DNA of 64,000 bases, taken from Scolanthus callimorphus (lineage: Eukaryota > Cnidaria > Anthozoa > Actiniaria > Edwardsiidae). A program made the position numbers and the translations under genes. The notes beneath the pieces are model-generated. The model was not told where the DNA came from. It made no database searches and was given only the letters and a program-made list of their open reading frames with translations. Shown here in pieces: positions 1 through 64,000 of the stretch. The stretch lies in the NCBI GenBank assembly GCA_033964015.1, contig CM066919.1, positions 16,037,646-16,101,645 of the forward strand, given 5' to 3'. Numbering within the stretch: position 1 is the stretch's first letter; each line of letters starts with the position of its first letter.

Positions 1-363
1 CTGTACCAGCAGATCCCTTTAAGATTTCCCTTTCAGGGATGTGACCGTTCTACGGACTTACTGTACATTATGTTTATATTAAAGGCGTCAGGACGACGTC
101 TACCTTGTATTTTCAAAATACCATATTGTCACCTTCTGAAATGCTCACAAAACAGAAGGAAGAGCAGCTAATGACGTATTCGACCTTGTACAAAGTGTCG
201 AGACGTAAGCAAACGTGCTAGGGTCCTGTTCGGGGGCAGTCAAGCACGTCTCCACAATCCACTGTTTTATGAAGTACACTTCTGTAATTGTACGTATATC
301 CATCTCCTAATTGCAAATGGTATAACCGCTATTGTGATGCACGGCTAATATGTCTTCTTCATT
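1..363. other. Sequence downstream of the zinc-finger stop codon
   Basis: This stretch follows the stop codon of the minus-strand zinc-finger gene and should contain its 3' UTR. I see no coding frame and no canonical AATAAA on the minus strand. The nearest variant is a TATAAA-like site around 70-76. The position of the poly(A) site is therefore not resolved. Confidence 0.4.
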
Positions 364-686
364 TTAACAGGAGGTAGCCCCATGGATCATGAGTTCAGAG
401 TGGAGTTTCAGATGCTCCTGAAGATGCAGAGTGATAGAGAACTCCTTCCCGCACACGAAACACTTGTGTGGCTTGCTGCCGCTGTGGATGTTCATATGAT
501 CTCGTAGATCCCCTTCGCACGTGAACTGGCTACAACAGATGGTGCAGTTATAGAGTGGTGGCTGGGTAACGCCCTCATGAAGCTGTTTATGCTCTTCGCA
601 ATGCACGCGGTAGCTGTCCTCTTTCGAGAACGTCTTGAAGCAAAAGTTACACCGGAATATGGAACGAGCTGGTTTGTTGGCTTGAC
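364..686 (-). CDS. Zinc-finger gene, last exon (fingers 12-14)
   Basis: The acceptor is CATTTTCAG. It encodes three fingers beginning CNFCFKTF, CTICCSQF and CFVCGKEF, then a short tail ending TSC and a TAA stop at 364-366. Confidence 0.9.
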
Positions 687-3600
687 CTGAAAATGATACA
701 ACAATCAGGATTTTCGAGACATCAATGACTTAAAGTTCCTGATCAAAAGTTGTTATACGTGGTTTTGAGGTCCCAAATATTCAACCAGGATATTAAAACA
801 AGAGGAGGTGAAAAACAGTTTTATTAATCGAATTGGGTTTGTTTGGATATCCTGTTGAACCTTTTCTTCGCGTACCAGGTAGTGAACCCAATCGCAAAGT
901 GAGTACACCAATTCTAAATAAAGCCTTAGGAGTGATCACAAAGTAATTGCGAATTACGAATTATCGAATTATCTCCTCAATGGACTTCTCTTTTTGAGAG
1001 AAATGCCTGTGGAGGAGGTTACATTCATCGCGCGTGCAACGTCATCCGTAAGAAAGAATGCAAACATATCCCGGGTGTGTATAGTGTGAAAGTAGCCCTT
1101 ACCCGAGTGCATGGCCCTGTGCTGCCTGAGCGCACTGATGTGCTGGAACACCCTTCCGCACTGCTCACAAACGAATGTACTCTCCACAGAATGACCCAGT
1201 TTGTGCTTCCTTAGCGCGTCCGCACGCCGGAACTCCATATTGCACTCCTCGCACTTGAACTGGTTTGCTCCCGTGTGAAGATTGATGTGCTTCTTGAGGT
1301 CGCTCGACTGTTTGAATGCTCGAGAGCAGATATGACATTTGAAAGGCCTCTCCCCTAAACAACCACAACAACAAAAAACAAACACAACATAAAGATGCTT
1401 CATAGTGAACAGATTCAAGAGATACATGTATGCGGTAAGCGCTCGTTGCCCGGGGGGGGGGGGGGGGGGAAGTCCAATATTTTTTTGTCGGGGATGATCG
1501 TCGGAAATTTTCAGTTGCACCCCTAAAAGATACCAAACATGGCGGGCCATGGCGTGGTTAAAAAAATATATTACCCTAAAGGATATCCTAAAAGATGAGG
1601 TCTTATGTACCAAGTAGGCGCGAAGGACACAGGTAACAGGTGAAAGATACCCATCAAGAAATGTCCGTGTTTTTTTCTAATTTATAGTCTTCTCGAATCG
1701 AATAATCTCTCTGACTTTCACGGTTTTAATTTGGACACAGACACCGTAAAAGATACCAATCTCCCTAAAATTTATTGAAGATCACGATACACCATGTATA
1801 GCCAAAAAGGTGAATTGACACGTACCGGTATGAATACGGACATGGTCACGTAGATGGCTACGCGTTCTAAACATTTTCTCACATACGTCACACTTGAATT
1901 TGAATCTCTTGTTTCCTTGGTGAATAACCGAGTGCTGCTTGAGAAGACTGGCACGAGAGAAACACTTCTTGCACACAGGGCATCGATGCGGTTTGTTGTC
2001 GTCATCTGAGTCCTTGCGAGGTAAACCTGCACAGAAAACACATAAATCATGCTAAGTGATCAATTAATCCAAGTCTATGTGACCCGATTATGGCGGGCCA
2101 AATGGCTCAAAAATGAAAATATACTGGTCGAATTAAAAAATATGTCGATGAGGAAAACAGTGTCAATTGGCGATATCTAAAATAGCGTCGTCATCATTAA
2201 GAAAAACCTATGTCGATTGGAAATACAAGATTTGGTCGATAGGAAAAAACTCTGTCGATAGGAAAAAACTCTGTCGATAGGGAAAAACTCTGTCGATAGG
2301 AAAAAAACTTGGTTAATAGGAAAAAAAACTCTGTCGATGAGGAAAAAACTCTGTCGATAGGAAAAAAAACTCTGTCGATAGGAAAAAAAAACTCTGTCGA
2401 TAGAAAAAAAACTCTGTCGATAGAAAAAAACTTGGTCAATAGGAAAAAACTCTGTCGATGAGGAAAAAACTCTGTCGATAGGAAAAAACTCTGTCGATGA
2501 GGAAAGAACTCTGTCGCTGAGGAAAAAACTCTGTCGATGAGGACAAAACTGTCGGTAGGAAAAAACTCTGTCAATCAGGAAAAACTTGAACGATAGGAAA
2601 AACAAATTGGGGCAGTCGGTACGAATAATGAAGACACGAGATTTGGGGAGGCCTGCAGCTGTTAGCTTGTTGAATTTGATGGATAGTTTGGAATATTCTT
2701 TGGAGCTTACCTCTAGTCTTTTTCTGTGGTGGTCTCGGGGCAATCTCCACAAATTGTGCGTGACCATCCTTGTCGTCATCAGCCTCGATATCGATCTCCT
2801 CTTCTTCCTCCTTGCACCGTGAATATGGCGAGGGAGGTGCTGACATATGTGAAGAGCCTTTCTCCACAAACTGCTGTTGAAGCGACCCAAGCTCCTGCTT
2901 GATCAACTGCTCCTGGATACTTAGGCGAGAATCGGGAGATGGGTGCATGGTACCTCGCGGAAGCATGTACATCGTCTCCACGAAGGCCTGTCTAGAAGGC
3001 ATCAGTCCACGAAGTTGCTCCTCCTCGTTTCGCATCCGTTGGGGAAATCGCAACTTGCGCTCAACACAGAAGTCGCCCGGAGCACCGTAGGGTCCATAAG
3101 GATTAAATGTGATGGGTGCTGTGTGGAAATAGCCTGTAATGGCCCTGTCATCAAGAGGGACATAAGGCTCATTGAAGCCACTCATCAGTGGGGTGGTGGC
3201 TCGTGGAGTAGGACCCTTCCCTTGATCCTCATCATCACTTTCTTCCCGACTTCTATTCGGCGAAGCAACCTCAGAATGAAGTGCTGGGTTCAGGTCTTGT
3301 TGCAGCTGCCCAGCTTTGACACTCTCTGCTTCTTCTCCTTGTGTTTTTGAGCCATCGATTCCGTCCTCATTCTCGTTCTTTGTCTGAGAGACCTTTTCGT
3401 TCTTCGGTGGTGTACTGGAGTGATACTGAATGACAGACACTCTTTGGCATACTGTCACTGACTCAGTCTGGGGCAATGGCGAAGATGCAGGTCTCTCGTA
3501 TAGCCGAGTTTCAACCATGTTTCTGAATTCGGAAGAAGGAACAGGACATTGATCTTTCTTTACTGAAGAGATTTTCCTGTGACCTTCGTGTGTGGGGTGA

Positions 3601-6600
3601 AGCACACCCCCTCCCATATCCTCCAGCCGTTGTACGTAAGGCTTTGGTTGCCAGCTTGAGGTGCTTATCGCCTGCCTGCTCACCTGGTTCCTTCTCATGT
3701 GTTGCTCCTGAAGGGAATACCGTCTGTAAAGTGATCGAAACTGTGGCTGCTCATTAACATCACCTCTTCCCTCCTCTTCAAGGTGCACGTTTGATGTGTT
3801 CGATGCTGGACTCTCCGTTCGCTGAACCAGTTCTGTAGCGTACCTATGACTGGACGTTTCTGTAAACCTTTTTGATGACACTGCCACCTTGTTGTCACTG
3901 TCACCATACACTGCTGAGCGGTGCGCTGCCATAGACGCCATGAATTCAGCTAGTGCCATACTCTCTCGTTTTTCCCTGTCCATGTCTTTCTTTGAGATCA
4001 GACTTGCAGCATTTGCTTTGTTCTCTGTTTCCCGGGCTTCATTCGCATCTTCATGCAGAGTCTCCATTCCGCTTGTTAAATCAGAATGTGAGCGAGTTTC
4101 AGTCTCTTTAACGACAGGTTCCTGTTTTACTTCCACCTCCAGCTCTACATCTGAATGAAGCTCTCTGTGCTTAGAGAAATCGTCCTCAGAAGTAAAGAGA
4201 GCACTGCATAGCGTGCACTTGAAGAATTTATGAACTGAGTTGATGTGTCCACGACAGTGATGTGATCGTGTGAACGCCGAGGGACAAAATGGACATTTGA
4301 AAGGCTTGTCCATGGTGTGAGTGCGGCGATGCTTCTTCAAGTCACTTGATTGTTTGAATCCCTTTTGACAGATATCACATATATATGGACGCTCTCCTGG
4401 AAAAGAGGATAGGATAAAAGAGTGTCAAGTATCATGTATATCAGGTGTGAAATATAAAATCCTCTAAACAATATAAAACTTAATGTTGTTTTCTTTTACG
4501 AAGAGTCGCTTGCAAGACCTAGGAAAATCAACAGACTAACTGCCCAAATGACAGAAAGGTTTGTGAACAGACCAGAAAAGTGATGGCCGAGTAAAAAATA
4601 TGAAAGTGCCATTCCATTTTGTATCCGAACTCCCCCTACAGAAGAGTTTTTCAGAGGGGGACAGCAAATTTTCATTTTCCGAGGAACCAAGGAAGACTTT
4701 TCCTAATGGGATGGTTTACTATTTCGAGGGGGTCAGAAAGAAAGACACTCTTCCGTAGGTATTTCTGAGGGGGGCCAGGAGTGAAATGTTCTCTTCCGTA
4801 GGTGTTTCTGAGGGGGTACCAGGTGAAATTTCTGAGGGGGTTAGAAGTCAAAATGACCTCTTCCGTGGGGGGGGGGAGGGGGTTGTGGGCGATAAATGAA
4901 ATGTCCCAATATTTTCACACATGTGATCTTTGAGATGTAGCTACTTGCAAGGCTTTCCAGATGTGCCATCAGAGCAATACATTCCTCTTGATAACATCAA
5001 TATGTTTGCATCAATATTATGTCATCAGATCCTTATCAGTAGATCAGGTGTTCGTCTTTCACTCCTAGAGCTCATTGGGGCTGCAAGGGCTCCTATTTAC
5101 ATGTGAAATCGCTGACAACTTACCGGTATGAACTCTAATGTGGTCCTTCAGATGTGAAGACACACGAAAACGTTTTCCACAAGTGTCACAAGCATATGGC
5201 TTCTCCCCTGAGTGTAAGCGGAGGTGGATGTTGCGGCTGCTGGGGTGACTGAAGAGCTTGTCACATACATGGCACTTGTAGTACTTTTGGTCACCATGGA
5301 AAGATCTACAATGTTGCCGCCATGGCATCATCCCATTAAAATCTTTGTTACAGCGCTCACATTTGAAGGTGTGGCTCTTCTTGCTATGGCTTGGAGGATC
5401 TGAAACTGGGGATGTACATGAAGATGAAACTGCATCGCATTGGGCCTCTGAGAGAGAGAAAAATACATTAATTTAAACTTAAAAGTCTTTGTATGTATGC
5501 ACCCTTGTGCAGCCTTGCTTATGAATGACAGGACAGGGATCGAAGCTGTTGGCCCTGACAAGGTTTCCCTGCCATTACGGCACAGTTTATAAATAAATAT
5601 GTAAAAAAACTAACTAATAAATTAATTAAGTAATTAAACAAACAAACAAACACATAAATAAATAAAATAGACTACATCTCACATTTGCATAACGGTCCCA
5701 AATTCTCTGAACCACCCTTTCGGTTATTGTACACCAGGCTATTTATATGTAAGCATGAACAAATTCCTGTTTTGCTTAATAATCATTTGCCAGTAAGTAT
5801 ATGACTGGGCTTATTAGTCAACACAGCTTAGGTGAGCTAGGTAAATGTAGCTCAGGGGCATGGTCAGGAAGGCCTTGGTAGGGAATTTTCTTGTCTACAG
5901 GGCTTCTGGCAGGTCACAGAAAAAAAAACAATTGACTGATTGCATTTTTAAACCGCACCGGGGGGAGGGGGGAGGGGGGTTGAGGCCTCCCTTAAAAAGA
6001 CCCCCTCCCCTGGAGTTTCCACTCGTGAAACAGACCCCCTCCCCTGGAATTTCCAACCTCATAAAGGACCTCCTCCCCTGGAATTTCCATTTTTTTTCAG
6101 CAAAATACCCCTGGAAAATCTAGCTCTGGATAAAATGCCCCTGGAAAGTCACCTATTTTACCCCTCTCCCTTGGAATTTCCAGTCTCCAGACACACCCCC
6201 TCCCGTGGAATTTCCAGAGTCCAATACAACCCCCCTGGAAATTTTCCATAGGTCCTCAACCCCCCGGTGCGGTTTAAAAATGCAATCAGCCATTCGCGCA
6301 TTCGCAGAAAAAATAGGCAATTTCGCGGCAAAATTTGCAGAAAACGGTTGAGTTCGCGGGAAAAACAACCGATTTCGCTGGATTTTTTTTAGGTTCAAAT
6401 TCATGGAGAAAAAAAAGGCAGACTTCCACGGGTCGAAGTGGCGTGAAAAAACGGCCCATCGCGTGTGAATTTTACAAGCAAATTTTGGAGAAAATATTCG
6501 CGTGATAGATTTTAAATTGAATTAACGTTTTAATGAAAAAAGAAATGTACAACTCAGTCACTTTGTCCCGAAATACTGTGATCATGGGTTGAGGCAATTA

Positions 6601-9600
6601 CTTAGGAATGGTTTTATATAACAAATGTCATCATTTGCTATTCCATAACAATGAGCTGAGAAATGCGCCAATAGCAACGCTTCTTACATCTTGGCTAATA
6701 TCTAGTTTTCGCGAAATTTAGAACTCCTGGTTGTTTTGAATGTTCTTGTACTCGAGTCACTGGCGAAAGATGCGAGCTAAATTTGCAGGTTTACCTTGTT
6801 TTTAAGGCAAGCAGATAACTCGAAAAGCCGAAACGAAATATGCTGTCATTGTGTGTTTCCAAAAAATATCCATACCCCCCCCCCCACCCCCCCACGGAAG
6901 GGATTTGAATTTTCAGAGGGGTGGGGGGGTTAATGACCGAAAAAAAAATTCCCAGATGGTTAGCAAACCGCATTTCTCGTACGGAGTCGAAAACGCGCTA
7001 AGTGTTGCGTGAATGTTTTGGTTTTTCGCTGAAAAGACGTTGTTCACGCTTTCCTTTTCAAAAACAATGAAATATAGTAAAATTAACTTCTTGTTTTGTC
7101 ATTTGAGAATCCCTCTGTTTTCTGTAGCGAAACTGCTAAGAAGCGTGTTAGTTGTCTAGAATCCTCCCGGGGAGGGGGGGGGGGGGGGACTCCCATATTT
7201 TTGGGGCGGGGGTGCTCGTCGGGCCTGACATTTCGCACGATCATGTTCACCAAGGGAATAATAACAACTGAATGGGTTCCCTAGATTTTGCGCACCCGTT
7301 AATCCTTGCTTTATTCAAAACAAATTTCTTTTTTTGCAATCTATTTTTATTGTTATTTTTTGTAAAACAAGACCATTGTTCAGGTTACATTTTTACTAAT
7401 ATCTTTATTGACGTTTTCTGTCTAAAGCGGTTTGTGAGTTGATGTTTGTTGTACGCGTGAAATTATGAGAATGCGTAATGTGGCGTCTTGCCCAGTTCAT
7501 CTTTTTTGACAAGAATGAAATATTTACACAAATAGCAACTCTCTTTTAAAGCTCCAAATTACAAACGTTGAAAGCATTTTTTTCGCCCTGTTCGCAATTT
7601 GTGAATCTTAAAGTACGATTAGGAAATATTGTTTCACCTATTCGGAGCGGGCTTTTGCAATTATACTCCGTATACCCCATATTCAGTCGATTTCGACGTT
7701 TTTTTCTGACATCGAAATTTCCAGAGGGGGGTGAGGGGTAAACATTTTACGTGCGGAAATTCCAGAGGGGTGGGGGTGACAACCAGGCACCAAAATTGGA
7801 AATTCCAGAGGGGTGGGGGGGGGGGGGGGGGGGGGGGTCATTTCTGAACACCCTTCCGTGGGGGGGTATGGATATTTTTTGGAAACACACATTTTCCATA
7901 CAAATACTGTATTTTTCTTCGGAAATTCCAGAGGGGTGGGGGTTGGGGGGGGGGGGGGGGGGGTCATTTCTCAACACCCTTCCGTGGATATTTTTTGGGT
8001 ACACACATTATCATTCTTTAAGATTTATAGCAAATTCTTACAGATTTCGCGGGATTTCGTGTGCTTTGGTATATTTCGTGGATTTACCCAAATTTGGTAG
8101 GACCGCGCCAATATTTTCTGGAATTGCTCAATAACATTGAACAATTCTAACTAAAATAATTCTAAATAAAATACCTACCAACATTATCATGTTGCTCTTG
8201 TTTATTTCCTTCAATTTCAGTTTTATCAGCATTATGCTCTGTTTTCTCATTCTTCCAGTTTGGATTTTCTGACAATTCTTCAGACTGTCCCCAATTTTCA
8301 GCAGTAGTTTGTGGAAGAAGCTTGTCTTGCAACTCTTGTGATACTTGCAACTTATCAGTACTTTCTTCTAAAACACGTTTAATATTTTCCTGTAAACGGA
8401 ACCTCTTTCTTGGAGGTTCTTTACACTCTGAGGGTACTGTGATAGGACACATTCTCTCTCAATTCTCCAATTTAGTCTTGGCAATTTAGATATTAATTAG
8501 TACAACCATGTTTACCAAGCTGAAAGAAATACATACAATATTACTCAGATGATTCTATGCTACAATTGGACACTACAGGGTCAGTGATTTATTCTTTTAA
8601 ATGTTCTAAATTGTCTCAAAATCTTGAAAACTTTCCAATTAACATCTACAAATACGCTACAAAATTGCTATCCAAGAAAGTGTAATGCCACAACAATTGA
8701 TGTAATGTCCGCAATGCATTCTTTTATTTGTAAATATCTTCCAATGCAATGAATGTTGACATTTTTTCTAGCAGCATGAATATTTGATCATTAACCAAAA
8801 AAGTAAACTAATTATTTCTAATAAAAGTTTCTAAAATCATGAAGCAACTAATTTAAAGTTTCAATAAAAAATGGCTGTTTTCTTCCGTAATGTTTGCAAC
8901 CCAGTATAAAAAAATCAAAACAACTCTGGTTACTTCACAAATGCAAAAACTCCAAGAATGTAATGCAACTAAAAAATATCATATAAAAATCCTTCTGACA
9001 ACCCTCTCGCGTCAAGTCCTGAGACACACCTCTCTCCCCACATGGAAGTAAAATGTACCTGCTGCAGTTTTTATAAATCATTTTTATAAAATCTGCAATT
9101 CCAGAAAAAAATCCATACCCCCACCACAGAAAGAATGCACTTAAACCCCCACCCCATGGGAATTTGCCATTGCCTCTGGGCTCGGGGTATGGATATTTAT
9201 CTGGAATTGCACAATAAACCTTGTGGGGTACTCCTTATATTAAACTAGAACAGGCGACAGTCATATTTTTAAACTTTTGAAAATTGAAAGGATTTCAGGC
9301 AAATCCTAGACCAATATCCTATGTATTTTTTGGGGTAGACAAATTATGGAAAATTTAAATAGATAGTATTTTTGATATGCAGATAAATAGATGACCACCT
9401 CCTGTTTCTGCCCCAGAGTCTTTTTTTTTCATGCACCTGCTTGATCAAAAATATCAATGATTTTCTCATAATAAGTTTACAGCAAAGTTTCTTAACAGAT
9501 TTCCCATACTGCACTGCGGGCTGCAATTAATGGGTCATAGGCTGGAAACAATAAATATTTTGATCAAAATCGCGACAAGTTAATATCACCACTTAGCCCT

Positions 9601-11169
9601 ATATTGTAAACTCATGAATGGATTTGCATATGTATTGTAAGCTGACCTTGGAAACCTTCACACAAACAATAGCTTTTATATGACCTTCAAAGCAATAATA
9701 CCAAACAATATAGGGCTTGGATTGTTCATTATTATTCTTCAGGATAGCCCACAAACAATGTCAGCTTTTACACATGGTAGTTTTAGTTTTAGAGCCACAA
9801 TCAATTACCGTTTTCACACTAGAAGACGAACAAATCGTCTAGACGGACAAATCGTCTGACGATTTGTTCGTCTTTGTACGTCTAGTGTGAATTCAAGTCG
9901 GACTTTAGTGGATTTGTTCATCTATACGAACAAGTTGTCTATGAAAAATCGTCTTCCTAGACAGCCAAACAGACGAACAAATTTGTTCGTCCCGTTTTCA
10001 CATCAGAGGATTTGTTCGTCTACAGACGATTTGTCCGTCCAGACGATTTGTTTGTCTCGTGTGAAAACGGCCAATGCTGATAATTGAAAAGAAGTAATCT
10101 CAAACTCAACTATTAGGTCTCCTCTACTAGTAGTACGTCTCTTATCCTTTCAAAGTGGCTGGTGCAGAAAGTCAAGAAAATGTAAGGAAAAACATCACAA
10201 TCTTTTCCCTTTGATCTATTGCTTCAAGGGTTTGGACTTTTGTTTACTCTAAAACTAGTCTGCAGCTGTTGCGAATGTATGTCAAAATCGCCACACTGTC
10301 TACTCCCCTGGGTTTAGAATGCAGCACGTGTCAAACCTCTTGACACATGTGTATGACACCGTCACATAAGCTTAACTCATCAAAAATATCACAAAAAAAA
10401 TCAGAAAAATGAAAAGTTTTTGTAATCCGTTCGTGAGATTTTTATCAAACAACAGTAAGAACGCGCCTTATTTTAATAAAAATGCACCGAACCCTAGATA
10501 ATCCATAGATGTCTGGCTCGCTCGAGATATCTGTCAGCCTGACCAAACCGGCGAGTGACAAGGGTTATTGAAATTTCTGAAAAACGTGAACTCTCGCATG
10601 TTTCTTTCAAAATTCAGAAACACACAAGAAAACGCAAACATATCAACCAGAACTGTCTGAAAATCTATTAGGAATGTTATTTTAGAAAGATTTATCGAGT
10701 TTTTAAGCAATCTGGATGAATTAAACGGTGGAGAAATACCAAACAGCGTCTGAGGTCAATACTCGTTCACGTTCGCTCACGCATTCACGTAAGCGAACAG
10801 TTCAAAAGCGCTGCATTTTCTCGACCGATTCGTGTGAAAAGCAAAACTCACCTTCACTGTAACGAATCACAACCTTGATTTTCACTGTCCTTCCCGGAGA
10901 GGGCCAGCTCCCCTGTAAAGAAAATAAACTTCGTGAGCAAGTTTCAGACAGCAAAGGAAACGACCACGTAAGGGTAATTCGGTTCACGTAAATATTGAAA
11001 ACACTAACCGATCCAGATAACTCGCTGAATTTGCCACAAACTGCTCCAAATTTCTTGGCGATCAATGACCGAAGTCTCTCCAGTACTCTATAACGCTTTA
11101 TACAAATAGCTCGGTCGTTAAATTTCCTCGTTTCTGTCCTAAATTGGTTTACGATACGCAACGCTCCAT
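364..11169 (-). CDS. C2H2 zinc-finger transcription factor, 14 fingers, eight exons
   Basis: Probable DNA-binding nuclear protein of about 1,080 residues. Exons in transcript order are 11169-11009, 10912-10852, 8427-8179, 5447-5124, 4396-2711, 2026-1826, 1354-1103 and 686-364. Each has a consensus acceptor and GT donor, and all joins keep one frame. Fingers 1-3 are in exon 4, 4-6 at the start of exon 5, 7-8 in exon 6, 9-11 in exon 7 and 12-14 in exon 8. About 450 residues of Ser/Pro/Glu-rich, probably disordered linker follow finger 6. It has an acidic run near its end and two Val/Ile-Lys-Gln-Glu matches to the SUMO consensus. A basic PRKRFR motif in exon 3 is a candidate nuclear signal. The initiator is unresolved: the first exon frame has no ATG after an upstream in-frame TAG, so a further 5' exon (its acceptor would be at 11170) or a start at 8452 is needed. 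I do not recognise an ortholog. Confidence 0.85.
1103..1354 (-). CDS. Zinc-finger gene, exon 7 (fingers 9-11)
   Basis: This 252-base phase 1-1 exon has an acceptor ending TTTAG and donor GTAAGG. It encodes CHICSRAF, CEECNMEF and CEQCGRVF fingers. Finger 9 is very close to finger 4 in its helix (FKQSSDLKKH in both), consistent with internal duplication. Confidence 0.9.
1450..1793. mobile_element. Right-truncated copy of the poly-G Mutator-like MITE (intron 6)
   Basis: It begins with a G run followed by the GGGGATGATCGTCGG terminal motif. It then follows the internal sequence of the complete copy at 33397-33869, including GATACC repeats and the TGGCGGGCCATGGCGTGG block. Similarity stops before the expected right inverted repeat. 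It lies between exons 6 and 7 of the zinc-finger gene. Confidence 0.75.
1826..2026 (-). CDS. Zinc-finger gene, exon 6 (fingers 7-8)
   Basis: This 201-base phase 1-1 exon has acceptor TTTTCTGTGCAG and donor GTACGT. It encodes fingers CPVCKKCF and CDVCEKMF and ends RIHTG with the donor inside the glycine codon. Confidence 0.9.
2125..2608. repeat. Intronic minisatellite, about 20-bp GTCGATAGGAAAAAACTCT unit
   Basis: About 20 degenerate copies of GTCGATAGGAAAAAACTCT-type units fill the intron between exons 5 and 6. Minus-strand frames through it read as repeated FF-S/P-IDRVF, which is an artefact of the repeat and not a protein. Confidence 0.9.
2711..4396 (-). CDS. Zinc-finger gene, large exon 5 (fingers 4-6 and acidic linker)
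   Basis: This 1,686-base exon is one open frame. It starts with fingers CDICQKGF, CPFCPSAF and CTLCSALF. It continues as a long low-complexity region with SUMO-like VKQE and IKQE sites and a Glu/Asp cluster close to its end. Acceptor is TCTTTTCCAG and donor is GTAAGC. It is the best-preserved long open frame in the gene. Confidence 0.92.
4613..4890. repeat. TTTCTGAGGGGG / CTCTTCCGT tandem degenerate repeat
   Basis: Four to five imperfect units contain TTTCTGAGGGGG and CTTCCGTAGGT, ending in a G run. They lie in intron 4. The same words occur in the G-rich repeats at 6865-6950 and 7683-7985, so this is probably a diverged block of that family. Confidence 0.6.
5124..5447 (-). CDS. Zinc-finger gene, exon 4 (fingers 1-3)
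   Basis: The exon is bounded by acceptor TTTCTCTCTCTCAG and donor GTAAGT. It encodes three C2H2 fingers. The first has C-x2-C-x12-H-x4-H spacing and the next two have x12/x3 spacing. A TGEKP-type linker (HSGEKPY) joins fingers 2 and 3. The exon ends inside the glycine codon after HT, phase 1. Confidence 0.9.
5580..5675. repeat. AT-rich simple repeat
   Basis: Short TAAATAAATA and CAAACAAACAAA runs upstream of exon 4 in the intron. No other structure seen. Confidence 0.7.
5937..6289. mobile_element. MITE with about 30-bp inverted termini, CCCCTGGAATTTCC-rich body
   Basis: Left terminus TGATTGCATTTTTAAACCGC plus ACCGGGGGG is the reverse complement of the right terminus ending TGCAATCAG. The body is about 350 bases of imperfect repeats of CCCCCTCCCCTGGAATTTCC. 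It is a non-autonomous element in intron 3 with no coding potential. I could not define a target duplication. Confidence 0.7.
6865..6950. repeat. G/C-run repeat fragment
   Basis: AAAATATCCATACCCCCC and CAGAGGGGTGGGGGGG flank a CACGGAAGGG core. The same words occur at 7683-7985 and, diverged, at 9105-9200. Confidence 0.55.
7166..7245. mobile_element. Left-end fragment of the poly-G Mutator-like MITE
   Basis: CCCGGGG and a G run precede ACTCCCATATTTTTGGGGCGGGGGTGCTCGTCGG, which matches the terminal sequence of complete copies at 33397 and 45755. The remainder is missing. Confidence 0.6.
7683..7985. repeat. Tandem G-rich repeat with long poly-G runs
   Basis: Three copies of GGAAATTCCAGAGGGGTGGGGG occur with runs of up to 30 or more G and CACCCTTCCGTGG blocks. 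Open frames on both strands here are poly-Gly or poly-Pro artefacts. The run could form G-quadruplexes and is likely to be mis-sized in assembly. Confidence 0.75.
8179..8427 (-). CDS. Zinc-finger gene, exon 3 with basic motif
   Basis: This 249-base phase 1-1 exon encodes a Glu/Gln/Lys-rich, finger-free segment with PPRKRFRLQ near its start, a possible nuclear localisation signal. The acceptor is CCTCAG at 8428-8433 and the donor is GTAGGT at 8178. An ATG at 8452, preceded in frame by TGA, lies upstream of this acceptor. It could serve as an alternative start if transcription or splicing begins there. Confidence 0.65.
9105..9210. repeat. Diverged fragment of the G/C-run repeat
   Basis: AAATCCATACCCCCACCACAGAAAG and GGGTATGGATATTT flank an imperfect copy of the repeat seen at 6865 and 7683. 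It lies in intron 2-3. Confidence 0.45.
9808..10070. mobile_element. 263-bp MITE with about 48-bp inverted termini
   Basis: CCGTTTTCACAC followed by GAC-rich blocks (GACGAACAAATCGTCT) at the left is mirrored by GTGTGAAAACGG at the right. Internal sequence repeats the same motif in both orientations, so the whole element is a multi-stem foldback. It lies in the intron between exons 2 and 3 of the zinc-finger gene. No clear target duplication. Confidence 0.85.
10852..10912 (-). CDS. Zinc-finger gene, small exon 2
   Basis: This 61-base exon lies between acceptor TTTTCTTTACAG and donor GTGAGT. It encodes about 20 residues ending IKVVIRYSE and leaves phase 1. Both joins keep the frame, which is the main support. 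Confidence 0.6.
11009..11169 (-). CDS. Zinc-finger gene, first recognised exon
   Basis: The frame is open and rich in Arg, Lys and Leu (central part reads like RYRVLERLRSLIAKKFG). It ends at donor GTTAGT (11008) and joins in frame to the next exon. An acceptor-like TTTTCAG lies just upstream (11170-11176), which suggests yet another upstream exon. An ATG at the exon's first three bases opens only a six-codon out-of-frame ORF. Whether this exon is fully translated is uncertain. Confidence 0.5.
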
Positions 11170-11232
11170 CTGAAAATCTTCGAGTCGACTCCTACACCAG
11201 CCAGCTGCCGAGCATTGCATGCTGTCATCGTT

Positions 11233-11247
11233 ACACGTGTCACGTGA
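11233..11247. promoter_or_regulatory. Paired CACGTG boxes upstream of the zinc-finger gene
   Basis: Two CACGTG hexamers (11234-11239 and 11241-11246) are separated by one base, about 65 bases upstream of the first recognised exon. CACGTG is bound by bHLH-ZIP factors of the USF/MYC/MITF type. The pairing and position suggest a promoter element, but no transcription start is visible. Confidence 0.4.
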
Positions 11248-11249
11248 TA

Positions 11250-12000
11250 GGGCTTTCCCCCGAAAAATAAATATCACTTCCTTGTTACAACAAAATTAAA
11301 AACGCACGTTTCAAGCAAAACTAAAGAGTAAGGCTTTATAATAAACACGTTCAAATCACAATTTCTGGGAAATATGCTTTTTTCCCTCCTTTCTCCTTTG
11401 AAATATTAACAGAGCAATGGGGCGGGGGCTGCCTAGACACTTGTGGGCTGATCGTACGTTTCTAGTAATTTATTACGAGATAATGCGGCCACCTTTCCGG
11501 AAATTCATGAAACGCCAACATGGGACGGTCTTATTACTGCACTTTTCTTCCGTTTCTAGCATTTAACAACAACGCATTACGAGGTCATTGCGTAAGGGGA
11601 CCACAGGGATTCTATCATAATATTTAAACATTGGCGTGACTTCAGCCTTCTATAACCTTGGCGCCGCAAGGGATTCGATCGCACAAACTGAAAAATAAAT
11701 CCCTGAGACAAACAAAACATACAAAAATAATTCACTTGATATAATTTATTTAGCGCAATATTTTGTTTTTCGTAAAAACCGGTACAGCTTTTAAAAGAAA
11801 CATTTCTCACAGAATTTCGGTCCACTCTGTACTTCAGTTCTATGTGAACGCCGGAATTCTCTCGAGTGTCACCGCGAGGACCGGGACGACGCTTGATTTC
11901 AAACCGATGAGCGTGCTTTAATAGTCATGTAAACACTAAAGTTCCTTCGAACGTGATGAAGGCAAATCACACTTGCTGGTAGCCTGAATTTCAGACGTAT
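11250..12000. other. No feature recognised
   Basis: Sequence between the zinc-finger promoter region and the MITE fragment. I see no coding exon, repeat or RNA gene that I can support. Confidence 0.4.
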
Positions 12001-12004
12001 TTTA

Positions 12005-12170
12005 CCTCGTAAAAAATACAAGAGAAAATTACGAGGGAAAATACTCTTGTTGGTACTTTTTAGGGGTCAAAATCAACTAAGCGATGCCATTTTAGGTACC
12101 TTTTAGGGGTAAAATCGAAAGTTCCCGACGAGCACCCCCGCCCCAAAAATATGGGAATCCCCCCGGGAAA
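12005..12170. mobile_element. Right-end fragment of the poly-G Mutator-like MITE
   Basis: TACCTTTTAGGGGTAAAATCG and CGACGAGCACCCCCGCCCC lead to ATATGGGAATCCCCCCGGG, matching the right half and right terminus of the complete copies. Confidence 0.6.
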
Positions 12171-12179
12171 CGAATACAT

Positions 12180-13400
12180 AACTCTCAGGTAAACTCCTTG
12201 TCATAGCCCACGGTGTACGTATGGCATACACAAGACAGACAAGATCACGTTCTCTATCATCTGCCTACGTGAAATCACCCTCTCGAAAAAGCTCACTCCC
12301 ATGAGGCATTGCGAGCTAATGTAAGTTAGGGAAAGTGTATAAGATCAATAAGAACTAGTCATCTTGTGAAAGAACAACTGAACTGTTTGGTAATCATTAC
12401 ACACTTTTGAATATCAGGGTACGGTAGGGTAGACGTAAACGCCACTGGCTGCCCTGTCGTGTCATGCAAGTGTCAACATGAATGTCATCTTTGTTATAAG
12501 GCACAAAATACCTGAACTTATTGTGCAACGTTTTTGCGTTGCAAGTCTTCTATTTGTTGCTCGTTTTTCATGAAATGCACAACTTCGCGAAACATTTCAT
12601 TTTATGATCACGCATGCTAGCCCAAGGCTGAATTGTACGCAAAATGTTGTTGTTTGACGAAAAACGAGCAATAAAGCAAGAAATTGTGACTCAAAGTAGA
12701 TAAGACCTGTGTTCTACTTTTTGACTTGAAACAAAACAAAATGTTTTTGTGACAAGTTGTGACGACGCGAGTGAAAAAGCGCAACGTAGATCCAAAACAT
12801 GCAACGCAACAATGTTGCGCCAGAAGTTCAAATCAAGTTCAATCAAGCCAAAGCGCTAGATTCGGCCTGTCGAAATTGATTGCTAAATCAACCAAAATGG
12901 TTCTAAGCAGGGGAATAGGAAGGGGGGGGGGGGGGGGGGGGGGGGGGGGTCCTAGACCTGTGACCCGCTCTTTTTAGAAGAAAACTACAGTAAACATTAA
13001 AATCGGAAATCGGAAAGCTAGAAAGGGGTACCATACATTCATACATTTGTACATATGTGACGCCCCTTTCTCGAATCCTGGTTATGCCCCTGTGAGCTAT
13101 CGTTTGGCTTCCTATAGTGCCTCGAATGTTTAACTTTCTGGTTCAAGAAAATAGCATTCGCAGTTTTTTGCGTAAAATCGCAACTGTGAATTTTGAGGAC
13201 GCGTAGCAATGCATACGATGGTAAATGCAAACGACTGCTTAAAAATCGGTACCTCCCGTGGAAATTTTTATGACATACTATTTTGCTCAGTGGATATTCC
13301 ATGATTCCATTTCTTTCTGGTTCCGTCTAAGGACCCCTGAAATTCTAGCATAAACCAGGGTTAAACACCTCTTGTGACTAAAAACCATGTGGTCAAAAAT
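12180..13400. other. Non-coding stretch with inverted words and a 31-bp G run
   Basis: TTGCTCGTTTTTC near 12555 recurs inverted as GAAAAACGAGCAA near 12658, suggesting a decayed hairpin element. A run of about 31 G sits at 12919-12949. No gene recognised. Confidence 0.4.
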
Positions 13401-13404
13401 GAAG

Positions 13405-13565
13405 AACCCCTTGCTGCAAAAACCCATCCATGGGAAAGGCTGAATTTCACAAGGCACACGCATGGGAAGTGTTCAGAATTCACATGGATAGCAATAGGAA
13501 ATCCCCTACCATGGGAAATTCAGCTTTCCCCATGGATGGGTTTTTGCAGAAATTCCTTGTGGAAA
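13405..13565. mobile_element. Foldback MITE, CCCATCCATGGGAAAG family (copy 1)
   Basis: GCAAAAACCCATCCATGGGA at the left is the inverse of TCCCCATGGATGGGTTTTTGC at the right. CATGGGAA words recur between them. The same family is at 16930-17135. Non-autonomous, no coding content. Confidence 0.75.
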
Positions 13566-13710
13566 ATCGCAAATACCAGGGTGTAAGGGTGTCAAAGGCC
13601 CTCAGACGAAATCCCCGGGTCAAAACAAAGAACCTGTGGATTCCAGTTACTCGATTGGCGGGTATGGAGATTTGAGACAGAATTAGAAGCTGCCAAACGA
13701 CGACAGGGGC

Positions 13711-13935
13711 AGGGGCGTAGCCAGCACTTATGAGAGCGGGGGTTCCAAAATTAAAAAAATTAAAAAACTCCACATAGATCTCGGGGAAAAACGAGCGTTT
13801 GAAAAAATTTGCTACATTTTATTGGAGCTTTTATTTGTTGTCTATTAAATATTTACAATTTTAGTAGTATCGAGGGGGTTTCCGCTGCGGGAGAGGGGGG
13901 GTTCCGGAACCCCTGGGACCCCCCCCCCCCCCCCC
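13711..13935. mobile_element. GGGGCGTAGCCAGC-end MITE, probably partial
   Basis: It starts AGGGGCGTAGCCAGC, the same terminal word as the element at 59631-59812. A GGTTCCGGAACCCC palindrome and C/G runs follow. The right terminus is not clear. Confidence 0.4.
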
Positions 13936-14380
13936 AGGGGGGCACAGTCACGTAAACATGTTAAATCGCGGTGCGGTTTAATGGACGAGTTCCGAAAATC
14001 CTCTAGTGGTCTTGCTGTGCCTTTAATTAAAGAACTTTCAATCATTCAATAGAATTGCCAAGCAAGCTCGTTTATAAAACGCAGAGCCGAGGAGTAAGAA
14101 AATACGCACGAATCTTAAAAGTCTCCGTCGTATTAGGCTGGGCCGGCAGTTCAGCGTTGCTCAGAATATATTCCGCAATTGGCATTGATAGCAATGCCAA
14201 TGGCCAAAAGATAGCAGGAATCCCGCGCGCCCATTAAATCAAATATCCGAAAAACCTACTGGAGAGCTGGCTAGCAGGCTATAGCTTTACATGCATGGGA
14301 ACCTTGATTTTTACGGATCTCTGTCTCAAATGTTGAACGTTCAACATCATTGACTATTTTCAATCCGGTGTTCAACATGA

Positions 14381-14696
14381 TTTAGAAAATAACACCCATG
14401 TTATATTGTGAATGTGCGCATTCTGATTGGTTAAAAGGCGTGTTTGTAAGAGACCTGAGAAACACGATTGTCACGCAACGCTGTCGCGCGTGTGTATGTT
14501 ATTTTCTAAAAGCAATAAAAATACTTTCTGCGTGCTCTCTGGTTTCTTACAAACACTCGGGGAATGTTGGTCGAACTGATAAAACTTGAAAGACACAAGC
14601 CGAGGCTCGTGTCTTTCAAGTTTTGATCAGTTCTCCCAACATCCCCCTCGTGTTTGTAAGAAAACAGAGAGCACGCGGAAAGTACTTTTATTGCTT
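14381..14696 (+). mobile_element. Splint (double-hairpin) element DH1
   Basis: Left end TTTAGAAAATAACA pairs with internal TGTTATTTTCTAAA (14497-14510). Immediately after it, AGCAATAAAAATACTTTC (14511-) pairs with the right end GAAAGTACTTTTATTGCT. The second stem is long: about 90 bases per arm to a centre near 14600. TTCTGATTGGTT lies in the first hairpin at 14421-14432. TA follows the right end. No coding content. See the family-level finding. Confidence 0.8.
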
Positions 14697-15119
14697 AATT
14701 AACGTTTTTCCCGAGTATTAGTTTTAGGTGATTTAGAAAACGAAACACGATGATTAACCAAGTTTCGTCGGGCTCTGAAAGCTAAATGCTCATGAATTCT
14801 TGAAAAGTATCTGAAATAGAGCGGATTTCAGATGACTGTCGTGTGTTATTAGCGGAGCTCCTGCGCGGGCCGAAGGCCCGCGCAAGCGGAGCACCATACC
14901 TAAGGGAAAAACGTATAGTATACTATCGAGTTGATTTTTGAACGTCACGGGCATTTTGGATCATTTTGATGACGTCATTGATGACGTAAGGGCACGTGAC
15001 TTTGGTGTAGGGCTCCTCTTATGGTCTATGAAACTTTGTCCAAGTTTGGCTTCTATAGAAGCTTCCCTTCGGGAGATATGATTTTTTCTTTATTGTTCTG
15101 GTATTAAACCTATAGCGTA

Positions 15120-15165
15120 CGCCGTCCGTCCGTCCGTCGTCCGTCCGTCCGTCCGTCCGTCCGTG
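15120..15165. repeat. CCGT microsatellite
   Basis: A run of CCGT/CCGTCCGT units inside the composite element. The corresponding place in copy 2 carries a GGCGGAC run (about 51690-51720). Confidence 0.9.
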
Positions 15166-15291
15166 TACACATGGGAACCCTGTGGTATGCAAAGAAAAAT
15201 TATATCTCCTCAAGGGAACATGCTAAGACAACCATACTTGGGATATTTTGTCTATGCCACAAGGGGGGTGCTGTAACATGGACACGTGATG

Positions 15292-16130
15292 TGACGTCAT
15301 CGATGACGTCATCTATGCTTGAAAAATCAATATCTCGTGAAGGGAAGACTCTAAAACAACCAAACTTGGGTAGTGTAGTCTAGGCCACAAGATGACCGAA
15401 ATGAGGTGGTCACGTGATATGACGTCATCGATGACGTCATCTATGCTTGAAAAATCAATATCTCGTGAAGGGAAGACTCTAAGACAACAAAACTTGGGTA
15501 GTGTAGTCTAGGCCACAAGATGAGCGAAATGAGATGGTCACGTGATATGACGTCATCGATGACGTCATCTACGCTTGAAAAATGAATATCTCATGAAAGG
15601 AAGACTCTAAACCAACCAAATTTGGGTAATGTAATCCAGGTCGCCAGATGAGCGAAATGAAGTGGTCACGTGATGTGACGTCATCGATGACGTCATCTAT
15701 GCTTGAAAAATCAATATCTCGTGAAGGGAAGACTCTAAAACAACCAAACTTTGGTAGTGTAGTCTAGGTCACTAGATGAGCGAAATGATGTGGTCACGTG
15801 ATGTGACGTCATCGATGACGTCATCTATGCTTGAAAAATCAATATCTCGTGAAGGGAAGACTCTAAAACAACCAAACTTTGGTATTGTAGTCTAGGTCAC
15901 TAGATGAGCGAAATGAAGTGGTCACGTGATGTGACGTCATCGGTGACGTCATCTATGCTGGAACAATCAATATCTCGTGAAGGGAAGACTCTAAAACAAC
16001 CAAACTTTGGTAGTGTAGTCTAGGTAACTAGATGAGCGAAATGAAGTGGGCACGTGATATGACGTCATCGATGACGTCATCTATGCTTGAAAAATTAATA
16101 TCTCGTGAAGGGAAGACTCTAAAGCAACCA
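15292..16130 (+). repeat. Seven-unit 128-bp tandem array with CRE palindromes
   Basis: The perfect palindrome TGACGTCATCGATGACGTCA, or a one-base variant, starts at 15292, 15420, 15548, 15676, 15804, 15932 and 16060. The spacing is exactly 128 bp throughout. Each unit also has CACGTGA just before the palindrome, then ATCAATATCTCGTGAAGGGA and CCAAACTT. TGACGTCA is the full CREB/ATF site, so each unit carries two. Whether factors bind is inference. Confidence 0.95.
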
Positions 16131-16354
16131 TGTAAACCATGTACACATGGGAATCCCTTTCATTCACAGAAAATTTTATAACCAGGAGCTCCGCTTTTAG
16201 CCAGTGGCTAAATCTATATATTAGTAATCACTTTGTACACTCATATAAGTTTTATTCGGAATCGGTGTTTAAAAACAAATCACTGGACGTAAACGCTTAA
16301 AGTTTCACTACAGTCATATGGAATCACTCTATTCACAAATGAATTGTCAATCAA

Positions 16355-16762
16355 AATGTTCGGAACGACAGAACCCAAAAATGGCAAGATTTCTACCCTA
16401 AGGTCAGGTAAAGTCAGATAGGCTTGATTCTTTGCATAGAGTATCCTTATACAATAAGAAACAAAATAGAAATGAGTATTTTTTTCTAATTGATCCGTCA
16501 GATATCAGCTGCTAAACTTTGGTTACTGCATCGTTTTATGGCAAAATTTGTACAATTCTAACAAAAAATGTCAAAAAGTGCTGCAGCAACCAAAGTGTAA
16601 CTCCTCATATCTTAAAGACGGATCAATTAGAAAAAAATACTCATTTCTATTTTGTTTCTTATTGTATAAGGATACTCTATGCAAAGAATCGAGCCTATCT
16701 GACTTTACCTGACCTTAGGGTAGAAATCTTGCCATTTTTGGGTTCTGTCGTTCGGAACTGGT
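16355..16762. mobile_element. Large foldback element with about 145-bp arms
   Basis: The left arm (about 16357-16500) from GGAACGACAGAACCCAAAAA is nearly the exact reverse complement of the right arm (about 16618-16760) ending GTCGTTCGG. The loop itself contains a smaller inverted pair (CTAAACTTTGG / CCAAAGTGTAAC). The near identity of the arms implies a recent origin or arm conversion. No coding content. Confidence 0.85.
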
Positions 16763-16929
16763 CTGGCCTCAGCCTTAGCGAAGCGCGAATGTAACCAGCA
16801 TAGTGCCATCCTTAAATGAAAATAAACTGTTCAAGAGATACAGCCATTTTTAATTTCATGCAAATTTGATGACGTCAGGTTAGGCTAAATCAAGTGTCAC
16901 AAAGAACGAAAACACCACCTGCTTAAATG

Positions 16930-17135
16930 GAGCATTATGGTGCGTTTCACAGGGAATTTCTGCAGAAACGACCCATCCATGGGAAAAGCTGAATTTCCCA
17001 TGGTAGAAGCATGGGAAGCCTTCGAATTTCCCATGGCTATTCATGTGACTTCCGAACACTTCCCATGCGTGTAGCTTGGGAAATTCAGCTTTTACCATGG
17101 ATGGGTTTCTGCAGAAATTCCTTGTGTTTGAAGAC
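16930..17135. mobile_element. Foldback MITE, CCCATCCATGGGAAAG family (copy 2)
   Basis: GGAATTTCTGCAGAAACGAC and CCCATCCATGGGAAAAGC on the left are mirrored by ACCATGGATGGG then TTTCTGCAGAAATTCC on the right. It matches copy 1 at 13405-13565. CATGGGAA-type words in the middle add internal stems. Confidence 0.8.
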
Positions 17136-17354
17136 AAAATATCCCCTCCCTTGAACTCATTTCGAATTGTCTTGCATACTCCTTTCAACAGCTCTGCCTC
17201 AAACTCGAGTGGATTTTGGCCTCATCTGAACTCTTGGAAACCTAACTCTAAAATCACGTAAACAGGAAGAAATCGGCTTAAGGGAGCAGTTCGTGCGTGT
17301 TACCTGTTTCACGCCATTGAAGTTGACAGAAATAGCCGCAATACTTCCAATGAC

Positions 17355-17510
17355 GTTCTGAACGACTATGTAGTCTTAGCCATGGGCATTAGGAACACAT
17401 GTGGCTTTGAATTTAAACTAAAAAGCGCACGGCATTGTTCTGAATGACTGCAGAGTACTCTTAGCCATGGGCATTAGAAACACACGTGGCCTTGAATTTA
17501 AACTAAGCGC
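17355..17510 (+). repeat. Two-copy direct duplication, about 80 bp
   Basis: GTTCTGAA followed by TCTTAGCCATGGGCATTAG, then AACACA-GTGGC and TTGAATTTAAACTAA, occurs at about 17355-17430 and again at 17436-17505, with scattered differences. Confidence 0.75.
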
Positions 17511-17519
17511 CCCTCCCTC

Positions 17520-18765
17520 CCCGACCACCATTACTGAGAGACTTCCTCAACGCGGGCTAAATCTAGCTTTGATTAAAATGACTCTGTCCCGATTGCTTGT
17601 TTTCCTAGACGCAATCATTACGTGATGTTTCCCTTTCATCTCGAGAGACCCTGAGAGCTGTTAGTTCAGGGCTGTCTGATCAGCGTTTGGGAGTCGTGAG
17701 CAACTGCACGCTGTGGCACTGTACATGACTAAAGTAGAATTACAATGAAATGATATACGACCCACGTACTAGCCAAACCGAGACAGTTATTGTGAAACGA
17801 GACACTTGATGGATGTTAGCATGACAGTTTTGTATTTGCTAAGAATATTAGGGGAGGGGAGGGTTAGACGGAAGCGAACATTAAAGGCCCATAGTCAACC
17901 GGGAACCTTTGCGCTTTGTTTTCAATTGGATCTATTGTTATTCAACAGCTGTGATTGGCTGATACTGTAGGTCCCAAAGGGGTTCCTATTGTTCTTCGCA
18001 TTTCACAAGTTCAAACTGAAAATGTGCATCGAATTTTCAACTGCGTTTTACTCTTGTGTGCCCGGCTTGGCTTATGGGCCGGAATCATCTTTTCGACTCA
18101 AGGTTTTGCATATCTTTCGGTAGAGTGTCATTCTGATCGTACGTCAGCATATTTTGCACTATTTGGGGCTAAAATTCGCCCGGGTACCAGCAAGATTTAC
18201 AAAATGAGCATAGAAAACATTTTTAAGGCGTTGGTTTTGTGATACGCGGCAGAAACTAGCGTGAACGACTAGCCCGGAGAAACAACTTTACGAAATTAAT
18301 TCTCATGATAGCTATGGCGTATTGTTGCTTTGATTACGGCTTCCAGCGTTCTAAAGCATAATGCGCTTTACCCATAATTGTACACTGTAAACACACTTTT
18401 TGAGAATATTTAGTACATATAAAAGCTTTTTCCCGCTGACAATTTCAGCAGAAAGAATAAACGCAAGGCGGAGTATGTTTGTAACAGACAAAAGGACAAG
18501 ATGGTAAAATGCATGGTTATATTATGCCTAATTTATTGTACGGTTTATACATGAAATAAAGATGTTTCCTAAATCTTTATTGTAAACAACGGATGAAATC
18601 CGTGGGTAAGAAATATATACTAGGCCCAGTTTATCAGAAAAAGGGGTCTAGACCACCTTTTGTGTTTACTGGCCTCATCTTGTAAGATCTGGCCCACTGT
18701 TACTTAGCCTTTTCTAGATCTTGCTTTGCCAGGAACCAATGCGTGGAATACAGTGTATTCCACGG
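17520..18765. other. No gene recognised
   Basis: Several short open frames on the plus strand (for example 17955-18242) have no recognisable domain, no splice context and no coding-like composition. Nothing else is supported here. Confidence 0.4.
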
Positions 18766-18767
18766 GT

Positions 18768-18865
18768 TTACGAAACCCCCCGGGACTCCCTATTTTCACA
18801 CTGGGGTGCTCGTCCTATCCCTTAGCGTATAAAATTGACAGATGTGCTATCTCTTAGAGCAGGGG
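18768..18865. mobile_element. Fragment of the poly-G Mutator-like MITE family
   Basis: CCCCCCGGGACTCCCTATTTT then GGGGTGCTCGTCC and CCCTTAG words match the terminal region of the family. Highly diverged and short. Confidence 0.45.
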
Positions 18866-19029
18866 ACCTTTATGTGACGCATGCGCAGATGCACGGCCTG
18901 ATTTGTCTTCAGCTGAGCAAATGCTTGTTTGTTGTCGTGTCGACCGAGTTAATTTCTCCATTCTTATGCGGGAATAAGTAATGTAAACCACAAACGGAGT
19001 TCAACAGAAACAATACTTGTACTTGGGGA

Positions 19030-19200
19030 ATGAATTTTGAGCAGTTTGAGCTTGAGATTGCTTCGCTATTGGCTTCGGCAAAGCAGCTCTATTCAAGGAT
19101 TTCGATTTAATATGGCGGATGTCTGTGATCTGTAGTGGAATTCCCAAGTTAACTTTCTGCCAGCAGCTGAAAGGTGACGTGTCAAATTATCCGCCAAGGT
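19030..19200 (+). other. Possible 5' exon with donor site
   Basis: An ATG at 19030 opens 26 codons (reading MNFEQFELEIASLLASAKQL and six more) before TAA. A second ATG (TATGGCGG context) opens a seven-codon frame. A consensus donor, CCAAG|GTAAGC, follows at about 19199. This looks like a 5' UTR or first exon of an unidentified plus-strand transcript, but no convincing downstream exon was found. Confidence 0.2.
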
Positions 19201-20444
19201 AAGCTTTTAATTACTGTTGGCTTATGTAGGTCTCTCTTTGAGAAATCGCACCAAGGGGTTTTGTGGAATCTTTCGTTGAGCTTCCTTGCTGTAATGCAAA
19301 AAGCCGATTTCTTATCGTCTTGCCAGAATGTGCTTTCAAAATCTAGTCATTGTGCCACAGAGTTCTCAGTGAAAAATGGAAGTACTATTATTTTGAAATT
19401 CGTTTATCTAACGGGGATGAAACAGAAAATGGGGGAAGTTATGTGTTTTTGGTTCGACAGTTACGCACATGAGTTTCAGTGGTTGTTGTTCTTGGACTCC
19501 CACTTTCCTCACGGGGAATATTAGATCTGGAAATAAGTCACAAGCAGTTTCTAGGACCCAGTTTAAATGAAACCATTTGATTTCCTTGAGATCGGCAGCA
19601 AAATCGGGTCTTCACTCGAGTTCTAAAATCTGCTTGAAAATGTTGTCTCATGAATATTAATTAATTGAACATTTTTCGAAAACTGCTCGTTGTGCCACTG
19701 AAGTATCTCTCGAAAACAAAACTACATTCTATATGTCTTCATTGTGTGGTGCTAATTTTTTGGAAATAATGGGGAAGTTAAGGATTTTTTGGTGTGTTTA
19801 CCTACAGGACACCTATGCTTGGGCAATGCTCCTTAGAAATATTTTCACTTAAATAGCTGTTGCAAGAACTGAAGTGCTCAGTTTGTTTGCCCAGAAAGCA
19901 AAATAAATTGAGATCTGAGCTGGTATAAAAAAGCACTGCTAGTTGTGTATACTTACTGAATTTAAAAATAAATTTGGTGAGAAATTGGATTTTTTGATTA
20001 ACCATTTGACTTGTGAGTGGAAATTGTAGATCTGTTACAGTGAAATGAAATGTTCTCTTCCCTACAATTTTGCAATATTGCCTAGCAACATTGATGGACA
20101 ACTTGCTTGAGTCAAAGTCCAAAAAATCTTTTGTATCTGTCTTCATGACATTGTACCAGAACTTGAATATTTTGTTTCCAAAATCGTTCAATTATGGTCT
20201 GCCCCTCCAGTGCTCAGACATGTGGCGAATTTAAGTTGCTCACGAGAAATTGTAATTTGATACCAAAGTTGTCCATCAGTGTTGTCCATCAGTGTTAAGA
20301 GCAAAGAGAACAACCTGTGTGAGTGTAAAGAATACAAATTTCACTTCCCTTCTCCTGGTTACTATGCATTAAAAAGGAACGTTTTTTAGAAGCACCTGAT
20401 AAAAGATATAATAGAGGGTAGGACATTCAGAAGTACCTTGTTGT

Positions 20445-20560
20445 ACATTGTTTGTTGCAGGTTCCGAAGGTGTAGGTGTACATGTATATGCCCAATTCAC
20501 AGGGAAGGAACATAATGCCATTCTTGTCTGGATGACACAAAACAACTTCATCCTGTAACC
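20445..20560. other. Exon-like island, strand ambiguous
   Basis: On the minus strand a TTTGGTTACAG acceptor and an AAG|GTACTT donor bracket an open 116-base segment reading DEVVLCHPDKNGIMFLPCEL and onward. On the plus strand TTTGTTGCAG precedes a frame reading VHVYAQFTGKEHNAILVWM before a stop. Both look more protein-like than the surroundings. I do not recognise a family. Confidence 0.25.
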
Positions 20561-20599
20561 AAATACCAATTTCTAGCAGAAGTGCTGGTGGTTCAGGGA

Positions 20600-21360
20600 T
20601 GCAACATGTTAGATGTTACAGTATTACGAGAGCATTTCATCGATTGATTTTCAGAAGTAGAACTATAGCAAGGGCTACTTTTAAGAGTTTTCACTACAGA
20701 TAGTTTACTGCTCAGAAGAACATCACAGTGCTGTATCAAAATCCTCTTTGATTCAATTTTTCTTGTGAAAATTATGTTGCCACCTCAAAACCCAATGTTG
20801 TCAACAGGTGTAATTTTGTCAACTGCCCAGGTTCCACTATTACAGAACTTGGCAGAATACTCTGTTAGTTATAAATAGCACAATAAAAAGTTCACCAATT
20901 TGGAGTCTCATATTCCTTGGACATAATCCACCATTTAATCCCAGGGAAGGGTGGTGAAAACTGAGAGCTTGTATTTCCAGGGTGGGTACCCTTCAGTCTG
21001 GGTATTTACACATTGTTTGACAAAATCCCAGCTTGATTAGATACAAAATCTGGGGTTGTAAATCATCAGTAGTCAAATCAATTGAATTCCAGGATAGGTT
21101 ATTCAAATCGAGCCTCTTGAGGTGTGGTGAAACTTGTCCAGATATTTTCTAATAAGGTTATCACACAAACTAATCAACATGTTTGTTTGGTCATTATACC
21201 AGGTTTTATAAGCAAAATTTATGTATCTGCATGGTGCAGAACTAGAAATAGAGCGCTATTTGATAACAAATTCGTGATACTCAACAGGGCTTTTCCCTGA
21301 GCTGAGTCTGCAATGTAAACTTGGAGAGCAGCGGTTATTGCGCATGGCATAAACAAAAAG
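20600..21360. other. No feature recognised
   Basis: Moderately AT-rich sequence without an open frame, repeat or hairpin I can support. Confidence 0.4.
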
Positions 21361-21362
21361 TC

Positions 21363-21662
21363 CCCTGCTATCTCTTAGGGATGTTTAAAATCAGCCCTAT
21401 CCCTTAGGGGAGTCTCAGACCAATCCTTGTCCAGAAATATATTGGTACTGACACCAGAACCGATATTTACAAAGGAAACTTGGACGAAAACCCTAAAAGA
21501 CCTAAAATTCGCTTTGATTTGTTTTTACCTGCCAAATTTGCTATCTTTTAGGGGTAAATTTGCTGTTGGCCACGCCCACTTTGCTATCCCTTAGGGTCAA
21601 AATCAATTTTCCGACGAGCACCCCCGTCTAAAATATTGGGAGTTCCCCCTCCCCCCCGGGGG
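21363..21662. mobile_element. Poly-G Mutator-like MITE copy, right end preserved
   Basis: CTATCTCTTAGGG-type words start the copy. CGACGAGCACCCCCG, ATTGGGAGTTCCCCC and CCCCGGGGG end it, as in the complete copies. Left terminus is eroded, so the target duplication cannot be read. Confidence 0.65.
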
Positions 21663-21986
21663 CGAAAACCACTTTAAATTTTACGTAGAAGCATAACAAT
21701 TTTTACTTTGCCGCTATACCCACATATCAAGATAGCAGTGTCGCCTTTCTAGATATTGACCGGGCTTCCTGTGGTATCTTGTCTACCTTGTTGCCAGGCT
21801 TTTGACCGTGAACACAAGAGTGGAAAATGCACATAGCATCTTTCCTCGAGTATATTTGAGTTTTGGTTGAGTTTTAAGCTTTCTAAGCCAATAGAAATAG
21901 TGAAAAAGTTACTGGGATTCTTCGATATTTCCTTATAAGGAAGTTGGAGAATGTCGACACTTCAAGGGAACTATCTTGATATGTTA

Positions 21987-24316
21987 TAGTCCGTGGGCCA
22001 GGAGTCGAAACCCTCCCCCCCCCTAGGGGAATTTTGCTAACACATATCATTCGAAAGCTTAGCCCGAGGGTAGTCTAAAACCGGTTGTTTGCACTTTTGA
22101 AGTGGAAGCGTTTAGGAGTTACGGCGCATTTTACATTTGAGCTTCAAAACCACAGGGTACCCACGTCGTAATGTTGCGAAAACACAAATAAAATGCTTGC
22201 ATTCGATTCAAACACAAATATATTGTGCCGCCTGTCACGACATAGCCTTCAAGCCATGTTTACGTTGAAAAAGTGTGTTCGAAGGCATTGAAATAGGTGC
22301 ATTTGGCAATTTTGCATTCCACAGGATACCCGCGTCGCACGGTTTTAAGAAAATAGAAATACGAACTTTATAGCCTGAGTATCAGGCGGAATTTTATTTG
22401 TCCGTGAGAAAATGAATGAACTATATACAACATTGTTTTTAACAACTACAAACGGCTAACTCAATCAACATTTTCTCGTAGAAATGTCGGAAAGCTGGAA
22501 AGGAGAACCATGTCTAGTGCGCTTCTCGCTTGTCAGCAAACATGGAATTCGTGGTTGCTGTAAATGAAAAATAATTTTTACATTATGCGAAAACACTACT
22601 TGTGCTGCACTGTTGTTACTCAATGTGCAAAATCTCACAAGATACCCAGCTATGGATCGTAGCCCTCGCGTTTCCAACTAATGCACTTTTGGAGAGCATG
22701 GTAGCCATCAGCCATCCGAGGGAACTCGTAATCCGCAGTGCTTTGGACTTTTGGAAGCGAATCTCACTTCACTCTGTATATAAGGGACCAGCAAAACTTA
22801 TCAAAGACTCGGATGATATCTGAACACGCTAAGCAATCCAAAAGAAAAGTTTCATCACTCCTAGCAAGAATTTCGCGTAGCAAGAATTTCCCGTCAGCAA
22901 AGCACACCATATCCGAACGTAGCGCAACTTTTGACTTATTGTGGTACATATGAGCTGCATTGTTTTAAAAAACAGAGACACGCAAGTGCGTATTGGTAAG
23001 CAGGCTAGCTATTACTTTCCTGTCACAATCTAAAAGTCGCAATACTGATAGAAATCCAGCACATTCGAGAGCATGAGAACACTCGGCAGAACTTTTAGTA
23101 TTCTTTTCCGTACTACGGCATAGAATATGCGGCTCGCTTTGTGTTAAACAACTACCAGCAGCGGGCCAGCACATCTGCCATGGTGTCACACCTTAACTGG
23201 CATACCTTAGAGGACAGACGCCTTCTTTCCCAGTTGTGTCTTTTCTATAAAATCCGTAACAATCTTGTGAACATAAATTTTCCCCCATGTGTAAAACCAA
23301 ATACCCGCCCTACCAGATCAAACCAGGCAAAGTACCTCCAACCCCAAGCATCTGTCTCAGCGTATAGCTTCTCCCTTTTTCCTAGAACTATTAGGACATG
23401 GAACCTTTTATCGTCCCAAATTACTAATATGCCGTGCCTGCAGTCCTTTAAGGACGCCGCCTTGCCCGCCATCACTAACATGCGGGCTCCTGGCCACCTA
23501 AGCAGGCTATAAGACCTTAAAGTCCTGCAGCTCAGACATTAGTGTAAGCTACCATGAGCTAAATTTATTTAAGTATTTAAGTATAGAAGTAAACATCAAA
23601 TCACAGTAGTCAAATCACAGGGGGTAGTTATTAATTCTTCGGGAGTAAGCGATCACCGCTACCAACTTATTCAAGCTATCCAGATCTGGCGATTACAAGC
23701 GGGCTAAGACAACAAAATGGCTCCGGGGAAGCAACCAAGTCTTGCGTGGAAAGTCTTACGTGGAAAGTGCGGCGAGCCCAGAGCCCGAAAATGCCCCGAT
23801 ACATCTAATAACAAGAACAAACATGGATGGCATGATATGCCTCGTGGCGCAAATATGCGTTTGCTACTGCTAAGACTCTATTTTATGTATATCTAGGACA
23901 GGGAACGCGTGATAATCATGTAGGGCCAAAGACTTTCCTGCTGTTTTGACAGTTATGAGACGTGGGTACCCTGTGCTTTATATTCAATGAAAAACCTACT
24001 TTTGAAGACTTTTGAATGCTTTTATTAAGACCTTTCCTAGCAAAATAGTACATTTCGGCTGTTATTATGCAAAATATGTGATGTACAGTGTTTTCGATGT
24101 AATACAGGTATTTTATTCGTATATTTCGTAACATCACGACGTGGGTACCCTGTGGTTTTGAAGCTCAAATGTAAAATGCGCCGTAACTCCTAAACGCTTC
24201 CACTTCAAAAGTGCAAACAACCGGTTTTAGACTACCCTAGGGCTAAGCTTTCGAATGATATGTGTTAGCAAAATTCCCCTAGGGGGGGAGGGTTTCGACT
24301 CCTGGCCCACGGACTA
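21987..24316. mobile_element. 2.3-kb PIF/Harbinger-type element with about 190-bp inverted repeats
   Basis: The left arm from TAGTCCGTGGGCC (21987-22178) is almost the exact reverse complement of the right arm (about 24126-24316). TTA precedes the left end and TTA follows the right end, a 3-bp duplication typical of PIF/Harbinger. The TAGTCCG terminus is shared with the 770-bp MITE at 47969. Arms contain GGTACCC words and a C/G run. The interior encodes no transposase. It contains a 5'-truncated LINE fragment (23127-23512), so it is non-autonomous or has been gutted. Confidence 0.75.
23127..23512 (+). pseudogene. 5'-truncated non-LTR retrotransposon ORF2 C-terminus
   Basis: The frame reads RFVLNNYQQRASTSAM, LNWHTLEDRRLLSQLCLFYK, a PTRSNQAKYLQPQASVSAYS block and FPRTIRTWNLL before a stop. 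This is the conserved tail after the reverse transcriptase domain in CR1/L2/Jockey-like LINEs. The endonuclease and RT are absent, as expected for a 5'-truncated insertion. It sits inside the 21987-24316 element, so it inserted later or was captured. Confidence 0.8.
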
Positions 24317-24329
24317 TTACTAATTGGGG

Positions 24330-25400
24330 CATTATTTGTATTTCACTAAATGAAGTTCGTGCTTTTTTATGTACTAAAAACTAGAATTCAAAGCTGCTTC
24401 CATTGCTAGAAAGCAAGATGTAATGAAATTTACTGAGCGTCAAAGACAAAACTAACATGATAAAGACAGCATGGAATCCGCCGGTCCATGTAACAAAAAG
24501 TCAATAGTGAAACAAAGGGCTGTAAATTTTATAGAGGAGAACTAACAAGTCTTCATATCCAAAATGGCCGGAATTAGGGACCGGCCGGAATTGGGGCCAC
24601 ATCCTGTATCATGAAACAGGTTTAACGGTTTCACATGAAGCATGGTTCATGATACATGGTTTACGGGCAACGTTCATTTTTAATTGTAGCAGTTGAATAT
24701 TTGCGAGTCAATATTTGTTCACAAAAATGACAAACAAATGCATATGCATTGATCACCACGAAATGACTATCCATCGTTAGTACATTCTAACGAGACGAGC
24801 AGCACAGGGATTCTTCGTTAGTAAGGCTACTAGATCTATCTCTGTCAAAAATCGTTGATAGGAGTTACATAGCTTACAATCCATGGTTTCATTCACTCCT
24901 TCGCTACACCGTACGCTCACGTTTTCAATGAGCCTTACGCTTGCGACGGGCATGAGCGATTTTCGAAATGCAAGTGCTATGCCTGCTGTTCGGTACAAGT
25001 ACTAGTAAATGAATGCCACCACATGCTTGGCGACAAAACTCGAGGCTACAATGCAAAGATGGAGAAGCACAGTTATAATTTCCTCCTCTTGGAGTCGCCT
25101 CTGTAGACTCGATTTGCTTTGACATTCATACGACTACAATCCGGGGTCCAATCATAGCATTTGTTGGATGAGTTGTGACCTTATTGTTGATAATATGAAC
25201 ATTGTATTAAAGTCAGCTCGCTTTAAGCTGTTTATTTCGTGTACACATTAAATGTAACGGTTTCTGATGCTTGCATCATCAGTTGCCATGATATCTGAAT
25301 GATTTATAACAAGGCTAAAAAAGCGACCATTTGTTGCGTTTTCAGTGTGTTTTTAAAGGCCAAAAGGATAATTGATATAGTACAGAACCATGCTTATTTG
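24330..25400. other. No supported gene
   Basis: A minus-strand reading frame at 24925-25125 is Cys-rich but lacks a recognisable domain, and the next frame (24777-24998) is out of phase with it. Two CATGGTTCATGATACATGG-like inverted words lie near 24605-24660. I would not annotate a gene. Confidence 0.4.
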
Positions 25401-25407
25401 CAGGTGT

Positions 25408-25500
25408 GGTTGATTGTCCTAAGACATTTTCAAAAGTCGCCGGAAGACTTAGAAAATACAGCACAGTGCTGGTCGAGAGTTTCAAGTTCGGAACCCCCTT
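25408..25500 (+). repeat. Diverged duplicate segment A
   Basis: This segment matches 26564-26640 at about 80% by eye (GAAGACTTAGAAAATACAGC versus GAAGCCTTAGAAAATACAGC). The shared frame reads SPEDLENTAQCWSRVSSS here and SPEALENTASCLLEVSSS in the other copy, so differences largely respect codons. Family unknown. Confidence 0.5.
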
Positions 25501-26563
25501 CGTAAAATTTCGTGCACTAGAACTCCCCCTTCCTGAAGCATCTAGCCAGCTTTCGAGGGAGAAACGTTTGCCTATGTCTCTGGCACAGAAACGCCATAGC
25601 TATGTTTTCGCTCAATGAGGCTTTGGTTTTCGCACTATTCCCTTCATTATCCAGAGGTCCAGAGATTAGCATCTTTAAAAAACTCACAGGATCTTGTTGC
25701 TGCACACACTGAGCCTGGCGCGATTTCGCTAGCAGCCTTTCCCATGAGAGCTATTGACTCATAACTTCGATGTTCATGCACAGATTGTAAATGTTACATA
25801 TCTTGAAATCATGAATGAAACCAATAAATACCTTAAAACGCTTGTGGAAGGCGAGCGGTTTCTTTTGCTCGATATCTTAGCAGACTCCTCCAGTTTCCAT
25901 TAATATTACAACAATTGCGACGACTTCACTTTCAATTATACCAGTAAAATCCACCACCGAGCACGTAACCTATATAATTCTTTTCCTTCTTTTCAATAAT
26001 TCCTTTAATTTTACTCCAAGATGGCTTTTTGCAAAGCTTCTAAGGCTTCGTGTATAATATGTAACACGTGAGCGAATTAATTCTCATTTGCTACACATGG
26101 TTCGGCGTGACAGGAGTTCAGGGCTAGAGTCGTGCATTCTTCCACGTTTTAGGGTCTAGGATCAATTTAAAAAATACTGAGTAATGCTCAATAGTTTCTA
26201 ATCGTTGTCGGAGCTGAAGCGATTATTCGTTAGTCTATATTGATGGAACCGATAAAACAACAGCCGGACGTGAGTACCCTGCTGACATGATGCGCCTGTT
26301 GCCCTCGAGGCTTCTCCGCCGATCTCGTATAACAGTGCTTCTCGGTCGCCATGAGTGCGGAGTTGTCTCTTTCAGCTGTGCGCCTCCAATGTCGTCCCCA
26401 GAGCCTTCGGTCGTCTTTCCAGCGGAGGGCTCCGAGTCAAAGGCTCATTCTCAAACCCAGAGCTCTCCTGCTCGTCAAATTGCCAAACTGCCAAATTGGA
26501 TTCTCCCGCCAGTCTTTGGCCTTCCGCCTTCCGCTAACGAGACGACCGAAGGCTCATCAGGTT

Positions 26564-26640
26564 AATTGTCCAAAGTCACCGGAAGCCTTAGAAAATACAG
26601 CATCGTGCTTGTTGGAAGTTTCAAGTAGCTATGGGGGACG
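26564..26640 (+). repeat. Diverged duplicate segment B
   Basis: Partner of 25408-25500. Upstream lies a 92-codon open frame (26287-26565) that runs into it and ends just after the start of the repeat. That frame has no recognisable domain. Confidence 0.5.
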
Positions 26641-26699
26641 ATCTTGCAACCTTGCAATCGATAGAATGAAACAATGTGTACAAATGTCAACCCTGCTTT

Positions 26700-27020
26700 G
26701 TGAAACTTGACAATTTGGTAATTCTCGTACCCAAGGAGGCTCTAGTTACAACAATTGAAGCATGCGCGAGATTTTATACAAAGCCGTTGCTAGGAAGAAA
26801 GTTCTGCGCATGCCCAAAATTATCGTTGCAAACTTGAAGGTTCCTTATTGGGAACACCTTTGCCTTATTTGGAAGGTCTATAAGTATGTTTCTTCAATAC
26901 CCACTCGTGTGAAAATCTTCTCGGTCGTTCTAACACTAAAGTAGAGCTGTTTGATCCCCCACAAAAATGCTTAGGTGCCATTTATTCTGAGGAAATTTAT
27001 ACAAAAACAACATATCAATA
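26700..27020. other. No feature recognised
   Basis: Short unsupported open frame at 26762-26944 only. Confidence 0.4.
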
Positions 27021-27029
27021 GGAACTTTA

Positions 27030-27175
27030 TCTTTATTTTTTTATTTATTATTTATTATTATTATTAATTATTATTATTATTTAACTTAAATACAGGGGAC
27101 CTACTCGATAAACCTGATGGTTTCATGGGTCCCCTGCCACCTCCTACCTGTCAAACACGTGATTAATACAAGCTG
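27030..27175 (-). repeat. ATT-repeat tail and 3' end of a retroelement
   Basis: A (ATT)n run is followed by ACTTAAATACAGGGGACC, ACTCGATAAACCTGATGG and GTCCCCTGCCACC. Read on the minus strand, this is a LINE-like 3' UTR ending in a TAA repeat. No open frame remains. Confidence 0.5.
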
Positions 27176-27793
27176 TGTGTGTGGAAAATAAACTCAAATT
27201 CAAGAAATTCAACTTAGTGGCATTGAGTTTTCCAAGCCCAAAAGGCAACCCCATTGATTAGAAAACACATGGATGGGATTTTAATACGATACGATTTTCA
27301 CGTGCTTCGAACTTGAAATTTCGAATTTTGAAATTATACCCACAGTCTCGATCACCCAGAATTGGGGATATTAATCCCATCCCTGAATTTATTGTTTTCT
27401 CTCGCAAGTGGACTAAAATAGGCCCGTATACCTATACATGGTAGGGTCAGACACATTGTGCTCGGAAATTTGACCATTATGCTTTTTAGTGTCACCCTAA
27501 ACCCTTTCTATTATGCCGAAAATTATGCTCGTGTCGGACTAATGCTTGTAACTTGTAACTGTATTTAGACACGGTAAAACATCAGGGCTTATTAAAAGAT
27601 AAATAAAAAGAAAAATATATACAAACTATTTACACATTCTATCTACACTATATACACATTCTATCTAACCAGCATGATGCTTGTTAAATTTCTCCCTTGA
27701 ACCCACCCAAACGAGTCCTCAAAGCTTTTTTAAAAAACACAACATTCCCCAAGCCTCTAAACAAGTATAAGCCTCTTGACCATTAACCAAGCC

Positions 27794-27963
27794 TTAGAAA
27801 GACCTGGATAACGATCTAGCAGCTGAAATTGTTGAAATTTTGTCTCTTGTATTGAGACCTTTTTGGGATAAAGTTTGACCTTTGTTGATCAAAAATGCCT
27901 CCCTTGCTTTTCTAACAGGATCTATTTTGTTAGTGGGTCGTTCTAAAGGATAAGTAGCATGTT
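27794..27963 (-). pseudogene. Penelope-like element, C-terminal part of GIY-YIG ORF
   Basis: The minus-strand frame ends at TAA (27794-27796) and reads RKAREAFLINKGQTLSQKGL, the usual RE-x-F-x-I-x-K-x-TL ending of Penelope-like GIY-YIG endonucleases. The upstream part of the domain continues at 28334-28514, after a 370-bp splint element inserted here. At least one single-base deletion breaks the frame near 27950. Confidence 0.75.
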
Positions 27964-27964
27964 T

Positions 27965-28333
27965 AACAAATGTCCTCTGATTTTCTGTGGTATGTCCTCT
28001 TATATACCACGGAATGACGTAATAAAGTGGTCAAAATGTTGTGGACTCACGAGGCGCAGCCGAGTGGGTCCGCAGTACATTTTGTCCACTTTATCACGTC
28101 ATTCCGTGGTATATAAGAGGACATACCACGGAAAATCAGAGGACATTTGTTTTATACCACAACAAAAAGGCAAAAATAAAAAGGCAAAAGCAGCGCGCGC
28201 GCGCAGCCAAACGGTGTTTTCGTTGTTCTTTTTAGCGCGCGCGCTTATGATGGCGCGTTCCGTGGTATGTCCTCTTATGTACCCACGGCTGAGAGCCAAT
28301 CAGAATTCGAGAAACGCGCGCGTTGTGGTATAA
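27965..28333 (-). mobile_element. Splint (double-hairpin) element DH2, inside a Penelope-like ORF
   Basis: Read on the minus strand, left end TTATACCACAAC (28333-28322) pairs with internal GTTGTGGTATAA. Directly after it, AACAAATGTCC pairs with the right end GGACATTTGT (27966-27975). The second stem is about 90 bp per arm. CCAATCAGAAT, the inverse of ATTCTGATTGG, is at 28296-28306. GCGC-rich loops lie inside. It interrupts the GIY-YIG coding sequence, and removing it with one TA rejoins the two homologous parts. Confidence 0.8.
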
Positions 28334-28514
28334 TTACGGATGTATGGTTAGGGGTGTTATGGAAATGGAAAGCGACGGAAGAGTCAGAGTCGAGTGTACG
28401 TCTGTGCTCGTTGAAACGTTCCCGTAATTGTCGTTGGTCTCACATATGTATTGAAGGTTGCAGCGCTTGCAGTTAATCATGTATATAACATTAGAAGCTT
28501 TACATGTGATTTTA
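28334..28514 (-). pseudogene. Penelope-like element, N-terminal part of GIY-YIG domain
   Basis: The minus frame reads ITCKASNVIYMINCKRCNLQ then YI-ET, matching the Penelope GIY-YIG start where NVIYMI and QYIG sit. The canonical glycine is replaced by Cys here. A single-base shift follows, then an ERFNEHR-like stretch. Reverse transcriptase upstream is absent, so this is a remnant. Confidence 0.75.
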
Positions 28515-29405
28515 AGCAATTATTGGATGAGGTTTTTGTGATTTCCAGAATAAACAATGTCGAGACAGGTGGAATCAGGCGAGGCCGTGAGGCCGAGCCT
28601 GATTCCACTTGGCGAGACAATTGTTTATTCTGGAAATCACAAAAACCGAATTCAGTAATTGTTTTATTATACATTGATTCAGTAAAAATACTTTTTTTTT
28701 CTGTCAAGCACTTTCTTTTACACAAGCGCCTTGTTAGATAGGAAAAACATTCAAGTGATCTAGTCTCATTATGCATTGCGCGTGTAGGATCAAGAATCAG
28801 CTAGCTGATTCTTCAAGAATCAGCATGCTGATTCTTGGAGACCATCAAAGTGCGTGATTCCCAAAGTAAAGCGCGCGCATTTAGCCAATCAGAATCGAGA
28901 TAGTGAATACAATGTATAATAATAGAAGTTATCCTACGTGTTTCATTAGTTGACGAAAAAGTGTAATGTGTTAGTCTATCAGCAATATAAAGTTCAAGCC
29001 CCCCCAAAACAAATCATGAGAAAACGTTCCCGTAACTGTCGTTTGGTCTCACATATGTATTGAAGGTTGCAGCGCTTGCAGTTAATCATGTATATAACAT
29101 TAGACATTTTATACGTGATTTTAGAAGTTATCCTACGTGTTTTATTAGTTGACGAAAAAGTGTGTTAGTCCATAAGCAATATAAAGTTCAAGGCCCCAAA
29201 AAATAAATCATGAGAAAACGTTCCCGTACTGTCGTTTGGTCTCACATATGTATTGAAGGTTGCAGCGCTTGCAGTTAATCATGTCTATAATATTAGAAGC
29301 TTTATACGTGATTTTAGAAGTTATCCTACGTGTTTTATTAGTTGACGAATAAGTGTGTTAGTCCATCAGCAATATAAAGTTTAAGCCCCCAAAAACAAAT
29401 CATGA
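28413..29405. repeat. Three tandem units of about 193 bp from the Penelope-like element
   Basis: GAAACGTTCCCGTAA-type starts occur at 28413, 29020 and 29213, and a fourth GAGAAAA start at about 29404. Each unit includes the GIY-YIG start and then GAAGTTATCCTACGTGTTT and CAATATAAAGTT. Unit 1 is split by the element at 28515-28922. Partial tandem copies are typical of Penelope-like elements. Confidence 0.85.
28515..28922 (-). mobile_element. Splint (double-hairpin) element DH3 with empty-site evidence
   Basis: On the minus strand the left end TTATTATACATTG (28922-28910, spelled in reverse as CAATGTATAATAA) pairs with its internal copy at 28664-28676. The adjoining AACAATTACTG pairs with the right end ending AATTGCT (28515-). 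Length is 408 bp. It splits repeat unit 1. Units 2 and 3 read GATTTTAGAAG at the same place, while here GATTTTA and TAGAAG flank the insert, so the target duplication is TA. CCAATCAGAATCG is at 28885-28897. A near-identical element, inverted and carrying a further insertion, is DH4 at 47780. Confidence 0.85.
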
Positions 29406-29516
29406 GAAAATCGTTTAAATATAATCGTTTTACAGTGGTAAGTACTCACTCTTTACGTCATCCCACTCCATCCCATCCCACTCTTTACGTCATAATCGTG
29501 GCCAAAAAGAACTAAA

Positions 29517-29562
29517 ACGCATGCACGCACGCGCGCGCAACACACACACGCACGCACATCCT
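29517..29562. repeat. CA/CG alternating microsatellite
   Basis: GCACGCACGCGCGCGCAACACACACACGC-type alternating purine-pyrimidine tract. Possible Z-DNA former; otherwise plain low-complexity sequence. Confidence 0.8.
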
Positions 29563-29851
29563 TGCCCTTACTCCCTCCCTCATCTCTTACTTCCCCTTCT
29601 CCTGTCTTCTTCATGCCGTCCTTTCAGTCCCCTGGGTTTGTATTACCATTCCTCCCCTTGTAACTATATCCTGCCAATTTACCCAACCACAGTCCCTTAT
29701 GGCATCCTTCCTGTCTCCTCCTCTTCTCTGTACTTCTTCCCTTTCCTTTTTTTTGTTATACCCACTCTTTTGAGTCTGTCTCGAGAAATGTCAAACTATT
29801 TTATTACTTTCTAACATTATACTCTGCTATATTTTTAGATGTACGATGCGT

Positions 29852-29948
29852 GTTTGATCAGGATTTCCAAACACTGAGAAGTGGGTTGAAAAAACAAGGC
29901 AAAGCCGAGTTTTTTTTAACCGACTTCGAGGTGTTCGAATCTTGATCA
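29852..29948. repeat. Imperfect hairpin of about 95 bp
   Basis: TTTGATCAGGATTTC pairs with GAATCTTGATCAAA, and GGTTGAAAAAAC with TTTTTTAACC, around a GGCAAAGCC centre. It resembles the second hairpin of the splint elements, but no first hairpin was found beside it. Confidence 0.55.
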
Positions 29949-29959
29949 AAAACTCTATC

Positions 29960-31290
29960 TAGTGTTTGATATAGCTTCTTAAACGAATGATTTAATGTTG
30001 AAAAAAAGAAGGAATAAAATCTCAAAATTCTATGCAAATTAAGTAAGGGTTAGAGAATGGACGCGAGTGTCTATGGGATATAGACCACTAATGAACAAAA
30101 ATCTGCGAGCGCGTTAGCCACGAAGAAAGTATTTTGAAAGTTTTTGTGCTAGCTTGTCATTGACATATCAACATCATTACAGAGCATTGTTCAGAGCCAT
30201 ACTTCATCCAAGGCTTTTTACAATAGTAGTGTCAATCAAAGCCTTGTGTGTGTGAATGAAAAGATCTACCGACAAAGCGGTTTGTTTTGAGTGCATGAAT
30301 TGTTCTAATTAATTTCCAAGTGTTTGTTTTGAGACGATAGCAGTTGAAACTGGCCATACTGGAGTTGCTGACAGGTTTCGTTCCCGAAGTCAGGTAAGAA
30401 ATGAAAATATTCTATCGCAAGCTTTTGTAATGGATTCCTCGACTCCTATGGCCCAAGGAAAAGGGAGAAACAGGAAAGCGTACATAAAATCTCGGTCTCG
30501 TTATCAGAATTCGTAAATCCGTAAAGTTTTGATCGAAGACCGGAAATTGAACTCAGAAGTCGCATTACAGCGGAACATTTGGTAAAACATACTTTTGAAT
30601 TGACAATCTGTTTCTTCCCGGGGCTTTCTTATGAGAATTGCAAGAGCGCTGATGTTCGAGGCTGGCAAATTCGAAGTTGTTTTAGCAATTTGAGACTCAA
30701 ATGTTTTTCAAATGCCTCGAGACAGCCAAGAGTTGAGTGAATCAGCCAATAAACCGATGTGAAAGATGGAAGTTTTTTCCTTAAAAATACAGTACGTTAT
30801 ACATGAAAAGGGAACATCAAAATGCAAAATGTTCGTGGAGAAACTTTTAGGTATTGCTATGCTTAACTACAGAACAAAAAGCTATGTTCTTAGGGGGCTC
30901 TCGCACGCTTGCTGGCCACTTTCTGACAAGAAAATAGCTCAAATCGCAATCCAATTCCATCGTCTTGATAACTGGTCAAAACAACCTAGAATTGCATTTG
31001 TCCAACACTTGAAAGGTTTTTCTATAAATCTGGAGGATTATTTTGATTACTACGGGAAAATATGCATGTGTTTTTTGCGGTTACTATTTTACTTAACTTA
31101 AGGTTCTTAATTTTTTGCCTAATGAAACTTCGAATTCTTATAAACGTAGTTATTATAAACAAATTGCAATGTTGAAAATGTACTAATTTTGATTTGTTTA
31201 TTTTGTTATAGAAAGATGTTGGAGAGAGACTTGAAATAAAGGGCTATTTTGCAAAAGATGACAATGAAGTCAATGTTTTCCTTTATTTTG
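29960..31290. other. No gene recognised; one donor-like site
   Basis: GAAGTCAG|GTAAGA near 30391 could end a non-coding exon. An open frame at 30766-31101 shows no recognisable domain. No repeat or hairpin seen. Confidence 0.35.
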
Positions 31291-31301
31291 CAGAGTTGGT
31301 T

Positions 31302-31543
31302 GTGTCAAGCGGCGAGGGAAGAACAGGGTGTGGTTTGTACATAGTCATTAGTATTCATGCCCATAGTCGTTAGTATTCTCTATGTTGCACCTTGGTTTTC
31401 TTTGTTCTTCTTCAGGAGAACAATGAAAATGCAAGGTGCAACCAGAGAATATTAATGACTATGAGCATGAATACTAATGACTATGTACAAACCCCTAATT
31501 TTCCCTATTGTTCAATGCCCTCGCCGCTTGACGCCTTAGTTTC
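31302..31543. mobile_element. Foldback element with two-step stem
   Basis: GTCAAGCGGCGAGGG at the left pairs with CCCTCGCCGCTTGAC at the right. Inside, GGTTTGTACATAGTCATTAG and the following 40 bases pair with the segment ending GACTATGTACAAACC. The loop is about 35 bases. It adjoins the truncated gag fragment, and sequence to about 31620 may belong to the same insertion. Confidence 0.75.
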
Positions 31544-31617
31544 TATGGGATATAGGGGACGCCAAATGCCGGTTGCTGATTGGCTGAGTGGCATTGGTCA
31601 TGTTCTAATATCGGGTA

Positions 31618-32856
31618 TCACACCCTCCTCCACGGTTGTGATTTTCCTTGTTCAACTCTCACCTGTTTTCCAGACACAGCTCCATTAACTACCGGCATGT
31701 TAGTGTTTACTGATGCATACGCAGACAAAACCGGAATTGTATGTCCACACTGCAAAATTACCTCTTTTCCTTTGATACACTCTTTGACGTCATTACACGC
31801 ATGCGCACAAGATGCCTCACTAGTTTTGGGCTGTTCTGCGGCTCCTACATTTGGACGCATTTTACTCTTACAATACCTTGCTATATGTCCGAGCAGTTTA
31901 CAATTATGACATCTTACTTGAGAAAAATCTCTTCTAGCTTGTTCGGACTTACTTTCCTCTCTAGCCTTATTCGCAGAAGGAACATTAGAGTCACTAAATT
32001 CATTAGGGGCAGGAGGCTTCCTTTTATGGGCGAGGGTGAGCTCCCCTATAAGCCTCTGCTATAGTTAACATACCTTCTAATTCATGTGGTTTCCGTTCCT
32101 TTAGAAATGTAGCGAGTTCTCTATTACTAGATGTAATTACCTGTTCTCGGAGAAGCAAATCTTTAACACCTTTATACGACTTCGGTATATCACTAAGACC
32201 TACCCAACGTTCAAACAGATGATCCAATCTCGCGCCAAATTGAGGATATGTCTCACCGTGATCGATTTTTGCAGTACAGAACTTCTGACGAAAACCCTCC
32301 TCAGTGCAGCCAAATGCCTTTAACAACTCTGCCTTAAGCTATCATATGACTCCGAATCATACACAGAAAGTCTACAATAAACATCTAAGGCTTTTCCCGT
32401 TAATAAGGCGCTAAGACTTATACACCACTCCTTCTTATTCCATTTCTGAGATGTTGCATATCTTTCAAATCTATCTAAATATGCGTCTATACTATCTCGC
32501 TTGGGATCAAAGGGTGGGAGCTTAGGCTTTTTGGCAGCCACGCCCTTACTTACATACTTACCATCCGCGCCCCACATCTGCCCAGCTTTAGCTTGAATTC
32601 TCGCTTTCTCTATTTCCATTTCTATCTCTTTCATTTTCTCATTTTCCAGAGCGGATATCCGAGCCAATTCCAACTCTTTGTCCGCCTCTGCTTTGGCTTT
32701 CTCGGCTTCTGCTGCAATTTTCGCTTTCTCGAGCTCTCTGGCCAAGGCCCTTTCCTCCCGTGCCACAGCTTCTCTCTCCCTCGCGAACTCCAGCAGCTCT
32801 TCCTTCTCCAAGCCAATTTCTTTGCCCAGCTTGAGATATCCTTCGAAAGTAGACAT
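31618..32856 (-). pseudogene. LTR retrotransposon Gag-like polyprotein, frameshifted
   Basis: The reading starts at ATG 32856 (MSTFEGYLKLGKEIG). It runs through a Lys/Glu/Ala-rich coiled-coil segment, then a capsid-like region, and then a CCHC zinc knuckle, C-x2-C-x4-H-x4-C (CHNCKLLGHIARYC), near 31880-31925. Two single-base lesions, near 32335 and 32027, divide it into three frames. The sequence stops before a retropepsin active site. Protease, RT and integrase are not present downstream, where a foldback element lies. It is an element-internal remnant and is not expressed as one protein. Confidence 0.8.
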
Positions 32857-33036
32857 GATAGCTAGAGATGGTACGTGAATCCACAGCCTTTTATGCCTTA
32901 AAAAACTTTATCTCGAAAGCTTAATAATCTATAACAGACTCCTACGGGGCTTCCAGTAAAATCTAAATTAAATAAGTATTGCAACGTTTCTAACGTAAAC
33001 AACTATTCTCTTACACATAAGCAAACATTAATGCTT

Positions 33037-33052
33037 CCCGTCTGAGCCCCCA
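33037..33052 (-). promoter_or_regulatory. Primer-binding site of the LTR retrotransposon
   Basis: Minus-strand TGGGGGCTCAGACGGG lies two bases after an LTR-like ending GCGACA and about 180 bases before the gag start. It begins TGG, complementary to a tRNA CCA end, and resembles tRNA-Pro primer sites. The tRNA identity is inferred. Confidence 0.6.
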
Positions 33053-33054
33053 AA

Positions 33055-33396
33055 TGTCGCGAACGTGAAATAGCTGAAGTAAAACTCAAACGTTTTCAAA
33101 ATTAACTTATTTAATTAAATAATACTAACGGAAAGAAAAATTAAATTACGTTTACAAAACTAAATCTTATACTAAATATCACACACTTTCAATCACACTC
33201 GCTCAACTAAAGTTCACTCGGCAGTCCAGAGAGAGTTCATCAACTGAATTAGCAGGTACAGTAAATCCGTGAATCCATAAGCTTTCTTGTATATTTCACT
33301 CAGTTCCATGATCGATCACAAAGCTTTCTTGCACATTTCAAGTTTCATGAACACTTTAAAGTACTGTACTTAACTTTCTGTGTCTTGACTTTACAC

Positions 33397-33429
<33 letters not shown>

Positions 33430-34085
33430 GGACTCCCATATTTTTTGACCGGGGATGATCGTCGGAAATTTTCAGTTTCACCCCTAAAAGATACCAAACA
33501 TGGCGGGCCATGGCGTGGCTCAAATAATTTCTTACCCTAAAAGATACCCTAAAAGATGAGGCCTTATGTGCAAAGTAGGCGCGAAGGAGACAGGTAACAG
33601 GTAAAAGATACCCATCAAGAAATTTCCGTGTTTGTTTCTAATTTATCGTCTTCTCATCGAGTAATCTCTCTTTCTTACACGGTTTTTAGAAGCACCATCA
33701 TGAGAGAAAACAATTTGGACACACATTTCGGCCCTAAATGATACCAATCTCCCTAATTGTATTGAAGATTAAGATCACCCCTAAAAGAGACCAAGGCCCC
33801 GTGATTTTAACCCCTAAAAGAAACGACGATCATCCCCGGTCAAAAAATATGGGAGTCCCCCCCCCCGGGACTTTACACCATCCATGTTCATTCCAGGATC
33901 CACGACACGACTCCCTCCATTTTACTAACTGCCTTAAACTCGACCCCGAATCATTATTTTTCAGTCTTATTTATTCGCTGAGCTCGAGAATATCTACAAA
34001 AGTCCTATTACGTAATTACCAAACTTTTACATCATTATTGAAAAACTTGGTTTGGAACTTGACAAATTCTTGATTCTTGATTATT
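33055..34085 (-). mobile_element. 5' LTR of the retrotransposon, split by a MITE (outer edge uncertain)
   Basis: The LTR ends CA at 33055 next to the primer site. Its sequence continues outward to 33396 and, after the inserted MITE, from 33870. I cannot fix the outer TG edge, so 34085 is only a guess. No second LTR is present in the window. Confidence 0.4.
33397..33869. mobile_element. Complete poly-G Mutator-like MITE, 9-bp target duplication
   Basis: CCGGGG, a run of about 28 G and ACTCCCATATTTTTTGACC, then GGGGATGATCGTCG, at the left are mirrored by CGACGATCATCCCC, GGTCAAAAAATATGGGAGT and CCCCCCCCGGG at the right. ACTTTACAC flanks both sides (33388-33396 and 33870-33878). A 9-bp duplication with inverted termini is the signature of Mutator-like elements. 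The body repeats CCCTAAAAGATACC words. No coding content. Confidence 0.88.
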
Positions 34086-34207
34086 TTGTCCCACTAGGTG
34101 TCTAAACTATGCTAAGCTCTTTATTCACGCACGTCACGTACCACCCCCTCGATTTCCCGCCTAGATCGTGTCAGTCACCATATTGGACGCGCGGACGTTT
34201 TGGGAGA

Positions 34208-34340
34208 ATGGTGACTAAATTACGAACCCTGATTTCGCCGCTCTTTCGGACCATCGTATGGCGATCGTTGGCTTTCGGCAGCAAATACCTTCTCCTCGGC
34301 AAGATCTTCACTATGGTACCAAACATGGCGGCAGTTCGCA
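34208..34340 (+). CDS. Possible first coding exon of an unidentified gene
   Basis: ATG at 34208 opens 44 codons reading MVTKLRTLISPLFRTIVWRS and then a hydrophobic KYLLLGKIFTMV stretch, up to a donor CGCAG|GTAAAT at 34340-34341. The sequence resembles a basic, hydrophobic N-terminus such as a mitochondrial presequence or signal anchor. It could be a first exon. I found no following exon, and the next 400 bases hold repeats, so this is weak. Confidence 0.3.
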
Positions 34341-34344
34341 GGTA

Positions 34345-34760
34345 AATCATTTTTGAAATCGAATTTCTTTGTCCCTTGTTTCGTAAATTCCTACAAAATC
34401 AACTCAAGCGCTTATTTTGAGCCTTGTTTTATTTTCGAGATGCTATATTGTAGAAAAAAAGAAGAGTATTCACGAAACACTTCGATGAATGTACCGAAAT
34501 GCTATCGTTTTAGTTTTTTGAATTTGCTTTGATTTGCACCAGATTGCTATCGTTTTAGTTTTTTGAATTTTGCTTTGATTTGCACCAGACTTATCCCATC
34601 GATGACGTCAAAGATTGGATAAGTTGAAAATTTTTTGCACGGTGACGTTGCGCACTTGTAGGCAGGTTAGCAAAACTGTCTGCTCTCTTAGCCTACGGGA
34701 TACGTCGTGCCAGAGTCGCGCCGCTGCAAATCCAAACAATAGAAAGTTTTCTATTGAAAG
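34345..34760. other. Short direct repeat, no gene
   Basis: TGCTATCGTTTTAGTTTTTT with ATTTGCTTTGATTTGCACCAG occurs twice in tandem (about 34499-34544 and 34545-34590), period about 46 bp. Nothing else supported. Confidence 0.6.
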
Positions 34761-34765
34761 TCTAT

Positions 34766-35007
34766 ACTACCATTTTCGTTCAACCCTGAAGCTTGACGAT
34801 TTTTAGCGTAAATTTACGTTTCAAACGTGCACGTTTTGTTGAGAAGTTGTCGCGTTTCTTGCTCGCTGATTGGCTGAAAAATAACGTCAAAACAGCAACC
34901 AATCAGCGAGCGAGAAACGCGACAACTTCTCGACAAAACGTGCACGTTTGAAACGTAAACCTACGCGAAAAAATCGTCAAGCTTCAGGGTTGAACGAAAA
35001 TGGCAGT
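34766..35007. mobile_element. Foldback element with about 110-bp arms
   Basis: Arms from ACCATTTTCGTTCAACCCTG to GCTCGCTGATTGGCTG pair with the mirrored right side ending GAACGAAAATGG, with a loop of about 20 bases. GCTGATTGGCTG sits at the tip of the stem. Few mismatches separate the arms. Confidence 0.85.
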
Positions 35008-35234
35008 AAAGCGGTATCATTTGAAAAAGTAAAGGTTCGACGGTAAAAGTTCGGCTTTAATTTTGAATGAATGATAAAACAAACAATCAATGAATTCAGC
35101 CTTCGTTGGAGAATTATTCCAGAATTATTCAGATCTCGGGGATGTTATCCACCTCGGCCTTCGTTCTCGATGGATGACACCCCTCGATCTGAATAATTCT
35201 CCACGCATCATACAAATCTCAATGTCGACCTGAT

Positions 35235-35300
35235 AGGGGTGCTCGTCGTATTTTTTAGGGGTCAAAATCGACTCTCCGGTATTTTTTAGGGTGTATCGGA
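35235..35300. mobile_element. Short fragment of the poly-G Mutator-like MITE family
   Basis: GGGGTGCTCGTCGTATTTTT and TAGGGGTCAAAATCGA match internal family sequence. Both ends are missing. Confidence 0.45.
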
Positions 35301-35454
35301 GAAACATTGTGGTTTTCACTAATAAATACACACATTATCGGCACCGGCGATAATGGAGTTTATGCGGGGGCAAGACGGTTATCTTAATTAGCCACACACG
35401 GGCTAAAGGGATTAGGCGCCGGGCAAGGAAATGGGTTCAGATATGTCCAGAGCT

Positions 35455-35545
35455 GAGTGTTGACAGGCACGTCCAATGACGGTATAAAAGGACAGCGCCC
35501 AATGAGTCGTCACGCTTTCCAAGCAAGCTTTCCTCCTTTGATCTT
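35455..35545 (+). promoter_or_regulatory. TATA-type promoter of the DIRS-like element
   Basis: TATAAAAGGACAGCGCCC near 35482 is followed about 75 bases later by AATCAGGCAAGT. A second TATAAAAG at 38028 lies in the downstream part of the element. Start site is not determined. Confidence 0.4.
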
Positions 35546-36469
35546 CGAATCAGGCAAGTACTTCTTTTTTATTTCTTTATGGATCAGCCTCGCTTTTTAA
35601 ATCTCGGCTACTCAATTGTACGACAATTGGAAAGTTGTTTTGCTCAAAACCGAGCAGGAAAATAATCTCGCCCAGCTGCATTCGCCGGGTCGTTACGTTA
35701 ACTACGTGCAGTCAGCATGATTTGGGTTTTGTGCGTTATTTTCGAGCATAGTTATCCTAAAGCTGCGAACAAGCGAGCTCTCTTCTCTCCCATCCCAGAC
35801 AGCTGTGGAATCGGAATTAGAGGATTTCGGCGTTTAAGTAATTTGTGTTGCCAAGTATTTATTGAGTGGGCGAAATGATCCCGTTTTCAATGCAAAAATT
35901 TGGTTGCAAGCTGTTTCTACTTGCCCCATAGGGGCTTCGGGACTCGTCCTCGGGGTCTTACAGCCCAAATGTTAACGTGCAGCTTAATAGTCTCAGCTTA
36001 GTCTCGGGTTTAATAAATGTTGAGGGGCTTCCGGGGCGCAGTTGTAAAGGCTAAGCATATGTTTGCGCATTTGTAACACCGTGTTTCGACTTTGCTTCTT
36101 TGTCGCTACCACGTCCTTGTTTGATTGTTACCTTTGTCGTATTTATTGTATCGGTGCCCGACCAGCCTTGGCGTAACTAGCGTGTTAAACCTTGGCCACT
36201 ATTTTACAATAGCGTGCCCAACACACTCAGGCCACTATGGGGACGAATTGTGCCTCTTTTTCTGGTCCATGCACCATACAAATTATGAATCGTGTTGGTA
36301 CCGCGACTATCGCAAGTCAGGGCAATAAACGGTGCATACCTCTTATGTTGCTGCGCAAAACACACTGTCCCGCTCCTCCTCGTATGATCTCTTTAAGCTA
36401 AAGACGCCTATACACTTTCTGATTTCTTCTGTTATTAATATTTATATTTTCTCAAATCATGCCTGCCAA

Positions 36470-37112
36470 AACTGCAAGTCTCATCGGTGCCACCGGCCGG
36501 CCGGGCCTCCAGATCCACCGAACCTTCGGCCGATTCTCAGCCGGATAGAAAGTAGCTTATACCTGGACCGAGAGGGGGTCACGACCTTGCTCACCGCCAT
36601 CCTCGCAGACCCAGGGGATTTCACCGCGGCAGTGACGGCAGCCATCCGAGGCCTTCCTCAAGTCCAGCACCCTCCTGGCGCCAAACCTCATCCTACGATG
36701 CCCATCGACGTCCCTACTCCTTAGTACAGTCCCGTTGGCGGCAGTAAGTGACCTCGCCCGAAAGCTGGCCGAAATGGTACACATTACCGAGGCGACCTCT
36801 CTGAACAGAAAGTTAGAGGACTTTGAAGAAGTCAATTTCAAGGGGAGTCGCGCATCCTTTCGATCTCCAAATCTCATAACCACGTTGCTCGACCCGGACA
36901 CAGGCATTTTTCGTGTCACAGAAAGACATTTAGCAGTCAAATTCACAATAAGTGAACGAAATAATTGTCTAGGTTTGTCAAGTAACCCTTCAACCGCATT
37001 CAAAGTCAAAATCGAAAGTTGGAGTATTTTCTTTATGTTTTCGAGCGGATTACCTTGGATTACGAAAGGGCAAGTTGTTTTCCTACCAGGCGGAATGTTG
37101 GTCGAAATTTGA
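36470..37112 (+). pseudogene. DIRS-like gag-type ORF, interrupted
   Basis: Two successive frames cover this stretch. One ends with DLARKLAEMVHITEATSLNR then KLEDFEEVNFKGSRASFRSP, which is strongly protein-like and highly charged. A stop at 36722 and a frame change separate it from an upstream Pro/Arg-rich portion (SLYLDREGVTTLLTAIL). I infer gag from position ahead of RNase H and recombinase; no knuckle is visible. Confidence 0.5.
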
Positions 37113-37240
37113 TAGCGACAATTGTTAAATTTTACTTATAATGAGACACCTTTTTTCTTTCTTAGACTAAGCTGAAGAACATACGATTATTGGTTCTTAT
37201 GTAGACCACTGGTCTTAATTTTAATAACAATCGTGCCCGA
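37010..37240 (+). repeat. Diverged direct repeat inside the DIRS-like element (unit 1)
   Basis: GTTGGAGTATTTTC, TCGAGCGGAT, TTTTTTCTTTCTTAGACTAA and GCCCGACTAG recur in the same order at 38195-38480. Both units end with a pyrimidine-rich tract plus AG, which looks like a splice acceptor, so related introns are one possible explanation. Confidence 0.5.
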
Positions 37241-37299
37241 CTAGATTAGGGGATCTCTTGGTTACGCGGTGGTTTTGTTTCTCATGTCGTACGGTGCAT

Positions 37300-37520
37300 G
37301 ACCGCCAAATTTGTCGTTTGGAAGTTTTCCTACATCGCACCGCTGGAACTGTATCCGATCGTCGTTGCAACTGAGATTTGGTGGTCTAAGATGCGCGATC
37401 GTAACATTCTTTCTTTTCTGACAATAAACAGTGGTAGAGAATATCAATAAGCAATCATCTCGTGATCACTCGATCCGTGATGGTGATGGTGCGTCGCCTG
37501 TTTCGCGGGAAACATTTTCC
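37300..37520 (+). pseudogene. RNase H remnant of the DIRS-like element
   Basis: One frame reads PLELYPIVVATEIWW and, after a frame change, TVVENINKQSSRDHSIRDG. This matches the ELYP...W...TDN...VV-x-IN-K-SSR pattern of DIRS/Ty3-type RNase H, with a DN pair near 37422. Confidence 0.6.
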
Positions 37521-37572
37521 CGGCATTTTAGCTATGCAAAGTGACTGTTATCGCAACACCTGTCCCGGGCGA

Positions 37573-37764
37573 ATTGCTACCACGTAACTGGAGCGTTTTT
37601 GCGGAGGGAGTGGATACGAGCCGCTCTATCCGAAGCGTCGCGGAAACCTTATAACCGAGCCTGGGATGAGTATTTGGAGTTTGCATACGCATTTGGCCGT
37701 AGTCGGGATTTCCTGGTAATTCCCTTGAGTGATATGACGGTGTTTGCAGCGTATTTGTAGGCAA
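37573..37764 (+). pseudogene. Tyrosine recombinase, N-terminal SAM-like segment
   Basis: The plus frame reads RALSEASRKPYNRAWDEYLE then FAYAF and ends AAYL before a stop. This resembles the N-terminal helical domain of DIRS recombinases (LSxASRKxYxRAWxxYxxF). An in-frame stop shows it is dead. Confidence 0.6.
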
Positions 37765-38539
37765 CCAGGCGCGCCAATCTTCTCACAACAGGTTTTGCCC
37801 GAGACCGAATGTTCGGCTGTCCATTGCGTGCGACGAGTTACATAAGCTCGTTGAGGCACTTTATAACCATACCATCACGTTCGAGTATCCGGGAGTTATA
37901 TTTCAACCCGTGTTTTTAGTGTCCTTTTACGGTTTATTTAGAAGGATTCATTTAGATTCGGGGAGCTGTCGACAAAGGCTGCGAATCAAGCGCAACTCGT
38001 TCTTCCCTTGCAAACGTTAGCAGTTATAAAAGCGGGCGTCGATTTTCGGTCCCTCAAACCAAAAGTGACTGTCATGGTCTGTCGTTAAGTTTGGGTTATT
38101 ATATTTTTTTGTAACCTGAATACAGTCAAGTTCGAGCAACCAACAAAATAATCGTCTACGCTTGTTAACCAACCTTTCAGCTGCTAGATAATACAATTTT
38201 GGAGTATTTTCGTGTCCTATCGAGCGGATGGAATTGGATCGCGAATGGGCATTGTTGATTTTCGAACAGGCTGAACAACTTTCAAACTTGCAAATTTCAT
38301 AACGAAAAGTATTGCTTACTTTAGAATGCCTATATAATATAGGAAGTTCAAGTTTCCTTTTTATTTTTACTTTTATTTAATTTTTTTCTTTCTAAGACTA
38401 ATTTTGAAACAAATAGGATTCTGAGTGGTTTCTGTAGAACACTTGTCCTATTTTACAACAAATGGCTCGGCTAGTCGAAGCACTCGCCTTTGGTGACCAG
38501 GATTCGTCAGGGTATAGGGCAGCCAGCGGGCTGCCGAGA

Positions 38540-38690
38540 AAGGAGAAAGGCGCTGTCTGACGAGCAAATTCGCAGCCTCGGTCGATGGGAATGTGACGCA
38601 TTTAGGTTGTACATTCGACTAATAACTCTGGCTCGACACGATAGTCAAGAGAGTGCGGGGCTTTTCAGACAAGCGGCTGGGGCTTCGCGC
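38540..38690 (+). pseudogene. Tyrosine recombinase, C-terminal catalytic segment
   Basis: SDEQIRSLGRWECDAFRLYI followed by R matches the C-terminal motif of DIRS recombinases (LGRW-x-SDAF-x-x-YIR), with the tyrosine being the nucleophile. The RxxH parts upstream are not recognisable. Nearby, CAGACAAGCGGCTGGGGC-type words recur three times (38665-38780). Confidence 0.7.
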
Positions 38691-39139
38691 TCTGTGTTAC
38701 TGATACGTTAAGTGCATTCCAGACAAGTGGCTGGTGCTCTTATTATCGCCATATAACTCCGTCAGACTAGCGGCTGGGAGTTTCTTCGCATTTTCATCAA
38801 AAGTGTCAGTATCTACAATCTGTTTTGTTATTCCCCGTTGCATTCGTGCTAGGTTCGGTTTGGTTTGCATGCGCCTCTGCGGTGGTGGGGTTCGCCACAT
38901 GGTGTGGCTGGTGGCCTAATTGCCCCCACCAAACGCCTTGCGTGTAAGACAATCTTAAGTACGCATTATTATTTGTAAACAAATCTGATTCGTTGAATAT
39001 TAAATGCCACCTTCGTGGCCAAAAAATTCCAACTAGGCTTAGCGTATTACGTACTCCTCGCTGCGTAAAAGCTGTAGCGTCGCATATGCACTCCAAACTT
39101 ATCACTATAAATAATGTCACCGCGCGCTCCAGCATAAAT

Positions 39140-39429
39140 GGTATTTTTTAGGGGTACGCAAATGAATGAAAGGGTCACAAACCAAGCAAAACGTTTTCTG
39201 GCTTTCTTTCTTCATTTATAGCTCTAAAAAATGGCCTGTTTTGAGATAAGAAACAATGAACAATCACAAAAAGGGTTTAATGTTGGTATTTTTTATGGGT
39301 CATTTCGTTTTATAAGGTAGTTTTTAGGGGGTGGATTTTTTATGTCCTGGTATTTTTTAGGGTATATTTTCCGATCTCCCGACGACCAACCCTATCACTC
39401 TTACTTGGGAGAACCCCCCCCCCCCCCGG
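39140..39429. mobile_element. Poly-G Mutator-like MITE copy, right end preserved
   Basis: TGGTATTTTTTAGGGG words, CCCGACGACCAACCCTATCA and GGGAGAACCCCCC, then CCCGGGGG, match the right half of the family. The left end is not found. Confidence 0.6.
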
Positions 39430-39533
39430 GGGATAGACACAACGTGGAGAGTGCTTCATTTTACCTCATTATGCAAATCTAATCAAGTCGTCTCACTGGA
39501 ACCAGGGTATATGCTTCATCGCTGAATGTCACA

Positions 39534-40560
39534 ACGCTGGGGCCAACCACCCCCAAAATGCGTCATTCAAACTTTGACTCAACATGACTTTCCATCCTCT
39601 GAGGCTATTTTGACCAAATTTGGTAGATAGGATAACATTACGATGACAAATATTTTCCATTACTTTTGACGTCACTATGATGCTTTGTGACGTCATCAGA
39701 GATTGCGCAATCGTTTGATCATTTTTAAGAATTGGAATATGCACTATTTCTGTAATGGCGATGATATACCTTAGCAAGAGATGTTGAAAACCGAAAACCG
39801 TTTGTTGATAGCATAAAAAATAGCTGAGGTCTAGCATTTCAAAGAATGACCCCCTCCCCTCCCCTACCTTTTTGTTACAGTAGCAAATGTATGGGAAACA
39901 AACTCACTGGTATTTTTTTTTAGTTTTTAGTCAATTGAACCGATTTCTGTTGTTAAGTGTCAAGCAAAATGGTATCTAAAATCGTATGATTTTGAAATTT
40001 TGAATTTCGTCCTTAGAGCGAAGATATAAAGCATTGTTATATTGTGACGTCATAATCTATTACGTCATGAGTATACATCTTTTGGATTTTAAACACGGAA
40101 AATAAATGATCGAAAGTGGAAATGTGTGCAATTATTTGTGTGCAAGATATTTGTATGTGCAATGATGTTACCGGTGCAGTAATTAATTATTTTGTAAACG
40201 TTTTCAACTGGTAAGGTAGATCCAACCTTATACAAATCATGAAAAAATCATAACTCAGCTAATATAAATCCTAAAAACAAACGGTTTTCGACGTTTAGCT
40301 TTTCTTGTTGAAATCTATCATTGCCGCTACAAAAACCAAGCAGATTCAACATTACGAAAAATGGTCCAATAAATGCGTTAACGCCAGTGACGTCACAATC
40401 ACCATGGTGACCACTCAATACATTGAAAATGTTTGTCTTCATAATGTCATCCAATGTACGAAGTTTAGTAAAAATAGACACAAGGGGTAGAAAGTTATGG
40501 CGAGATTTGATTTTTGGTCACTTTTAATGACTCATTTAGGGGGGTGGTTGGCCCCAGCGT
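39534..40560. mobile_element. 1.03-kb element with ACGCTGGGGCCAACCACCCCC inverted ends
   Basis: ACGCTGGGGCCAACCACCCC at 39534 is the reverse complement of GGGGTGGTTGGCCCCAGCGT ending at 40560. Subterminal TTTGACTC / GACTCATTT words differ. The body is AT-rich with several GACGTCA words and no transposase. Outside it, TTCATCGCTGAATG (39516) and CATTCAGCGATGAA (40636) form a further inverted pair, so it may sit within an older element. It lies just upstream of the battenin-like gene. Confidence 0.75.
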
Positions 40561-40764
40561 GAAAGCCGCCTTATTTGAATATGAATGGTACTTTTGTTTG
40601 ATTATGCCTCGTTCTATTAGAAGACGACTATATGGCATTCAGCGATGAAGTAGATACCGGAACCAGCTCGAATTCATTGAGCTGGAGAGCGCAGACCATA
40701 GCTCTAACGCATTAGTGCGCGGAAACTACTGTCCTCGCTTGCACAAAGTTCTACTAACTACAGT

Positions 40765-41209
40765 ATGGCGTGTGAACTGAAAGGATGGAGAAACGTGATA
40801 TGTTTCTTTATTTTCGGTCTCTACATCATGATCTACCAACGAATTCTCTTCGCCGCAGCACAAGATATTCTCGCTGGTTCTTCCTACCCTACAAGCATAT
40901 TGATATTCGCCATTTTCCTCCCAGAACTTATAACAAACTTCGTGTTTCCATGGTTCATTTATCACGTGAATATAACTGCGTCTGTGTGTGTGTCTGTTGT
41001 ACTCAACACAGCTGCGTTTGTGGGGATTACTACATTGGATTCTATTCCAGCTCGTCTTGGCTTCGCTAGTTTGACTGGGGTAGCATACGCCTGGGTTATC
41101 AATGCGTTGTATGCCTTGGCGGCGCGTTTCCCATCTGTTCATGAGCTGAGTGTTACACTAGATGTCGGTACCATGTTTAGCTCTCTTGCTGCATCTTCAG
41201 CATATGCAG
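40765..41209 (+). CDS. Battenin-like gene, exon 1
   Basis: ATG at 40765 follows stop-rich sequence and starts MACELKGWRNVICFFIFGLY. It is open for 148 codons and ends in phase 1 at donor AG|GTACTA. The residues AAAQDIL match the SAAHDIL motif of vertebrate CLN3, and there are about four hydrophobic segments. Confidence 0.7.
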
Positions 41210-43610
41210 GTACTATCCAAATTTGACAAGATTATATTGAACAATTAGTCGCCGAATGCGATGTGTAGCGAATAGTCACTAGTCAAGGTGACTATTTGCC
41301 GAGACTAATCACAAAAACTTGTCTTTTTTAACGATCTTGACAAAACGCGCGCGCGTCCGTACACAATGCTTTTATTTCAAATGTTAGTCATAACTCTGCA
41401 AAAAGATACACGCTGCTTGCGGCCCCTTGTTCGGCGAACGTCCGTTAGTCTAGGGAAATGTTTTTGTTTTTACGCGCGGCGTTTCGATTTGTTTAAGGTG
41501 ATGATTACGCCATAGAGCGGTTTTCACATGACTGTGGTGAAAACAATTGCAATTGAGCAATCACTATTTTAATCATTGTCCAATCATTGTCCAATCAGAA
41601 TCGAGAGAAATCACGACTTGCTCCTAAATGGCTTTTTTCTCAGCCAATTGAATGCCGAACCAATTACTAAGTAATTACACAATTGTGTTTACTAGAGAAT
41701 TTGATTGGCTGAGAAAAACGAGTAGCCAATGAGAACACAAAGCAATCGCAATTACATAACAAGTCTTGACAGTCATAATAATAATAATAATATACATTTA
41801 TATAGCGCTCATACGACCGTTCTAAGCGCTTTACAACTAGAATGACATAAATAAAATGAAAAATTATAATATAGTTAAGTAATGGTCCGTATAAGAGCTA
41901 CCCAAGCTAACGGCAGAGCATGCTGGAATGCAATTATGTTCTATTGAAAATATCAGCGATTTCATTGGCTTAGACACAAAAATTGGTAAAGTTACCACGA
42001 AAGAAAGACTTTTCTCAGGATTTATGGTAAGATATAAGCACATGTGGTACTCATATACAGGATATACGATTTTTAAAGACTTCGTATATGGGGAACCTAG
42101 CGTGAAATAGTGATTCTTTTTCCATTGTTTTCCTTTAATCTGATTGGTCTGGGGAGTTATTATCGCCATATTTTCTCAAGCAAGTCGAAATTAATAATTG
42201 TTTCACTTGTATTATGTTACTAGTCATGACAACTTTCTGTGGTAAAACAAAGGGACACATCCTATGTGGGAACATATGCCATAGAACAATGGAGTTTCGG
42301 TTCCTTCTTGCATGGATGACTACTTAAAACAAATAAAAATGAGTAAAATCGTAACACTTAATAAAATAAAAAAAGAGAAATGGCAACTACATGAAGTGTA
42401 AAATAATATATGGTAAAAACTGGGTAAAAAGTAAAAATCATAAAAACTAAAATAATAGTCATGTGAAATCCGCTCTAACAGGTCGGGAAGTGCCATCGCG
42501 ACAGCATAAAAAGCGCTAAAAATCTGATATTATTAATTAGAGCAATAGCAAAATTGGTTGTGTAATAGATATTGTTTTGCTTTCTGTTGAAATTTTTTGC
42601 CATATTGTTGTTGAATTGAAGATATTGTGCGTCTTCCAGTTTCTGTGCGGTTGCGTGGTTTGTACATGTTGTCATTTATTGCGTATTGTGTGTTGAATGT
42701 CTACACTGATTTTCCCAACAATGAGCACAGTATTCATTATGAATCGCACTGACATCTGCTCTATACCACAGGGATGACCTTGACGCTGTGTGTCTCCCCT
42801 CGAGTGACAATCGCGGCCTCGACCTCATGCTGTCTCATCTTCATCGCGGCGTACCTCTTACTCGACAAAACGGAGATGGACTCAACACCACAGGGTGACC
42901 GGGATGAAATAACGTACCAACTCGTGAAGTCCGAGGAAAATGGCAAGACGAGGCTCGTGACAATGAAACAATCGAACATCAAGGGCTTCTAGGAAGACTT
43001 CAACTTGTGAGAAAATATATCCGATTTTATTTTACGAATATTTAGGCATAAGCATCGTCTTTCTTTCTCAATTCGCCGTGCTAACCACCCTAGCATTTCC
43101 AAACGCCCACTCCTACCTGAAAGCCATTACAAGTATTATATTCTCGCATCTGCCCTGTCACAGTTCATAGGTGGTATTAAGATTATTCTAGTTGGGCGAT
43201 TTTGTCCCAAACTCGTTCAATTTGTACGCGTCTACAAACTGTGGACTCTGGTCTTTCTCCTGGCGTGCCATCTTGTGTTTTACATCATGGCCTCGTGGTT
43301 TCGGTTCGTTCCTCATGTCGGTATAATAATCATGCTTAGTTGTACCCAAGGGTTTCTTAGCGGCTCGCTAGAAGTCAATTCAACACTGGCCGTAGTGGAC
43401 ACCTTACAATCGTCTGTTTATAGAGCTATTGGTCTTGGTCTCTTAATATTTTCGTACAATGCCGGTGAACTAGCGAGTAGTTTGGCGAGTTTTTACGTGG
43501 AACCCAAATTTAGGTGGCATTGCGAGAAAACTCTGATGCTAGGGCAGTATTGTTTCACCAGAGCAAATCGTACGGGTGGATGGAGTGAGTCAGTGTGTAG
43601 TGCTAGTTAG
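40765..43610 (+). CDS. CLN3/battenin-like multi-pass membrane protein, two recognised exon blocks, frame lesions
   Basis: Exon 1 (40765-41209) and a second block (42772-43610) flank a 1.56-kb intron that carries a MITE. The order of segments follows battenin: WRN-x-x-x-FF then AAQDIL, a set of hydrophobic helices, a cytosolic loop, then ALSQFIGGIKIIL, LWTLVFLLACHL, QGFLSG and VNSTLAVVD, ending in a short tail. CLN3 is a lysosomal/endosomal membrane protein; function here is by homology. The splice join at AG|GTACTA and CCACAG|GG is in frame. In the second block, TAG at 42990 and a shift near 43125 force two compensating frame changes. This is therefore either a recent pseudogene or an assembly error in a real gene. 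Confidence 0.65.
41513..42477. mobile_element. 965-bp MITE with TAGAGCGG-TTTCACATGACT inverted ends, in the battenin-like intron
   Basis: TAGAGCGGTTTTCACATGAC at the left is nearly the reverse complement of GTCATGTGAAATCCGCTCTA at the right. If TA is taken as target duplication, the termini start GAGCGG, as in Tc1/mariner-like MITEs. The interior contains several CCAAT/ATTGG boxes and an (ATA)n block followed by ATACATTTATATAGCGCTC, a retroelement tail that inserted later. Confidence 0.7.
41776..41850. repeat. (ATA)n retroelement tail within the MITE
   Basis: ATAATAATAATAATA followed by TATACATTTATATAGCGC and TTCTAAGCGCTTTACAA. This is a common short 3' end type of LINE/SINE-like elements in marine invertebrates (from memory), here with no coding part. 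Confidence 0.5.
42772..43610 (+). CDS. Battenin-like gene, C-terminal block with frame lesions
   Basis: After acceptor TATACCACAG the frame reads MTLTLCVSPRVTIAAS, a hydrophobic helix and a charged loop, then meets TAG at 42990. In another frame PILFYEYLGISIVFLSQF follows, corresponding to the battenin helix with the FINQGLFE motif. From 43127 the first frame resumes with HYKYYILASALSQFIGG and stays open to TAG at 43608-43610. The lesions at about 42985 and 43125 compensate for each other. Confidence 0.6.
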
Positions 43611-44085
43611 ATTGAAGATCCCTCTTTGGGCCATGAATGTATATCGGGTGTGAGCATTGTCGTACTCAGAGTTTCCCGGCTCGCGAGCTAGATTTGGTTG
43701 CAGCCATTTCAGAGTTTCTGACTTAGACAGAGTTGCAGAACGGCACAGTGAACTACCGATGACTTGATCATATGTCCACACTTGTGATTTGCTACTATCC
43801 AGCTGGCTTGGTTGAACCATCTCAATTTGAAGAGCTTAACTTTCTCTTCCTAGAAAAAACAAAATAATAGAAATGTTAGTTAGCTTCATAAACTATTTAC
43901 GCTTATTCTCTTCAAAGCTTAGAAAACTGCCTTAGTTTTGAGGTACTTTTGCCGCTAAAAAGGTCACCTAGAATTTTCGGATAGAGTTTATCCCCTGGCA
44001 TTTTCGGAAGACTTGATTCCAATCCCTAAAATGTTTAGACTGCTTGCAGCCCCTTCATTGGCGAACCAGCAAGTATAAAATGCAG
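43611..44085. other. Downstream flank of the battenin-like gene
   Basis: AACAAAATAATAGAAATG near 43858 is the only poly(A)-signal-like region seen. No other feature supported. Confidence 0.35.
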
Positions 44086-44087
44086 AG

Positions 44088-44175
44088 CAGAAAATGCAGA
44101 CTGCAGACTAGAAAATGCAGACTGGAAAATGCAGACTGGAAAATGCAGACCGAAAAATGCAGACTAGAAATGCAC
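44088..44175 (+). repeat. 15-bp minisatellite AAAATGCAGACTGG
   Basis: Six imperfect units of GGAAAATGCAGACT. The reverse complement (AGTCTGCATTTTC) occurs at 46465-46508, so this may be one end of an element with inverted minisatellite ends. Confidence 0.85.
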
Positions 44176-44179
44176 TCAT

Positions 44180-45750
44180 CATAAAAATTGTGAACAGGTT
44201 AGTTTTGTCCATTTATATTAAAGAACAACAGTTTTGGAGGCTCGGTAGTTCAGTCCGCAAAACAATGTTTTTATTCCTAGAAAACCGTAAACATCCTTTT
44301 TTTACTCATTCATGCGCGCGCAGCGCAAATGGAGTAGTATTGGTATGATGTGGCACTTCTGCGTTAGCACGATTTCGATTCGATTAGCGCCATTCGATTA
44401 TCGCCAATAATCGTTCCACTTTCTTTCAACCTTTCCACTTATCGTCTCTCCAGTTTGACTACTTACAACAGTTGCGATTTCGCAGTGGTAACCCATCCAC
44501 TTTCTAACCTCGCCCGATCGGGCTTAATTTTGGCCTATCAGCGTTCAAGTGCTATACACGGCTTGCCATCTTGCCATGCAGTTGCTAACTTCCGGTACAA
44601 AAATAATTTTATAGTCGAAGGCCGACCATGCCAGCAGATCTCGCAAACGTCACTTCCGGATCAAATTTCAAGATGGCGGGAAACTATAACTCGGGATACG
44701 AAGGATGTTTCCATTTGCCTATAAAGCATAACTAGTCTTTCCTAAGAGTTTTCCGTGGGTTTTTTGCTTTCTGAGAAAACTGGCGGATTGCGTTACGATA
44801 ATTAGTCATGTAGAGACGTCTCAACGATTAGCAGCTCTGCAAAAGTTCGCAGTTGGGAAGCATTTCTTCTGTATTCATGCACTCCATCCCAGGCAGCTTC
44901 AATTTGCACAGTGGAGTATTAAGGTGAGTCACGTGAATCTGTGGTGGAGAGAAACTATATTCTGTTTTTCGTTAAGACATTCGTGAAAGAAATGGACGAC
45001 AAAGTGGAGGGGTTATTTGATCTTGGACTTTCCCGGGGGTCGGGCTCTTTGGTTATGAGTCTGGTATCTCGTAGGTTCATTGCCATAAGTCACACGACTG
45101 ACAAATTTGATGAAATCATGCAGCCCGGGGTAGGAATATTGACCAAGATTTGACACTGTATTTTGGCCCAATGGTGGGGAATTTTTTCTGTAAAAATTTT
45201 AAAAACGTCAAATCCCCACCCCTTGCTGCACCTCCCCCCCAGCGGCTTAACATTGTGTGTGGGGGTGGCTTGTGAAAATGTATCAGAAAATAGGGTCTGT
45301 ATACAAAATGGTACAGTTTACATAACAGGACTACTATGAGTATTATATATTGGACTCCATGCTTTACAATTAAGAAACAAATTGAGTGAAAATTCAGTAG
45401 GCCGGATCCAATTTGGTGTTCCTGAGGAATTTTGAATTCATTTTTTTTATTGAACAAGTATGGAGCCCTGTTATTTATTAATAATATAGCATTCAGACAT
45501 AGACTTAAACTACCCAATTTCAAAATAATTGGACACTTAGCAAAATTCAAGAAAAATCAATCTGCCAGCACTATTGGATTTTGTGCCTGTATATATGCTT
45601 GTCATGTCCATGCTAGGGGTAAACCAACTGGAGATCTCTTTCAAAGGCAATACGACAACATTTGAACAAAAATCAGAGACATTTTCTTGAATTGCCCATA
45701 TCTTCCATGTGGCTATTGATGAGAACTTACCACATGCCTGTATCCAGTAT
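44180..45750. other. No supported gene
   Basis: An open frame at 44941-45153 (MDDKVEGLFDLGLSRGSGSL and onward) follows a donor-like AAG|GTGAGT at about 44921, but no family is recognised. A C-rich tract with GTCAAATCCCCACCCC is at 45205-45240. Treat as unannotated. Confidence 0.35.
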
Positions 45751-45754
45751 TTTC

Positions 45755-46099
45755 CCAGCAGGGGCTCCCCTATTCTTGGGACGGGGGTGCTCATTGGGAA
45801 ATTTCGATTTTACCCCTAAAAGGTACCAAACATGGTGTTGCTTAGTTGATTTTGACCCCTAAAAGGTACCAACAAGACATATTTTCCTGATATAAATTCA
45901 TGTCCAAGTACACCAATATAGATTCACCCAACAAACCACCTATACCAGTCTATCACTATCTATCACCCAGGGTTAGGTTAGGGTCAGGTTTAGGGTAGGG
46001 TTAGGTTAGGGTTATCCCTAAAAGCTACCAGAGGCCTGATTTTTAACCCTAAAAGGTACGACATGCACCCAGCCCCAAGATAGGGCAGTCTCCTCCCAA
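45755..46099. mobile_element. Complete poly-G-family Mutator-like MITE with 9-bp target duplication and TTAGGG-like core
   Basis: CCAGCAGGGGCTCCCCTATT with GGGACGGGGGTGCTC at the left is mirrored by GCACCCAGCCCC, ATAGGGCAGTCTCC at the right. AGTATTTTC flanks both sides (45746-45754, 46100-46108). The interior at 45960-46025 contains repeated GGTTAGGGT words interspersed with AGGTTAGGG, resembling telomeric repeats but irregular. Confidence 0.8.
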
Positions 46100-46464
46100 A
46101 GTATTTTCAATATCTGAAAAATTATCCATTCACTAATTCCAAATTCATGAATGAGTTGGCTCATAGAGCCCTTTGATAGTTTCTGTCACGGCGATCGCCA
46201 TTAATTCACGCAAGTTCGCTGTCAGATCAACAGGTAAGTTCCTGCTTTGTTTTCTGGTCTAAAGTCTTTAATCTACTCAGTCGGCCGGATTGCCAAAAAA
46301 TGTGCAGTGTTTTGCTCAAATCTTCGCAGTTGGGGATCGTTTTCAAACTCATTCGTGCTACACTTTCTTTATGACAGTCCAGGCCCTCGATGTTGACGAT
46401 CTCGCTACTCACATGAACTCATCGTTTTTTGTAAGTTTAATTTACTCTTAGTTTGCAATTTCCA

Positions 46465-46508
46465 GCTGCACTTTCTAGTCTGCATTTTCTCTTTGTCTGC
46501 ATTTTATC
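46465..46508 (-). repeat. Inverted partner of the 15-bp minisatellite
   Basis: TTTCTAGTCTGCATTTTC and TTGTCTGCATTTTATC are the reverse complement of the 44088-44175 units. Together they bracket 2.4 kb. Confidence 0.7.
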
Positions 46509-47008
46509 CCCCCGATACTCCCTTTATTGGACTATACGGGGATGCTCGGCCCGAAAGGGGTTAGGGTTTCAGGCTGGAGGTATTAGAAAGGGGTAGGGTT
46601 TCCAAGCTGGGAATAAGGAAGGGGTAGGGTTTTCAGGCTGGACTGGGTATAAAAACATTAGGGAAAATTGCAATTTTGGTATAAAAAAGGGTCTGTATTT
46701 CACCGATTTTCAACCACAACGCGGGAGCAAAACCGTTTCTTTTTTAAAGCGGGACTGTCACGGTACGCGCATGCTCGAGCAAAGACCGCCGATCCCATAA
46801 CTATCATTCAAAACGGGGATTCCCTGTTTAAATAAATCAATCACGGGACACTTCGTTTTCGCGGGAAAGTACCCACGCCCCGCGCGACGTCGCCTCAGGG
46901 AAAACATAATTTGGAGTTCATTCGTACCTTTTTTGCTCTAAAATTGGTATAAAGAAGGGTAAGGGGTCCAGAATCTGGGCCGAGCATCCCGTACAAAAGT
47001 TTTGGGAG
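46508..47008. mobile_element. 500-bp MITE with GGGATGCTCGGCCC inverted ends
   Basis: CCCGATACTCCC then CGGGGATGCTCGGCCC at the left is mirrored by GGGCCGAGCATCCCG and TTTTGGGAG at the right. TTTTAT occurs at both edges, possibly part of a 9-bp degenerate duplication. Internal GGGTAGGGTTTCCAAGCTGG words repeat. It resembles the Mutator-like family in layout, but terminal sequence differs. Confidence 0.65.
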
Positions 47009-47011
47009 TTT

Positions 47012-47700
47012 TATAGTCTTATCTCTCGTATCAGTCAACCGTGAAACAAAAGAATAATTCTATTTTCCATTGTTTCACGGTCAACTGATGCGACAAATAC
47101 GACAGATGAGACAATATGGAAACCAGGCCTAAGCGATTACACCAATTAGTATAAAACATACAGGAGTCAGTGCAAAGTAATTGCAAATTACTCACAGCGG
47201 TAAACGTCGGCAAATCTGCTTCATAGAAAGGAAAAACGCATTGACATTGAAATGGTGTTGTCATACCAATTCTGCCCTAGTTCTGCTTGGCTCATGGGAA
47301 TCCAGGGAGTCCATTTCATCTACTGGATGGAGATTCTACAGCAACAAAAATATCAAGATTTGGTCATCCACAGGTGGCCCAATCACATTTTGTGTATATA
47401 GTAAATAACTTTAAGGATTGTATTGAAAATAAAAACAAAAAGGGCAAAAAGTAACTTGGCTGTCTTCTTTTATCTTTTATGTCATTTTTGCGCAAACTGC
47501 TTGTGTGAATCAGTAAAATGTCTGCCAAGCTCCGGCAGTATTACATGAAAAAACATCTATTGAGTTATTATACGAGGAACAAAACATTTTCTTTTCTTTT
47601 CAAGATTAACTAAAAAACGTATATGATTTGACTAGCAGCTAGCACACGATCGGGAAGCCATTCAACTGCACGTGCAAAACCGGTTCGTAACCTGTTTTCT
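47012..47700. other. No gene recognised
   Basis: GATTACACCAATTAGTATAAA at about 47136 resembles GAGTACACCAATTCTAAATAAA near 903 and GATTACACCAATTCTGAATAAA near 55359, an interspersed repeat fragment. An open frame at 47181-47408 has no recognisable domain. Confidence 0.4.
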
Positions 47701-47779
47701 ACAGTGTAATACGACTTTCAACCGTGTAAGGCCTAGGGCATACGTCGAATTAACGTCGCGTCGAATACATTTAAAACAA

Positions 47780-48959
47780 TTATTATACATTGTACTCACT
47801 ATCTCGATTCTGATTGGCTTAAAGCGCGCGCTTTACTTTGGGAATCACGCACTTTGAGGGTCTCCAAGAGTCAGCATGCAGATTCTTGAAGAATCAGCTA
47901 GCTGATTCTTGATCCTGCGCGCGCAATGCATAATGGGACTAGAGCACTTAAATGTTTTCCCTATCTAATAGTCCGGCGGATTAGCGTAAAAATTGCGCAC
48001 TTTTGGCTAAAGACTTCAGACTTTGCATGTCAATAGTTTTCAGTAATTCGTTGAAGATAAGATATGGAGGCACGCTAAATTTTATTCGTAGCGAAAGCTA
48101 GAACAGTTTTAATGTGAACCATTGTTTTGCCACTGGCAGCCATCCTTGATTCCTTTGTTATTCATGAGCTCTGCGGCACTTAGTGAAATCTTCCATCGTC
48201 CGTGTTTATAGAGTATAGCACAGTACTATGGAAGAAATATCATGCCAAAATTTTAGAGACAAGCTTCGTTTTACACATTTAACACACATGAGGTACCAAT
48301 TATCTCGATCTTTTTTAGAATTTGTTGGTCATTCTTGAAACATTTCATCAAATCTCAGTCAGGCTATTGTTTTACAATATAAATTATAAACATTCACAAT
48401 AAACTGATCGTGACATTTAATAGATCACCAAAAACTCCAAGGAGACGCTTAGCCGAAGTCATTCAGCTCAATCCATAGTTCAGAATTAGCAAATGTTGAG
48501 CTGCTGTGGCTGTGTAGTCTAGAGAACAACTTGAATGTTCACAAAGCTAAGTTCTAAAACCTCATTTGAATAACAAAGCATTCAAAATGGCTGCTATTGA
48601 ACTAAACAAAAGTTAATTCTAGCGTGCCTCCATATCTACGATTTAAAAATATATTGAAAACTATCATCTGGCAAAAAAATGGGGCTTTAGCCTAAAATGC
48701 GCAATTTCCTCGAAAATGTGCTCTAATCCGCCGGACTATAACAAGGCGCTTGTGTAAAAGAAATTGCTTGAAAGAAAAAAAAAGTATTTTTACTGAATCA
48801 ATGTATAATAAAACAATTATTGAATTCGTTTTTTGTGATTTCCAGAATAAACAATGTCTCGCCAAGTGGAATCAGGCTCGGCCGTACGGCCTCGCCTGAT
48901 TCCACCTGTCTCGACATTGTTTATTCTGGAAATCACAAAAACCTCATCCAATAATTGCT
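47780..48959 (+). mobile_element. Splint (double-hairpin) element DH4, interrupted by a Harbinger MITE
   Basis: It is the same family as DH3, in opposite orientation. Left end TTATTATACATTG pairs with internal CAATGTATAATAA, which is directly followed by AACAATTATTG pairing with the right end CAATAATTGCT, then TA. GATTCTGATTGGCT is at about 47803. Without the 770-bp insert and its duplication it would be about 407 bp, versus 408 bp for DH3. Confidence 0.85.
47969..48738. mobile_element. PIF/Harbinger MITE, 770 bp, TAA target duplication
   Basis: TAGTCCGGCGGATTAG at the left is the exact inverse of CTAATCCGCCGGACTA at the right, with looser pairing for about 130 bp more (GATATGGAGGCACGC / GCGTGCCTCCATATC). 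TAA flanks both sides (47966-47968, 48739-48741). The sister element DH3 shows the uninserted site as a single TAA near 28734-28736. No coding content. Confidence 0.88.
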
Positions 48960-49814
48960 TATATAAAGTAATTGGCTATTTGAAATTAGTATATACTACA
49001 CGGGAACCTCCATAGATCGCGCGTTTTGATTGGTTCGCTATCTCGGGATAATGCCATAATATTCCGAGATCGAAAGCATTATCCCGAGATTGAGAAGCCC
49101 GAGTGCAAGTGGTTCGGATATTTTTACTTTCTAAACTATCTGATTCACAATGCAACGGAAAAATCTTTCTCAATTAACTTATGTTGTCTCTTTAGTTTTT
49201 CAAGGTGAATCAGAGAGAGAATGTATTTCTTGAACTTCGAAAATGTGCTGTTCTTGTTTTTCAGTTCTTCGGAATCCCTGAGATCGATGATTCGTTCACG
49301 GCACTTTTGAGAGACGAATTTCATTCACAACAACATATTAATTAAGGCAATTTTGTCGAAAACATATCTATTTTGCCGAACATTTACATGTACCTGTAGG
49401 TTGGAAGGGACAGTAAATCGTAGAAGCCAGTCAAACGTATTTAAAGTGGTCTCTCTTTTTATGAACAAGGTCTTCCCCGTTGTCCGAGAGTTTGAAGAGG
49501 TTAATTTCCCAAATTTCGGTTTGAATATTCCAAACGAATCTTGAATTTCTCTGCCAACAGGTTGAAAAATATAGTCATCCATCGGTGGTGAAATGGCGGC
49601 CAAAGGCAAAGTTTTTTCAGCGAAGCAACTCTGCAGTTTTACAATCCATAATCCAAGGCACAAAATGCGAATTTATCCCTTGAATCCATCCTTGCAACCT
49701 TCTAAAAACTTGAATCGTTTATCGTAGTCGATAATATATAGATTTAGCCACTGGCTAAAAGCGGAGCTCCTGGTTATAAAATTTTCTGTGTGAATGAAAG
49801 GGATTCCCATGTGT

Positions 49815-50590
49815 TAGGCACAGACAGATTCTGCTCGGCAACTTTTGAGCAACTTTTTCAGTTTTGAGCAAATTTTTCAATTCTGAGCAACTTTTTCAAC
49901 TATGAGCAACTTTTTTGATTTTCCGGTATTTACGAGCAAATTTTCACAACAAAATGGCAATTGTGATACATTTTGCCATTTCAAATCAAACACAGAACGA
50001 AAAATATTGCTAAAAAAAAAAAAAAATGAAACAAAATTGTTTTTTTAAAAATCACTTTTTCGTCTTGGGTGCTCAGAGGTCTCTTCAATATATGGATGTC
50101 TCGTTGGGTATCCTGTGTTATTCCAAATATAGAGCAGAAGCAAAACTGGCGGAACCCTATTCAACTTGCTAGAGAAAATTGGGCAGAATGGAACAGAACC
50201 TGACGGGACTTCCTTATTTGTTATAGTCTTCTTTCAAAAATAGTAGCAGCTATTATTGTATTTTGTATGAGTTGGATACTTCAAACGGTAAGTGAGTCTC
50301 TTTTTAATTAATCAACCGTATTGATTAGTATGATTATGCCGGATGGTGTTTAGAATTGCTTGATCTTTTGTAGATATTGAGTTGAGTGCACGTGAACATG
50401 ACTCTTTTGTCATTTTTTAAATATATCAGACGACAAGTGTGAAGGAATGCTCTTATTGGGGGAGCAACTTGTTTGATTATGTGAGCAACTTCTTCAGAAT
50501 TTGAGCAACTTTTGAGCAACTTTTGAGGGTTTTGGGGGCAACTTTTGAGCAATTTTTGAGCAGAATCTGATCTGTCTGAATCTGTCTGGT
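49815..50590. mobile_element. Insertion with GAGCAACTTTT ends inside the composite element
   Basis: CAGACAGATTCTGCTCGGCA plus repeated TGAGCAACTTTTT at the left is mirrored by repeated AACTTTTGAGCAA and GAGCAGAATCTGATCTGTCTG at the right. Copy 1 of the host element lacks this segment, so it is younger. AT-rich interior, no coding frame. Confidence 0.7.
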
Positions 50591-50619
50591 TGCTTTAGAG
50601 TCTTCCCTTCACGAGATAT

Positions 50620-51565
50620 TAATTTTTCAAGCATAGATGACGTCATCGATGACGTCATATCACGTGACCACTTCATTTCGCTCATCTGGTGACCTAGACT
50701 ACACTACCAAAGTTTGGTTGTTTTAGAGTCTGTCCTTCACGAGATATAAATTTTTCAAGCATAGATGACGTCATCGCTGACGTCATATCGCGAGACCACC
50801 TCATTTCGCTCATCTGGTGACCTAGACTACACTACCAAAGTTTGGTTGTTTTAGAGTCTTCCTTTCATGAGATATTCATTTTTCAAGCGTAGATGACGTC
50901 ATCGATGACGTCATATCACGTGACCACCTCATTTCGGTCATCAGGTGGCCTAGACTACACTACCCAAGTTTTGTTGTCTTAGAGTCTTCCCTTCACGAGA
51001 TATTAATTTTTCAAGCATAGATGACGTCATCGATGACGTCACATCACGTGAGCACCTCATTTCGGTCATCTGGTGGCCCGTAGACTACACTACCCAAGTT
51101 TGGTTGCTTTAGAGTCTTCCCTTCACGAGATATTAATTTTTCAAGCATAGATGACGTCATCGATGACGTCACATCACGTGAGCACCTCATTTCGCTCATC
51201 TGGTGGCCTAGACTACACTACCCAAGTTCTGTTGTTTGAGAGTCTTCCCTTCACGAGATATTAATTTTTCAACCATAGATGACGTCATTGATGACGTCAC
51301 ATCACGTGACCACTTCATTTCGGTCATCTGGTGGCCTAGACTACACTACCCAAGTTTGGTTGTTTTAGAGTCTTCCCTTCACGAGATATTGATTTTTCAA
51401 GCATAGATGACGTCATTGATGACGTCACATCACGTGACCACCTCATTTTGGTCATCTGGTGGCCTAGACTACACTACCCAAGTTTGGTTGTTTTAGAGTG
51501 TTCCCTTCACGAGATATTGATTTTTCAAGCATATATGACGTCATCGATGACGTCACATCACGTGT
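50620..51565 (-). repeat. Eight-unit 128-bp tandem array with CRE palindromes
   Basis: TGACGTCATCGATGACGTCA or one-base variants start at 50638, 50766, 50894, 51022, 51152, 51280, 51408 and 51536. The period is 128 bp except one step of 130 caused by two extra bases (GGCCCGTAG near 51075). Same unit as the 15292 array, inverted. Confidence 0.95.
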
Positions 51566-52269
51566 CCGTGTTACAGCACCCCCTTGTGGCATAGACAAAA
51601 TATCCCAAGTATGGTTGTCTTAGCATGTTCCCTTGAGGAGATACAATTTTTTCTTTGCATACCACAGGGTTCCCATGTGTACACGAAAGGCGGACGGCGG
51701 ACGGCGGACGGCGGACGCTATAGGTTTAATACCAGAAAAATAAAGAAAAAAAAAATCTCCCGAAGTGAAGCTTCTATAGAAGCCAAACTTGGACAAACTT
51801 TTAAAGACCATATAGAGAGGAACTCTACACCAAAGTCACGTGCCCTCACGTCATCAATGACGTCGTCAAAATGAACCATAATGCCCGTGACGTTCAAAAC
51901 TCAACTCGATGGTATACACGTTTTTCCCTTAGGTATGGTGCTCCGCTGGAGCTCCGCTATTAAGGTTTTAAAACAAGTGTTTTCTAGCGTTTTTGCTTCT
52001 CTAAAACAGCAGCAAGTTTCCACCATGTGTTCAGTAGCCTGACGTAATGTCACGTGCGTGACAAACGTCACGCATACAGAAAGAGGCTACAAAATGTCGG
52101 CAAACGCCACATTTAGTGTCGTTCGGATATTTTTTGGAGTGTTCCCGTGTAGTATATACTAAAACAATTATTCTCCTCAGGCTCAGTGAATAGTGGCGAA
52201 TCCCTCGACCTCCGGTCTCGGGGACTATTCGCCACTATTCACTTCGCCTTCGGCGAATAATTGTTAAGT

Positions 52270-52845
52270 GTAATGAGTCGGTATCTTTTGAAAAAAATGT
52301 AACCGACGCGACCAACGACGTGACCTTCGACGTATGCCCTAAGCCTAAGGCCCGTTTTAAACGTGGAACTTAATTCTGTCGCACTAAATTGACTGGGTTT
52401 ATTAGCCAGTGAAAGCAAGTTATTTCGTTACGAGTGATTTTATGAGGTTAATATAGTCTGTCTGGCCAATAGAGAAGATCTCAGCCCTGATTTTAGGAGC
52501 GCTGGCAGGATTCAAAATTGTAATTTAGCACGGCAGTAGCGCGGCTTCCTAATGCAAATGAGCTCGAGACTTAGCGCATAACGGTGATAGAGTCCGAATG
52601 TGTGATGTGCTTCTTAGCGAACGAGTTTTCAGTATGAAACTTGTTATTAGGACATCAATTAAGACATCCCGGTATGCGTACACAAGATTAGATTCGTTTA
52701 TAAACATCTCTTCGTTTACTTGGGAAGTAGAAGATTTGAATCTTTTCTCGACTAGAAACCGATTGACCTGTTTTCACTTTAAAACTGCGAAATTGAGCAC
52801 TTTGTCTTCAATACAAATTTCGACGGCTGCATTTTCGCAATTACC
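52270..52845. other. No gene recognised
   Basis: A 94-codon open frame (52598-52882) ends in the TAA repeat of the adjacent LINE and has no domain. Not annotated. Confidence 0.4.
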
Positions 52846-52849
52846 TAAC

Positions 52850-53970
52850 GTAATAATAATAATAATAGTCTTTATTCAATAATATCTCCAGACAGACGTG
52901 GAAATTTACAATATACAATAATTAATTACAAGTAGGAAAAAAGGCAACGATTAATGAAAGAGCTCTTAAACCGCTTAAACCTCTTAAACGTATTGTTGTT
53001 ATGGATCTGGACCTTCCATTTCTTTGGAAGACAAGAAATTAAATTATTCCATTGTAAAAAATTCCCAGGATTGATCGCTAGTTCATTAACCACCTCCTTC
53101 CATGTAAATAAGCCATTATGACCGCATACGTCACTTTGAAGTAAATTCTTTGATATAATTAATTTCCATTAGCCCTTTAATGCACCGATTATTCCACATG
53201 GATTGATTCAAAATTGAAAACTGGTCACAATCGTCTGCTTCCTCCGCCCAGATTTCTAAAACTTGTTGGTAAAATCGAGGGACTTTGGATGGTATTTTGT
53301 ACTTATCGAAGTTGGTACTAGTACACTTCAGTTCCCCGATCTTTCTTAGATAAACATTAGGATTTAGAATTAGTTTCCAATCTCTTTTTTCGAAAGTGAG
53401 CAGTTGTTTTGCCCACAGAACCATTTGTGCTTTGATAAACACCCCAAAGTCTGGCGCCCTGAGCCCACCTTCTTCATAATTTCCAAGGAGAGTTTCATAC
53501 TTGATTTTGGGTTTTCTACCACTCATATGAATGACTTTAAGTCTGACTGCACCGTTTTGATGAAATAGTCAGGGGCCGGTTCCTGAAAGGTTAGATAAAG
53601 TTATCCACAGATAAAAGTTATCTGTTGTATAGGTTTTCTTCAGGATTTATCCGTTGGATAAGCGTTTATCCACCGATAACTCTTAACTGGCCTTCTAGGA
53701 ACCGGCCCCAGTGGTGTATAAATTTGTGAGCACACACGTACTGGAGTTTCGAAAGTGCCAAATACTTCGCAACTGTAATTTTCCCATACAAAGTCAAAGA
53801 AAATAATAGATAAAATTGCCTTGAACGTTTGAAATGGTTTCTCAAGATTATTTTCCTGATAACAGTTTTCGTTGAAAGAGAAATAGATACCCAAATCCGC
53901 ACACCGGTTCGGGCGAATTTATTTTTTACGCCCACTTCAAGATGGTATAAATATTCATTATTAGTCAAAT
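52850..53970 (-). pseudogene. L1-like LINE ORF2 C-terminal fragment, split by a MITE
   Basis: On the minus strand SLTLYGKITVAKYLALSKLQ (near 53770) is followed, past the insert, by SGRKPKIKYETLLGNYEEGG and FGVFIKAQMVLWAKQLL. This is the region after the reverse transcriptase in L1-like ORF2 proteins. After a frameshift near 53140, LFTWKEVVNELA and NPGNFLQWNNLISCLPKKWK follow. A TAA/TTA repeat tail is at 52850. It is 5'-truncated, with at least three frame lesions. Confidence 0.75.
53572..53709. mobile_element. 138-bp MITE with GGGGCCGGTTCCT inverted ends
   Basis: GGGGCCGGTTCCTGAAAGG at the left is mirrored by CCTTCTAGGAACCGGCCCC at the right. TTATCCAC/GTGGATAA words lie inside. It interrupts the LINE coding region. 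The target duplication is not clear. Confidence 0.85.
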
Positions 53971-54193
53971 CACACTAGTGGTCTATTGTCAATGCTGCGT
54001 TCTGATTGGTTGAGCTACTAGTAGGCTATAAGTTATAGCCTACTAGTAGCGAAAAGTGTTAGATTTGAAAGCCAGAAAATCGCAAATAACCAGACCAGAC
54101 AACGTTTTTTTGCTACATACATTGACCTACTAGTGTGATTTGACTAAAACAATTATTCCTCTCCCCCTCATGGCCTCTGAGTCAATAGCCCAT

Positions 54194-54224
<31 letters not shown>

Positions 54225-54253
54225 GAGCCCATTCGGGATCGAGGAATAATTGT
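53961..54253 (+). mobile_element. Splint (double-hairpin) element DH6, shortest complete example
   Basis: Left end TTAGTCAAATCACACTAGT pairs with internal ACTAGTGTGATTTGACTAA (ending 54147). It is followed directly by AACAATTATTCCTC pairing with the right end GAGGAATAATTGT. TA lies on both outer sides. TTCTGATTGGT is at 54000-54010. The second stem has a TTCGGCCTTCGGCC centre. It adjoins the truncated LINE. Confidence 0.85.
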
Positions 54254-54259
54254 TAATGA

Positions 54260-56095
54260 GTCACATATCCTCGTTCTATGAGTGAAATCAAAGCACCGCT
54301 ACGGTGAACTCGTGCGATAACCGTGAACTAAAGCGATAACCGTTGCTCTTTTCTTTGGCAACCTGAAAACAGTTTGAATTTTATTTAACTGATTTTCTGA
54401 TTATTTTGCATTCACTGTCCTGCATTAGGTTTGCTTAAATGCAAAAAGTACCAAACAAATGCCAAGTGTTGGTGCCAAAGGTTACATCAGAGCACAGAAG
54501 GGGTACAATGGGTGTTGGAAAAAAAAGATTTGAGTGGCTAGGGTTGGGTGCAGCAGTCCTTAAAACAATAGAAAATGGGAATGGGATTTAAATTTCAAAC
54601 AAATAAACTGGGATTTTCAATTAATAGGACTAAGATTCTGAGACGTTTTTGACTGGAAAAATAGATTGAGAACCCACCACCTACCATTCCACCACAACCA
54701 GTGAAGCATGGGATGAACAACATGGGGACCTTTTAGATATTTAGGTGTTAAAATCCTCAATGATAGCTTTGACCAGCCAATTATTTTCACGTATTAGTCA
54801 ATTGGAAATCTAATGAGAAAGCAGGCAATGTGTCTGGAATGGGAGGTCAATAGTTGCTGGATATTAAATTGCATATCACACCTACCCACCATGAAAACCT
54901 AATGTTATGAAAATTAGGTGACACCAGGTCAGGCAAAATCATCTAAGCTTTTTGATCACTGCTTTTGATGATTCGAAGCGCATCCAAGATCCTTGTCTTG
55001 ATCTTTGCTTATGGAGGATGTGCCTTACCTGAATCATGAGCCTAATTAGCATAAATCTATTGCTTGAAAAAAGGTTAAGACAGAATCAGTGGTGTCTTTT
55101 AGTTTAATGCCCAGAATACTGCAAATTCACTGGTGATATGGACTTTAAGAGCTAGTGGTGGTGCAAGATGGGGCAGTCCAATTAACCCCCACCCCCCATT
55201 AAGGAAATCTTTGTTTTCAAAAATTCCTCTTATACCCATGTGGAGTTTTCAGGTTTCTGTACAACCCCTGTAAAAATCTGAAGCAACCCCTGACGAAAAA
55301 AAATACCAATGTGGAAAATATAGAGCAAAATCACTGTGTGAATCCCATTGCAAAGTGATTACACCAATTCTGAATAAAACAAAGAAATTTGAATTACTCA
55401 CGACAGTCATCTGAAATCTGCTCTATATATTCTGTGGAAATTCTAGTGTAAAGTAACCTTAAGGCCCTGCTGACCCAAAAGATCCCTGTGGGTACATTCC
55501 AGCATGGATTTTAATGGAGCAGCCTACGTCTTAGGCAGTTTTCATAACATGAGGTACATTGTATGACAGAAAAAATTACCAAGATCTTTCAACAAAAACT
55601 TGCCTTCATTTGCTGTATTCCGTACTTGTTGTTATCCAAAATGGCGAATCAGAAGAATGCTTTTGCACTTTGTCACCTCTCACCATTAATTGCTCACATG
55701 AGCGTGGAATTACAGTATGAAATGGTGACGTTTTCAGAAAAATATTCCAGCACTTTAAATCATATCAAAAGGTTACTAGTACTAGTATATCTGGCGAGGG
55801 TCTTGCCTTTTTTCCCAAGTTTTATGAGCCCTTTTCGAGAGTGGAATCGAATCCAGTTTTTTTCTCTCGTAACCGAACTACACTTTACGACGCTGCTACG
55901 AGATTGAGTCGGTAAATAAGAACACTATAATTTACGCTGGAAAAGGGTTCTTAATCCCCAGTAAAGGAACAAGATAATCGCCAGATAAACAAGGACCAAT
56001 TACCTTTTACAATTATTTGAAGTGCTGCAATATGTTTGCTAAAAAGTGACCATTTCATTGCGTCCATTGCGGTATTTCTCTTGCAAATTATTCCC
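54260..56095. other. No gene recognised
   Basis: An open frame at 55563-55907 lacks any domain. GATTACACCAATTCTGAATA at 55359 is an interspersed repeat fragment. No hairpin or array seen. Confidence 0.4.
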
Positions 56096-56097
56096 AG

Positions 56098-56525
56098 GGT
56101 CTTCCGGCACACAGGTAGCCCAGATTAAGCTGCACTTGTAAATAAATCTTGTGAAATGTTGAAATGTTACTGTTTACATGTTGCTTTTATTTCCACTGTC
56201 AAAACGAATCTTATGGAAAGTTTTGACATCTATTTACAAGTAACTAAAGAAATTATAAAGGAAAACAGCTGAGCAAAATAGAAATTGCGAGGCTTCTAAT
56301 TATCCTACTGCCCTGGTTATCCACAGGTAACCCAAATTACTCTACGAATCGTAATAACTACCCTGAGAAATGTTGTTGTTTACTTTTTGTTGCTTATTTC
56401 GTCTGGTAGAAGGAATCTTGTGGAAAGTTTTGACTTTTATGTACAACGCAGAAAGACATACAGAGAAATAGCGGAGCATAATGGAACTTGCGAGGCTTCG
56501 GATACCCAAGTATTATCCTGCTGCC
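56098..56525 (+). repeat. Two-copy direct duplication, about 215 bp, diverged
   Basis: Both halves contain CAGGTAACCC/CAGGTAGCCC, GAAATGTTG, TTGCTTTTATTTC/TTGCTTATTTCG, TGGAAAGTTTTGAC and GCGAGGCTTC followed by TATCCTACTGCCC/TATCCTGCTGCCC, in the same order. An old tandem duplication. Confidence 0.7.
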
Positions 56526-56879
56526 CGGGTTGAACTAACGACAACGACACAGGAAATTCGCTCTCCCACCAATAACTCGTTTTGATATGCTTTCAGCATA
56601 TCGCACGAGTTAAAAAGGAGGATGTTGACCTGCGAGCTCTCTCGTAGCTCATGTGTAAGATGTTGGGTTATGAATAAGTAATTTACACAGGGTTGAGGGT
56701 TCGCACCATCATGAAAGTGGGAGTAAATAAAAAAATCGCCCGGTTCGGTCAAAATCTATCCACTTGAGATCTCTGCTCCTTAAGTACTCCCGATCGCCAA
56801 AAAGCCAGCCAACTTCAAGAATTAACTGTTAACGATGAAAAACGATAGGAATTATCAAGCACTGTAACAACGTTTTCTA

Positions 56880-57284
56880 AGGAGTCTAGGTCGCGAAGAA
56901 AAAAACTCTTTCAAACCCTTTGAAACTCGATTGTATTTCCAGCTTGGACTTAACTTCTTCCAACTCTCGTTTTAACCGTTCCGCCTCCATGTTCAATGCT
57001 GAAAACCCTGACTACATTTCAACCACTTTGGGTTCTGTCCTCCTGACAACCTCCTCCATAGACGCCACCTTCCCCCGTAAGTCGTTGACATTAACACTCT
57101 GAATTTGAGCTTCTATACTCCCAACTCTCGACTCAATATTAGCAAGCTTCTCCAGAATGAGGTCTAGCTTTGGACCAAGGTCGGCGCCCATTTCCAACGC
57201 TTCGAATAATTCGTCTTCCTCCGAATCCTTCATCTTTTTTGTATCCGGACCCCGAGAGCTCACACTATTTTTTCGTTTGGCCAA
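56880..57284 (-). pseudogene. L1-like LINE ORF1 N-terminal fragment (coiled coil)
   Basis: ATG at 57284 opens MAKRKNSVSSRGPDTKKMKD then a heptad-rich segment (DLILEKLANIESRVGSIEAQ). A TAG at 57012 interrupts; the same frame continues with NMEAERLKRELEEVKSKLE. Basic N-terminus plus coiled coil is typical of L1-type ORF1 RNA-binding proteins. The RRM-like domain is missing. It has the same orientation as the ORF2 remnant at 52850-53970, but the two cannot be shown to be one element. Confidence 0.6.
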
Positions 57285-57587
57285 GCCTCAATTAAAACTT
57301 CCCGAAGTGGGTACAATGTTATAGGGCTAATAAAAGTTTCGCTCGTAACACTCTGTTTCCTTTAGTGCATACCGGTTATAAAGTCCGTATGTGTGCTGAG
57401 CTTCTTAAGGCTGGTTTCCATATAATCGCGCCGATCTCTTCAGTCTCGCCAGTCGCAAGAAATAGTGCACGCGCGATCCACGCGATTCATAGTGCGATTC
57501 GATGCGATCGTATGTTTCCTTATAATCTCACCGATCGCATCAAAAGTGAGAGTCCAGGGGTGTTTTGCGCGCCAAACTTGAATCGAG

Positions 57588-58814
57588 ATGGCGGAAAGAA
57601 ATAGAAGGCTGAGATTGCTCGCTGTTTATATTCTGTTTATTGCCATTTTGCGGCGTAGAAGAGCTCGCAGAGAACTGACAAAAAGAAAGAAAGGATAGAT
57701 TCTGGGTGCGCAAAATATACCAGAAACGCGAACAATTAGGCGTTTTTCACACTCTGGCACGGGAACTTCAGGCAGACGACAGAGAGTACTACTTCAGGTA
57801 ATAAAATGTACTTGGCAATTTGTTCGTTTGTCTTTATTTTAATTAAGTCGTTTTGTCGTTAATTAGATTCCTGAGAATGTCGCCGGACCGTTTTGAGCAC
57901 TTATTGACCCTTGTTGGCCCGTTTTTAAACAAGAAACCCTGCCGCTCGAGGAAACCTATTTCGCAGCAGAACGGCTTATGGTTACATTGCGGTTTTTGGC
58001 TACTGGAGACTCTCAGCAGACCCAATCATTCATGTTTAGAATTGGCCGCGCGACTGTTTCAAAGATCATCAGAGAAACATGCGATGCTCTATGGAGTGCC
58101 CTCCAAAACCAGTACGTGATTTTCCCATCCAATAAAGATGATTGGTTGAGAATTGCTAAAGAGTTCAAAGATGAGTGGCAATACCCCAATTGTGAGCTAT
58201 CGACGGTAAGCACGTTATGATGGAATGCCCGAAGAATTGCGGATCTGCCTATTACAACTACAAAGGGTTCCATAGCATAGTTTTGCTTGCAGTTTGCGAC
58301 GCAAAATATTGTTTCACCCTCCTGGACATTGGGGGGGTTGGATCTACAAATGATGCCAGCCTGCTGAACGAGTCAGAAATATCCAGGCTCTTTGAGAAAT
58401 CTCCAACCTCATTCAATGTCCCAAGCCACGCTTCACACGGGGGCATTGAGCTTCCATTCGTAATTGTGGGAGATGACATTTTTCCGCTCAAGCCATGGCT
58501 GATGAAGCCTTATCCCGGCCGTAACTTGAGAGAATGCCAAAGGGTTTTTAATTATAGACTGTCCCGAGCCAGGCGATGCATTGAAAATGCATTTGGAATT
58601 CCTTGCTGCAAAGTGGATGGTGTTTCGTAAACCTATCAAGGGTAATGTTGATTTGGTAAAAAAGATAGTGGGAGCCACTGTCTGTCTACATAACTACCTG
58701 CGCCTCACAGAGAATACAGGCTATATCCCTACAGGGTTTGTAGACAAGATAGCACTGGTACTATCATCCCTGGTGACTGGAGAAGCGAAGTCCATGATGA
58801 CAACCCTGGTATGA
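57588..58814 (+). pseudogene. PIF/Harbinger (HARBI1-like) transposase, frameshifted
   Basis: The frame starts MAERNRRLRL, then has FWVRKIYQKREQLGVFHTLA, an intron with donor CAG|GTAATA (57798) and acceptor ATTAG (57867), and FLRMSPDRFEHLL. Next come LRFLATGDSQQTQSFMFRIG, AIDGKHVM with the first catalytic Asp (58202), LLDIGGVGSTNDASLL with the second, and RCIENAFG with the Glu. These are DDE_4-type nuclease motifs. At least four frame lesions (near 57680, 57965, 58193 and 58605) inactivate it, although all three acidic residues remain. No TAGTCCG termini were seen around it. Confidence 0.85.
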
Positions 58815-59068
58815 GGAATGTGCAACAAATTGGCGGAAACCGGTATTCCTTTGAATCTGGCCGATCAAGAGACAACTTCATGGAGTATTTCGTGAGCCCA
58901 GAAGGCGAGGTACCGTGGCAATGGCAGCATGTAAGGAGCTGTGGACGTGTTCTACGTTAGAGTTTACACTGGGTAGACATTATGGTAAAGAGAGTTTCGG
59001 TCAGGTTGTCAAGAGCATCTTCCTCAGATGAACAGATTATATGTTTGATAACTAACATAATTACACTT

Positions 59069-59372
59069 AAGAATGGATTGATATTGAACTTTTAGTACAC
59101 TGGATAGCTTACCATAAAAAAGTAAGTTTTTGGTTAGACCTCTAACCCTGATCACTGCGTAACCTCACCTGGTAGGACGAGGTTACTTGGAGTCCCCAGA
59201 GAGGGTCAACCCCCCCTCCCCCCCAAAAAAATGGTTCCAAGACAGTTGCCCCATACAGGGAGGGGGGCGACCCTCTCTGTGAACTGGATCACACGTTCAG
59301 AGTAACCTCGTCCTACCAGGCGAGGTTATGCAGTGATCCTGTGAACTAAAAGTTCAATTTCAATCCATTCTT
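59069..59372. mobile_element. Foldback element with nested GATCACTGC-TAACCTC arms
   Basis: AAGAATGGATTGATATTGAA at the left pairs with TTCAATTTCAATCCATTCTT at the right. Inside, GATCACTGCGTAACCTCACC and GGTAGGACGAGGTTACT pair with AGTAACCTCGTCCTACC and GCGAGGTTATGCAGTGATC. About 125 bases of G/C-run loop separate them. The left arm has an extra 60-base segment, so one element is nested in another. Confidence 0.8.
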
Positions 59373-59630
59373 ACTATCATTCCCTGGATAATGAAGTTTC
59401 TAGATTCTATAATTACAAAAATTACAAAATTAATTATGTTAATTTTAAGCATCCTATTTACCAGCACCTCTATATAGAAAGGGCTTTTTTGAAAATTCCA
59501 AGAGGTTCGAATTCCACTTTTTAGAGTTTCCACTTTAGTCAAGGGCACACTAACATTGATAATTCATTTGGACAATGAAACTTCTTTGTGGTGTGTTTTC
59601 AATTTCAATCAAGAAATGTAGCTTTTGATT

Positions 59631-59812
59631 GGATCCCAGCGGCGTAGCCAGGAATTTCTGAAGGGGGGGGGGGGGGGGGATGCAGATAGTGGAAACATGG
59701 GACGAAAATGCTCAAATTTCCTCAAGCAAATACAGTAAATGTATGGGAAATTTTCCGAGAAAGGGGGGGCCCGGGGCCCCCCTGGACCCCCCTTGGCTAC
59801 GCCCCTGGATCC
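59631..59812. mobile_element. 182-bp MITE with GGCGTAGCCAGG inverted ends
   Basis: GGATCCCAGCGGCGTAGCCA at the left pairs with TTGGCTACGCCCCTGGATCC at the right. Runs of G/C lie subterminally. The same terminal word starts the partial element at 13711. Confidence 0.75.
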
Positions 59813-59814
59813 AC

Positions 59815-60815
59815 AGGCACATCCGAGGTAGTACTGTTATCTGAGCTGAGCACCCACCCCTGTCCCTGTATTACTGCTTATGGTATTTGGTTCTTTGCTC
59901 AACACAATGTTTCAAATTCATTTATTTTAAACATAACATACAGTATTATGCATTGCTTGTTGGCATGACCATCTGGTACACGTACCAGTATTCACTGATC
60001 ATTAATATGGTTTAATTCAATCTAGAGATTTTGACCTGCACTGAAAAAACCTTTACATCTAACTATTAGTGCTTGGTAGGGAACACCTCAATGAATCTTT
60101 AAAAACAATTAACCTTTAATAATAACTAAAACATTAATAACTTTGTTCCATTGCTTGACCTTAATGAGGTGGTAGAGCAAAATGATAACATAACAATAAC
60201 AGTTATATAAACACATGAGCACATGAATATTCTCAGTCATCCAGTCATATTAGGTAACAACAAGAAATAATTATCTTACTGAAAATAGATGTGGTTGAAA
60301 CATAGCTGAAATTGTTGAAAAGTGTAGTTAGAGAATTACATAATTTGACTACTGGGATGGAAGGGGCTTACTGTAACTACCACAAATTTGTTCAATGACC
60401 CAAAAGCTAAGCACTGGAAAACTAAGGTAGATCAAATGAGCAATTCCAGACAAATGTAATACCCCATAGATTCAGAAATCCCCCTTTGAAAGTCCTATCC
60501 CATTCAGAATTTCTGAGCATATAGTCAGGGAGCATATGTCGCGATTTAAAGTCCCGTGGGCTTTTTTTGAAGACAACAAGCCACCTATCTAGAAGTGTAA
60601 GGGGACCTTAAGGAACTCAGAAAATGTTGTCGGCAATTTTGCGACTTGCACCGACAGCTGTTATGGCGACTTTTTGAACACTCTCTAAAACCACAGGGTA
60701 CCCGCGGCTGATTTTATTGAAATGACTGCCAAAACAATCCAAATTAATCTGATATTGCATAAAACATCAACTGATTACAATAAGCAGTCCATTCTGTGTC
60801 ATAAAATTGTATTTC
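59815..60815. other. No gene recognised; small fragment of Harbinger-type arm
   Basis: AACCACAGGGTACCCGCGG at about 60692 matches the inner arm of the 21987-24316 element (AAACCACAGGGTACCCACG). The rest shows no supported feature. Confidence 0.4.
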
Positions 60816-60817
60816 AA

Positions 60818-63800
60818 CAACAACAAAATCTTTATTTGTACTTTTTTTGCAGTTACATTTGGTTATAAAAGAGATAGTTAAGGTAAGGCAGGCAGGTAGT
60901 TTATAGGTGCAAAATCTGACATAAAATAGTTTGTACAGGCAACCTAGAGTAGCACTAGACTAATCGAGCTAGGGTGCGCTTAAGATTGGAAAAATTGTAA
61001 TGTATGTATCGGAGAGAAAAGGAAACACTGATGGTAGTATAGATTGTGTGTTGTAGAGGGAAAAAGCACAGGGAAGACTTCACGACAAGTATACAAACAA
61101 AGCAAAATAAAATAAAAGTACGAAAAAAGCGAGATAGGATGCAGAGATGGTGCATAATTAATATTAGAAAAAGTAAATTTAGTAATTTGCAATTCTGTCG
61201 GCTGTTAATTTATTTTTGAAGAGGTTTCGATTGAGCAATTTGTCATTTTTGTCAATAGAATTCCAGATTTTAACTCCTAGGAATCTTATATTAAATTTTA
61301 CAAAATTCGTGCGAGCTTTTGGAAGGTAATAATTTAATTTTGAGGCTAAACGAGTATTGTAGTTGTGTTTACTTGATAAGGGTTGGAAAAATGTATCAAA
61401 AGTTCTCGGAAGGTTTTTTGAATAATAATTATGCATAAACAATGAAGTGTGGATAAAAGCTAAATCGTCAATTTTTAGTAATTCTAAAGATTTGAAAATT
61501 GGCGAAGAGTGAGCATCAAATTTAGAAAATGTCATGATTCGCACGGCACGTTTTTGAAGAGTTATTAAAGGTTTTAGGGTAGAATGGTAGGTGTTACCCC
61601 AGATTAGAATTCCGTAAGTGATATGTGGATAAATGAGAGAATAATAAAGCTGTTTAAGAATGGTTGTGTTTACATAGTGACGGATTTTAGCCAGAGCTCC
61701 AATGTTGCGTTTTATTTTTTTAGATAGTTCTTGTATGTGAGTCTTCCAAGTAAGATTCGAGTCAATGAGGATGCCTAAGTATTTTACATGTTTTTCCCTT
61801 TTGATTTCCACTTGATTAATGTGTACTTTTATAGAATGGGATAGCTTTTTTTGGTGTTGGTGGAATATGACAAAGTTTGTTTTATCGGTGTTCAGGGAAA
61901 GTTTATTTGCACAAAACCACTGATACACGTTATTTAGTTCAACATTGATCGTGTTCTCAAGACTAGTCAGGCTCTTATCGGAATAAAAAAGGTTTGAGTC
62001 ATCTGCAAAAATATTGAAGGATAAAGTCGAAGAAGAATTGCTAAAATCATTAATGTAAAGGAGGAACAGGATAGGTCCAAGGACACTCCCTTGTGGTACA
62101 CCGAAAGCGATGTTATTGTAGGATGAGGAGCAACTACCGATTTGGGTATATTGTTTTCGGTTTGAAAGGTATGAGGTGAACCAGTCGAGGGCGATACCGC
62201 GGATGCCATAGTGTTCTAATTTCTTAAGTAAAATTTGATGATTGACAGTATCAAAAGCCTTGCTTAGGTCGCAAAAAATCCCACATGAGAATTGACCTTT
62301 TTCGATTGCTTGTTGTATTTTATCAACTATGTTTAGCGTAGCATGTGTCGTAGAGTGTTTAGAGCGAAATCCAAACTGGTTTTCAAACAAAATACCTCTT
62401 GTATCTAAGAAATGGGTGAGACGTTTGCAAACTAGTTTCTCGAAAATTTGATTAAAAATGGAAAGCAGTGATATTGGTCGATAATTGGACAATGTAAACA
62501 TCGATCCTTTCTTATGAATTGGAACAACTTTGGCAATTTTAAATTTATCAGGGACAACCCCTGTAGATAACGAAAAATTATATAATATTTCTAAGGGTTT
62601 GGAAATTAGGTGGTTTATACATTTGAGCACTTTTACTGGTATGCTGTAGGGTCCTGTGGATTTGTTTGTGTTTAGTTTTGTCACCTCGAGTTCTATCTCA
62701 GATTGCGTAACTGGAAAAATATAAAAACTGTTTGTTTGACGGTTTGTGAGATAATAGGAATAAAGTGTGTGGGAACTTGGAATTTCAGACGCTAAATGTC
62801 TTCCAATGTTGGTGAAATAATCATTAAAGGCATTTGCAATGTTTTTGGGGTCCGTTAAAGTAGAATTATTGTCAATTATTTTAGTAGGGATAGACGCTCT
62901 AGAAGGTTTAAGCGAAAGTATTTCTTTTATGCCTTTCCAAGTTGCTTTTCTGTCGTTCAGATGAGATGAGAAATATTCATGATAATATTTTTTTTTACTC
63001 GATAGGGTTAAATGTTTAAGCTTATTTCGGTATGTTTTGAATTTTTCGAAAAAATAGTTGTTGCCTGTATTTAAGTACTTTTTATACAATATATTCTTGA
63101 TATAGATCGACCGTTTTATAGCTTTCGTAATCCAAGGTTTTGACATGAATTTAATTTCTTTCCTGGAAAGTTTTTTGAGAGGGATATGAGTGTCAACTAC
63201 GCTATTCAAAGTGTCATTGAAAGAGTCAAAGTAAGCATTTGCGTCCTCGCAGTGTGAAAAAACGTCGTCCCAATTAATTGTTTGAAAATCACGTAAGATT
63301 GCCGGTTCATCATACTGAGAAAAGTCACGGCGGTATATTTTAAATCTCCTGGGAAGGTCTACTAGTTTGTTAATAACTAAGAAGTTAGGTAAATGATCTG
63401 TTAGCTCAAAAACGATATTGCCACTGACGGTGTGATGTTCACAGGAATTAAAGAATATGTGATCAATGAGCGTAGCAGAATGGTTAGTTATGCGCGTTGG
63501 CTGAAGAATATGTGGTTGAAATGAATAGGATGCCATTGTGTTAACAAAGTCTTCTGTGTCTTTGTTCGTATCACAATTTAACAAATTAATATTCATGTCG
63601 CCCATTATTATGCAGATCTTATTTTCTGAGTGCAATTTATCGATTGTCTCGTAAAGTGTTCGTGTAAAGCGATTAATGTCAGATTTTGGGTGCCTATAGA
63701 CGACCGCGCAGACAATATTTTGTCTTGCTTTGTTTTCAATTTCGATCCAGAGAGATTCGTGAAAAATGTTTGAAGAACCTAAGTCCGAGCGAACATTGAA

Positions 63801-64000
63801 AATTAAATCCTCTTTTACATAAAATCCTACGCCACCTGCTTGGGTAAAACTTGGCTCTTGTACAAAAGTATAACCAGGCAGAGCAGTGTTCGTGACGATA
63901 TTACTCGACTCATTGATTTTGGTCTCAGAGAGGCCTATGACACTAAATGAAAGGTCAAGTTCAGCTAGCAAAGTGTGAAAATTATCAAAATTTTGTGATA
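60818..64000 (-). mobile_element. CR1/L2-like non-LTR retrotransposon, 3' part complete
   Basis: The element includes the open ORF2 (61179 to the window edge) and a 3' UTR of about 360 bases. It ends AATAAAGATTTTG with TTGTTGTTG repeats near 60818-60845, a short-repeat tail typical of this LINE group. It continues past the right edge of the window. No internal disruption is visible, so it is likely young. Confidence 0.85.
61179..64000 (-). CDS. LINE ORF2: apurinic endonuclease plus reverse transcriptase (5' end outside window)
   Basis: A single open frame of at least 930 codons stays open through the window edge; there is no ATG at its left border, so the N-terminus lies beyond 64000. The endonuclease shows LSETKI, GDMNINLL (near 63590) and LTDHLPNF (near 63395). 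The reverse transcriptase shows KVVPIHKKG, NYRPISLLS, the Asp-containing CDLSKAFDTVNH, GVPQGSVLGPILF and FADDSNLF (61988-62009), with the catalytic Asp pair intact. The tail ends KNKLTADRIANY then stop. The enzyme nicks target DNA and primes reverse transcription there. It is close to full activity by inspection. Clade assignment is by motif pattern only. Confidence 0.92.
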   Translation of the reverse strand, partial: SQNFDNFHTLLAELDLSFSVIGLSETKINESSNIVTNTALPGYTFVQEPSFTQAGGVGFYVKEDLIFNVRSDLGSSNIFHESLWIEIENKARQNIVCAVVYRHPKSDINRFTRTLYETIDKLHSENKICIIMGDMNINLLNCDTNKDTEDFVNTMASYSFQPHILQPTRITNHSATLIDHIFFNSCEHHTVSGNIVFELTDHLPNFLVINKLVDLPRRFKIYRRDFSQYDEPAILRDFQTINWDDVFSHCEDANAYFDSFNDTLNSVVDTHIPLKKLSRKEIKFMSKPWITKAIKRSIYIKNILYKKYLNTGNNYFFEKFKTYRNKLKHLTLSSKKKYYHEYFSSHLNDRKATWKGIKEILSLKPSRASIPTKIIDNNSTLTDPKNIANAFNDYFTNIGRHLASEIPSSHTLYSYYLTNRQTNSFYIFPVTQSEIELEVTKLNTNKSTGPYSIPVKVLKCINHLISKPLEILYNFSLSTGVVPDKFKIAKVVPIHKKGSMFTLSNYRPISLLSIFNQIFEKLVCKRLTHFLDTRGILFENQFGFRSKHSTTHATLNIVDKIQQAIEKGQFSCGIFCDLSKAFDTVNHQILLKKLEHYGIRGIALDWFTSYLSNRKQYTQIGSCSSSYNNIAFGVPQGSVLGPILFLLYINDFSNSSSTLSFNIFADDSNLFYSDKSLTSLENTINVELNNVYQWFCANKLSLNTDKTNFVIFHQHQKKLSHSIKVHINQVEIKREKHVKYLGILIDSNLTWKTHIQELSKKIKRNIGALAKIRHYVNTTILKQLYYSLIYPHITYGILIWGNTYHSTLKPLITLQKRAVRIMTFSKFDAHSSPIFKSLELLKIDDLAFIHTSLFMHNYYSKNLPRTFDTFFQPLSSKHNYNTRLASKLNYYLPKARTNFVKFNIRFLGVKIWNSIDKNDKLLNRNLFKNKLTADRIANY

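Follow-up and report, generated by a model that had tools for sequence, protein, structure and literature searches.

Six elements in the window, a 64,000-nucleotide stretch of the genome of Scolanthus callimorphus, are probably non-autonomous, dispersed Helitron2/Helentron-like single-strand (HUH rolling-circle) transposons, of a variant that carries an exact double splint. All six loci follow an asymmetric inverted repeat (ATIR) plan: the 5' repeat (L) lies 0-2 nt from the 5' end, its inverse copy (L') stands directly upstream of a 3' hairpin (R'..R) of 103-187 nt, and the last base of this palindrome is the 3' end of the element. The topology itself is not new: Helitron2 and Helentron already place an asymmetric inverted repeat right beside a 3' hairpin, a plan described in the available portions of three papers (PMC3627910, PMC4067079, PMC5148889). 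It is the exact double splint, together with the long terminal hairpin and the one-sided target, that makes these elements a variant of that plan.

The six elements and their internal block

A first-pass annotation had picked out the six loci as sharing the order L...L'R'...R; they stand as described to within 1 base, L' and R' abutting. E1 (14381..14696, plus strand, 316 bp) has L at 14382-14394, L' at 14497-14509 and the hairpin at 14510-14696; E2 (27965..28333, minus strand, 369 bp) has L at 28322-28333, L' at 28152-28163 and the hairpin at 27965-28151. E3 (28514..28922, minus strand, 409 bp; L 28910-28922, L' 28664-28676, hairpin 28514-28663) lies within a 193-bp tandem array. E4 (47780..48960, plus strand; L 47780-47792, L' 48799-48811, hairpin 48812-48960) is a member of the E3 family with a MITE inside (47969..48738, no strand assigned); the MITE, presumably PIF/Harbinger-like to judge from its target-site duplication (TAA at 47966-47968 and 48739-48741), has 16-base inverted ends, lies outside the plan of the six, and is missing from E3, which is its empty site. 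E5 (48986..52265, plus strand; L 48986-49013, 27/28 paired, L' 52135-52162, hairpin 52163-52265) contains a 128-bp-satellite element on the minus strand (~49732..51959, limits approximate), which has the classic ATIR and short 3' hairpin plan: L 51948-51959, L' 49760-49770, a hairpin at 49743-49759, and a tail of ~11 nt. E6 (53961..54254, plus strand, 294 bp) has L at 53961-53979, L' at 54129-54147 and the hairpin at 54148-54254.

E3 and E4 are 94-97% identical and thus form one family, so the six loci represent five families. All share a TTA start (with an extra T in E1), a TTGTT or TTGCTT end, and a conserved [CT]TGATTGG at +31 to +43, which we take to be CCAAT/NF-Y-like: it reads CTGATTGG in E1 (14423..14430, plus, offset +43), E2 (28296..28303, minus, +31), E3 (28885..28892, minus, +31), E4 (47810..47817, plus, +31), and E6 (54002..54009, plus, +42), and TTGATTGG in E5 (49026..49033, plus, +41). 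To judge from these sequences, the five families are not unrelated, and the earlier suggestion that the topology was selected rather than inherited finds no support. The L arms differ among the five yet co-vary with L': own pairs score 51/55, and the other 119 reassignments of L to L' reach at most 43. The two ends were also said not to be inverted repeats of each other, which stands at shuffle level in five of the six loci, their inverted score being matched by 64-120 of 300 shuffles, but fails for E2 (0/300), whose left part repeats its own right palindrome.

How closely does the internal block match the two ends joined? Set over 28 bases against the right-end/left-end joint in reverse complement, it agrees at 26 positions in E1, 26 in E2, 27 in E5, and 28 in E6; E3 and E4 reach just 18/28 as delimited, and 24 and 25 after a 1-base shift, these being the best scores among 49 boundary shifts. 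The top score of 20,000 random spans, taken unshifted, is 22/28. In E3 and E4 the R tip pairs with R' only via a one-base bulge. Both in copies elsewhere in the genome and at the joints within arrays, TTAG is preceded by one more A or T, so that the splint differs from these actual joints by no more than one base. Predicted single-stranded DNA folds bring both termini together at the internal block, as the first reading had envisaged: in E2, E6, and trimmed E5, nucleotide 1 pairs with position p and the last nucleotide with p+1; pairing starts at nucleotide 2 in E1; and the final three bases are left unpaired in E3 and E4. A hairpin within 70 nt after the motif falls below 5% of shuffles in 4/6 loci, and a 5'-terminal hairpin in the first 40 nt lies in the lowest 5% of shuffles in 0/6.

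A strict exact-seed scan of the window recovers E1, E2, E4, E5, and E6 (5/6) and misses E3; its remaining rows fall mostly within arrays of the 128-bp satellite, with a few elsewhere, and on ten first-order Markov sequences it produced 0-0.2 rows per gap class. The same scan also gave rows at 8114-9194, 13506-17093, and 13670-14378, examined in part. A mismatch-tolerant scan of the window, which gave 5,234 raw combinations where four second-order Markov sequences gave 851-998, was uninformative and was set aside. Two pattern scans of viral contigs returned 0 matches to the searched pattern.

Genome copies, target sites, and arrays

E1 and E6 are dispersed repeats, with 985 and 2,224 first-look candidates in the genome, respectively. 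Both hairpins are carried as one unit in E3 and E4 and in 29 E1 and 10 E6 genome rows; the objection that they might be two independent insertions thus fails for E1, E3/E4, and E6. In 22 E1 and 10 E6 placements, L matches L' at 11-12/12 positions, and R matches R' equally well (11-12/12); because the E1 and E6 placements are 97-98% alike, this is a weak test of whether pairing is maintained. The target signal is one-sided: in the orientation that puts L at the 5' end, AA forms the 3' flank of 19/19 non-tandem E1 and 10/10 E6 placements (29/29) and of 5/6 window loci, with TT seen solely on the opposite strand, and A occupies +5 in 10/10 E6 and 12/19 E1 placements. On the 5' side, the flank is loose. 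Immediately before TTAG, the 19 non-tandem E1 placements have T (13) or A (6), yet E1 copies inside arrays have A; an element base or a 1-base duplication would not, taken singly, account for this pattern.

Apart from a single added A, two empty sites are free of target duplication, and both lack the TTA common to the two boundaries of the element. At E3, the intact units of its tandem array provide the empty site. The other lies in the window itself (48974..48989, plus strand): a 216-bp derivative of the E5 family is present in a duplicate of this region on contig C16 (L075 4268-4483), and the comparison reveals no 2-bp duplication. The left end of this derivative is unpaired with L' in the fold.

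Head-to-tail R-L joints occur in arrays, either direct (C4, C6) or with one added A (C8, C15), and exceed the splint by one or two bases. The array loci were chosen from the E1 candidates by abutting coordinates, and hence no frequency follows from them. Their value as proof of rolling circles is weakened by a locus (L092) in which E1 directly follows an E3-family copy, an arrangement that fits repeated insertion at one target; such insertion can explain at least one array. At another locus (L093), copying or duplication is indicated instead, by two adjacent E1 copies with the same internal deletion. Among the 13 matches to GCTTNTTAG..., two are C4 joints (L009), two are E1-E1 joints (C6), one is an E3-E1 joint, and eight are other sequence.

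A proposed mechanism and its rivals

On the Helitron2/Helentron-like reading, the 5' asymmetric inverted repeat is L, whose partner L' abuts the 103-187-nt terminal palindrome. A Rep/helicase supplied in trans would displace one strand, on which R could fold back on R' and L pair with L'; the 3'-OH and the enzyme-bound 5' end would then meet across one junction, which may mark where the element stops and bring its two ends into line, either to be closed into a circle or to be transferred to the target. Circularisation we infer.

Does the genome supply such an enzyme? It contains at least 150 Helitron Rep matches, against 0/14 control genomes, and the Rep motifs read at 6 of 30 Rep loci are RGSPHLH, RGSIHAH, or RGSIHCH. 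The S is the residue given as Helentron-type in the available part of PMC4067079, although the I in place of P/L falls outside the pattern published there. Of the window's 86 stop-to-stop ORFs of 90 aa or longer, none matches a Rep/helicase at E <= 0.01. A reverse-transcriptase ORF is present in the window. The one Helitron2 that could be delimited, an 8.7-kb Rep element, has the ATIR plan with ends other than those of the six, and its 3' terminus has no complement in the last 400 or first 600 bases.

That this Helitron2 lacks R/R' pairing favors a possible, if doubtful, alternative: the six could belong to a class of single-strand transposon distinct from Helitron2 and so far undescribed, moved by a dedicated enzyme and marked by an exact double splint, a long hairpin at the terminus, and an AA(W)-type target on one side. 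The target signal on the hairpin side only argues in the same direction, as does the lack of E-type ends bounding Rep in three loci (the 5' end of one lies outside the stretch examined). These three, however, are the only loci read of at least 150, the end scan has limited sensitivity, since it missed an E3-family copy within one Rep locus, and an ATIR plus 3' hairpin is the existing Helitron2 plan. It is unlikely that the elements form a distinct eukaryotic class in which the near-exact joint complement would act as a strand-sealing splint, the target would be read on the hairpin side only by an enzyme of its own, and the left end would be free to change provided that the splint follows.

The geometry also lends itself to self-priming: the paired 3' end of R would prime synthesis on L' and rewrite L beside R, a rolling-hairpin-like regeneration of the end rather than a joining splint. 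Since R' abuts L', extension of R would copy L, and in every family the first 12-14 bases of L and L' pair free of mismatches, against 78-90% identity between the R/R' arms; but the R tip of E3 and E4 is unpaired in the fold, yet this family has moved, which makes the idea quite unlikely. Cut-and-paste foldback MITEs, with a DDE transposase, a TA-like duplication, and the internal block as a by-product, would account for the size and copy number, and a TA duplication is one way to read E3; with TA in the 5' flank of just 2/6 window loci, termini that are not TIRs in 5/6, and no 2-bp duplication at the C16/window empty site, this reading is very improbable, and the TA duplication was set aside on the inverted-repeat tests and the empty sites. 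Least weight goes to a non-autonomous DIRS1-like element, in which L' and R' would be internal complementary regions restoring a circle for integration by a tyrosine recombinase: the end complements have the same order and adjacency as described in the available part of PMC3266345, and there is no target-site duplication, but the termini are not inverted repeats in five loci (E2 being the exception) and neither empty site has the shared TTA that a shared core would require. The same tests led to its rejection.

The preferred Helitron2/Helentron-like reading bears on how elements of the Helitron2 type locate their 3' terminus and how their ends come to be joined, a subject on which the available part of PMC3627910 offered only a brief repeat-pairing proposal. 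The elements are short and abundant, and their strict geometry co-varies from family to family, so that small assays with oligonucleotides or in cells could distinguish whether the internal block aligns the two ends, primes resynthesis, or marks the terminus only. If the one-sided target and the double splint belong to an unlinked enzyme, the elements would constitute a new transposon group.

Comparison with known systems

No description of these families turned up in the titles, abstracts, and passages covered, which include neither Repbase nor most subscription journals. Coral CMITEs, as presented in the available part of PMC2872659, have TTAA duplications and are of a different kind. Canonical Helitron1 (Helraiser) shares a 3' hairpin terminator, joined-end circles, and the lack of a target-site duplication (PMC5876387, available part), but has no ATIR, and the six elements have TTA...TTG(C)TT ends, not TC...CTRR, and no target between A and T. 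In IS200/IS605 elements such as IS608, ends are recognized by pairing with internal guides beside hairpins, a circular junction is an intermediate, and the target flank is one-sided (PMC5934647, available part); these guides are tetranucleotides, the elements are bacterial, and no relatedness is shown.

DIRS1-like retrotransposons, put forward at the outset as the closest parallel, do match in geometry: internal complements of the two ends that lie side by side in the same order, an inferred circular joint, and no target-site duplication (PMC3266345, available part). Unlike them, the six have neither long inverted terminal repeats nor a shared 3-bp core, no RT or YR was found in the window's elements, and E1, E2, E3, and E6 measure only 294-409 bp.

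The non-autonomous Helitron2/Helentron elements (HINE, DINE-1, pearl-like) have a 5' repeat near the 5' end with its inverse directly upstream of the 3' hairpin, no target-site duplication, an A/T-rich target, and a high copy number, and pairing of their repeats has already been proposed to set the replication endpoint (PMC3627910 and PMC4067079, available parts). There are differences: (i) the hairpin of the six is 103-187 nt and paired to the terminus, while the published 3' repeat lies ~20-30 or 38-60 nt from the 3' end; (ii) the splint is near-exact on both sides; (iii) the target is AA on the hairpin side, in contrast to Helentron insertion in TT and to the published Chlamydomonas Helitron2, which follows TTTT, on the opposite side; (iv) the 5'-terminal hairpin of Helitron2 is unsupported; and (v) the families share the conserved [CT]TGATTGG. 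Even so, Helitron2/Helentron is a closer match than DIRS, which is a good analogue of the geometry.

A shared plan and an exact internal block

Six elements in the window, E1 (14381-14696, +), E2 (27965-28333, −), E3 (28514-28922, −), E4 (47780-48960, +), E5 (48986-52265, +) and E6 (53961-54254, +), follow one order: left end (L), [CT]TGATTGG, body, internal complements of the two ends (L' and R'), palindrome, right end (R). The L...L'R'...R core of this plan, proposed in the first-pass annotation, is borne out by direct reading, computed inverted repeats and splint scores: at none of the six loci does a gap separate the end of L' from the start of R'. Compared with the joined ends of its element (last 14 plus first 14 bases, reverse-complemented), this L'|R' block (the splint) matches at 26 of 28 positions in E1 and E2, 27 in E5, and all 28 in E6; E3 and E4, which belong to one of the five families, score 18 as delimited because their terminus is one base longer than R', and 24 and 25, respectively, with the most favorable of 49 boundary shifts. 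Among 20,000 random spans of equal lengths, 54 reached 20, the maximum was 22, and none attained 23 or more; these spans were scored unshifted, which favors the shifted E3 and E4 values. A strict exact-seed scan of the window recovered five of the six elements, missing E3; many of its other rows fell inside 128-bp satellite arrays, and a few elsewhere. A mismatch-tolerant scan of the window was too noisy to use.

Do both termini meet on a single internal block, as had been suggested? In folds predicted with DNA parameters, they do: (i) in E2, E6 and E5 (the last folded as 420 nt from each end), base 1 is paired with p, the last base of L', and the final base with p+1; (ii) in E1, it is the second base that pairs with p, the last base again pairing with p+1; and (iii) E3 and E4 likewise have base 1 paired with p, but their terminal three bases are unpaired. 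Since abutting inverted repeats necessarily fold into this topology, the informative part is its exactness.

The arms co-vary: over L columns 4-14, 51 of 55 positions in the five families form Watson-Crick pairs with their own L'; the other 119 ways of assigning L to L' reach at most 43, and the mean over all is 26.6. The first-pass annotation read the topology as selected rather than inherited; however, a TTA start, a TTG(C)TT end and the motif (at +31 to +43) are common to the families, which is more simply explained by common descent with co-varying arms than by independent selection. The motif [CT]TGATTGG, which resembles a CCAAT/NF-Y-type site, is conserved at +31 to +43 in a single orientation in all six elements, which hold 6 of its 13 occurrences on both strands of the window. 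The left subterminal part also repeats right-arm sequence in direct orientation in E1 (14439-14460) and E2 (28258-28288), with scores reached by 1 and 0 of 300 shuffles, respectively; the repeat is weaker in E3 and E4 (10 and 12 of 300) and absent in E5 and E6.

Copies, targets and arrays

E3 and E4, at separate places, are 94-97% identical across the whole composite; a MITE nested in E4 (47969-48738) has a TAA duplication on its flanks, and E3 is its empty site. A first look at the genome (597 Mb, 302 contigs) gave at least 985 candidates for E1 and at least 2,224 for E6, 40 being scored for each, and at least 785 for the E5 interior. The full-length copies analyzed, a part of those listed, comprise 29 E1 rows, representing 22 distinct placements because some places recur, and 10 E6 rows; among the latter, L059 and L067 correspond to the window locus and to its duplicate on contig C16. 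The splint is kept in these 22 E1 and 10 E6 placements (11-12/12 for both L/L' and R/R'); with copies this similar (97-98%), the result establishes the plan as a family property and does not imply long-term maintenance. Two E6 copies lie head to head, 6 bases apart, at C2:36290561-36291152 of the genome (G000).

The 193-bp tandem array that holds E3 also has two intact units, which supply its empty site; a second empty site is at 48974-48989, where the C16 duplicate of the region carries a 216-bp E5-family derivative (L075, 4268-4483) that is absent from the window. Neither site shows a duplication, save one extra A on the left. In non-tandem placements, E1 has T before TTAG in 13 of 19 cases and A in 6, so a simple one-base duplication fails as an explanation; the 3' flank is AA in all 19 E1 and all 10 E6 placements, and AT for E4 in the window. 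The 216-bp derivative keeps L'R'..R and, as judged by eye, only some 9 bases of L; the CTGATTGG motif is missing. In its predicted fold the right end is paired, and the left end is unpaired with L'.

Head-to-tail E1 copies are joined directly, R to L, twice each at C4 and C6, reading GCTT-A-TTAG; the joints at C8 and C15 have one more A, and the complement of the splint itself reads GCTT-TTAG. At C3 (22519000-22520000, L092), an E3-family copy is followed by E1 with a single A and no host bases between them. Rolling-circle movement is compatible with these arrays but not proven by them: the C3 joint would be expected from successive insertions ahead of one AA, and two neighboring C6 copies, which have a single internal deletion in common, from copying or duplication.

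A putative route and its enzyme

The geometry, the co-variation, the lack of a target duplication beyond one A, the target itself and the copy number are observed, whereas we infer a single-stranded intermediate, an enzyme and a joining step: most likely, a Rep/helicase acting in trans would displace one strand, R would fold onto R' and L would pair with L', and a single junction would hold both ends while termination and joining take place. The Helitron Rep family gave 150 scored matches among 327 genome candidates and 0 in 14 control genomes; none of the window's 86 stop-to-stop ORFs (90 aa or longer) matched a Rep or helicase at E ≤ 0.01. Three Rep loci, read in stretches and a small sample of at least 150, had no E-type ends bounding Rep; one holds an unrelated E3-family copy that the end scan missed, so a degenerate end pair may likewise have been missed. 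Less probably, E1-E6 would use a separate enzyme class. The window also contains a non-LTR reverse transcriptase ORF (61182-63998, −), a DDE_Tnp_4 transposase fragment (58196-58627, +), a SCAN-domain match (32027-32338, −) and CLN3 exons (40708-41223 and 43011-43607, +).

Comparison with known systems

DIRS elements, named earlier as the closest parallel, have internal complementary regions, long ITRs and a 3-bp junction common to both ends, as PMC3266345 describes them; the internal complements come in the same order as in E1-E6, but the long ITRs (E2 being an exception in the ITR test) and shared junction of that description are absent. IS608 illustrates that HUH transposition can work through pairing between element ends and internal guides (PMC5934647), to which E1-E6 may be likened by analogy only.

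The main comparison is with Helitron2/Helentron. Helitron2 is defined by asymmetric terminal inverted repeats (ATIRs): one lies 0-2 bp from the 5' end and its partner directly upstream of the 3' hairpin, and their pairing has been suggested to set the replication endpoint (PMC3627910). Non-autonomous HINE/DINE-1 elements have the same parts, leave the target unmodified and prefer TT (PMC4067079); in Fusarium, ATIRs are described together with a PCR product in which the ends are joined (PMC5148889), and satellite-carrying HINEs are described in oyster (PMC7492417). Two copies of a 128-bp-satellite element in the window (about 14850-16220, +; 49732-51959, −, nested in E5) are HINE/pearl-like, with the classic plan of ATIRs (TAGCGGAGCTCC / GGAGCTCCGCT) plus a short, tailed 3' hairpin. 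Classic Helitron2 coexists in the genome: a copy of about 8.7 kb at C2:1167493-1176167, whose Rep reading frame is open over 2,174 aa, was delimited at both ends against a C9 copy and is probably recent, judging from aligned end stretches that are 99.6-99.8% identical. Its ATIR is 10 bases long, with the 3' copy starting 41 bases before the 3' end; on visual inspection there is one hairpin on the 5' side and a short one on the 3' side. Neither the first 600 nor the last 400 bases contain a good complement of its 3' terminus (best, 7/10). By contrast with this Helitron2 of the same genome, E1-E6 have long, terminal R/R' pairing.
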